37,427 bases of DNA from assembly GCA_017650045.1 (NCBI GenBank), contig JAGCFP010000018.1, positions 1 through 37,427 of the forward strand, read 5' to 3'. A program made the translations under genes and the position numbers. Source of the stretch: Bacteroidaceae bacterium. GTDB lineage: Bacteria; Bacteroidota; Bacteroidia; Bacteroidales; Bacteroidaceae. Shown here one piece after another: positions 1 through 37,427 of the stretch. The notes under the pieces are model-generated. The model had not been told where the DNA came from. It did not search any database and saw only the letters and a program-made list of their open reading frames with translations. Position 1 is the stretch's first letter. Each line of letters opens with the position of its first letter.

Positions 1-2
1 CT

Positions 3-650
3 ACGGTGCATGTGACACACGGCATCCCCATGGCCATCAATATAGGTGATGCACTGCTGGGTGAGGGCTATCGACTCCTCAGTCAGTGCACGCATGCTTC
101 GCTCTTGGCAGAAGTGGCTCAGGCGCATGTGAAACTGTGCCAGGGACAAGGACTGGAACTGGAGTGGAGTAATCGGCCACACGGGGTGACCTTAGAAGAG
201 GTGTTGGACATTTTCCGCAAGAAGACGGTGCCTGCCTTTGAGGTGTCGTTGCAACTGGGGTTGATCTGTGCAGGAGAAGATGTGCAGTTGCGCCAGATCT
301 TCCATGAGTTCAGCAGTGCCCTCGGGGTGGCTTATCAGTTGCAAGACGATGTGGAGGATTTTGAAGGAAATGATAAACTGGAACTGCGTCCGTCCTCCGT
401 ATTGGCGGTGCTGTGTGAGGACAATCCTGCTGTATTTATAGAGGCATTGCTGCACAGTGCAGACATCAAGGCTTTCTTGAATACTGTGGAGCATCGGCCA
501 AGGCTCGAGCGGGCATTGGAGCGTGTACGGGCGTTGGTAGAGGTTTATCACCAAGAGGCCATCGGGGCCTTGTATCCTCTGAAGAACGTGGAGCTGAAGC
601 GACTGCTCTTCAGAATTACGGAACGTATATTGGATACGAAGAAAGGATGA
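3..650 (+). CDS. trans-polyprenyl diphosphate synthase, C-terminal part (cut by left edge)
   Basis: Class I isoprenyl diphosphate synthase, the enzyme type that condenses isopentenyl diphosphate with an allylic diphosphate to make C15-C20 or longer chains. The open frame runs off the left edge, so the true start and the first DDxxD motif are missing. What remains (about 215 residues) contains the family's HGIPMAINIGDALL block at its start, the RKKT lysine region, and the second aspartate-rich motif DDVED about 115 residues in, preceded by QLQ. Chain length cannot be read from this part. The stop overlaps the start of the next gene (ATGA), and the next two genes are terpene-cyclase-barrel proteins, so the product very likely feeds them. 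It could also serve quinone or undecaprenol synthesis, but the tight coupling argues for the local pathway. Confidence 0.85.
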   Translation, partial: TVHVTHGIPMAINIGDALLGEGYRLLSQCTHASLLAEVAQAHVKLCQGQGLELEWSNRPHGVTLEEVLDIFRKKTVPAFEVSLQLGLICAGEDVQLRQIFHEFSSALGVAYQLQDDVEDFEGNDKLELRPSSVLAVLCEDNPAVFIEALLHSADIKAFLNTVEHRPRLERALERVRALVEVYHQEAIGALYPLKNVELKRLLFRITERILDTKKG

Positions 651-1516
651 CAGAGACCCTCTCCATAAGATTGCTACGCACCCTTACAAAAGGTAAGGCG
701 CTATTGAGTGCGGAAGCATCGGCACAGGTCGCCAATTTTGTGGAGACTCAGAAAGTGGAAGGAGAGGCGTCTTTTAAGAATAAAAGTGGGGCACCGGATT
801 TGTATTATACGGCTTTTGGCTGGCTCCTGTCCTATATCTTAGAACTGGAACTGGACGCAAAGCAACGGAAGGCATTTCTGGAGCGTTGGCAGGAGGAGCA
901 GTTGGGGCTGATTCATTATGCTGCCTTGATGCGTTGCCGCTTACTGGACGAACTGATGGAGAAGGGGAAGCTACGCATGGCTTTCACGGGGATTAAACCA
1001 CGGGAGGTGCGTGCGCTGACGTCTTTCCATGAAGTGCCCCAAGGAGATATACACAATCCTTACAGTCAGTTCATCTGGCGGGGATTGCTGGACGATACGG
1101 GCCATGCGGAGGAGCCGATGGACCTTTCGGGTCTGGAGGCTTACCGTGTGAAGGGGAAGGGCTATGCCAATGCCCCTGCACAAGCGATGGCCAATCTCAA
1201 TGCAACGACAGCGGCGCTCTCACTGTGGGGGCAGGCGATGGGTTGGAAGCAGCATGCCGAGGTGGAAGCCTTGAGGGACATGCAGGAAGACCATGGGGGG
1301 TTCAAAGCCTCGGAGGTGGTTCCGATGGCGGATTTACTATCTACGGCAACGGCTCTCTTCGTACTGCAACAGTACCGGGTGCATCCGCGTTTTAACGCTG
1401 CGGATTTCATCACTTCCCATTGGCTGGACAATGGAGGTTTTAGCGCTACACTGTTGGACGAGACGAGTGATGTGGAGTATGTGTTTTACGGATTATTGGC
1501 TCTTGGAACATTATGA
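647..1516 (+). CDS. prenyltransferase/squalene-cyclase repeat protein (half-size alpha/alpha barrel)
   Basis: A 289-residue soluble protein built from the repeats found in protein prenyltransferase beta subunits and squalene cyclases. Visible repeats are DLYYTAFG near residue 51, QEDHGGF near 213, and a C-terminal block near 262-287 with NGGFSATLL followed by DVEYVFYGLLALG, a typical prenyltransferase-repeat ending. It has no DXDD motif, so it is unlikely to be a stand-alone class II cyclase. It starts inside the stop of the polyprenyl synthase, and its own stop overlaps the start of the cyclase gene (1513), so the three are translationally coupled. Possible roles, all inference: a partner domain of the following cyclase, or a prenyl-binding or prenyl-transferring subunit. 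About half the length of a full squalene-hopene cyclase. Confidence 0.75.
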   Translation: MTETLSIRLLRTLTKGKALLSAEASAQVANFVETQKVEGEASFKNKSGAPDLYYTAFGWLLSYILELELDAKQRKAFLERWQEEQLGLIHYAALMRCRLLDELMEKGKLRMAFTGIKPREVRALTSFHEVPQGDIHNPYSQFIWRGLLDDTGHAEEPMDLSGLEAYRVKGKGYANAPAQAMANLNATTAALSLWGQAMGWKQHAEVEALRDMQEDHGGFKASEVVPMADLLSTATALFVLQQYRVHPRFNAADFITSHWLDNGGFSATLLDETSDVEYVFYGLLALGTL

Positions 1517-3252
1517 ATATAAGGCAGATAGACGAAATGGTTAAAGTAACTACCGAAGCACTGCTGAGCAAGCGTGAGGCGGGTAGGATATGGCGGGGGA
1601 AGCTTTCTTCCAGTGCCATATCAACGTCTGTTTCGGTGTTTGCCTTACATGAGATAGATGCGCAGAAGTACGAGCGTCAGATCGCTGAGGGGATAGCCTG
1701 GCTACAGCAAACCATGAAAGCCGATGGCTCTTGGGGTGACAGCATCGAGAGTCCGTCGAACCTGACGGCCACGTTGCTGACCTACGCTTCGCTCTTTGCC
1801 GTAGGGGTAAGGTCGGAAAAGACCCAAGCTTACTTGAAGGAAAGGTTTGGTGGAGCGACTGATGAAGACATCATACAAGGAGTGCTGGATTACTATGGGT
1901 CCGATCTCACCTTCTCTGTGCCTATCCTCGTAATGTGTGCCTTGGCAGGTGTGATCTCTGATTGGGAACGTATTCCGCCCTTTCCTTTTGAACTGGCGGT
2001 GCTGCCACAGCGTCTGTTCCGTTTCTTGAATTTGCCTGTAGTGAGTTATGCCATTCCGGCTTTAATCGCGGTGGGCATCTTGCGCTTCAAGAAAGGTAAG
2101 CAAGGCTTATTGGCACCTCTGCGCAAGCGGTTCATCGAGCCTTCACTGAAAGTCTTGGTGAAACTTCAGCCAGCCGATGGCGGTTTCCTGGAAGCGGCTC
2201 CGCTGACGGCTTTCGTAAGTATGTGCATGGCACAAGCGGGGTATCGGACACACGTGGTGACCCAGAAGGCGGCTCAGTTCTTGGTGGAAACGGTGCGTGA
2301 AGATGGCGCTTGGACCATTGATACCGATTTGTCGGGGTGGGTGACGAGCCTCAGTATTCGGGCACTGGACGAAGACTTGCCAGAACGGGCGTTCTTTATA
2401 GAAAATATGAAAGCACGCTCCACGAAAGAAAAACATCCGTTTACGGGCGCACAACCCGGTGGATGGGGATGGAGCGATTTGAGTGGCTCTGTGCCTGATG
2501 GCGATGACACGTCGGGCGCTTTGGTAGCGTTGCATGTATTGACGCATGGGACCTATTCCCCGGAAGTAGGCAAAGGCATCGAATGGCTGCTGGACTTGCA
2601 GAACAACGACGGAGGGATGCCCACCTTCTGCAAAGGGTGGGGAAAGTTGCCTTTCGACCGTAGCAGTGCCGACATCTCTGCGCATGCTTTTCTGGCTTTC
2701 TCGCTGTGGAAAGAGGTACTGCCTCCAGCACTGAAGGCACGGACGGAGAGAGGGGCTTTACGCCTATTGGCATGGATGGATGCGGCACTGTCGGCAGAGG
2801 GTTCATGGACACCCCTCTGGTTTGGAGATCAGGATGCTGCAGATGAGAAATCACCCGTCTATGGCACGGCCACGGCCGTGGATTATCTGTTGGCAGCAGG
2901 TGATCCCAAAGCGTTAGCCTTGGCCACCAAAGGCTTGGCGTATCTGCAGCGTGTACAGAATGCAGATGGTGGTTGGGGAGGTGCTGCTGGCGTGACATCG
3001 AAGGTGACGCTGACGGCTAAGGTACTGGGAGCGATGGCTGCTTCGGACAACCCTGATGAAGCGGTAATGGAAAGGGCGCTTGATTTCCTCTATGAGGCGT
3101 ACAAGCGTGGAGCGCTTTTCAGCAGAGAACCCATCGGACTCTACTTCTCCCGTCTGTGGTATTCGGAAGAGTTGTACAGTCTTACGTTTGTGCTGACAGC
3201 CTTGAAAAAAGTTAGGAAATATTTAATAACAACAAATCATACTGAACAATGA
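1513..3252 (+). CDS. squalene-hopene-cyclase-family terpene cyclase (class II, DXDD)
   Basis: A 579-residue protein with the double alpha/alpha-barrel layout of squalene-hopene cyclases, which are usually about 630 residues. The catalytic acid motif DXDD is present as DGDD at residues 329-332, in the context VPDGDDTSGALVAL. QW-like repeats appear as KADGSWG near 69, QPADGGF near 219, QNNDGGM near 363, EGSWTPLWFGD near 429 and QNADGGWGG near 482. The C-terminus (IGLYFSRLWYSEELY, near 541-555) resembles the end of bacterial cyclases of this family. The expected reaction is protonation-initiated cyclization of a polyprenyl substrate; no oxygen is needed. No squalene synthase is visible, so the substrate may be a prenyl diphosphate or a product of genes left of the window. 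Coupled by ATGA to both neighbours. Confidence 0.85.
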   Translation: MNIRQIDEMVKVTTEALLSKREAGRIWRGKLSSSAISTSVSVFALHEIDAQKYERQIAEGIAWLQQTMKADGSWGDSIESPSNLTATLLTYASLFAVGVRSEKTQAYLKERFGGATDEDIIQGVLDYYGSDLTFSVPILVMCALAGVISDWERIPPFPFELAVLPQRLFRFLNLPVVSYAIPALIAVGILRFKKGKQGLLAPLRKRFIEPSLKVLVKLQPADGGFLEAAPLTAFVSMCMAQAGYRTHVVTQKAAQFLVETVREDGAWTIDTDLSGWVTSLSIRALDEDLPERAFFIENMKARSTKEKHPFTGAQPGGWGWSDLSGSVPDGDDTSGALVALHVLTHGTYSPEVGKGIEWLLDLQNNDGGMPTFCKGWGKLPFDRSSADISAHAFLAFSLWKEVLPPALKARTERGALRLLAWMDAALSAEGSWTPLWFGDQDAADEKSPVYGTATAVDYLLAAGDPKALALATKGLAYLQRVQNADGGWGGAAGVTSKVTLTAKVLGAMAASDNPDEAVMERALDFLYEAYKRGALFSREPIGLYFSRLWYSEELYSLTFVLTALKKVRKYLITTNHTEQ

Positions 3253-4457
3253 AAAAGACATTATCACTTTTGGCGGTAGTTGCATTGGCTTTAAGCCTGA
3301 ATGCACAAGAGATCATTGAATGGCGTGGTGTAGGGCGTACAGGACTCTACCAAGACTCTGGTTTACTTAAGGCATGGCCTCAAGGAGGTCCACAGTTGCT
3401 CTGGAGTATCGATGGCATAGGTGAAGGTTATTCACAGTTGGGCATTGCCAATGACAGGATTTACGTGACAGGCATGAAAGGCGATAACCACATGGGCTAC
3501 ATGTCTGAGATAGATCTGAATGGCAAACTACTGCAGCAGAAAGGCTATTCGGAAGAGTGGGTGGGCAACTATAGTGGTGCCCGTGGCTCTGTGACCATCA
3601 GCGATGGTAAGATGTATCACTTAACCGGTTTGGGCATGTTGGTTTGCGTGGATCAGAAGACTTTGAATGTGGTGTGGAAGAAAGACATCTTGAAGGAGTT
3701 TGATGCCAAGATGCTGCAGTTTGCACAGAATGAGGCCCCACTGGTGGTGGACGACAAGGTATTTATCACCCCTGGTGGCAGTCGTAACAACATCGTGGCA
3801 CTGAATAAGAATACGGGTGATGTGGTTTGGGTGTCTCAAGCCAAGGGCGAGGAATCTGCCTATGCCAGTCCGATTTATATCAGTGATGTGGAAGTGCCAC
3901 AAATCATCGACATGACACAGAACAGCCTTTTGGCCCTCAATCCAAAGGACGGCACGCTGCTCTGGTCATATCCTTTCGCCAGTCGTTACAACCAGCAGTG
4001 CAACTCGCCTATCTATGAGAATGGCATGTTGCTTTTCATGAATGGTAATTCAGGCACGATGATGCTGAAGCTGGAGAATGGCGGTCGTAGTGTGAGCAAG
4101 GTTTGGGAATCTACGGAGCTGGCCAATGTCTTCTCTGCCATGGTGAAAGTGGGCAACTACATTTATGGTTGCAATGAGAACAATAGATATTGGGTGTGCT
4201 TGGACTGGAATACGGGTAAGTTGATGTATAAGACCCGTCTGCGCCAGTGTGTACCCATCACGGCAGATAACATGATTTACAACTATTGTGACAATGGTGA
4301 TGTGCAGCTCATCGCTCCCGACAGTTCGGAACTGAAGGTGGTGAGCAGTTTCAAGGTGACTCAAGGAACGGAGCAGCACTGGGCACATCCTGTGATCTAT
4401 AAAGGGGTGCTCTATATCCGTCATGGAGATAGTTTGATGGCTTATAAAATAAAATGA
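3249..4457 (+). CDS. exported PQQ-like beta-propeller protein (propeller 1)
   Basis: A 402-residue protein with a clean N-terminal signal peptide (hydrophobic core followed by LNAQ, cleavage near residue 19), so it acts outside the cytoplasm. The mature part has repeated blades with the pattern hydrophobic-W-x-T/D-G typical of PQQ-like/BamB-like propellers. It shares its opening (WRGVGRTGLYQDSGLLKAWP, then LLW) and its ending (HWAHPVIYKGVLYIRHGD) with the two tandem propellers at 20224 and 21526, so the three are paralogs. No haem motif CxxCH and no recognisable quinoprotein active site could be found, so a scaffold, ligand-binding or redox-partner role is as likely as catalysis. Coupled by ATGA overlap to both the cyclase and the next gene. 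Confidence 0.8.
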   Translation: MKKTLSLLAVVALALSLNAQEIIEWRGVGRTGLYQDSGLLKAWPQGGPQLLWSIDGIGEGYSQLGIANDRIYVTGMKGDNHMGYMSEIDLNGKLLQQKGYSEEWVGNYSGARGSVTISDGKMYHLTGLGMLVCVDQKTLNVVWKKDILKEFDAKMLQFAQNEAPLVVDDKVFITPGGSRNNIVALNKNTGDVVWVSQAKGEESAYASPIYISDVEVPQIIDMTQNSLLALNPKDGTLLWSYPFASRYNQQCNSPIYENGMLLFMNGNSGTMMLKLENGGRSVSKVWESTELANVFSAMVKVGNYIYGCNENNRYWVCLDWNTGKLMYKTRLRQCVPITADNMIYNYCDNGDVQLIAPDSSELKVVSSFKVTQGTEQHWAHPVIYKGVLYIRHGDSLMAYKIK

Positions 4458-5875
4458 ACAAAGGAAGTTTAAAGTGGATTACTATTGGTACGGTTGTACT
4501 CTACTCCCTGGTGTTAGTAGGATGGCAACTGTATACCCCGCATGCTGAACTGACGACTCAGGAGCCGGGTGCCGATAACCGTCCGGCTGAGTTGGCACGT
4601 AGTGCCGATGATGTGAAGGTGGGCGAGTTCTTCATGAAATATGAGGCCGCAGCACCTACGGGCATGAATGGGGTATGGGCCGCTTTCCGTGGAGCCAATC
4701 GGGATAATATCATCCAGACCTCAGAGGCGATCAGCACTGCTGGTGATTATCAGGAGATGTGGAGCTTCACCACGGGTGAGGGCCATGCAGCGCCTGTGAT
4801 CTATAAGGGGAGGGTCTATGTACTGGACTATGATGAGACCTTGCTCTCCGACATGCTACGTTGCTTCTCTCTGGACACGGGAGAGGAGCTGTGGCGTAGG
4901 TGGTACAGGGTGCGTATCAAACGTAATCATGGATTCTCGCGTACCATTCCGGTGGTGGGTGAGGGCTATATCATTACGATAGGGCCCAACGGCCATGTGA
5001 TGTGCTGTGACCCCATCAGTGGGGATATGAAATGGACGCGCGATCTGCAGAAGGAGTATGAAACAGAAGTGCCTTTTTGGTACACCGGCCAATGTCCGCT
5101 GGTTGAGGATGATGAAGTGATCTTAGCTCCCGCAGGGACGGATACCTTGATGGTGGGCATGGATATACAGACAGGAGAAGTGAAATGGGCAACGGAGAAT
5201 ACGGTCAATTTCAAGATGTCGCATTCTTCCATCATGCCTATGACCTTAAATGGAAAGAAGACCTATGTGTATATCGGCATCGGCGGCGTGTGTGGTGTAT
5301 CGGCGGAGGGTGCTGATAAGGGAAAGTTGCTGTGGAATACCAACAAGTGGCAACCTTCGGTGGTGGCGCCGTCACCTCTGAGAGTGTCTTCCAACCAGAT
5401 ATTCCTGGTGGCTGGCTATGGCAATGGCGGCGCTTTGCTTCAGGTAGAGGGCAGTGGTACAAATTGGAAAGCCACAGTCCTTGATCAGTATAAGGCCGAC
5501 AAGGGATTGGCCAGTGAGCAGCAGACACCTATCTTTTATAATGGAAAGATCATCAGCATCTTGCCTAAGGATGGTGGTGCCAATCGCAGTAAACTGGTGT
5601 ATTACAATCCTTCGGATCTCCATGCGCCAATCTGGACTTCGGCACAGGATGAGCGCTTCGGCTTAGGGCCCTACCTGGTGATCAACGATAAGCTGTTTGC
5701 CTTCAATGAAGATGGGGTGTTGTATGTGTATCAGATAGCCTCTAATGGCATGACGTTGCTGAAGAAACAAGAAGTGATGGAAGGGGTAGATGCCTGGGGA
5801 CCGATGGCTTATGCCGACGGGCGACTGGTGCTGCGTGATTCACACACGGTGAAATGTCTGAAGATTACAGAATGA
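4454..5875 (+). CDS. membrane-anchored PQQ-like beta-propeller protein (propeller 2)
   Basis: A 473-residue protein with one N-terminal hydrophobic segment (about residues 8-26) without a clear cleavage site, so it is probably tethered to the inner membrane with the propeller in the periplasm. After a linker it opens with AAFRGANRDN, the same entry motif as the other propellers here. Blades with LDTGEELW, PISGDMKW and IQTGEVKW turns follow, along with the shared block WYTGQCPLV. Cysteines include a CC pair in the HVMCCDP segment, but there is no CxxCH. Function is not known for this subfamily. Its position between propeller 1 and the Tat-type redox proteins suggests a structural or electron-transfer role in the same envelope complex. 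Confidence 0.78.
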   Translation: MNKGSLKWITIGTVVLYSLVLVGWQLYTPHAELTTQEPGADNRPAELARSADDVKVGEFFMKYEAAAPTGMNGVWAAFRGANRDNIIQTSEAISTAGDYQEMWSFTTGEGHAAPVIYKGRVYVLDYDETLLSDMLRCFSLDTGEELWRRWYRVRIKRNHGFSRTIPVVGEGYIITIGPNGHVMCCDPISGDMKWTRDLQKEYETEVPFWYTGQCPLVEDDEVILAPAGTDTLMVGMDIQTGEVKWATENTVNFKMSHSSIMPMTLNGKKTYVYIGIGGVCGVSAEGADKGKLLWNTNKWQPSVVAPSPLRVSSNQIFLVAGYGNGGALLQVEGSGTNWKATVLDQYKADKGLASEQQTPIFYNGKIISILPKDGGANRSKLVYYNPSDLHAPIWTSAQDERFGLGPYLVINDKLFAFNEDGVLYVYQIASNGMTLLKKQEVMEGVDAWGPMAYADGRLVLRDSHTVKCLKITE

Positions 5876-5893
5876 AATAAATAACAAAGCTAT

Positions 5894-6949
5894 ATGGAAC
5901 AACCGAAAAATAAGGATGGGAAAATGACTCGTAAAGGATTCTTGCGGGTATTGGGTTCTATTGGTGTTGGTGGCGTCATAGCTGGTGGAGCAGGAGATTT
6001 GGTTTACAAGATGTTTGCCAAGCCCAAAGAGTTGTTCTACCAGACCAATGAAAAGGTGGGAGAGAGCCCTCAGCGCAGTACGCTCCTGTCTCCTTATAAA
6101 AAAGTGGCATCGTTCAAGACTGCAGAAGACATCGAGTCGTTCGAACTGTATCAGGACTATATTGTAGTGGCTTCTGCAAAGCAGGTGTACATCTATGGCG
6201 CTGATGGTAAACTGCAGCAACAATTCCCCACGTATGGCGAGGTGATGGATGTGACGGTGAGTGACGATTTGATCTATGTGCTCTATCCGATGCATGTGGA
6301 TGTCTTCAATATGCAAGGTACAAAAGTGCGTGAATGGGAGGCGTGTGACGAGAATGCCGATTATTGCTCATTGACGGTTTTTGGCGAGAATGTGTTCATT
6401 ACAGATGCCCAAAACAAACTGATGTGCAAGTATCTGACAGACGGTACATTCGTGAAATTCATTCAGAGTCCTAATGGCTTTGTGGTACCGAGCTATTCTT
6501 TCGGTGTGATGCACATGAACGGTACGGTGTATTGCTCGAATCCTGGGAGGCACTTGGTGGAAAGCTATACGGCAGATGGCGAGTATCTGTCAGCGTTTGG
6601 AGAAGCCGGAATCAACGACGGACGATTCAGCGGTTGCTGTAACCCCGTGTATGTAACCTCTAATGCCGGTGGAGAGATCATCACCTCTGAAAAAGGTATT
6701 CCACGTATCAGCTGCTATAGTCCAGAAGGCGAGTTTCGCAGTGTGCTGCTGGATGAACGGACCTTGGGTGGCGGCCATGCCGCTTATGAGGTGAGGGTCA
6801 ATCGCGACAAGCTCATTGTGGCTGGTAAGAATCAGATCATCACCTTCCAGTACGACAAGTCCTTGGTAGCTCAAAATGGAACGGCGCTTTCAGGGAAGTG
6901 TGCCACGTGTGCGAAGGATTGTCCGTTAAAGGTAGGTGTAACGATATAA
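5894..6949 (+). CDS. Tat-like exported NHL/6-bladed propeller with C-terminal Cys motif
   Basis: A 351-residue protein that starts with a Tat-like signal: MTRKGFLRVLG and a Gly/Ala-rich hydrophobic stretch, with RK in place of the canonical RR. The body has NHL-type blades (YIYGADGKL, VDVFNMQG, ESYTADGEYL, CYSPEGEF), so it is a different propeller class from its PQQ-like neighbours. The last residues carry CATCAKDCP, with cysteines at 336, 339 and 343, a CxxCxxxCP pattern like one half of a ferredoxin site. A CC pair sits in the FSGCCNP segment near 252-253 and could give further ligands. A folded, cofactor-loaded export substrate would fit Tat use. The next gene encodes a Tat-type ferredoxin. 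Whether a cluster is really bound is inference. Confidence 0.72.
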   Translation: MEQPKNKDGKMTRKGFLRVLGSIGVGGVIAGGAGDLVYKMFAKPKELFYQTNEKVGESPQRSTLLSPYKKVASFKTAEDIESFELYQDYIVVASAKQVYIYGADGKLQQQFPTYGEVMDVTVSDDLIYVLYPMHVDVFNMQGTKVREWEACDENADYCSLTVFGENVFITDAQNKLMCKYLTDGTFVKFIQSPNGFVVPSYSFGVMHMNGTVYCSNPGRHLVESYTADGEYLSAFGEAGINDGRFSGCCNPVYVTSNAGGEIITSEKGIPRISCYSPEGEFRSVLLDERTLGGGHAAYEVRVNRDKLIVAGKNQIITFQYDKSLVAQNGTALSGKCATCAKDCPLKVGVTI

Positions 6950-6958
6950 GCGTAAGTT

Positions 6959-7540
6959 ATGGAAGACAAAGAGAAATTAGTAGAAGGCAGTCCGCTGAAA
7001 AGACGTGATTTCTTCAAGAAGATAGGCACTGTATTGGCAGGTGGATCCATCGCTGCCGTGGGCATAGCTGGCGCCAGTAAGGTGAAAGGCAAGGAAGCCA
7101 GTCTTTTCTGGCAGATAGATCCGAATGTGTGTACGCAGTGCGGAAGATGTGAAACCGACTGTGTGATGCCGGTGTCGGCAGTGCGTTGCATTCATGCCGT
7201 GAAGGTTTGCGGGTATTGCGACCTCTGTGGCGGTTACTACCGCACCAATGCGAAGGAGCTGAACACAGCGGCTGAAAATATGATATGCCCCACAGGTGCC
7301 ATCAAGCGCAAGTTTGTGGAAGATCCTTACTTCGAATATACCATTGATGAGGATCTGTGTAACGGTTGCGGCAAGTGTGTGAAGGGATGCAATTCCTTTG
7401 GCAATGGGTCCTTATATCTTCAGATCAACCAAGACCTCTGTCTGAACTGCAATGAATGTAAAATCTCAAAAGTCTGTGCTTCAGGAGCTATACAGCGTGT
7501 CCCTTATGGTACGGCTTATAAACTAAAGGATCACGCATGA
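6959..7540 (+). CDS. Tat-exported polyferredoxin (4Fe-4S)
   Basis: A 193-residue protein with a classic twin-arginine signal, KRRDFFKKIG, followed by a Gly/Ala-rich hydrophobic stretch, so it should be exported folded with its clusters in place. The mature part has 17 cysteines, enough for four [4Fe-4S] clusters. Groups are CTQCGRCETDC, then a C/CGYCDLC region with MICPTGAI, then CNGCGKCVKGC, then CLNCNECKISKVC. This resembles the periplasmic or exofacial ferredoxin subunits of respiratory enzymes. The stop overlaps the start of the membrane polyferredoxin gene (ATGA), a strong hint that the two proteins exchange electrons. No catalytic molybdopterin or haem partner is encoded nearby, so its acceptor is not known. 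Confidence 0.88.
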   Translation: MEDKEKLVEGSPLKRRDFFKKIGTVLAGGSIAAVGIAGASKVKGKEASLFWQIDPNVCTQCGRCETDCVMPVSAVRCIHAVKVCGYCDLCGGYYRTNAKELNTAAENMICPTGAIKRKFVEDPYFEYTIDEDLCNGCGKCVKGCNSFGNGSLYLQINQDLCLNCNECKISKVCASGAIQRVPYGTAYKLKDHA

Positions 7541-8793
7541 TGAATAATCTATTAATGCTCATTGTCAGCCGTTTTCCAAGGCCCGAATTCGAATCTGGAT
7601 ACCAGTATCCGGAGCGTGAGTATTTTGTGCCTTACGAGAACTTCTGGAATGCGTTGGACATCGTGATGCTGGTAGCACTGATGAGCCTTATCACCTGGGC
7701 TGCTTACAAGAAACGTACCCGTGGTCCGATCATTATCACCTCTCTGATTTCTGTCGCTTATTTTGGCTTTTTCCGTGAGGGGTGCGTGTGTAGCATAGGC
7801 TCTATTCAGAATATTGCCTTAGCGATGGTGGACAACACGTATCATCTACCTCTGGTGGTGCTGTTGTTTTTCCTTCTGCCCATCATTTTTGCCTTCTTGT
7901 TTGGGAGGGTATTCTGTGCCGGCGTGTGTCCTTTCGGTGCGTTGCAAGAGTTGCTCAACGTGAAGAACTATCGCCTGTCAAAGTCGGTTTGTACAGCGCT
8001 GAGCGTGATACCTTGGATTTACCTTTGCTTTGCTTTGCTTTATGCACTTACGCGTAGTAGATTCATCATCTGCCAGTTTGATCCTTTCATAGGCATCTTC
8101 CGTTTAGGAGGCGATTTCGGCCTTATCGCCTTCGGAGGCATCTTGCTGGTGATGTCAATCTTCACGGGTCGTCCTTTCTGTCGTTTCCTTTGTCCTTACG
8201 GTGCCTTGTTGAGTCTCTTCTCATCGGTTTCTATCTGGAAGATCAAGATTACGGAAAAGACCTGCGTGAATTGTCAGCTTTGTCACAATTCTTGTCCGGT
8301 AGATGCCGTTCTTCCGCCTTATCAGAACAAGAATACAGAGGAACGTAATGAAGGTGTGATTCGCATTTTGAAGTATGTCGTAGGCTTGCCTCTGTTGATG
8401 ATTATAGGAGCCTTACTGATGCGTATGTCATCTGCCAATTTGAGTTATGCCAATAAGGAAGTACGCCTGTATGAATTAGTGCAGATTCAAGAAGCGCATC
8501 CCGACAATGAGATGCTTCCGGAAGTGGAGGCTTTCTATGCGCAAGGACGGACCTTGGAAGAATTGCAGCAAAGCAATGATGCTGTACAAGCGGATTTCCG
8601 ACTTTATGGAACCATTGCGGGGGCTCTGATAGGTCTGGTAATCGGACTGAAGCTCATCAATCTGTCGGTGAAGCGCACGCGTAAAGAATATGAAATAGAC
8701 CATAAATATTGTGTGGCATGTGGTAAGTGCTTCAGCTATTGCCCACAGAATAAAGGAGTGATAATACAAAGAAAAAAAGTTCAGACAGTATGA
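7537..8793 (+). CDS. NosR/NapH-type membrane polyferredoxin
   Basis: A 418-residue membrane protein with about seven hydrophobic segments. Between them lie the paired CxxxCP motifs of the NosR/NapH/CcoG group: FCAGVCPFGALQE at 126-138 and FCRFLCPYGALL at 214-225. There is also a CVC pair at 83-85. Two ferredoxin sites follow: C243-C246-C249-C253 and, at the C-terminus, C392-C395-C398-C402. Family members move electrons across or along the cytoplasmic membrane toward periplasmic reductases or maturation systems. No FMN-binding domain of the kind seen at the N-terminus of NosR is present. Position between an exported ferredoxin and the cytoplasmic NADH module suggests it is the membrane crossing of the chain. 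Overlaps both neighbours by ATGA. Confidence 0.87.
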   Translation: MMNNLLMLIVSRFPRPEFESGYQYPEREYFVPYENFWNALDIVMLVALMSLITWAAYKKRTRGPIIITSLISVAYFGFFREGCVCSIGSIQNIALAMVDNTYHLPLVVLLFFLLPIIFAFLFGRVFCAGVCPFGALQELLNVKNYRLSKSVCTALSVIPWIYLCFALLYALTRSRFIICQFDPFIGIFRLGGDFGLIAFGGILLVMSIFTGRPFCRFLCPYGALLSLFSSVSIWKIKITEKTCVNCQLCHNSCPVDAVLPPYQNKNTEERNEGVIRILKYVVGLPLLMIIGALLMRMSSANLSYANKEVRLYELVQIQEAHPDNEMLPEVEAFYAQGRTLEELQQSNDAVQADFRLYGTIAGALIGLVIGLKLINLSVKRTRKEYEIDHKYCVACGKCFSYCPQNKGVIIQRKKVQTV

Positions 8794-10601
8794 AAAAAGA
8801 CGTGTTTAGAAATATAGCCATTGTAACTTCTGTCTTCATCTTGTTACTTTCGACTATGCTGATTATCAATTATTTTCAAGTAAGGGATATCACACCATTG
8901 CAAACAGAGGTGGTGGAAACCCTGAAATCATTGAATGATGCTAATTCAGAAAACGTCGAATTGCAGGAACAAATCCGACAGCTCGATCTGTTGGCCCGTA
9001 AAGCCTATTTCGTACAGTCTGGACACCTGAAAGCAGGCATATATATATTGTTGGGATTGATAGGCATATTGATGGTATGCCTGCGATTCTATTTTGAGAA
9101 TACCAAAGAAATACCTGATAAGGAAATAGATCCGATAGACGACTGGCTCTTAAAGTCGAAATCGCGCAAATACATCAATTGGGGCATCGTGGGATTGGCT
9201 GCTGTGGCTTTAGGATTTGCGTTCTTCTCTTCACCTTATTATAAATCTCTGACGGAGAAGTCGGCCGATGAAAGTGCAGGCGACTTTTTGGTGGAGACCG
9301 TGCCTAATCCTGATGATATCACGACCGACCGACTTCCTGGGGATGAGCTTGCACAGGCAGACGCTTCTTCAGAAGAGGAGGTTGATGAAACTACAGAAGA
9401 AGTGAGTGGTGAGACGGAAGATGCTGCCACAGCCGCAGAAGAGGAAGTGCCTGTTTCTACAGTCACGCAAAATGCTTTCCGTGGAAATACTTCTAACGGA
9501 CAGTCTTCTGCACGTGGTATTCCTACGTCATGGAATCTCCAGGCGGGTACCAATATCTTGTGGAAAGCACCTATCCAGAAAGGGGGGTACAATTCGCCAG
9601 TCATCAACGGCCGCAATGTGTTTTTCACAGGAGCCGACAATAATACGCGTGAGCTCTATTGCTATGACATCAATACGGGAGAGTTGAAATGGACGTTGGA
9701 AGCATCGGGGATACCAGGATCTCCATCGACGATGCCACGTGTGAATGAGGATACCGGATTAGCCGCTTCAACCGTAGCCACCAATGGGAATCAGGTATGT
9801 GCTATTTTTGCAACGGGTGACATTATCTGTGCTGATATGGAGGGCAACCGACTTTGGGCCAAGAATCTTGGCGTGCCCGACAATCATTATGGTTTTGCTT
9901 CTTCGTTGTTGATTTATGGCAACATCGTCATCGTGCAATACGACAATGATACTTCGCCAAAGCTGATGGCTTTGAGCTTGGCGAATGGTAATACCGTATG
10001 GACGAAAAACCGTACAGAGAGAGCTACTTGGGCCTCTCCGATGATAGCTTATATAGAAAACAAACCACAACTTATTATAATGGGTAATCCGATGATCACT
10101 GCCTATAATCCTGCCAATGGTGAACAGATTTGGCAGGTGAGCTGTATGAGCGGTGAGGTAGGAGCCAGTGCTTGTGCTTCAGACGGTATCGTCTTTGGAG
10201 CCAGTGAGAATGCCAAGCTGGTGGCTATCAATGCTACTGACGGACAACAACTGTGGGAGTCTAACGAATACCTCCCAGAGGTATCGAGTCCCGTGGCTAC
10301 GAAGGATGCTTTGTTTGTTGCAACCAGCTATGGCGTATTAGCAGTCTATGACGCCAAGACGGGTGAACTTTTAGTGGAGCACGACTTAGGCGTACAGTTC
10401 TATTCTTCACCGATGATTGTGGAAGGCAAGGTTTATCTGGCCAGTGTGGAAGGCAAGGTTTACATCTTCTCTGCCAATAAGCAGGCCACCCTCATCAACA
10501 CCATTGATACGGGTGAAAAGATTTTTGCCACGCCTGCTTTTACAGACGGCAAGATGGTGATCAGGTCCAATGCAAGTGTTTATTGTGTAGCTGCCAACTG
10601 A
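8790..10601 (+). CDS. multi-pass-anchored PQQ-like beta-propeller protein (propeller 3)
   Basis: A 603-residue protein with an unusual front end. It has three predicted membrane segments (about 7-27, 80-101, 129-147), with a short helical stretch between the first two that looks coiled-coil forming. Next comes an acidic Glu/Asp/Ser/Thr-rich linker (about 160-222), and then a PQQ-like propeller from about 229 to the end. The propeller opens with NAFRGNTSNG and later ILWK, the entry motif shared by the other propellers of this cluster. The linker would hold the propeller away from the membrane in the periplasm. The gene lies between the membrane polyferredoxin (ATGA overlap) and the NADH-binding flavoprotein (1 base gap), so it is probably a structural part of the membrane complex. 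Function unknown. Confidence 0.78.
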   Translation: MKKDVFRNIAIVTSVFILLLSTMLIINYFQVRDITPLQTEVVETLKSLNDANSENVELQEQIRQLDLLARKAYFVQSGHLKAGIYILLGLIGILMVCLRFYFENTKEIPDKEIDPIDDWLLKSKSRKYINWGIVGLAAVALGFAFFSSPYYKSLTEKSADESAGDFLVETVPNPDDITTDRLPGDELAQADASSEEEVDETTEEVSGETEDAATAAEEEVPVSTVTQNAFRGNTSNGQSSARGIPTSWNLQAGTNILWKAPIQKGGYNSPVINGRNVFFTGADNNTRELYCYDINTGELKWTLEASGIPGSPSTMPRVNEDTGLAASTVATNGNQVCAIFATGDIICADMEGNRLWAKNLGVPDNHYGFASSLLIYGNIVIVQYDNDTSPKLMALSLANGNTVWTKNRTERATWASPMIAYIENKPQLIIMGNPMITAYNPANGEQIWQVSCMSGEVGASACASDGIVFGASENAKLVAINATDGQQLWESNEYLPEVSSPVATKDALFVATSYGVLAVYDAKTGELLVEHDLGVQFYSSPMIVEGKVYLASVEGKVYIFSANKQATLINTIDTGEKIFATPAFTDGKMVIRSNASVYCVAAN

Positions 10602-10602
10602 T

Positions 10603-12990
10603 ATGTGTGAGAATTGTAAGACAAAGGCTAAGGAAGAGAAAGCAGCGTTGATAGCTCGTGCTGATGCGATCATCGACAGGATTGGAACTACGCGTGAGCT
10701 TGTGATACCATTGTTGCAGGCACTGCAAGAGGAGTTCAACTACCTGCGCTCTGATGTGTTGGAAAGGGTCTATGAACGCACGGAAATCGACCGTGCCCAG
10801 CTCATCAGTGTTTCTACCTTCTATTCGCTTTTCCGACATATTCCTTATGGCAAGCATGTCATCAAGATTTGTAACGGTACTGCTTGTCATGTGAAAGGCT
10901 CCGACAATGTGTACGATGCTTTCCGACGTGAATTGAAGATGGAGGGCGAAAGCATTACCACTGCCGATGGTGAGTTTTCCATTGAGAAGATTGCTTGCCT
11001 CGGTGTCTGTGCGTTGGCACCCGTCGTTCAGATTGACGAAAAGATCTACGGACATGTACAGCCGGGCAGGGTGAAAGAAGTGATCGATGCTTTCCGTATC
11101 TATGCCGAGCAGCAAGAGAAACGACATGCTGAAGAAGGTGATAGTCAGGCGGAGGGTGAGATTCGCTTAGGCATGGAGAATTGCTGTCAGGCCAGTGGTA
11201 CGGCAGAGATATACCAGCGAGTGACTGTCGATGCACAAAATCTGGGTTTGGATGTAAGAATAAAACCAGTCAGCTGTGTGGGTGCATGTAACCAGGTACC
11301 TTTGATCGATGTAGCCATGTCCGACGGACAGATTTTCCGCTATCCGAATGTGAAGCCTACCGATGTGCGTGAGATACTGATGAAGCACTTCAAGCCAAAG
11401 AGTAAATTGCGCCAATGGAAAAACAGGCTGTTCCATCAAGTGAATCAGTTCCAGACGGATGAGGCTTGGGAGAGTAGTGCCTTCCTGAACGAAGAGCATC
11501 GCACACGCACCATCAACAACTTCTTTGATGAGCAATTGCGTATATCTACCGAAGGATATGGCAAGATGAATCCTCTGGATATCGATGAGTATATGGCTCG
11601 TGGCGGATTTGATTCATTGAAGAAAGCTGTCACTGAAATGAAGCGTGAGGAGATCATTGACACGGTGTTTCAGAGTGGTATTCGAGGTCGTGGTGGAGGT
11701 GGTTTCCCTACCGGACGAAAATGGCAGTTGGTTGCATCGCAAGAAAGCTCTGAGAAGTATGTCATCTGTAATGGTGATGAAGGTGATCCGGGTGCATTCA
11801 TGGACCGTATCCTGTTGGAATCTTATCCATTGCGTGTCATTGAAGGATTGGTTATTGCTGGCTATGCCGTAGGCGCCGCGAATGGTATCTTCTATATACG
11901 TGCAGAATATCCACAGGCCGTGATTCGCATCCGTAAGGCGTTGGAAATGTGTAGAGAGAAAGGATTTGTGGGAGAGCATATCTTAGGTACCGACTTCTCT
12001 TTTGACATCCGTTTATTTGAAGGGGCAGGTGCCTTTGTCTGTGGTGAGGAAACGGCTTTGATCTCTTCGATTGAAGGAAAACGTGGCTTCCCCAAACTAC
12101 GTCCACCATACCCCGCCGTTTCTGGTTTATATGGACGTCCTACCTTAATCAACAATGTGGAAACTTACAGTCAGATTCCTTATATCCTCCATCATGGGGC
12201 TGCTGAATATGCCAAACATGGCACAGAGAGCAGTAAGGGAACCAAAGTTTTTGCGTTAGTGGGGAAAGTGAATCACGGAGGTTTGATCGAAGTTCCCATG
12301 GGCACCACGTTGAATGAGATTATAGAAAACATCGGTGGTGGCGTAGAAGGAGGAGAGAAACTGAAAGCCGTACAGACGGGTGGTCCTTCTGGTGGTTGTA
12401 TTCCTGCCAGCGAATGTGATGTGAAAGTGGATTATGAAGCCTTGAAACACTTGGATGCTATCATGGGCTCCGGTGGATTGGTGGTACTTGGTGAAAGCAG
12501 TTGTATGGTCGATGTGGCGCGTTATTTCACAGCATTTACATCCAACGAGAGTTGCGGTAAATGTACCTTCTGTCGTGTGGGTGTGAAACGCATGCTCGAT
12601 TTGCTGGATAAGATTTGTACCGGAAAAGGCAAGGCTACGGATATCGTTAAATTGGAAGAGCTGGCAAAGAGTGTGCAGAAATCGGCACTCTGCGGATTGG
12701 GAAAGACAGCCCCGAATCCCGTTTTGTCAACCTTGAAATATTTCCGTGACGAGTATGAAGAGCATATCGAAGGTATCTGCCGTACAGGTACTTGTAAGGA
12801 TATGATCAACTATGTGATTACAGAAGATTGCATGGGATGTACAAAGTGTGCGAAGGCTTGTCCTTCTGATGCCATCGCTTATACACCTTATGAGCAGCAT
12901 TCCATCGACGTGGATAAATGTGTGAAGTGTGGGCTTTGCATCAATGAATGTAGCTTCAACGCAATAAAAAAAGTGCCTATAAAGAATTGA
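10603..12990 (+). CDS. NuoE-NuoF fusion flavoprotein of HydB/HndC type (NADH-binding, Fe-S)
   Basis: A 795-residue cytoplasmic protein with five domains in order. (1) NuoE-like thioredoxin-fold [2Fe-2S] domain, cysteines 90, 95, 132, 136. (2) A second thioredoxin-like [2Fe-2S] domain, cysteines 194/195, 225, 229. (3) A NuoF-type FMN/NADH domain with GRGGGGFPTGRKW (362-374) and NGDEGDPGAFMDR (390-402). (4) The NuoF C-terminal 4Fe-4S site (ESCGKCTFC, with a later SALCG). (5) Two ferredoxin sites, CMGCTKCAKAC (from 743) and CVKCGLCINEC (from 773). The extra [2Fe-2S] and tail ferredoxin domains are the features of HydB/HndC subunits of electron-bifurcating enzymes, not of complex I. It should oxidize or reduce NAD(H). 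No hydrogenase or formate dehydrogenase catalytic subunit is encoded beside it. Confidence 0.9.
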   Translation: MCENCKTKAKEEKAALIARADAIIDRIGTTRELVIPLLQALQEEFNYLRSDVLERVYERTEIDRAQLISVSTFYSLFRHIPYGKHVIKICNGTACHVKGSDNVYDAFRRELKMEGESITTADGEFSIEKIACLGVCALAPVVQIDEKIYGHVQPGRVKEVIDAFRIYAEQQEKRHAEEGDSQAEGEIRLGMENCCQASGTAEIYQRVTVDAQNLGLDVRIKPVSCVGACNQVPLIDVAMSDGQIFRYPNVKPTDVREILMKHFKPKSKLRQWKNRLFHQVNQFQTDEAWESSAFLNEEHRTRTINNFFDEQLRISTEGYGKMNPLDIDEYMARGGFDSLKKAVTEMKREEIIDTVFQSGIRGRGGGGFPTGRKWQLVASQESSEKYVICNGDEGDPGAFMDRILLESYPLRVIEGLVIAGYAVGAANGIFYIRAEYPQAVIRIRKALEMCREKGFVGEHILGTDFSFDIRLFEGAGAFVCGEETALISSIEGKRGFPKLRPPYPAVSGLYGRPTLINNVETYSQIPYILHHGAAEYAKHGTESSKGTKVFALVGKVNHGGLIEVPMGTTLNEIIENIGGGVEGGEKLKAVQTGGPSGGCIPASECDVKVDYEALKHLDAIMGSGGLVVLGESSCMVDVARYFTAFTSNESCGKCTFCRVGVKRMLDLLDKICTGKGKATDIVKLEELAKSVQKSALCGLGKTAPNPVLSTLKYFRDEYEEHIEGICRTGTCKDMINYVITEDCMGCTKCAKACPSDAIAYTPYEQHSIDVDKCVKCGLCINECSFNAIKKVPIKN

Positions 12991-12992
12991 AC

Positions 12993-13958
12993 ATGAAGAT
13001 TACGATAGATAATATAGAGGTGGAGGTTCAAGCACAAGAAACCTTGTGGCAGATAGCTAACCGTTTAGGTAAGTCGATTCCTTCCATGTGCTATGCCGAA
13101 GGGAAAAAACACATGGCGTCTTGTATGGTGTGTATGGTTAAAAATGCAGCCGACGGACAGATGATTCCTTCCTGTTCTACACATCCTGTAGAAGGGATGC
13201 AGATTCTGACGGATACAGCGGATGTGCAGGAACTCCGTAAGATGGCGTTGGAATTGTTGCTCAGTGACCATCGTGCCGACTGTGAGGCACCTTGTACCAC
13301 GGTTTGTCCGAAGGGACTGAATGTGGAACGTGTTCTGTGGTACTATGATACCAACCGTTATTCTGAGGCAAAGAGGTATATCGCCGCTGCCTTTGATTTA
13401 CCCACACTTGGTTGTGACGACTGTCCAAAAACACCTTGTGAGAAAGTCTGCCGTCGTGGTATGGTTGACAAGCATGTGGAAATCCGTGAGATAATCCGAG
13501 AGATGAGTCAAGCCCCGGATCCTTCTCCACAGTCGGAGCCTTTACCAAAGGGAAGAGCCAAAATGTTCACTTCAAAGTTGGGCCATTTCTCACCAAAGGA
13601 AAAAGAGTGGCTGAAAGTCAGTACAGACGTGCCATCCAATTGCCTACACTGTGCTTGTGCAGCTCAAGAGGTTTGTAAACTGAGGAAGCTCGCAGAGGAT
13701 TGCGGCATCAAGTCATCGCGCTATGGCGTGTCGTCAGACTTGCCGTTTAAAGTAAAGAAGCACGTTGTGGGGCGGCTTTGGTTTGAGCCTGCTAAATGCA
13801 TTCGTTGCGGACTCTGTGTATATAACACTGAAGATGGATTTACGTTCAAAGGACGTGGCTTTGGCATGCAAGTGGTTATTCCCGATGAGAGCCGTAGCCA
13901 TGTGACGGAGGACATTGCTGATTTATGCCCCACAGGTGCGTTGTATTTGGAGGATTAA
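12993..13958 (+). CDS. NuoG-N-terminus-like Fe-S protein, truncated relative to HydA/NuoG
   Basis: A 321-residue protein that starts with a plant-type [2Fe-2S] domain with the NuoG spacing C33-x10-C44-x2-C47-x13-C61. A cysteine-rich segment resembling the N-terminal domain of glutamate synthase small subunit follows (CEAPCTTVCP, then CDDCPKTPCEKVCRRG). The end has CLHCACAAQEVC and CIRCGLC, with a final LCPTGALY. It stops there: the H-cluster motifs of HydA and the molybdopterin domain of NuoG/FdhA are absent. It probably serves as the electron hub between the preceding flavoprotein and the membrane proteins. ATG 12993 is chosen over an in-frame TTG at 12987. It starts 2 bases after the preceding stop. 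Confidence 0.83.
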   Translation: MKITIDNIEVEVQAQETLWQIANRLGKSIPSMCYAEGKKHMASCMVCMVKNAADGQMIPSCSTHPVEGMQILTDTADVQELRKMALELLLSDHRADCEAPCTTVCPKGLNVERVLWYYDTNRYSEAKRYIAAAFDLPTLGCDDCPKTPCEKVCRRGMVDKHVEIREIIREMSQAPDPSPQSEPLPKGRAKMFTSKLGHFSPKEKEWLKVSTDVPSNCLHCACAAQEVCKLRKLAEDCGIKSSRYGVSSDLPFKVKKHVVGRLWFEPAKCIRCGLCVYNTEDGFTFKGRGFGMQVVIPDESRSHVTEDIADLCPTGALYLED

Positions 13959-13962
13959 GAAG

Positions 13963-15108
13963 ATGAGAAGATACTTTCTATATGGTTTGTTGCTGATGCT
14001 GCTCACCGCTTGTGGGAGTCGCAGTTTATCCGATTATAATTCGGCGACCGACTGGCCGTTTTACAGAGCCGATGCTTCTATGAGCGGCTATACCGCATTG
14101 CGTTTGCCTGATGATCCTACCTTGTTGTGGACTTATAAAGACGGGGTGCGTACTGTATCATCTCCCATCATCTATAATGGTGTGACGTATTGGGTAAACC
14201 GTCGTGGTCATGTGTTCGGTGTAGATATGAATGGCGAGAAAGTATTTGACTTTGATATGAAGACGGCTGTTGAGGCTACACCTATCATTCAAGATGGAAT
14301 CATGTACATCGGTCGTATTGATGGCATCTTAGAAGCCATAGACTTGCAAAAGGCTGAGGGATTGTGGGCATTTGAAACTTTGGGACAGATCTCCGCTGCC
14401 CCTAATCTGGTGGATTTCCAAGGAAAGCGGGCAGTGGTGTTTGGTAGTTATGACAACTACATGTATGTGGTAAGTCAAGAAGATGGAAAGGAACTGAATC
14501 ACTTTGAGTCGGGCTATTATATCAATGGTGCAGTGGCAGTTTGGCAGAATCATGTATTGTTTGGCGGATGCGATGCCTGGTTGCGACTGATTGATTGTCA
14601 GACAGGCACACAGACCGACTCTTTGGAGGTACAAGCCTATATCCCTGCTTCACCAGCCATAAAGGGTAACTACGCTTATGTAGCCGACTATGCAGGTGAT
14701 GTCTATGAACTTCAGTTGAAGAATGGCAAGATCTCTGCTCAGAAGAAATTGGTAGAAGCCACCAGTGACGACGGCTCTCTGACGTCTGTGCCGGCAGTCT
14801 CTGAGGACGTCGTCTATGTCTTGCCCGATGGTCGCAATGTGGTGGCCATCAGTCGGAAGCGTGGAGAGGTGCTGTGGAAGTATATGCTGAAGGGTGACAC
14901 CGGCGACAGTTCTCCGTTGGTGTGTGATGATAAACTCATCGTATGTACCAGTACGGGCATTGTTTCCATCCTTGATGCCAAAGACGGTACTCTGAAATGG
15001 GAATATGACACGGGTGAACAGATTTTAGGTTCTCCTGCGGTCATAAAAGACCATTTCTTCATACTAACGACACGCGGTACTCTGTTTTGCTTTGGAAAGT
15101 CTAAATGA
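13963..15108 (+). CDS. PQQ-like beta-propeller lipoprotein (propeller 4)
   Basis: A 381-residue lipoprotein: a short hydrophobic signal ends in the lipobox LTAC, with the acylated cysteine at residue 17. The mature part opens with WPFYRADASMSGY and LLWTYK, a diverged version of the WxxFRG entry motif of the other propellers. Blades with SQEDGKEL, KNGKISA, SRKRGEVLWK and AKDGTLKW turns follow. It resembles BamB in size and lipidation, but the context is an Fe-S/terpenoid cluster and not outer-membrane protein assembly. ATG 13963 is chosen because it places the signal peptide at the N-terminus; the open frame extends further upstream without signal-like sequence. It starts 4 bases after the previous stop, and an ABC ATPase follows after 16 bases. 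Confidence 0.8.
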   Translation: MRRYFLYGLLLMLLTACGSRSLSDYNSATDWPFYRADASMSGYTALRLPDDPTLLWTYKDGVRTVSSPIIYNGVTYWVNRRGHVFGVDMNGEKVFDFDMKTAVEATPIIQDGIMYIGRIDGILEAIDLQKAEGLWAFETLGQISAAPNLVDFQGKRAVVFGSYDNYMYVVSQEDGKELNHFESGYYINGAVAVWQNHVLFGGCDAWLRLIDCQTGTQTDSLEVQAYIPASPAIKGNYAYVADYAGDVYELQLKNGKISAQKKLVEATSDDGSLTSVPAVSEDVVYVLPDGRNVVAISRKRGEVLWKYMLKGDTGDSSPLVCDDKLIVCTSTGIVSILDAKDGTLKWEYDTGEQILGSPAVIKDHFFILTTRGTLFCFGKSK

Positions 15109-15124
15109 TTAACTATACGTTATT

Positions 15125-15805
15125 ATGGCACTGCTTGAACTCAAAAATATCAGTAAGTCTTTTAAAGACGGAAATGCACGGATGAATCATGTGCTTCGCC
15201 AACTTTGCTTCGAAGTGGAGCAAGGGGATTTCGTTGCCGTCAGAGGACAGTCGGGCGCTGGAAAAACCACATTGTTGAATGTGTTAGGCACTTTGCTCTT
15301 ACCAGATTCTGGAACCTATGTATTGGAAGGTCAGTCGCTCTTGGAGGACAATGTAGATTTAGCCTCTGTGCGCAATAAGAAAATAGGTTTTGTCTTCCAA
15401 GACCACCGCTTGTTGCCACAATACAATGTGTTACAAAATATTCTGCTGCCATTGATGGCTGCAGCCAATGAAGTTTCTGAAGAACAAATTAAGTGGGCCA
15501 GACAGTTGATGGAGCTGACCAATATCGCCCCACTGGAAAACCAGTTTCCACTGACTTTGTCGGGAGGCGAGGCTTGTCGTGTGGCTGTCTGTAGGGCTTT
15601 GATCAATAAACCAGTTGTACTCTTAGCCGATGAGCCTACGGGCCAATTAGATAAAGATAATGCCCAGCACATAGCCTCCTTGTTCCAACTGGTGAATAAA
15701 GAGTTGCAAACCACGATTGTCATGGTGACACATTCCGATCAAACGGCAAATGCTGCCAAAAGAATCGTCACATTGATAGATGGCGTTTTAGTGAAAGAAA
15801 AGTAG
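15125..15805 (+). CDS. ABC transporter ATP-binding protein (LolD/MacB-type)
   Basis: A 226-residue ATPase with Walker A GQSGAGKTT (41-49), Q-loop VFQDHRLLPQ near 90, signature LSGGEACRVAVCRAL (145-159), Walker B VVLLADEPTG (164-173) and the H-loop VTHSD near 201. Size and sequence fit the LolD/MacB/FtsE branch that works with FtsX-fold permeases, and such a permease follows 15 bases downstream. In this branch the signature is normally followed by QQR or similar; here it reads ACR, a small oddity that does not touch the core LSGGE. LolD-type systems extract lipoproteins from the inner membrane or drive periplasmic mechanotransmission. The cargo here is unknown; two propeller lipoproteins of the cluster or a terpenoid product are candidates (inference). 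Confidence 0.88.
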   Translation: MALLELKNISKSFKDGNARMNHVLRQLCFEVEQGDFVAVRGQSGAGKTTLLNVLGTLLLPDSGTYVLEGQSLLEDNVDLASVRNKKIGFVFQDHRLLPQYNVLQNILLPLMAAANEVSEEQIKWARQLMELTNIAPLENQFPLTLSGGEACRVAVCRALINKPVVLLADEPTGQLDKDNAQHIASLFQLVNKELQTTIVMVTHSDQTANAAKRIVTLIDGVLVKEK

Positions 15806-15820
15806 GAAAAGATATATTCA

Positions 15821-18800
15821 ATGCGAAGTGTATTTGGCATAGGGAAAAATGATTCAGTGCGGTTTTACAAGCGTTATTACCGTCTGATTTCATTGGCTGT
15901 ACTCATTACGGTGGCAGTCATCGTGGGCAGTTTGCTCATAGGTCATTCCGTACGCCAAACTTTGATTCACAGAGTGACAGAACGTCTGGGGAATGTGGAG
16001 TCTGTCATCTTTTCCAGAAACTCTTTCTTGTCGGATAGCATCATGCAGGAACCCCTCTTTAAAGAAGGCGCTAAGGGCGTCTTGCTTTCCGATGGTTTTA
16101 TTTCACGCAATGGACGGCTGCTTCCTGTGATGGTATGGGGCATGGAAGGAGACGACATGTATGGACGTGCATTGCTTAATCAGACTTTGGCAGATGAACT
16201 TCGGCTTTCTCCTGCAGAAGATATTGTGCTTCGTTTACCAAAGGGTGGTTTAGTGCCCTCAGGTTCTCTTTTTGTCACAGACAACTATACCGCCAGTTTG
16301 CGATTGGCACAGGCGGGCATCAAATCCGTTGAAGAAGGTGGCAACCTTAGTCTTAAGAACGAACAGACACTGCCTCTGAATATCTTTGTCAGTCGTGATG
16401 AATTGGCTGAGATTATGGAGGTAGAAGGAAAGATCAATCTGATACTTTCTGAAAAGACCATTTCTGAATCTGATTTCTCTACGGTCTGGAATCCTGCCTA
16501 CTCAGGACTTCAAATACACCCGATGAGTGAATACACCGAAATCATCACCGATCGTGTTTTCCTGCAATCTTCGGTGGTAGATTACATCGAACGTGAAAAC
16601 AGTCGTGTCAATCCGCTCTTCACTTACCTTGCTAACGGCATTCGATTAGGAGATACCTTGGTGCCATATTCTTTCGTTACTGCGATTAACGCGTTTGACG
16701 GCCATACGCTCCAATCAGATGAGCTGATTCTTTCGGATTATACCGCGCAGCGTCTGCATGCTTCAGTGGGCGACAGAGTTACGGTAAGTTATTATGTGTC
16801 TAAGGGTTTGAAAGACCTTAAGACAGATTCTGTCACGCTACGTGTTGGTAGCATCGTTCCACTAAGTCTGTTGGTCGAAGATGGCAGATTAAGTGCCGAG
16901 TTCCCAGGGTTGTCGGATGTGGAGCGTTGTACGGATTGGGACAGTGACCTCCCATTGGATATGACTCTGATTACTGATGAGGATGAAGAATATTGGAATC
17001 ACTATCGGAGCACTCCTAAAGCCTTGTTGCCTTATAGCTTGATGAAAGACATTTGGAGCAATGATTATGGTACGGCTACAGCATTGCGAGTTTCAGACCA
17101 TCCAGCGAAAGTCGAAGGCTTGCAACTTTCGATGTTCGATGTGCAAATCGTCCAACCACGTGAGAGTGGATTGTATGCAGCTAAAAACGGAATAGACTTT
17201 GCCAGCCTGTTCCTTGCATTAGGTTTTTTCATCATCATTTCTGCCTTGCTCTTATTCGTCAGTCCCCTCAGCGAAATGTTGTGGCAGCGTAGGGGAGAGG
17301 TACAACTTTTCAAGGCCTTGGGATATACAGACAAGCGCATCATAAAGAATCTATGGAACGAAGCATTGCCTGTTGTGTGTGTGGCCACTATAATGGGTGT
17401 GATTGTTGGCATTCTGTACACCTCCATCGTTATGTGGTTATTGGGCAATATCTGGCAAGGAGCCACCCAAACATCGCACTTAGGTATTTATATTGATGGA
17501 GTTTCTGTCATTGTGGGCGTAGTTATCAGCATCGTCGTCATAGTGGGATTACTCTGGTATCAGATAGCGAAAGCCGTTCGGACAGATGGACGGTCTGAAC
17601 AAATAGAGCATCATCGTGGAATACGAATCTGGGTATCTGCTTTGGGCTTCACGGTTCTATCGATCGTCGTCTTCATTGTGAATATCCTTATCGTAAACTC
17701 ACTCTATCTCTTCGTACTGTTAGGCATTTTGTTGGTTGTCCTTGCAGGACTGTGGGGAGAATATTACATTACCCGTAAAAGCAAGCCAGAAACTAATGCT
17801 TTTACGCTTGAGAAACAAACGTTTGCTACGCTTTTCTACCAAATGAAACAACTGAGAGGTGCGTATTATGCCCTGGCCTTTGGTGTCTTTACTATTTTTG
17901 CTGTAGGATTGAATCGGCAACAGGTGACAGATGCTCAGAAGCCAACCAATGCCACGGGTGGGTATTCATTGTGGGCAGAAACCACGGTACCTGTCTATTA
18001 TGATCTGAACACTGCCGAAGGACGTCATCAACTGTCGCTTGATGCACTACCATCTGGAATCTCTATTATGCAAACCCTTCGGTTAGGTGCTGATGATGCC
18101 AGTTGTCTCAACCTCAACAAAGTCACACAACCAACCATTTTAGGAGTGGATATGGAGCAACTGCAGCACAGTACTTTTGAGATACTCCAAGGAGATATGG
18201 CCTTCACTGATTATTCAAAAACCAATGGAGATGCCTATCCGGTACTTGTAGATCAAGAATCCTTGATGTGGAGCTTAGGCATGACGGTTGGCGATACCTT
18301 GCATTATCAGAAAGCGAATGGCCAGCCTGTGAACTTCATTATCGCAGGAGCATTGGCAACGGGTATCTTCCAGGGCTATGCGCTGATGGACAAGCAGCTA
18401 TTTAAAGAAGTGTGGCCAGAGATTTCCGGATCGGAGGTTATGCTTATCAAAACCGAACAATCTCAGGAAGTAAGCACTTTGCTCTCGCAAGCGCTCAACG
18501 AATATGGCATACGTGTGATGACTACGGCTCAGCGATTGAATACTTTCAATGAGCTGGTCAATACCTATTTGAGCATCTTCCTTTCGTTAGGAGGCATTGG
18601 CATCTTGCTTGGCATCTTGAGCTTCATCATCGTTATCCGTAAGAATCTATTGGTTCGCCAGTCGGATATCCGATTATACAAAAGCATTGGATATGCCCCC
18701 AAGCGTATAGAAGGATTGCTGTTCCGTGAGAATGTCTTGCTGCCACTTTATGCCGTTTGTAGCGGTACTGTAGCAGCTCTGTTGAGTACATGCAATAACT

Positions 18801-18934
18801 TTAGCCATAATGACTGGATGACGTGGTTGCAGAGTTTGGCTTTCATGGTGTTGTTTATCGGACTTATTTGGTGGTTCGTCAAACGTAATTGTCACCATGC
18901 TGTTGTGGAATCCTCCACCCAAAATGTAGAATGA
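15821..18934 (+). CDS. large FtsX/MacB-fold ABC permease
   Basis: A 1037-residue permease. Hydrophobic segments lie near 21-41, 462-482, 518-540, 560-582, 603-625, 630-650, 682-700, 919-940, 972-990 and 1005-1023, giving about ten. Two extracytoplasmic domains, each over 200 residues, fall between segments 1-2 and 7-8. The motifs GEVQLFKALGYTDKRI and SDIRLYKSIGYAPKRI, located after the second and eighth segments, are the repeated coupling-helix regions of a duplicated FtsX domain. It is longer than LolC/LolE or MacB because both halves are fused and the periplasmic parts are large. It pairs with the ATPase just upstream. The substrate cannot be read from the sequence. Only 1 base separates it from the glycosyltransferase gene. 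Confidence 0.85.
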   Translation: MRSVFGIGKNDSVRFYKRYYRLISLAVLITVAVIVGSLLIGHSVRQTLIHRVTERLGNVESVIFSRNSFLSDSIMQEPLFKEGAKGVLLSDGFISRNGRLLPVMVWGMEGDDMYGRALLNQTLADELRLSPAEDIVLRLPKGGLVPSGSLFVTDNYTASLRLAQAGIKSVEEGGNLSLKNEQTLPLNIFVSRDELAEIMEVEGKINLILSEKTISESDFSTVWNPAYSGLQIHPMSEYTEIITDRVFLQSSVVDYIERENSRVNPLFTYLANGIRLGDTLVPYSFVTAINAFDGHTLQSDELILSDYTAQRLHASVGDRVTVSYYVSKGLKDLKTDSVTLRVGSIVPLSLLVEDGRLSAEFPGLSDVERCTDWDSDLPLDMTLITDEDEEYWNHYRSTPKALLPYSLMKDIWSNDYGTATALRVSDHPAKVEGLQLSMFDVQIVQPRESGLYAAKNGIDFASLFLALGFFIIISALLLFVSPLSEMLWQRRGEVQLFKALGYTDKRIIKNLWNEALPVVCVATIMGVIVGILYTSIVMWLLGNIWQGATQTSHLGIYIDGVSVIVGVVISIVVIVGLLWYQIAKAVRTDGRSEQIEHHRGIRIWVSALGFTVLSIVVFIVNILIVNSLYLFVLLGILLVVLAGLWGEYYITRKSKPETNAFTLEKQTFATLFYQMKQLRGAYYALAFGVFTIFAVGLNRQQVTDAQKPTNATGGYSLWAETTVPVYYDLNTAEGRHQLSLDALPSGISIMQTLRLGADDASCLNLNKVTQPTILGVDMEQLQHSTFEILQGDMAFTDYSKTNGDAYPVLVDQESLMWSLGMTVGDTLHYQKANGQPVNFIIAGALATGIFQGYALMDKQLFKEVWPEISGSEVMLIKTEQSQEVSTLLSQALNEYGIRVMTTAQRLNTFNELVNTYLSIFLSLGGIGILLGILSFIIVIRKNLLVRQSDIRLYKSIGYAPKRIEGLLFRENVLLPLYAVCSGTVAALLSTCNNFSHNDWMTWLQSLAFMVLFIGLIWWFVKRNCHHAVVESSTQNVE

Positions 18935-18935
18935 C

Positions 18936-20207
18936 ATGAAGATAGTGTTCATCATAACGAGTTCAGGGGATGCCTATTACTGTGGCAACTGCTTCCGTGA
19001 CAACCTCATGGCACAAGCCATGAAGCGTGCTGGTCATCAGGTAGTTATCATGCCCATTTATCTGCCACTGAGACAGAAGGAGTTTCAGGCAGATACGCGA
19101 CTGTTTTTCCCTGCCACCTCGTATTATGTAGGACAGAAGTTCTTCAAAGATAAGTCGATGCCTGCATGGCTGAAGAAACTTCTCGGAGCACAGCCTTTGC
19201 TTGATATAGCAATGTCTATGGCTGGCACCACTACCAGTGATGGCATGGAAGATATGACACTCTCTATGATCCAAGGAGAGGGCACTACGTTCGATGACAT
19301 GGTGCGTGAGATGATCGATTGGATTGTGACGAAGGAGCAACCAGATGTCATCTATATCTCATCGTCTATGCTGGTGGGCATTGCCAAGGCATTGAAACAG
19401 GCATTTGAGAAGCTGCAGATGGAACAGCCCCCAAAGATTGTTTGTGTGGCACAGGATGAGGAAGTATGGATAGATGGCCTTCGTGAGGAAGATGCGGCAT
19501 TGGCATGGCGTGGTATAGCAGAGAATTTGAAGTATGCTGATGCAGTTATTACCACCAGTCTGCATTATAAAGAAAAGATGGCCAGTCTGTTTAATGCCGA
19601 TCATGTGGTATATCCAGGATTGGAGATTGCTAAGTATGCTACTACTGAACATCCTGCTGAGCCTACCATTGGCTTTTTCTATCGTATGAATAAGGCGGAT
19701 GGTCTGGATGTGTTGGCAGAAGCCTTTGTGATGTTGAAGCAGAAGGGGTCTATCCCTGGTCTGAAATTACGTATAGGAGGAGGATATACTTCAGACGACA
19801 AGCCTTTCCTTCGAAGGGTGCACAAGCTGTTGGCTCCTTATAAAGAAGACGTGGTGATAGAAGATACCTATGACTGGGCCCATCATGCAGAGTTCTATAA
19901 AAAGATATCGGTCATCTGCGTACCTTTGCAGTTTGAAGAAAGTGTGGGCTTGTATCTGTTAGAGGCTTTTGCTGCTGGCATACCTGCGGTGGAGCCAGAT
20001 ATGGGATCGTTCAGTGAGATCGTTGGTAATGCCGGAGTGTTATATCATCCTAACGATGCCAAGCACTTAGCTGAAGCTTTAGAGCAACTGTTCACTACGC
20101 CCGGGCTGTACGAACAAAGTTGTAAGGCAGCTACTGCACTATCCGAAGAGAGGTACAACAGCAGGGTAGTGGCTGAGAAACTGGAAGAAATAATGAAAAC
20201 AATATAA
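18936..20207 (+). CDS. glycosyltransferase, GT-B fold, GT4 family
   Basis: A 423-residue GT-B enzyme without signal or membrane segments, so it acts in the cytoplasm. The N-terminal acceptor domain starts with KIVFIITSSGDAYYCGNCF, a Cys-containing variant of the usual Gly-rich loop. The C-terminal nucleotide-sugar domain has GFFYRMNKADGLDVLAEAF and the GT4 EX7E motif (E335 to E343, EESVGLYLLEAFAAGIP). The expected reaction is retaining transfer of a sugar from a nucleotide donor; donor and acceptor are unknown. The gene sits 1 base after the ABC permease and 16 bases before a propeller gene, so it belongs to the same transcription unit. A terpenoid or lipid acceptor would fit the context, but that is inference. 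Confidence 0.85.
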   Translation: MKIVFIITSSGDAYYCGNCFRDNLMAQAMKRAGHQVVIMPIYLPLRQKEFQADTRLFFPATSYYVGQKFFKDKSMPAWLKKLLGAQPLLDIAMSMAGTTTSDGMEDMTLSMIQGEGTTFDDMVREMIDWIVTKEQPDVIYISSSMLVGIAKALKQAFEKLQMEQPPKIVCVAQDEEVWIDGLREEDAALAWRGIAENLKYADAVITTSLHYKEKMASLFNADHVVYPGLEIAKYATTEHPAEPTIGFFYRMNKADGLDVLAEAFVMLKQKGSIPGLKLRIGGGYTSDDKPFLRRVHKLLAPYKEDVVIEDTYDWAHHAEFYKKISVICVPLQFEESVGLYLLEAFAAGIPAVEPDMGSFSEIVGNAGVLYHPNDAKHLAEALEQLFTTPGLYEQSCKAATALSEERYNSRVVAEKLEEIMKTI

Positions 20208-20223
20208 ATAATAAATTGATTTT

Positions 20224-21492
20224 ATGCTTATGAGAAAAACTAAACGAATGATTGGCTTGGGCGCTATGGCCCTTTGCCTGAGTGTACTGAGCGCTTCAGC
20301 GCAAGACATGACAACCTTCCGTGGCCCTGCACGCGACGGACAGTATGCTGAGACCGGACTGCTGAAGCAGTGGCCTGCAGATGGTCCTGAGATGCTTTGG
20401 GAAACCAACGATGTGGGTAAGGGTTATTCCACCCCTGTGATAGTGGGCGATAGGCTCTACGTCACTGGTATGAACGAGAATGAGAATCAAGAGACTTTCA
20501 ATGCTTATACACTTGATGGTAAGAAGGTTTATACCATAGCTTATGGTAAGCCTTGGAGAGAAAACTATCCTGAAACGCGCACCACACCTACCATCGTTGA
20601 TGGTAAGGCCTATATGGTAAGTGGCAGTGGTGAGGTGGTTTGCATCAACATTGCCGATGGCAAGATTGTGTGGCGCATCGACGGACTGAGCACATACGGT
20701 GGACGTACGGGCCACTGGGGCACCGCAGAATGTCCGCTGGTGTATGACAATAAGGTGATTTACACCTCTGGAGGCAGTCAGACTTCAATGGTGGCACTCG
20801 ACAAGGAGACAGGTAAGGAAATCTGGAAGACTAAGTCGTTGCGTGCCAACAGTGCTTACATTTCTCCGATCTTGGTGACATGGAATGGCAAGCGCCAAAT
20901 CATTGGTGGCATCGAGCAGGTAATGTTTGGTGTGAATCCTGACAATGGCGACATTGAGTGGACCTTCACCGACTGGCCAAGTCCTAACACTTATGAGAAC
21001 ATTGCTCCTAACTCTCCACTGTTTAAGGACGGCTCTTTCTTCTTTAGTGAGGGTTATGACACGGGTGGTTACTTGATTAAGCTCAATGATACCATGACTG
21101 CTGCTACAAAGGTTTGGAAGACCGACGATCTGGACACTCATCATGGAGGTTATGTGCTCATCGACGGTGTGATCTATGGTTCCAACTGGGTGAACAACAA
21201 TGCTGGCAACTGGGTGGCTATTGATTGGAATACAGGTAAGACGCTCTACAATACCGGATGGAGTGGTGGTAAGGGCAAGGGCTCTACCGTAGCTGCAGAT
21301 GGTATGCTCTACACGCACGATGAGCGTCGTGGCTTTGTGGGCTTGGTACGTCCTTCCAAGGATAAATACGACGTGGTGAGCGAGTTCCGTGTAAGCAAGG
21401 GCTCTGGTCCCAGCTGGGCACATCTCGTCATCAACAGAGGCGTATTGTATGTGCGTCATGGCGAGTATATGGCTGCCTACAAAGTGAAGTAA
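20224..21492 (+). CDS. exported PQQ-like beta-propeller protein (propeller 5)
   Basis: A 422-residue protein with a cleavable signal peptide ending in SASAQ near residue 26. The mature part starts with MTTFRGPARDGQYAETGLLK, the clearest form of the FRGPxRDG entry motif. It ends with SWAHLVINRGVLYVRHGEY. Long stretches match the next gene at both protein and DNA level, for example SNWVNNNAGNWVAIDWNTGK, which indicates a tandem duplication. An alternative ATG six bases downstream (20230) would only remove two residues. No haem site or metal-binding cluster is visible. It follows the glycosyltransferase by 16 bases with no visible promoter, so it is probably in the same operon. Confidence 0.82.
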   Translation: MLMRKTKRMIGLGAMALCLSVLSASAQDMTTFRGPARDGQYAETGLLKQWPADGPEMLWETNDVGKGYSTPVIVGDRLYVTGMNENENQETFNAYTLDGKKVYTIAYGKPWRENYPETRTTPTIVDGKAYMVSGSGEVVCINIADGKIVWRIDGLSTYGGRTGHWGTAECPLVYDNKVIYTSGGSQTSMVALDKETGKEIWKTKSLRANSAYISPILVTWNGKRQIIGGIEQVMFGVNPDNGDIEWTFTDWPSPNTYENIAPNSPLFKDGSFFFSEGYDTGGYLIKLNDTMTAATKVWKTDDLDTHHGGYVLIDGVIYGSNWVNNNAGNWVAIDWNTGKTLYNTGWSGGKGKGSTVAADGMLYTHDERRGFVGLVRPSKDKYDVVSEFRVSKGSGPSWAHLVINRGVLYVRHGEYMAAYKVK

Positions 21493-21525
21493 TAAGTGCT
21501 ATTTATAATTCATCATTTGTAAGTT

Positions 21526-22872
21526 ATGATTAAGACAAAAGCTCTTTTCTTAGGACTTGCGACTGCAAGCATGGTACTGGTTGGCTGTGGCAATAAGCAG
21601 AAAGCAGATACGACTGAGAGTGCCAGTGCTGCGGCTCCAGCTCCCGCTCCAGCTGTTGATATAACGTTCTCACCAGCTCAGGATGTAACCCAGTTCCGTG
21701 GTCCTAATCGTGATGGTATCTATAGTGCTGAAAGCGGATTGCTGAAGCAGTGGCCAGCCAATGGCCCTCAGCTGTTGTGGGAAAATTCAGACTTGGTGCA
21801 AGGCTATTCCAGTCCTGCAGTACTGAGTGGAACCGTGTATATCACTGGAATGAATGAGGATAAGAACCAAGAGGTGTTCTTCGCTATCGACCGTAATGGT
21901 AAGACACTTTACAAGACGCCTTATGGCAAGCCTTGGAAAGACACCTATCCAGAGACACGTTCCACACCTACCATCGTTGATGGCAAGGCTTATGTCATCA
22001 GTGGCATGGGTGAGGTGGCGTGCATCAACATTGCTGATGGCAGCATCGTGTGGCAGATAGATGGTGGTACCAAGTATGGCACTACGACAGGCAACTGGGG
22101 TACGGCAGAGTGTCCTTTGGTGGTTGACAACAAGGTGATCTACAGTCCTGGTGGTAAGCAGACCACCATCGTGGCGCTGGACAAGGAGACAGGTGCAGAG
22201 ATTTGGAAATCACGCTCACTGGGTGAGAATCGTAACTATGTGCAGCCCATGCTCATCACTTGGAACGGTAAGCGCCAGATTGTAGGTGGTACCAACAACA
22301 CCTATTATGGGGTAGATCCTGAGACGGGTGAGATTCAGTGGAGTGCCACAGGATGGTATCCACCTTCAGGGAGGGAGAACATCGCTCCTAATGGTGCCGT
22401 TTTCAAGGATGGTATTCTGGTGTTCTCACAGGGCTATGGCATTAACACCACCGCCTTTAAGTTGGCTGATAATATGAAGAGTGTCAGCGTGGCATGGAAG
22501 AACGACGACCTCAGTACCCATCATGGTGGCTATGTGCTGGTAGATGGCGTGCTCTATGGTTCCAACTGGGTGAATAATAATTCCGGCAACTGGATAGCTG
22601 TGGATTGGAATACTGGTAAGACCCTCTACAACGAAGCTTGGAGTGGTGGTAAGGGCAAGGGATCAACGGTCTATGCCGATGGTATGCTCTACACTTACGA
22701 TGAGCGTCGTGGTTTCGTGGGCTTAGTACGTCCAACGAAAGATAAGTTCGATGTAGTGAGCGAATTCCGTATCACCAAAGGCTCTGGTCCTAATTGGGCA
22801 CACATCGTCATCAGTAATGGTATCATGTATGTGCGCCATGGAGAATATCTGGCAGCCTATTTAGTGAAATAA
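21526..22872 (+). CDS. PQQ-like beta-propeller lipoprotein (propeller 6)
   Basis: A 448-residue lipoprotein paralog of the preceding gene. The signal ends in the lipobox LVGC, then comes a low-complexity linker rich in Ala and Pro (about 32-44), then TQFRGPNRDGIYSAESGLL and the same blade order as propeller 5. It ends WAHIVISNGIMYVRHGEY. The duplication has therefore produced one soluble and one lipid-anchored version of the same propeller. The linker would give the propeller reach from the membrane. It is the last gene of the long array; a strong hairpin starts 25 bases after its stop. Confidence 0.83.
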   Translation: MIKTKALFLGLATASMVLVGCGNKQKADTTESASAAAPAPAPAVDITFSPAQDVTQFRGPNRDGIYSAESGLLKQWPANGPQLLWENSDLVQGYSSPAVLSGTVYITGMNEDKNQEVFFAIDRNGKTLYKTPYGKPWKDTYPETRSTPTIVDGKAYVISGMGEVACINIADGSIVWQIDGGTKYGTTTGNWGTAECPLVVDNKVIYSPGGKQTTIVALDKETGAEIWKSRSLGENRNYVQPMLITWNGKRQIVGGTNNTYYGVDPETGEIQWSATGWYPPSGRENIAPNGAVFKDGILVFSQGYGINTTAFKLADNMKSVSVAWKNDDLSTHHGGYVLVDGVLYGSNWVNNNSGNWIAVDWNTGKTLYNEAWSGGKGKGSTVYADGMLYTYDERRGFVGLVRPTKDKFDVVSEFRITKGSGPNWAHIVISNGIMYVRHGEYLAAYLVK

Positions 22873-22896
22873 GCATTCGTTAGTTGCAATAATCTT

Positions 22897-22936
22897 TTTG
22901 CCCAGTTAGGAAAGTTTTACTCCCTAACTGGGCAAA
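22897..22936 (+). terminator. perfect 14-bp hairpin closing the propeller/redox array
   Basis: Bases 22897-22910 (TTTGCCCAGTTAGG) and 22923-22936 form a perfect 14-bp inverted repeat with a 12-base loop. It begins 25 bases after the stop of propeller 6. It lacks a long T-run on the 3' side, so it may act as a terminator or RNA-stabilizing hairpin. It ends 4 bases before the arsR-type promoter, so an operator role for that gene is also possible. Confidence 0.65.
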
Positions 22937-22939
22937 TTA

Positions 22940-22971
22940 TTTGCCATTGTGTGGGCTTTTCACTACCTTTG
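22940..22971 (+). promoter_or_regulatory. Bacteroidetes-type promoter of the ArsR-family gene
   Basis: TTTG at 22940-22943 and TACCTTTG at 22964-22971, separated by 20 bases, match the Bacteroidetes sigma consensus (-33 TTTG, -7 TAnnTTTG). Transcription would start a few bases downstream, about 12 bases before ATG 22990. This also rules out the in-frame GTG at 22951 as the start. Confidence 0.7.
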
Positions 22972-22989
22972 CCAATAGAAATTACGAAA

Positions 22990-23349
22990 ATGGACAAGAC
23001 ATTCTATTACAACAGAGAACTGACCCCCCAAGAGCAGAAAGCGCATGAGGAAAAGTTGGCACGTTTTGCCAAAGCGATGGGACATCCCACACGCATCGCC
23101 ATACTCAACTTTCTGGCTCAGATGAAGTGTTGCTATTTTGGGGAGATTCATGAGGAACTACCCATTGCCAAGGCTACCGTTTCACAGCATCTGAAAGAAC
23201 TGAAGGATGCGGGTTTGATACAAGGGGAGATAGAAGGTCCCAAGGTGAAGTATTGCATCAATCGTGGCAACTGGGAGATTGCCCGTCACATGTTTTCCAC
23301 GTTCTTTGCCAATTGTGTGAAGAAGCAAGATGACGGTTCTTGTTGCTGA
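22990..23349 (+). CDS. ArsR-family transcriptional repressor, Cys-rich
   Basis: A 119-residue winged-helix protein. The region GHPTRIAILNFLAQ (31-44) and the recognition helix around IAKATVSQHLKELKDAGLI (59-77) are typical of ArsR-type metal sensors. Cysteines are clustered at positions 47-48 (MKCCYF), 89, 109 and 118-119 (GSCC at the very C-terminus), plausible thiol ligands for arsenite, other metalloids or soft metals. ATG 22990 is used because the promoter overlaps any earlier start. It is likely autoregulated through the short upstream region. The next genes are an aquaglyceroporin and a G3E GTPase, a context also suggestive of metalloid or metal handling. The exact inducer is not known. 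Confidence 0.85.
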   Translation: MDKTFYYNRELTPQEQKAHEEKLARFAKAMGHPTRIAILNFLAQMKCCYFGEIHEELPIAKATVSQHLKELKDAGLIQGEIEGPKVKYCINRGNWEIARHMFSTFFANCVKKQDDGSCC

Positions 23350-23458
23350 AGCCCTTTGTTCGTTGTTCGGCATTTTATGAACAGACCACTCATTTCGCTT
23401 TTAAATTTCCTTTTTTTCGTCTTAAGATAAAGCCAACAGCTTCTGTTTTATTCTTTCG

Positions 23459-23466
23459 TACCTTTG
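23459..23466 (+). promoter_or_regulatory. possible -7 box for the aquaglyceroporin gene
   Basis: TACCTTTG matches the Bacteroidetes -7 consensus and lies 27 bases before the ATG at 23494. No good -33 TTTG is seen at the expected distance, so this promoter is weak evidence only. The rest of the 144-base gap after the ArsR-family gene shows no other structure. Confidence 0.4.
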
Positions 23467-23493
23467 TATCAGTAAAACTGTAACTATAAATAT

Positions 23494-24285
23494 ATGAAAG
23501 AATTTATAGGCGAATCTTTAGGAACCTTTATCTTAACTTTGTTTGGTTGCGGCTCTGTAGCCGTGTCCGTGTTGTTTGGTGAGTACACCAGCATCTTTCA
23601 GATAGCCATCGTGTGGGGATTAGCTGTAGCACTGGCTATCTACGTCACTCGTCATTTATGTCCTGCCCATCTTAATCCTGCCGTCTCTGTATCTATGGTA
23701 TTGGGAAAACGAATGCCTGCGGGCAAATTGCCTGGCTATCTGTTGGCTCAATTTGTAGGAGCGATGCTTGCTGGCGCTATGATTTTTTGGTTGTTCAATC
23801 CTTCAATTGAAACCTACGAATTGGCTCATGGCATCGAGCGAGGCACAGCTGCCTCTGTGGATACTGCCCGTATGTTTGGCGAATACTATCCCAATCCTGG
23901 CGATGCGCTCGTATCAACGGTTTCTTTGCCGTTGGCTATCGCCGCAGAGGCGGTGGGAACTTTTATATTGGTACTGTTTATATTCTGCTTCACCGAAGAT
24001 TGCAATGTGGGACGTCCAGACAGCAACATTGCTCCGCTCTTCATTGGCCTCACCGTGTCTATCTGTATCACACTGATAGCTCCACTCACACAGGCAGGCT
24101 TGAATCCTGCGCGCGACTTTGGGCCTCGTGTAGTGGCATGGATGGCAGGATGGGGGAGTGTCGCCTTTCCCGATAATGTTGGTGGCTTCTTCTGGGTGTA
24201 TATCTTAGGACCTATCCTTGGAGGAGCAGTAGCCACCTATTTCTTCACCCTTGTGCTGGAACCAGCCATGAAGAAACATAAATAA
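23494..24285 (+). CDS. aquaglyceroporin (MIP family)
   Basis: A 263-residue channel with six membrane segments and both half-helix motifs: HLNPAV (N61-P62-A63) and GLNPARDFGPR (N204 to R212). The aspartate directly after the second NPAR is the hallmark of glycerol-conducting aquaporins (GlpF group), which pass glycerol, other small polyols and uncharged arsenite or antimonite. No glycerol kinase or dehydrogenase is nearby. The gene instead follows a Cys-rich ArsR-family gene, an arrangement known from arsenic operons in which an aquaglyceroporin (AqpS) lets arsenite out. Metalloid export is therefore a reasonable inference, with glycerol uptake as the alternative. The G3E GTPase gene follows after 19 bases. 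Confidence 0.88.
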   Translation: MKEFIGESLGTFILTLFGCGSVAVSVLFGEYTSIFQIAIVWGLAVALAIYVTRHLCPAHLNPAVSVSMVLGKRMPAGKLPGYLLAQFVGAMLAGAMIFWLFNPSIETYELAHGIERGTAASVDTARMFGEYYPNPGDALVSTVSLPLAIAAEAVGTFILVLFIFCFTEDCNVGRPDSNIAPLFIGLTVSICITLIAPLTQAGLNPARDFGPRVVAWMAGWGSVAFPDNVGGFFWVYILGPILGGAVATYFFTLVLEPAMKKHK

Positions 24286-24304
24286 ATAATTTATAATTCA
24301 AAAT

Positions 24305-25390
24305 ATGACCAGACTGATTATCGTCGGTGGTTTCCTCGGAGCAGGAAAGACCACATTGCTTTGGGAAACTGCCAAGAGATTTATTAAACAAGGAAAAAAG
24401 GTAGGCTTGATCACCAACGATCAAGCGCCTGAATTGGTCGACAGTGCCATTTTGAAACTGTCGGGCCTCTCTGTGGCAGAGGTCAGTGGCAGTTGCTTCT
24501 GCTGTAATTTCAACGGCTTCACAGAGGCTATTAAGAAGTTGCAGCATGGCGCGCCAGATGTCATCATCGCAGAGCCTGTAGGTAGTTGTGCCGACCTCTC
24601 TGCTACCATTCTTCAGCCATTGAAGAAGTTCCATGGCGCTGAACTGGAATTGGCTCCATTTACGGTATTGGCCGATCCTAACCGTCTGCCTTCTATCCTC
24701 GAAGGGGGAAATGGCGGCTTGCATCCAGATGCTGCTTATATCTTTGGTAAGCAGTTGGAAGAAAGCGATATCCTGTTGCTGACGAAGACAGATACTCTGG
24801 AACCTGCCAAGAAAGAGGAACTGATGCAGAAACTGGCTGAGAAATATCCCACTTCAACAGTGATGGCAGTAAGCGCGTTGAAGGGAGATGGCATGGACGC
24901 ATGGATTGAGCAAGTGACCACCCGTAACGATGTGGGTAAGAAGCTGCTGCGTATCGACTATGATCGCTATGCACATGGAGAGGCAGTGTTGGGATGGCTC
25001 AATGGCACCGTGAAACTGTTGAGTACAGAAGACACAGATTGGAACCAGTTGGCAGAAACCTTCATCCAAGACCTTGCCAAGACCTTTGAAGCAGAAGGCC
25101 TGCCTGTGGGACATGTGAAAGCCATCGTAGAAAATGGCTACGCCTTTGTGGTAAGCAATCTCACACAAGACCGTCGCACGGTATCACTGCGTGGGGATGC
25201 AGGCAAGAGCACAGAAGCCACGATCGTCATTAATGCCCGTGTGGAAACCACGCCAGAGCATCTGGATGAATTGGTACGTGCAGAACTGAAGCACCTGCTT
25301 GCTGATAAATACGAACAGACTGAGCTGGCATGGAAATTCCTGCAACCTGGTCGTCCTAATCCTACCCATCGCTTTGTAGAGATCGTATAA
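24305..25390 (+). CDS. G3E-family (CobW/YjiA/HypB-like) GTPase
   Basis: A 361-residue GTPase with Walker A GGFLGAGKTT (8-17), the metal-binding CxCC motif as SCFCC (C64, C66, C67), the AEPVG switch block near 89-93, and LTKTD (159-163) for guanine recognition. G3E GTPases load metal ions or cobalamin-type cofactors onto partner enzymes or buffer zinc. The C-terminal domain is only loosely like the CobW C-terminal domain and ends PGRPNPTHRFVEIV. No metalloenzyme that would be an obvious client lies beside it; the upstream neighbours are the aquaglyceroporin and ArsR-family genes, so these three likely form a metal/metalloid response unit. Start at ATG 24305, 19 bases after the porin stop. Confidence 0.85.
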   Translation: MTRLIIVGGFLGAGKTTLLWETAKRFIKQGKKVGLITNDQAPELVDSAILKLSGLSVAEVSGSCFCCNFNGFTEAIKKLQHGAPDVIIAEPVGSCADLSATILQPLKKFHGAELELAPFTVLADPNRLPSILEGGNGGLHPDAAYIFGKQLEESDILLLTKTDTLEPAKKEELMQKLAEKYPTSTVMAVSALKGDGMDAWIEQVTTRNDVGKKLLRIDYDRYAHGEAVLGWLNGTVKLLSTEDTDWNQLAETFIQDLAKTFEAEGLPVGHVKAIVENGYAFVVSNLTQDRRTVSLRGDAGKSTEATIVINARVETTPEHLDELVRAELKHLLADKYEQTELAWKFLQPGRPNPTHRFVEIV

Positions 25391-25412
25391 TAATAAGGAT
25401 ATACTTTTTTGT

Positions 25413-25450
25413 AATATTTTGGGATGTTCTTGCGAATGTCTCAAAATATT
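25413..25450. terminator. 17-bp imperfect palindrome with T-run between the GTPase gene and the GH32 gene
   Basis: Arms 25413-25429 and 25434-25450 pair over 17 positions with a 4-base loop. The three mismatches are all G/T type, so in RNA (top strand) they become G-U wobbles and the stem is continuous. A run of T follows immediately (25449-25455). This fits a terminator for the GTPase gene. Because it also covers the -33 region of the next promoter, it may double as an operator. Confidence 0.6.
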
Positions 25451-25462
25451 TTTTTATGTTTG
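25430..25462 (+). promoter_or_regulatory. putative promoter of the fructan module
   Basis: TATGTTTG at 25455-25462 matches the Bacteroidetes -7 box and lies 24 bases before ATG 25487. A TTG at 25430-25432 is a possible -33 element, with spacing of 22 bases, slightly longer than usual. Confidence 0.5.
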
Positions 25463-25486
25463 CATAATAAACTAAAACCTAATAAA

Positions 25487-27181
25487 ATGAGAAAAACACT
25501 TTTAATGCTGACCCTGTTGTTGATGTGCACATGGGTTAGCGCACAGACGCCCGAAGTGCTGAGCAGACAGCGCGCACTGGTGCGTGTGAATCAGAACTCT
25601 AAGTACCTGCTTATCCCTGTGCAGGAACAAGGCATCAATGCCACAGTGAGCGTCCTGGGTGCAGAAAACAGGGTAATTCAAACCTTCTCTGTAAGGCTGG
25701 CTACAGATAAAACTGATTATTATGTACCACTTGAACTAAAGGATGCTAAACTGCTGGATATCAGCGTACGATTCCCTCAGAATGACGAGCGGAAATTAGC
25801 CGATTTCTCTTGTTGGAAAGAGCTGAAATTCAGCGATACTTTCGATACGGCAAATCGTGAGACCTATCGTCCTGCCTATCACCACACCCCTGCTTATGGA
25901 TGGATGAACGACCCCAATGGTATGTATTATAAAGATGGGGTCTATCACCTCAGCTTCCAGTGGAACCCTTACGGCTCCATGTGGGGCAACATGACGTGGG
26001 GACACTCCACCAGTCGTGACCTTATCCATTGGGAGCAGCAGCCTGCCATTATTTGGGCCGATGGACTTGGTTCTATCTTCAGCGGTTCTGCGGTGGTGGA
26101 TAAGAACAATACCGCTGGCTTTGGCGCAGGTGCTGTGATTGCTTTCTACACCTCTGCAGGAGGCGCACAGATGCAGTCGATGGCTTACTCTACAGATGGA
26201 GGAAAGACCTTCACCAAGTATCCTGGCAATCCTGTACTGACACTGGATGTGGCTGATTTCCGTGATCCTAAGGTCTTCTGGAACGATGATATCAATAAAT
26301 GGAACCTTATCCTGGCAGCTGGTCAGCAGATGCGTATCTACTCCTCTGCCAACCTCAAGGAGTGGACGTATGAAAGCAGCTTTGGCGAGGGGTATGGCAG
26401 CCATGGTGGCGTTTGGGAATGCCCCGACCTTGTGAAGCTTCCTGTGCGTGGTACCACCCAACAGAAATGGATGCTGGTGTGCAACATCAATCCTGGTGGT
26501 CCTTTTGGAGGCAGCGCTACCCAATACTTCGTTGGACAGTTTGATGGCCATCGTTTCACGTGTGAGAGTGCTCCTGAAGTATCTAAGTGGATGGATTATG
26601 GCAAGGACCATTATGCCACGGTGACCTTCTCTAATGCACCCGACAACAGAGTGATTGCACTGGCATGGATGAGCAACTGGCAGTATGCTAATCAAGTGCC
26701 TACCATGCAGTTCCGTTCTGCCAACAGTGTGCCACGCGACTTGGATCTGTTCCAGTATAATGGTGAGACTTATGTAGGTGTCACACCTTCGAAAGAACTC
26801 TTGGCACTGCGTGGAAAGACCGTTAAACAGCCTACAGCTACCTGTGAGATCGTTGTAGATGTACGTAATAACACCCAACTGGTGCTTTCAAATGCCAAGG
26901 GTGAAAAGGTAACCATGACGTATGATGCAGCCAAGCAGACCTTCGCGATGGATCGCAAACAGAGTGGGGCAGTGGGCTTCAGTGAAGCTTTTCCTTTTGA
27001 GACGGTAGCTCCTACCAATGGAAAGCTGAAGCAACTGCGTATCTTCATCGATCATTGCAGCATCGAAGTGCTGGATGCAGAAGGTAAGATGGCAATGACA
27101 AACCTTGTGTTCCCTTCCGAGCCTTACAATACGCTGACTGTGAAGGGTGGCAAGGCTACGATTTATAACATTGAGAATTGA
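25487..27181 (+). CDS. glycoside hydrolase family 32 (levanase/inulinase/invertase type), secreted
   Basis: A 564-residue exported enzyme with a signal peptide ending in VSAQ (about residue 20). An N-terminal beta-rich extra domain of about 100 residues is common in Bacteroidetes GH32 proteins. The catalytic five-bladed propeller carries the nucleophile motif WMNDPNG (Asp142), RDP (259-261, transition-state stabilizer) and the acid/base EC (Glu311). A C-terminal beta-sandwich completes the enzyme. Expected role: cleavage of beta-fructosides (levan, inulin or sucrose) in the periplasm or at the surface. ATG 25487 is chosen because it gives the signal peptide and lies just downstream of the promoter. 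The last codons (N-I-E-N-stop) lie inside the first arm of an intergenic repeat. The next genes, a porter and a PfkB kinase, complete a fructose pathway. Confidence 0.92.
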   Translation: MRKTLLMLTLLLMCTWVSAQTPEVLSRQRALVRVNQNSKYLLIPVQEQGINATVSVLGAENRVIQTFSVRLATDKTDYYVPLELKDAKLLDISVRFPQNDERKLADFSCWKELKFSDTFDTANRETYRPAYHHTPAYGWMNDPNGMYYKDGVYHLSFQWNPYGSMWGNMTWGHSTSRDLIHWEQQPAIIWADGLGSIFSGSAVVDKNNTAGFGAGAVIAFYTSAGGAQMQSMAYSTDGGKTFTKYPGNPVLTLDVADFRDPKVFWNDDINKWNLILAAGQQMRIYSSANLKEWTYESSFGEGYGSHGGVWECPDLVKLPVRGTTQQKWMLVCNINPGGPFGGSATQYFVGQFDGHRFTCESAPEVSKWMDYGKDHYATVTFSNAPDNRVIALAWMSNWQYANQVPTMQFRSANSVPRDLDLFQYNGETYVGVTPSKELLALRGKTVKQPTATCEIVVDVRNNTQLVLSNAKGEKVTMTYDAAKQTFAMDRKQSGAVGFSEAFPFETVAPTNGKLKQLRIFIDHCSIEVLDAEGKMAMTNLVFPSEPYNTLTVKGGKATIYNIEN

Positions 27182-27291
27182 ACATTGAGCATTGAACATT
27201 AATTTCGTTGATTCTCGGCTGCGCAATGTGAATCCATCCGGATGGGAACGGCGAAGCCGTAATGCTCAATGCTCAATGTTCAATGTTCAAT
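27167..27291. repeat. heptamer-armed inverted-repeat element, copy A
   Basis: Two outer arms made of 7-bp units (AACATTG/AGCATTG type), 27170-27200 and 27261-27291, are inverted copies matching at 28 of 31 positions. The core between them holds CCATCCGGATGG, a perfect 12-bp palindrome, and the complement of GGCTTCGCCGTT. Copy B at 28467 carries the same core words in the opposite orientation. The left arm overlaps the end and stop codon of the GH32 gene. The type of element is unknown; it looks like a small non-coding dispersed repeat. Confidence 0.75.
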
Positions 27292-27305
27292 AAAATAATA
27301 TCATC

Positions 27306-28463
27306 ATGAGTAAAAGTAATAAAACAGCTTTGATACCCTTGATGCTCTGCTTCTTCTGCATGGGCTTCGTGGACTTGGTGGGTATCGCTTCCAACTATGT
27401 GAAGGAAGATTTAGCACTGAACGACAGTACGGCCAATATATTTCCGTCACTGGTATTCTTCTGGTTCCTCATCTTCTCCGTACCTACGGGGATGCTGATG
27501 AATAAGATCGGACGTAAGAAGACCGTTCTGCTTTCTTTGGCAGTCACAGTGCTTTCCTTGTTTATTCCACTGTTTGGCAATTCCTTTGGCGTGATGCTGG
27601 TATCGTTCTCACTGCTGGGCATTGGTAATGCCTTAATGCAGACCTCCTTGAATCCATTGGTTTCTAGTGTCATAGGTGGAAAGAATTTGGCCTCTACGCT
27701 CACTTTCGGACAGTTTGTGAAAGCCATCGCCTCTTTCTTGGCACCTTACCTGGCCATGTGGGGAGCCACACAGGTTATCCCTTCCTTCGGATTGGATTGG
27801 CGTGCGTTGTTTGCCATCTACTTTGTGGTGGGCTTGTTGGCCACAGCATGGTTGGGCATCACCACCATCGAAGAAGAGCCCATCGAAGGCAAGCCTTCTA
27901 CCTTTGTGGAATGCTTCAAGCTTCTGGGCACCCCCATCGTGCTGCTCTCATTCTTGGGCATCATGTGCCATGTGGGCATCGATGTAGGAACCAATACCAC
28001 AGCGCCTAAAATCCTGATGGAGCGCTTAGGCATGACGTTGAACGATGCTGCCTTTGCCACCTCCCTCTATTTCATTTTCCGTACATTGGGATGCCTCACA
28101 GGTTCCTATTTCCTGCGTGTGATGAACAACAGGGTATTCTTCATTATCTCCGTGATAATGATGGCCCTCTCCATGTGCGGACTGTTCTTTGGCACTTCCA
28201 AGGCTGTGCTTTATACCGCCATTGCACTGGTGGGCTATGGCAACTCCAACATCTTCCCATTGATCTTTACACAAGCGCTCACTGCCATGCCACAGAAGCA
28301 GAACGAAGTGAGTGGATTGATGATTATGGGTCTTTTCGGAGGTACGGTGTTCCCTCTGATCATGGGCTTTGCCAGTGATGCCATCGGACAGGCAGGTGCT
28401 GTCATCGTCATGGCCATTGGGGTGATCTACTTGTTTACGTACTTTAATAAAATTAGAAACTGA
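27306..28463 (+). CDS. MFS sugar porter (FucP/GlucP-like), likely fructose
   Basis: A 385-residue membrane protein with about 12 hydrophobic segments and no signal peptide. The loop after the second segment has NKIGRKKTVLL (the MFS motif-A region), and the N-terminus FFCMGFVDLVGIASNYVKEDL resembles the FucP/GlucP sugar:H+ symporter group. Placed between a GH32 enzyme and a PfkB-type kinase, it most likely imports fructose released by the former for phosphorylation by the latter (inference from context). A dispersed repeat element lies on each side of the gene, with no promoter recognised in either gap, so expression probably depends on read-through from the GH32 promoter. Confidence 0.85.
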   Translation: MSKSNKTALIPLMLCFFCMGFVDLVGIASNYVKEDLALNDSTANIFPSLVFFWFLIFSVPTGMLMNKIGRKKTVLLSLAVTVLSLFIPLFGNSFGVMLVSFSLLGIGNALMQTSLNPLVSSVIGGKNLASTLTFGQFVKAIASFLAPYLAMWGATQVIPSFGLDWRALFAIYFVVGLLATAWLGITTIEEEPIEGKPSTFVECFKLLGTPIVLLSFLGIMCHVGIDVGTNTTAPKILMERLGMTLNDAAFATSLYFIFRTLGCLTGSYFLRVMNNRVFFIISVIMMALSMCGLFFGTSKAVLYTAIALVGYGNSNIFPLIFTQALTAMPQKQNEVSGLMIMGLFGGTVFPLIMGFASDAIGQAGAVIVMAIGVIYLFTYFNKIRN

Positions 28464-28466
28464 AAT

Positions 28467-28645
28467 AATTGAGAATTGAGAATTGAGGATTGAGAATTAC
28501 GTTCCGTGAAATTCGGCGACGTCTCAGCATAGCCCAAGCAAGCTTGGCTTCGCCGTTTTACCATCCGGAAAGGGACACACATACTGCATAGTTAATTTTC
28601 AATTCTCAATTTTCAATTCTCAATTCTCAATTTTCAATTCTCAAT
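28467..28645. repeat. heptamer-armed inverted-repeat element, copy B
   Basis: The left arm 28467-28499 is about four and a half AATTGAG units. The right arm 28592-28645 is about seven CAATTYT units, the inverse of the left. The core contains GGCTTCGCCGTT followed by CCATCCGGA, the same words as copy A but inverted relative to it. A CAAGCAAGCTTGG-like inverted stretch sits at about 28528-28547. The element fills nearly all of the 193 bases between the porter and kinase genes. Confidence 0.75.
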
Positions 28646-28656
28646 AAAATATTGCT

Positions 28657-29547
28657 ATGGAACCAAAAAGATATGTTGTAGGACTGGGAGAAGCACTGTG
28701 GGATGTGCTTCCAGAAGGAAAGAAACTGGGTGGTGCACCCGCCAATTTTGCCTATCATGCAGGCTTGTTCTTAGGACAAGACAATGCGCTGGCTGTGAGT
28801 GCGCTTGGAGAAGATAAACTGGGAAAGGAGACCATCGCCTCTTTAGAAGAGCACGGCTTGCATTACCTCATGCCACGGGTGCCTTATGACACAGGTACCG
28901 TGCAGGTACAACTTGATGCCAATGGGGTACCAACGTATGATATCAAGGAAGACGTGGCGTGGGACAATATCCCATTCACACCAGAGATGGAAGAAGTGGC
29001 ACGCCATTGTCGTGCCGTGTGTTTCGGCTCTTTGGCACAGCGCAGTCCTGTTTCCAGGAAGAACATCTATCGCTTCCTCGATGCCACCCCAGAAGATTGC
29101 ATGATCATCTTCGACATCAATCTGCGTCAGCAGTTCTATACCAATGAAGTGATTCAGGAATCCCTCCGTCGTTGCAACGTCCTAAAGATCAACGATGAGG
29201 AAATAGAGACCGTGGCACGCCTCTTTGGCTATGCTGGCCTGAACATGGAGAACATCGGATGGCTGTTGCTTGGCAAGTACGGCCTCCACATGCTGGTGCT
29301 TACCTGTGGGACCAAGGGCAGCTACGTCTTCACACCCGGAAAGCTCTCCTTCCAAGCCACTCCGAGGGTAGAGGTAGAAGATACCGTTGGGGCAGGAGAT
29401 AGCTTCACAGGCGCTTTCTGTGCAGCGATACTGAAGGGACTATCAGTCGAAGAAGCCCACCAGTTGGCAGTGGAAGTCAGCGCCTACGTCTGCACAAAGA
29501 AGGGCGCCATGCCCGCATTGCCTACGGCATTGCTGAACAGGATCTGA
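28657..29547 (+). CDS. PfkB-family sugar kinase (fructokinase)
   Basis: A 296-residue cytoplasmic kinase. The N-terminal GEALWDVLPEGKKLGGAPANFAYHAG contains the sugar-binding GGAPAN block of fructokinases. The C-terminal DTVGAGDSFTGAF holds the anion hole and the catalytic aspartate. Expected reaction: ATP-dependent phosphorylation of fructose to fructose-6-phosphate. It is the last gene of the GH32-porter-kinase module. Its stop lies 5 bases from the end of the convergent gene on the other strand, leaving no room for a conventional terminator. Confidence 0.9.
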   Translation: MEPKRYVVGLGEALWDVLPEGKKLGGAPANFAYHAGLFLGQDNALAVSALGEDKLGKETIASLEEHGLHYLMPRVPYDTGTVQVQLDANGVPTYDIKEDVAWDNIPFTPEMEEVARHCRAVCFGSLAQRSPVSRKNIYRFLDATPEDCMIIFDINLRQQFYTNEVIQESLRRCNVLKINDEEIETVARLFGYAGLNMENIGWLLLGKYGLHMLVLTCGTKGSYVFTPGKLSFQATPRVEVEDTVGAGDSFTGAFCAAILKGLSVEEAHQLAVEVSAYVCTKKGAMPALPTALLNRI

Positions 29548-29552
29548 CCAGC

Positions 29553-31175
29553 TTACTTGCTTTTCTTGGTAGGAAGGTGGAACTTGATGCCAGGCTTGGA
29601 GATTTTCATCTTGTGCATATCATCCGTATCCGTGAAGGTGAAGGTGCAAAAGAGGTCTCTGATTCTTCCGTTCTTACGGAGGTGACCCACGGCTTCCGCA
29701 CCATCACTGTCGATATCCGCGGTGAGGTGCCTGAAGTGCAAGTCCTCAAAGATACAGTCGTCCACCGTGGCATTCACGGTACAGATAGGTAGCTTGCCTC
29801 CTTTCAGTCGTCTCTTCTCCGCAGTGCGGGGCTTCGAGATATCCACCTTGAAATCAGCAGTACAGTCGATGGTTCCCAGCACTTTGATGTCCATGGTTTT
29901 GCCCAGATCGAACGACTTGGTAACCACCCGTCCCTGCATCCATTTATCCATACCATCATGGGTGATATTCACATTGATAGCACCTGTGTTGGTTTGGATT
30001 ACCCCATTAAACCGTTCCTTCTTGTAAAGGATATTCACATTCCCCACATAGCCGATGGTTCCAAGGGTGCGGAGCTGTTTCATCATCAGCTTCTTCACAG
30101 TGAAGTGATTGATGATATCTTCCGTGATGCCACTTCTGGCAGTCATGCGGTTGATGTGGAAACGTAGGTCGAGGGAGTCCTTAGGTTTGGTCTGCAAGAG
30201 ATCCCCTGTGGCATCAATCTGCAACCTATCGTCATCCGTGTTGATGTGTATGTCGCGGAACGCAATCTTCTTATCCTCCATGCGCATGTGAAGCGTCAGG
30301 TTCAGAGGAATGGTGAACTGATCCAATGGTGGTGCAAAGGTACGCGCGATGTCCTGTAGCAAGGTTCTTCCTGTGATGGTGCCCGTCGTAAAAGCCATTG
30401 TGCGCCCCTCCTTCTTGCTGGGAAGCGTCATCTCCGCTTCAGAGACGTTGATCACCGTATTGATCTGCTGCACCGTCAGGTCCTGTATATCCATCTTCTT
30501 GAAATTAGTCTGCACCTTGGCATGGATATCCCTGATGTCAAACCCACTCGCCGTATCTTGCGCCGTGCACTCCAGCAGTTGCCCGATGAGCGTATCCTTA
30601 CTGATGGAATCAATGCGCAGTTTCAAGTTGGCCACAATGTCGAAATGCCCCGTATCAAAAGCCCCATGCTTAGGCTTGTTCTCGTTCTTGCGAGGCAGAT
30701 GATTATCCGTGCGGAAATGCAGCCCTTGGATGCTGACGTCGCTCTTATTCCCTTCGATGGTGGCGATGGCCTTACGGATGATGGCCTGATTATCCATAGG
30801 CCCATGTTTCGTCTCAGAGACCCACGAAACCTCCAGTCCTTGGATTTCCGCATCATCCAGCACGATGCGTTTCTTCAGCAGAGGCAGCATCTCTAAGTCG
30901 AGTTCCAACAGTTCCAATTGCAGTACAGGAGGCGTCTCCTTATCGCCTATTTCTACGCCATAGAGCCCCACGCTCTGTTTCAGCAGAGAGATGTTCACCC
31001 TGTCCACCTCCACACGTCTGCCAAGCTTCTCCGTCAGCATGGCAGTGGCCTTCTTCATCACTTTGTTCTGTATCGTAGGAGATTCCACAATGCCGACGGC
31101 AATAATGAAAAGCACTACCAGTACGGCCAGGATGATGCCTAAGGTTTTTAAGATTTTCGCTAGTCCTTTATGCAT
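29553..31175 (-). CDS. AsmA-like inner-membrane-anchored protein
   Basis: A 540-residue protein with a single N-terminal membrane segment (about 8-28, IILAVLVVLFIIAVGIV). A large beta-rich periplasmic part follows, opening with SPTIQNKVMKKATAMLTEKLGRR and VEVDRVNISLL, as in the N-terminal domain of AsmA/TamB-type proteins. The repeating pattern of short amphipathic strands such as LQLELLELDLEML fits that fold. Such proteins are linked to lipid transport or outer-membrane homeostasis. The C-terminus is basic (HLPTKKSK). It lies 10 bases downstream of the dipeptidase gene and is probably co-transcribed with it. The family call is moderate because it rests on the N-terminus and composition. Confidence 0.6.
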   Translation of the reverse strand: MHKGLAKILKTLGIILAVLVVLFIIAVGIVESPTIQNKVMKKATAMLTEKLGRRVEVDRVNISLLKQSVGLYGVEIGDKETPPVLQLELLELDLEMLPLLKKRIVLDDAEIQGLEVSWVSETKHGPMDNQAIIRKAIATIEGNKSDVSIQGLHFRTDNHLPRKNENKPKHGAFDTGHFDIVANLKLRIDSISKDTLIGQLLECTAQDTASGFDIRDIHAKVQTNFKKMDIQDLTVQQINTVINVSEAEMTLPSKKEGRTMAFTTGTITGRTLLQDIARTFAPPLDQFTIPLNLTLHMRMEDKKIAFRDIHINTDDDRLQIDATGDLLQTKPKDSLDLRFHINRMTARSGITEDIINHFTVKKLMMKQLRTLGTIGYVGNVNILYKKERFNGVIQTNTGAINVNITHDGMDKWMQGRVVTKSFDLGKTMDIKVLGTIDCTADFKVDISKPRTAEKRRLKGGKLPICTVNATVDDCIFEDLHFRHLTADIDSDGAEAVGHLRKNGRIRDLFCTFTFTDTDDMHKMKISKPGIKFHLPTKKSK

Positions 31176-31185
31176 AAATAAAAAA

Positions 31186-31947
31186 TCAGTTCAGTTGTTT
31201 CACAGGGAAATTGAAATACGTATCAGGGAAGGGTTCATTATCCAGGGTGAAATGCCACCATTCCGAAGAAATGGCATGAAATCCGTGGCGCAGCATGGCT
31301 TGGCGGAGGATCATGCGATGCTGGAACTGCTCCTCAGTGATCGTATCGTTTGGCAGATATTCCGCAGTCTCTGGATTCCCCCCAAAGTCGGGATGACTCT
31401 CATGGCCGAACCAGTCGAACGTACCCCCCATATCCAGTTCCTTCTCCGTCCGCATGTCAAACAGCGTCAGGTCCACCGTTGATCCACGCGTATGTCCGCT
31501 CTTCTCAGCGATATACTCCAGTTCGAAGAGCAACGACTTATCCACATCGGGGTAGAAATACGTTCTCATCAGCGTATCAGGAATATCCGCAGCCCAACGC
31601 ACGAAGTGGTCCACAGCCATTTGCGGACGATAGGCATCATACACCTTCAGTCGGTAACCCAGCGCCTTCACATCCTCACTCACCGCACGCAGACTGTCGG
31701 CTGCCACCTTCGTCATCAAGGCCGTTGGTTCCATATAGCCATCGATACGCCTTCCCACAAAGTTGTACGTGCTGAAATACCTGATCTCCAGAATCGCATC
31801 AGGCACCGCATCCGTCAGCGTCACAAAATATTCAGAGCCATCGCTTGGCACCGAAGCCTCTGAGGGGGCTTTCCAACACCTGGAGAGGAGAATGAAGCCA
31901 ACGAACAGAATCAGCGGAATGAGCAGCCAACTATTAAAACGTTTCAT
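31186..31947 (-). CDS. VanX/DdpX-like D-Ala-D-Ala dipeptidase (peptidase M15 family)
   Basis: A 253-residue zinc peptidase. The key residues are visible: Arg107 in AYRP, His152 and Asp159 in SGHTRGSTVD, and Glu229 and His232 in SEWWHF, matching the VanX set of Arg, His, Asp, Glu, His. The N-terminus is a hydrophobic segment (about 8-22) followed by LSRC, which is a poor lipobox because of the Arg before Cys, so the protein is probably membrane-anchored or exported. A periplasmic D,D-dipeptidase would recycle D-Ala-D-Ala released from peptidoglycan. No vanHA ligase or two-component genes are nearby, so vancomycin resistance is not indicated. First gene of a two-gene minus-strand unit. Confidence 0.88.
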   Translation of the reverse strand: MKRFNSWLLIPLILFVGFILLSRCWKAPSEASVPSDGSEYFVTLTDAVPDAILEIRYFSTYNFVGRRIDGYMEPTALMTKVAADSLRAVSEDVKALGYRLKVYDAYRPQMAVDHFVRWAADIPDTLMRTYFYPDVDKSLLFELEYIAEKSGHTRGSTVDLTLFDMRTEKELDMGGTFDWFGHESHPDFGGNPETAEYLPNDTITEEQFQHRMILRQAMLRHGFHAISSEWWHFTLDNEPFPDTYFNFPVKQLN

Positions 31948-31988
31948 TATCTCTTGTTGTTCTTAGGTTACATACTTGTTTCTGGGTG

Positions 31989-32020
31989 CAAAAATAAAAA
32001 TTTTACGCTAAATAATCCAA
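31989..32020 (-). promoter_or_regulatory. promoter of the dipeptidase/AsmA-like unit
   Basis: On the minus strand TTG (32020-32018) and TATTTTTG (31996-31989) are separated by 21 bases, matching the Bacteroidetes promoter pattern. The start codon at 31947 lies about 40 bases downstream. It shares the divergent intergenic region with a -7 box for the plus-strand gene at 32071. Confidence 0.6.
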
Positions 32021-32030
32021 TAATAATGCT

Positions 32031-32038
32031 TAAGTTTG
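32031..32038 (+). promoter_or_regulatory. possible -7 box of the nucleoside-hydrolase-like gene pair
   Basis: TAAGTTTG matches TAnnTTTG and lies 32 bases before ATG 32071. No convincing -33 element is present at the normal distance. Confidence 0.4.
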
Positions 32039-32070
32039 TAAACGAAACAGAAAAAGAAACCTCTTACAGA

Positions 32071-33108
32071 ATGAAAAAGTATTTTATAGTTATCACATTG
32101 GCGCTCCTTTGGATGGGGAGCCTGCTACAGGCGCAGACCCCTGATGAGCCTTTCACCACAGGGAAGCGCTACAGTGTCATTATCGACAATGATTTCATGG
32201 GCGATCCCGATGGATTGTTCCAATTGGCACACCACATTCTTTCGCCATCGTGCGACATCAAGGGCATCATCGGAGCCCATCTGAATGGCAACGGACGTGG
32301 GTTCTTCAGCAACCTGCAAGGCAAGGATGAAGCCGAAATGTCCGTCAACAAGGTCAATGAATTTCTGGAAGTCATGGGCATGCAGGGACAGTTCAAAGTG
32401 GTGCCTGGGGCCCCAGTGAAGATGACAGATCCTACACAGCCTATAGAGTCAGAGGGTGCTCGTCTCATTGTGGAAGAAGCCCTGAAAACCACGCCACAGC
32501 GTCCCCTCTATGTCTGCGTGGGTGGACCCCTCACAGACATTGCATCTGCTTGGCTCATGAATCCAGAGATAGGGAAGAACATCATCCTGATATGGATTGG
32601 CGGACAGGAATATCAGGAAACGGGTGCCATCGTGCCTCCTGGCTATTCCATGCCAGAGTACAACCTCAATCTGAGCATCGCTGCTGCCCGTACCATCTTC
32701 AATCAGAGCGACATTCGTCTCTGGCAGATTCCACGCGATGTCTATCGCCAGTGTATGTACAGCATGACGGAGCTCGATATGCATGTACGTCCTTTGGGCA
32801 AGGTGGGAGCCTATCTCTACGACTCACTGGCAGCTATGATGGTGGGGCGTAATGGCCGTTCCATGGGTGAGACCTACATCTTGGGCGACAGTCCCTTGGT
32901 GCTGATGACCGCCTTGCAGAGCAATTTCGAGACCGATCCTGCGTCCTCACACTACCACTATGTCACCATCCCCACCATTGCAGAAGATGGCTCCTACCGC
33001 TACACCCATGAGGGCCGTCAGATCCGTGTGTACGACCGTATCGATACCCGCCTCATGTTCAGCGACATGGAAGCCAAGTTAGAAGCCTTTGCCAAATATC
33101 ATAAATGA
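32071..33108 (+). CDS. exported nucleoside-hydrolase-fold protein
   Basis: A 345-residue protein with a signal peptide ending LLQAQ (about residue 22). The mature part starts with YSVIIDNDFMGDPDG, a variant of the calcium-binding DxDxxxDD motif of inosine-uridine nucleoside hydrolases (Asp39, Asp41, Asp45, Asp47). A later VCVGGPLTDIASAW block is the family's GPLTN-like loop. Nucleoside hydrolases split ribosides into base and sugar; the exported location here suggests scavenging or action on another riboside-like substrate. ATG 32071 is selected because upstream in-frame codons give no signal peptide and the -7 box would fall inside the gene. It overlaps the next gene by ATGA. Confidence 0.75.
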   Translation: MKKYFIVITLALLWMGSLLQAQTPDEPFTTGKRYSVIIDNDFMGDPDGLFQLAHHILSPSCDIKGIIGAHLNGNGRGFFSNLQGKDEAEMSVNKVNEFLEVMGMQGQFKVVPGAPVKMTDPTQPIESEGARLIVEEALKTTPQRPLYVCVGGPLTDIASAWLMNPEIGKNIILIWIGGQEYQETGAIVPPGYSMPEYNLNLSIAAARTIFNQSDIRLWQIPRDVYRQCMYSMTELDMHVRPLGKVGAYLYDSLAAMMVGRNGRSMGETYILGDSPLVLMTALQSNFETDPASSHYHYVTIPTIAEDGSYRYTHEGRQIRVYDRIDTRLMFSDMEAKLEAFAKYHK

Positions 33109-34640
33109 AACCAATTATGAAAAAGAATCTTTGCATTTTTGCATTTTTGAATCTTTGCATTTTATTCTCTGGTTGTACCAGAGATACGTCCCAGCCCATA
33201 AAGCCTCGCATCATCGTGACCTGCGACCCTGAGCTCGACGATAACAACTCCCTGATTCGTTACATCCTCTATCTCACCGATTTCCAGACAGAGGGCATCA
33301 TCTATACCAGCAGTAAGTTCCATTGGAAAGGCGATGGCAAGGGCACCACACAGTTCAAGGAAGGCAGTGAGTATGCCAACATCGGACTGGGTCCCCAGAC
33401 CTCTTGGCGCTGGACCCCCACTGAGCGCTTCATCGACGATGTGGTAGATGCCTATACCGAGGCCTATCCCAATCTAAAAGTGCATCATCCCGACTATCCC
33501 ACACCTGAGCATGTGCGCAGCCTTGTGAAGTGGGGCAACGTAGAGTTGGAAGGCGACTATTCCTACGATACCGAGGGCTCCAACCTTATCAAACAGGTGT
33601 TGCTCGATGAGAAACCCGGTCCTGTGTTCCTGCAGACGTGGGGAGGGGCCAGCTCAGTGGCAGCAGCCCTGCGCAGCATTGCAGACCAGTACAAAGGCAC
33701 AGACCAGTGGGAGGCCATTTATAAGAAAGTGTCAGAGAAAGCCGTGATGTGCATGTCGGGCGATCAAGATGGCACCTATCCTGATTACATCGCCAAGGCA
33801 TGGCCCGATATCCAGACACAGAGCCTGCGTGGTGGCACGGCTCCGCTCTCCTACATGGCCTTCCGCTCCGTGAAATCAGAATATAAGTATTACCTCTCTC
33901 CAGAATGGATGCAGGAGCATATACGCAGCAAAGGCCCGTTGGGTGCGCTCTACCGCGTGTGGGGTGATGGCAAGCAGATGGTGAAGGGCGATGTGTACGA
34001 CTACTTTGGTGAGAGCGGAAAAACCGCAGAGGAGTTGGAAGCTGAGGGCTACCGACTTTGGTTGCGCGACATCCAGCCTAAGGGCTCTTTCCTGGGTGAG
34101 GGTGATACCTTCTGCTACCTCCAGATGATAGACAACGGCCTACGTAGTTGGCAAGACCAGACGTGGGGTGGCTGGAGCGGACGTAAGCAAGAAATGAAGG
34201 TAGATCCTAACGCCACCTTGGCAGAGCAGTATGCCGCCATGAGTGCCACAGACGAGGTCATGCCTTACTTCTTCCCCGAGGTGATGAACGACTTTGCCGC
34301 CCGTTTCCAGTGGGCAGTGACTCCTAACTATGCCGATGCCAACCATAACCCCGTGCTTACGGGTCCGCTGAGCATCGAGGCAGCACCAGGCGAGAAGGTT
34401 ACGTTGAAAGCCAAAGCTACCGACCCCGATGGTGATGCCCTTACCCTGAAGTGGTGGCCATGGCAGGTAGGCAGTTACGAGGGCACCGTCACCATCGACA
34501 GTCCCACCACTGCACAGACCACCTTCACCGTGCCCGCAGATGCACAGCCAGGACAAACCATCCATTTGATTCTGGAAGCCCAAGACAATGGAACCCCTGC
34601 GTTGAAGAAATACCTCCGCACTGTGGTGACTGTGAAATAA
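33105..34640 (+). CDS. DUF1593-type lipoprotein with nucleoside-hydrolase-like N-domain
   Basis: A 511-residue lipoprotein with lipobox FSGC (Cys24). The mature domain opens with PRIIVTCDPELDDNNSLIR, the DxxxDD metal-site motif of the nucleoside-hydrolase-like DUF1593 family. The C-terminal 100 residues form an Ig-like/cadherin-like domain with TDPDGDALTLKWW. The biological substrate of this family is not known to me. Its hydrophobic signal core is made of a tandem 8-residue repeat (NLCIFAFL then NLCILF) caused by a 24-bp direct repeat. A second ATG at 33117 (residue 5) may be the real start. Coupled to the upstream nucleoside-hydrolase-like gene, so both proteins probably act on one class of substrate. 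Confidence 0.75.
   Translation: MKPIMKKNLCIFAFLNLCILFSGCTRDTSQPIKPRIIVTCDPELDDNNSLIRYILYLTDFQTEGIIYTSSKFHWKGDGKGTTQFKEGSEYANIGLGPQTSWRWTPTERFIDDVVDAYTEAYPNLKVHHPDYPTPEHVRSLVKWGNVELEGDYSYDTEGSNLIKQVLLDEKPGPVFLQTWGGASSVAAALRSIADQYKGTDQWEAIYKKVSEKAVMCMSGDQDGTYPDYIAKAWPDIQTQSLRGGTAPLSYMAFRSVKSEYKYYLSPEWMQEHIRSKGPLGALYRVWGDGKQMVKGDVYDYFGESGKTAEELEAEGYRLWLRDIQPKGSFLGEGDTFCYLQMIDNGLRSWQDQTWGGWSGRKQEMKVDPNATLAEQYAAMSATDEVMPYFFPEVMNDFAARFQWAVTPNYADANHNPVLTGPLSIEAAPGEKVTLKAKATDPDGDALTLKWWPWQVGSYEGTVTIDSPTTAQTTFTVPADAQPGQTIHLILEAQDNGTPALKKYLRTVVTVK
33126..33164 (+). repeat. 24-bp direct repeat inside a signal-peptide sequence
   Basis: GAATCTTTGCATTTT occurs at 33126-33140 and again at 33150-33164, exactly 24 bases apart, with an extra TGCATTTTT between. 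The period is eight codons, so the reading frame is kept and the signal peptide core is duplicated. Confidence 0.8.
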
Positions 34641-34646
34641 AAAATT

Positions 34647-34669
34647 CCCTCTCCTAAGATAGGAGAGGG
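34647..34669. terminator. convergent hairpin terminator
   Basis: CCCTCTCCTA (34647-34656) and its inverse (34660-34669) form a perfect 10-bp stem with a 3-base loop. It lies 6 bases after the stop of the plus-strand gene and 26 bases beyond the end of ispE on the minus strand. It is positioned to end transcription from both sides. Confidence 0.6.
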
Positions 34670-34695
34670 TAAGGGTGAGGTATGATGAACTCTGT

Positions 34696-35523
34696 TTACA
34701 GCTCACACCTAAAATAAAAATCCTGTGGAAAGTCCTGCTCCTTCGGAACGGGACTACCTTCTTCATACAATCCATACACAGAGCTGCCACTGCCACTCAT
34801 GGCCGCATACACAGCCCCCGAGTCATACAGCTGCTGCTTGATCGCAGCGATGCGCGGATGATGTGGGAAGATACTCTCCTCGAAATCATTCAGCATAGAC
34901 AGCCTCCACGTTTCCACAGGCTCCTTCACGATGTCCAGCAGTGAGCGCTGAGGGCGCTGAGGTGTGATCCCTCTGAAAGCCTCAGGCGTAGAGACAAAGA
35001 TATCCGGCTTCACGATGACGATCTGCCACCCCTTTAAATCCAAGTCGATCGGTGTGAAGATATCCCCGATGCCCGTTGCGAAGGTAGGGCGACGATGCAC
35101 GAAGAAAGCACAGTCGGCCCCTAATCTACTGGCATAACTTATCAGCCTCTCCTCAGAGAGCTGTAAGCCAAACATCTCATTCAGCAGACACAGCATAAAA
35201 GCCGCATCCGCAGAGCCACCACCCAGTCCGGCCCCAGAAGGGATATGCTTGTAGAGATAAACGTCCACAGGAGGCAGCTGGAAGTCGGCAGCCAACATCA
35301 GATAGGCACGCACCACCAGATTCTTCTCCGCAGGTCCCTCGATGGCAGCGCCATACTGCGTGAGCCTGTAAGGCACCCCTGCAGAAGCCTCCAGAGGCAC
35401 CACCTCCAGCGCATCCGTCAGAGGGATAGGGTAGAACACCGTTTCCAGATTATGGTAGCCATCAGGCCTGCGCTCCGTGACGTTCAGACCTAAGTTTATC
35501 TTGCAACAAGGAAATATCAGCAT
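34696..35523 (-). CDS. ispE: 4-diphosphocytidyl-2-C-methyl-D-erythritol kinase
   Basis: A 275-residue GHMP kinase that phosphorylates 4-diphosphocytidyl-methylerythritol in the non-mevalonate isoprenoid pathway. It has the N-terminal [19 protein letters not shown] block with Lys8, the ATP-binding GHMP motif [14 protein letters not shown] (95-108), and GADCAFF near 135-141 with the probable catalytic Asp137. Length is normal for the family. It lies divergent to dnaB and starts about 34 bases downstream of its -7 box. It supplies isoprenoid precursors for the whole cell, including the polyprenyl synthase at the other end of the window, but nothing suggests a direct link. Confidence 0.93.
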
Positions 35524-35536
35524 CGTCAGAAAAAAG

Positions 35537-35554
35537 TTATCAACAGGTTGTTAA
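35537..35554. other. near-palindrome with a DnaA-box-like 9-mer
   Basis: TTATCAACAGGTTGTTAA is symmetric at 14 of 18 positions. Its left half, TTATCAACA, differs from the DnaA-box consensus TTATCCACA at one position. It sits in the ispE leader within the divergent ispE-dnaB region. A regulatory role is a guess. Confidence 0.3.
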
Positions 35555-35556
35555 TA

Positions 35557-35586
35557 CAAAGTTAATAACTAATTATGGATATGCAA
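35557..35586 (-). promoter_or_regulatory. promoter of ispE
   Basis: On the minus strand TTG (35586-35584) and TAACTTTG (35564-35557) are 19 bases apart, a good Bacteroidetes promoter. The ispE start codon follows about 34 bases downstream. Confidence 0.65.
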
Positions 35587-35608
35587 GAGAAAATCTGGTT
35601 TTTTGTTT

Positions 35609-35616
35609 TACCTTTG
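35609..35616 (+). promoter_or_regulatory. -7 box of dnaB
   Basis: TACCTTTG matches the Bacteroidetes -7 consensus and lies 22 bases before the dnaB ATG at 35639. A clear -33 element is lacking. Confidence 0.5.
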
Positions 35617-35638
35617 TCCCTGCTAAAATTTAGGAAGT

Positions 35639-37174
35639 ATGCCAGAAACAATCAGAAGATCTCGGACAACCAAGAAAAATACCCCAGCCCCCGTGTCAGA
35701 TTACGGACGCATTCCGCCCCAGGCACCCGAGTTGGAAAAGGCCGTATTGGCCGCCATGATGATAGAGCGCGATGCCTATTCGCTCGTCAGTGAGTTACTC
35801 AAACCAGAGTCGTTCTACGAGCACCGTCACCAGCTCATCTATGCTGCCATCACAGACCTCGCCATGACGCAGCATCCCATCGACCTGCTCACCGTGAAGG
35901 ACCAGTTGGAAAAGCGAGGCGAACTCGATGAGGTAGGAGGGCCCTTCTACCTTACCCAGCTCACCAGCATGGTAGCCTCTGCTGCCCATGTAGAGTATCA
36001 TGCCCGCATCATCGCCCAGAAAGCCCTGTCGCGTGAACTCATCACCTTCTCAAACACCGTGCTCTCCAAAGCCTTCGATGAGACCATCGATGTGGACGAC
36101 CTGATGCAAGAGACGGAAGGCCGCCTCTTTGAGATCTCTCAGCAGAACGTGAAGAAAGACTATACCCAGATCAATCCTGTCATTGCAGAAGCCTATAAGA
36201 ACATCCAGGCAGCTGCAGGCCGTCCCGATGGCTTGAGTGGCTTGCAGAGCGGATTCCCAGAGCTCGACAAGATTACGGCAGGCTGGCAGAAGAGCGACCT
36301 TATCATCATCGCTGCCCGTCCCGCCATGGGTAAGACCGCCTTCATGCTCTCCATGGCCAAGAACATGGCTGTGAATCTGCATACCCCTGTGGGCTTCTTC
36401 TCTTTGGAGATGAGTAACCTGCAGTTGGTGAATCGTCTCATTGCCAACACCTGTGAGATTCCGAGCGACAAGATCCGTACGGGGCAGTTGGCCGATTACG
36501 AGTGGCAGCAGCTCGACTATAAGTTGAACGCCCTGCTCGATGCACCCCTCTATATCGATGACACCCCTTCACTCTCCGTATTCGAGCTTCGTACCAAGGC
36601 CCGTCGTCTGGTTAAGGAACATGACGTGAAGATCATTATCATCGACTACCTCCAACTCATGAACGCCAGTGGTATGTCCTTCTATAGCCGTCAGGAAGAA
36701 GTAAGCGTCATCTCCCGCTCGCTGAAAGGCCTCGCCAAGGAACTGGGAATCCCCATCATCGCCCTGTCACAGTTGAATCGAAACGTAGAAAGTCGTACAG
36801 GCGACAGGAACACCAGCGGAGCCGATAGCCGTCGCCCACAGCTCAGCGACCTGCGTGAATCAGGCGCCATCGAGCAAGATGCCGATATGGTCTGCTTCAT
36901 CCACCGTCCGGAATACTATAAGATCTTTACCGACGAGCAGGGGAACGACCTTCGAGGCATTGCCCAGATCATCATTGCCAAGCACCGCAACGGCGCCATA
37001 GCCGATGTGAACCTGCGCTTTATCGGACAGTACACCCGCTTCCAGAACCTCGATGACGACCAGATCCCCGATGTCATTCCATCGCGCATGAATGGGCCGT
37101 CACCCATTGGCAGCACAGCCACTCCGCCACCTCCAGAGCCAGACTACTATCCAAAGCAAGACCTGCCGTTCTGA
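35639..37174 (+). CDS. dnaB: replicative DNA helicase
   Basis: A 511-residue hexameric replicative helicase. The N-terminal helical domain (about 24-130, starting IPPQAPELEKAVLAAMM) binds primase and loader. The C-terminal RecA-like domain has Walker A ARPAMGKTAF (226-235), Walker B IIIIDYLQLM, the SRSLKGLAKEL helix and the LSDLRESGAIEQDADMV segment with the arginine-finger region. Length is close to normal, with a short low-complexity Pro-rich tail (PPPPEPDYYPKQDLPF). No intein or insertion is present. It is transcribed divergently from ispE; its stop nearly abuts the convergent gene at 37176. Confidence 0.95.
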   Translation: MPETIRRSRTTKKNTPAPVSDYGRIPPQAPELEKAVLAAMMIERDAYSLVSELLKPESFYEHRHQLIYAAITDLAMTQHPIDLLTVKDQLEKRGELDEVGGPFYLTQLTSMVASAAHVEYHARIIAQKALSRELITFSNTVLSKAFDETIDVDDLMQETEGRLFEISQQNVKKDYTQINPVIAEAYKNIQAAAGRPDGLSGLQSGFPELDKITAGWQKSDLIIIAARPAMGKTAFMLSMAKNMAVNLHTPVGFFSLEMSNLQLVNRLIANTCEIPSDKIRTGQLADYEWQQLDYKLNALLDAPLYIDDTPSLSVFELRTKARRLVKEHDVKIIIIDYLQLMNASGMSFYSRQEEVSVISRSLKGLAKELGIPIIALSQLNRNVESRTGDRNTSGADSRRPQLSDLRESGAIEQDADMVCFIHRPEYYKIFTDEQGNDLRGIAQIIIAKHRNGAIADVNLRFIGQYTRFQNLDDDQIPDVIPSRMNGPSPIGSTATPPPPEPDYYPKQDLPF

Positions 37175-37175
37175 T

Positions 37176-37427
37176 TTACCACCCCTCAGGAAGCACGATG
37201 TTATCTACATCATGTGCTTCCTCAAACAGGGGCGCTATCTCCTCGTCCTTGAAGCCAGCGATGCCACAGCCAATGCGCGTCACTAAGAATGTCAGCTCCT
37301 GATGCTCCTTTGCAAACTGTATGAACTCATCCACATACGGCTTTATGGTCTCCACACCCCCTTGCATGGTAGGTATGCCATAACTCTGCCCTTGCAGACC
37401 CACGCCCTGACCCATGATGGCGCCAAA
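37176..37427 (-). CDS. conserved A1S_2505-type protein, C-terminal part (cut by right edge)
   Basis: The visible 83 codons read on through the right edge, so the start is missing. The sequence FGAIMGQGVGLQGQSYGIPTM, a YVDEFIQFAKEH helix and then FLVTRIGCGIAGFKDEEIAPLF matches my memory of a small conserved family annotated as A1S_2505-like phage non-structural proteins, widespread in Bacteroidetes chromosomes. The VTRIGCGIAGF loop suggests a nucleotide- or ADP-ribose-type binding site similar in style to macro domains; this is inference. Methionine at 37415 is internal to the conserved block and is not a good start. Confidence 0.65.
   Translation of the reverse strand, partial: FGAIMGQGVGLQGQSYGIPTMQGGVETIKPYVDEFIQFAKEHQELTFLVTRIGCGIAGFKDEEIAPLFEEAHDVDNIVLPEGW

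Follow-up and report, generated by a model that had tools for sequence, protein, structure and literature searches.

The question raised by positions 3-22872 of the window, i.e. the whole stretch of 37,427 nucleotides analysed here, is whether genes for terpenoid synthesis, Fe-S proteins, propellers, an ABC transporter and a glycosyltransferase belong to one cell-envelope system and what this system may do. In relatives the array resolves into two modules, a core of about 12 genes and an optional five-gene terpenoid cassette. The core comprises propellers, an exported ferredoxin, a NapH/NosR-type polyferredoxin, a Bfu-type flavoprotein, GT4 and ABC/FtsX, in near-constant order across the Bacteroidales; the cassette encodes an Fe-S protein, a radical SAM protein, a DUF116-prenyl synthase and two toroid proteins, one of them a DxDD cyclase.

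Layout and ends of the array

Positions 3-22872 are filled by 17 ORFs, all on the plus strand (Table 1); a preliminary description had counted sixteen, so that the single strand stands and the number does not. Four-base overlaps are found at 7 of the 16 junctions and the largest gap is at most 33 bases, in line with the many ATGA overlaps described before, and the perfect hairpin closing the array as well as the domain content (two alpha-toroid proteins, seven propellers, Fe-S proteins, ABC/FtsX and GT4) were borne out by our searches. Internal promoters splitting the array, which would have spoken against one unit, are not indicated: sigma-70-type matches in positions 1-20000 do not exceed those in shuffles (23 vs 28.1 expected), and a scan of the window with a pattern that we take to be the Bacteroides-type promoter gave zero matches inside the array. 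The order of the array is beyond chance, as other families of Bacteroidales show it too, the support for one system that the preliminary description had looked for.

The true start lies upstream of the window on another contig (C10) of the same genome, the end of which overlaps window positions 1-451 with 97% identity and encodes a histidine kinase (HK), a LytTR regulator, an Fe-S protein, a radical SAM protein and the N-terminal part of the polyprenyl synthase fusion that is cut by the window start. In L038, a close relative, the array shares one contig with the genes for the Fe-S protein, the radical SAM protein and the fusion.

Table 1. Features of the array and of the adjoining unit
Feature	Position	Strand	Basis
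DUF116-polyprenyl-synthase fusion, C-terminal part, second Asp-rich motif	3..650	+	PF00348 (2.7e-22)
TCa02, small alpha-toroid protein	647..1516	+	PF00432, below cut-off
SHC03, class II terpene cyclase-like	1513..3252	+	PF13243, PF13249
PQQ_2-type propeller, signal peptide, prop04 family	3249..4457	+	domain search; signal by eye
prop05, N-terminally anchored propeller, candidate substrate/cofactor-binding protein	4454..5875	+	anchor by eye
prop06, NHL-like propeller, Tat-type (RK) signal	5894..6949	+	domain search; signal by eye
Fdx07, NapG-like polyferredoxin, Tat-type signal	6959..7540	+	Fer4 matches; signal by eye
NosR08, NapH/NosR-type membrane polyferredoxin	7537..8793	+	PF12801, twice
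propTM09, membrane-anchored BamB/PQQ-like propeller	8790..10601	+	domain and profile searches
BfuBC, BfuC-BfuB fusion (NuoE-like, 2Fe-2S, NuoF, two 4Fe-4S)	10603..12990	+	domains, PDB profile, Cys
BfuA-like Fe-S protein without GltD-type FAD/NAD(P) domain	12987..13958	+	domain and profile searches
prop12, BamB-like propeller, lipoprotein-type signal	13963..15108	+	start and signal by eye
LolD-like ABC ATPase	15125..15805	+	PF00005; TIGR02211 best match, below cut-off
FtsX/MacB-type permease	15821..18934	+	PF02687
GT4 glycosyltransferase	18936..20207	+	PF13692, PF00534
PQQ_2-type propeller, signal peptide, prop04 family	20224..21492	+	domain search; signal by eye
PQQ_2-type propeller, lipoprotein-type signal, prop04 family	21526..22872	+	domain search; signal by eye
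Perfect hairpin, array end	22897..22936	+	14-bp stem 22897-22910/22923-22936, loop 12
Bacteroides-type promoter match ahead of ArsR	22940..22971	+	sole match in window; 0.54 expected by chance
ArsR/SmtB-type regulator	22990..23349	+	NF033788 over cut-off; start by eye
GlpF-like aquaglyceroporin	23494..24285	+	PF00230; TIGR00861; linked in relatives
CobW GTPase	24305..25390	+	PF02492

A conserved core and an optional terpenoid cassette

NosR08 is present in 72 of 393 genomes sampled from the order Bacteroidales and, in a sample of 395 genomes from the phylum Bacteroidota, in one, the genome of the window itself. In 40 order-sample loci, scored wherever a locus has both members of a pair, the core genes adjoin each other in 28/29 (prop05-prop06), 33/34 (prop06-Fdx07), 36/37 (Fdx07-NosR08), 34/36 (NosR08-propTM09), 26/31 (propTM09-BfuBC), 25/27 (BfuBC-BfuA) and 23/24 (BfuA-prop12) cases. 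GT4 belongs to the core of relatives too, where it precedes the ABC gene; being part of the core in cassette-free genomes, GT4 and the ABC transporter therefore do not serve the terpenoid alone. A division into three separate blocks was rejected, the redox and GT/ABC genes being one block in the order-sample loci.

The idea of one system holds for the core, but not for the terpenoid part as a constant component, since 58 of the 72 NosR08 genomes have no cyclase match. Likewise, the separate occurrence of terpenoid, redox and ABC/GT genes, which had been named as evidence against one system, is found in part: in four genomes (G693, G593, G623, G528) the 14-20 kb retrieved around the cassette contain no core gene, while redox, propeller, GT and ABC genes stay together; for G755 the short contig allows no judgement. 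Both observations would also suit two unrelated neighbours, a redox operon of the envelope and a gene cluster for terpenoid biosynthesis, an explanation that we regard as unlikely. It is at odds with the distribution of the cyclase, as none of the 16 order-sample genomes (of 393) that encode it is devoid of core genes: 14 carry NosR08 (Fisher p 1.4e-9, uncorrected for relatedness) and the other two still carry core propellers. Moreover, cassette and core are fused in the window's own clade and in G059, G631, G564, G761, G683 and G591, and both modules share an HK-RR pair, which is located ahead of the core in L071 and L074, loci in which no cassette gene was found, and ahead of the cassette in G539, whose NosR08 gene is found on a different contig. 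Cassette and core genes also agree in the rank order of their divergence (Spearman 0.60-0.86 for 29 loci, with no species-tree correction), although this correlation and the co-occurrence may partly reflect species history. The cassette can thus be absent or lie apart from the core, but its occurrence goes with that of the core.

No relative of NosR08 was found in viral contigs, and plasmids gave only distant matches to the radical SAM protein, squalene-hopene cyclase and the NosR domain, all below 60% identity; around the plasmid-borne radical SAM gene of Methanosphaera, the sole neighbourhood viewed, no other gene of the array's set is annotated.

Within the cassette, the fusion protein (PF00348 and PF01976) retains both Asp-rich motifs of trans-polyprenyl diphosphate synthases in an alignment of 41 rows. 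The PDxDDT acid motif of SHC03 is conserved and its profile matches the squalene-hopene cyclase (SHC) 1gsz at 5.8e-20; as an SHC-type protein with a DxDD acid motif, SHC03 is a predicted class II terpene cyclase. In TCa02 no DxDD was seen, and the PDB matches of its profile at E<=0.01 are GGTase-II beta subunits only.

A Bfu-type flavoprotein and a membrane polyferredoxin

The flavoprotein recognized in the preliminary description is not a plain NADH dehydrogenase. The proteins called HydB-like and NuoG-like there belong, on sequence grounds, to the electron-bifurcating Bfu family, as BfuBC and BfuA respectively, BfuBC being the core of these enzymes. Members of this family are marked by tightly coupling NAD(H), ferredoxin and a third substrate, a property that the enzyme of the array may share. 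BfuBC contains PF01257 (residues 21-164), PF01512, PF10531, PF10589 and Fer4, i.e. the BfuB domain set and the NuoE-type domain of BfuC in one chain, where the Pfam numbers presumably correspond to the InterPro numbers of the BfuB domains. As defined in PMC9304861, BfuB consists of FMN (Nuo51), SLBB, Nuo51-4Fe-4S and ferredoxin domains. BfuBC matches NfnB (9n5u, E 5e-209), and its Cys residues (C90, 95, 132, 136; C195, 225, 229; C651, 654, 657, 697; C726, 731; and eight C-terminal Cys) would be complete for six Fe-S clusters by a predicted Cys-to-cluster assignment; C657 is kept in 61 of 62 rows and the other cluster Cys in every row with letters there (62-63 rows).

BfuA shows PF13510 and Fer4-type matches, some of them below cut-off, which provide 2Fe-2S/4Fe-4S domains, and its best PDB matches are 9bov_A and NfnA. 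The 323-residue BfuA of the window has no match to the NADP-binding FAD domain of the Nfn-Bfu class, whereas the GltD-like FAD/NAD(P) domain is present in the two cassette-free relatives examined (L030, L032). As this domain is lost in the window, the partner of BfuA is uncertain.

NosR08 matches PF12801 over two stretches (1.5e-18), has paired Cys motifs typical of a membrane Fe-S domain, and 15 of its Cys are invariant in 86-87 rows. It matches TIGR02163 and NosR partially and below cut-off, and the N-terminal FMN-binding domain of NosR proper has no Pfam match in it; with NF046105 it reaches 63.5 vs 1000 bits. In Fdx07, 16 Cys are present in 74 of 74 rows and C77 in 72 of 74. A NosZ-like system was rejected, as NosZ and NosD gave no Pfam match at E<=0.01. 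TatC occurs in 58 of 61 relatives and is thus uninformative as a correlate.

Exported propellers and the direction of electron flow

Six of the seven propellers are PQQ_2/BamB-like and one, prop06, is NHL-like with a GCCNP motif and a CxxCxxxCPL tail. Among the four propeller families measured prop05 is the most conserved: in an alignment of 70 rows, 136 of its 472 columns reach 95% conservation or more, and 67 of these 136 are polar. The role of the propellers is derived by elimination, because no recognised terminal oxidoreductase is encoded.

The best-known role of a Tat-exported ferredoxin paired with a NapH/NosR-type protein is that of an electron donor to reductases, which argues against inward flow, i.e. 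an exported propeller dehydrogenase passing electrons via Fdx07/NosR08 to the Bfu core and thereby reducing NAD+ and ferredoxin. Nor do the propellers resemble known PQQ dehydrogenases closely: the four of seven scanned with TIGR03075 reach 29.6 (prop05), 29.5, 49.8 and 61.9 vs the cut-off of 480 bits, even if quinoprotein ethanol dehydrogenase comes first, with a weak match (9.7e-06), when the prop05 profile is compared with the PDB. In favour of inward flow, Bfu enzymes are described as reversible (PMC9304861), and NapH-like proteins also adjoin the alcohol oxidase ExaA (PMC8238504). On balance we consider inward flow rather improbable.

Alternatively, the propellers might be BamB/Lol-type scaffolds in envelope assembly, with the redox chain serving only to maintain their cysteines or clusters. 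Labels of BamB type are frequent in the propeller set and the ATPase is closest to LolD; yet BamA and BamD are not found in the genes scanned, the polar conservation of prop05 does not suit a scaffold, and a NAD(P)H-fed polyferredoxin chain would seem excessive for this task, so that such a role is very improbable.

The adjoining ArsR-aquaglyceroporin-CobW unit

The unit downstream of the hairpin is associated with the cassette-bearing form. A CobW ortholog occurs in 5 of 61 relatives, including 4 of the 5 in which both cassette and core are known (p 5e-5), and cluster genes share the fetched stretch with the unit in 18 of 27 named carriers; an ArsC-like neighbour is present in 7 loci. This could hint at metalloid handling, with the redox core and a vicinal-Cys propeller acting on arsenic, antimony or the like and ArsR, aquaglyceroporin and ArsC-like proteins as partners. 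CobW, however, is present in only one of the 50 genomes examined that lack the radical SAM gene and is absent from G052, which has the cassette, and the core is therefore independent of CobW. The ArsC-like protein (L213) stays below the TIGR02691 cut-off for arsenate reductase (112.9 vs 174.3 bits) and ArsR-type regulators can sense other signals. Taken together, we judge metalloid handling to be quite improbable.

Proposed mechanism

Building on the gene content, gene order, conserved motifs and co-occurrence observed here, we propose how the proteins may form a complex, in which direction electrons would flow, what might be reduced and how the terpenoid could be used. There is about an even chance, in our estimate, that the core is a cell-envelope electron exporter and that the cassette of one clade supplies a cyclic terpenoid used or modified by the core. 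The Bfu-type flavoprotein (BfuC-BfuB fusion and BfuA) would be fed by NAD(P)H, perhaps along with ferredoxin, and pass the electrons via the NapH/NosR-type membrane polyferredoxin to the Tat-exported ferredoxin, finally reducing a substrate or cofactor on exported propellers, among which prop05 and the Cys-rich prop06 are the likeliest. The path from flavoprotein through membrane polyferredoxin to exported Fe-S/propeller proteins had been suggested before and would fit the conserved Cys and the export signals. LolD/FtsX and GT4 may act on the envelope side, i.e. in lipoprotein placement or glycoconjugate export, and in one large clade the five-gene cassette, joined to the core, would supply the cyclic terpenoid for use or modification. 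More tentatively, and as less likely than not, we speculate that the array represents a new Bfu class with a transmembrane NapGH-type chain as its third partner, by which bifurcation or confurcation would drive low-potential redox chemistry beyond the cytoplasmic membrane, the catalyst being a PQQ-free 'empty quinoprotein' propeller and the cyclic terpenoid of one clade a cofactor or substrate.

If the exporter model is true, a widespread Bacteroidales redox system would connect NAD(P)H in the cytoplasm with the envelope, and this by a route that no paper among the matches listed describes. It would provide a setting in which to ask what role exported PQQ-like propellers have without PQQ and what the third substrate of unassigned Bfu clades is. 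Carriers stem from omasum, rumen, faeces and sediment and include strains, e.g. Parabacteroides distasonis An897 (L050) and Plebeiobacterium (L048, L059), which suggest themselves for practical tests.

Relation to known systems

The preliminary description took the system to be undescribed, and in titles and abstract starts of the open-licence literature no account of this gene set appears among the matches listed, which is weak evidence of absence. SHC03 resembles squalene-hopene cyclase in its DxDD acid motif and SHC N and C domains, but stays below the curated cut-off (67.9 vs 431 bits) and, unlike other class II terpene cyclases, is accompanied by a small toroid protein, encoded separately, and by a DUF116-prenyl synthase. 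With Lol/MacB transporters the array shares a LolD-like ATPase and an FtsX permease; the ATPase, however, reaches 193.9 vs 307.75 bits for LolD and is encoded inside a redox operon.

NosR08, with its two PF12801 stretches, paired Cys motifs and adjoining Tat-type NapG-like ferredoxin, is similar to NapGH/NosR-type polyferredoxins (eLife 2021, PMC8238504). The array differs from these systems in that FMN-binding and ApbE domains have no match among the scanned proteins of the window and C10, the likely electron donor is the Bfu flavoprotein, and a nitrate, N2O or halide reductase gene is not part of it.

The closest relation is to the Nfn-Bfu class (StnABC/NfnABC; Schut et al. 2022, PMC9304861), as seen from the BfuB/BfuC domains, the cluster Cys and the relation of BfuA. 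The main text of PMC9304861 does not contain the terms NapH, NosR, propeller, PQQ or periplasm, and in sections of it no Bfu class of the array's type is named. In contrast to the Nfn-Bfu class, BfuC and BfuB are fused and the window's BfuA is devoid of the FAD domain, and in contrast to the Bfu family as described, propellers and a NapH/NosR-type membrane protein are encoded in the same operon.

Architecture of the array

The window carries 17 ORFs on one strand, with four-base overlaps at 7 of the 16 junctions and gaps of at most 33 bases, and the array is terminated by a hairpin (see table). The domain content listed for it in the preliminary description agrees with our domain scans. The window (contig C22) belongs to a 2.27 Mb genome that is only 77% complete, and its start overlaps the end of C10, another contig of this genome. 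Read towards the window, C10 encodes a histidine kinase and a LytTR regulator, then 4Fe-4S and radical SAM proteins, and lastly a DUF116-polyprenyl-synthase fusion, the end of which is the first gene of the window. In the locus of a close relative, L038, the array shares a single contig with the genes for the Fe-S protein, the radical SAM protein and the fusion.

Coordinates of features in the window and in loci of relatives
Feature	Location	Coordinates	Remarks
Overlap with C10	window	1-451	97% identity
Gene array	window	3-22872	
NosR08	window	7537-8793	
BfuA-like protein	window	12987-13958	
Hairpin	window	22897-22936	perfect, 14 bp
ArsR-aquaglyceroporin-CobW	window	22990-25390	downstream of hairpin
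GH32, MFS transporter, PfkB kinase	window	25424-29547	after CobW; ordinary fructan/sucrose-use set
BfuA-like protein	L030	3323-4924	cassette-free locus
Metallo-beta-lactamase-fold protein	L041	14876-15799	apparent signal peptide; between BfuB and BfuA
Metallo-beta-lactamase-fold protein	L042	15526-16440	apparent signal peptide; between BfuB and BfuA
ArsC-like protein	L213	8221-8781	low-molecular-weight phosphatase family
ArsC-like protein	L222	7395-7931	low-molecular-weight phosphatase family
ArsC-like protein	L218, L223, L225, L229, L234		low-molecular-weight phosphatase family

Distribution and order of the core

Relatives of the membrane polyferredoxin NosR08 with 39% identity or more occur in 8 of the 60 other first-sample genomes (G028, G034, G059, G050, G052, G043, G046, G058). 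Scanning genome contigs yielded at least 543 relatives, and the titles of the best 80, which were analysed, name Bacteroidales or near groups with the single exception of L046. This contig bears the label Eubacteriales, possibly through mis-binning, and its copy of the array is a typical one. In even samples drawn from the own order and phylum, NosR08 matched 72 of 393 genomes (E ≤ 1e-40; some matches being fragments) and 1 of 395, i.e. the own genome, respectively.

For the 72 genomes, 40 loci were fetched, six more were seen separately, one is the own genome and 25 were left unfetched. The order recurring in order-sample loci is prop04(n)-prop05-prop06-Fdx07-NosR08-propTM09-BfuBC-BfuA-prop12-GT4-ABC-FtsX, with neighbours adjacent in 26/31 (lowest) to 36/37 (highest) cases. 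Among 24 loci holding prop12, GT4-ABC-FtsX follows in 11 and ABC-FtsX directly in two (L159, L183); the remaining 11 end before GT4-ABC-FtsX within the fetched stretch. The position of GT4 varies, since in the window, unlike in the recurrent order, it lies downstream of FtsX. The core is fragmented into single or paired genes in L104 and L117 and interrupted by other genes in L026. The only further recurrence in at least three of the 46 clustered stretches was a single set of four antisense-looking frames.

The terpenoid cassette

The cyclase SHC03 occurs in 16 of 393 order genomes, 14 of which have NosR08, where about three would be expected by chance (Fisher p 1.4e-9, ignoring relatedness). 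Of the other two, G591 has a broken cyclase adjoining core propellers, and G593 retains prop04-prop04-prop05-prop06 and no other core gene in its stretch. In G593 (locus L250) the core operon ends after prop06 within a long contig and the cassette lies elsewhere in the genome. Where all five genes share one stretch, the order Fe-S protein, radical SAM, DUF116/prenyl synthase, TCa02, SHC03 is invariant. The cassette adjoins core genes or is fused to them in the own clade, G059, G631, G564, G761, G683 and G591; in G693, G593, G623 and G528 the stretches fetched around it contained no core gene. In G052 cyclase and radical SAM are on separate contigs, and the G755 contig is too short to judge linkage. 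The 69 genomes searched for the radical SAM gene included 65 of the 72 with NosR08; it was present in 19, of which 15 are NosR08 genomes. The kinase-regulator pair lies upstream of the cassette in G539; in L071 and L074, whose loci yielded no cassette gene, it lies directly upstream of the core. Motif conservation covers the prenyl synthase (both Asp-rich motifs), the radical SAM protein (CNLxCxGC) and the cyclase (DxDD acid); the TCa02 profile matched only GGTase-II beta in the PDB.

The ArsR-aquaglyceroporin-CobW unit

This unit is associated with the form of the system that bears the cassette. CobW was found in 5 of 61 relatives, namely G000, G028, G034 and G059 (cassette and core) and G006 (p 5e-5), the last having no match to NosR08 or prop05; G052 has cassette and core and no CobW. 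Across 69 genomes, CobW occurs in 9 of the 19 that have the radical SAM gene versus 1 of the 50 that lack it; G487 is counted on the basis of a fragment. It was also present in 27 of 41 named core genomes searched, drawn from 42 of the best 80 loci, and these 27 stretches (up to 19 kb) hold core or cassette genes in 18 cases, the kinase-regulator pair alone in two and neither in seven. In several genomes the unit adjoins this pair. In seven loci CobW adjoins an ArsC-like protein that appears to carry a signal peptide; no such protein was seen in the window.

Proposed electron path and relation to the Bfu family

NosR08 matches PF12801 in two stretches and has 15 Cys that are invariant, and the ferredoxin Fdx07 has a Tat-type signal and 16 fully conserved Cys. 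Most cassette-clade copies of prop06 have an RR/RK-type signal. GCC of its GCCNP motif is kept in 77-79 of 79 rows, and all 61 rows that have residues at the corresponding place show the CxxCxxxCPL tail; the tail is missing from the four cassette-free copies in the alignment and some cassette-clade copies, e.g. L064. Of four propeller families measured, prop05 is the most conserved (136/472 columns).

The proteins of the system are identified and conserved together. In the most likely mechanism, electrons would run from NAD(P)H via the Bfu core, NosR08 and Fdx07 to the propellers, and the terpenoid would be an extra partner in one clade; the direction of this path, formation of a complex and the substrate are inferred. 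Counting against this mechanism, no terminal enzyme was recognised, and the cassette is dispensable.

BfuBC, a 795-aa fusion, comprises NuoE, NuoF, SLBB and ferredoxin domains, and among solved structures it is closest to NfnB (9n5u, 5e-209), followed by other HydB/HoxF-type chains. The GltD-like FAD/NAD(P) domain found in the BfuA-like proteins of cassette-free L030 and L032 is missing from that of the window; the L030 protein matches 9bov_A, 8oh5_C and NfnA, and matches of the window protein to these chains span residues 3-174 at most. According to Schut et al. 2022 (PMC9304861), the Bfu family is defined by these BfuB and BfuC domains with an invariant cluster set, and the Cys expected are kept in almost all of 62-63 aligned rows. 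The same study describes 17 clades without assigned function and Nfn-associated BfuB in Bacteroidetes, and therefore the data of that study may already include a relative of the window core.
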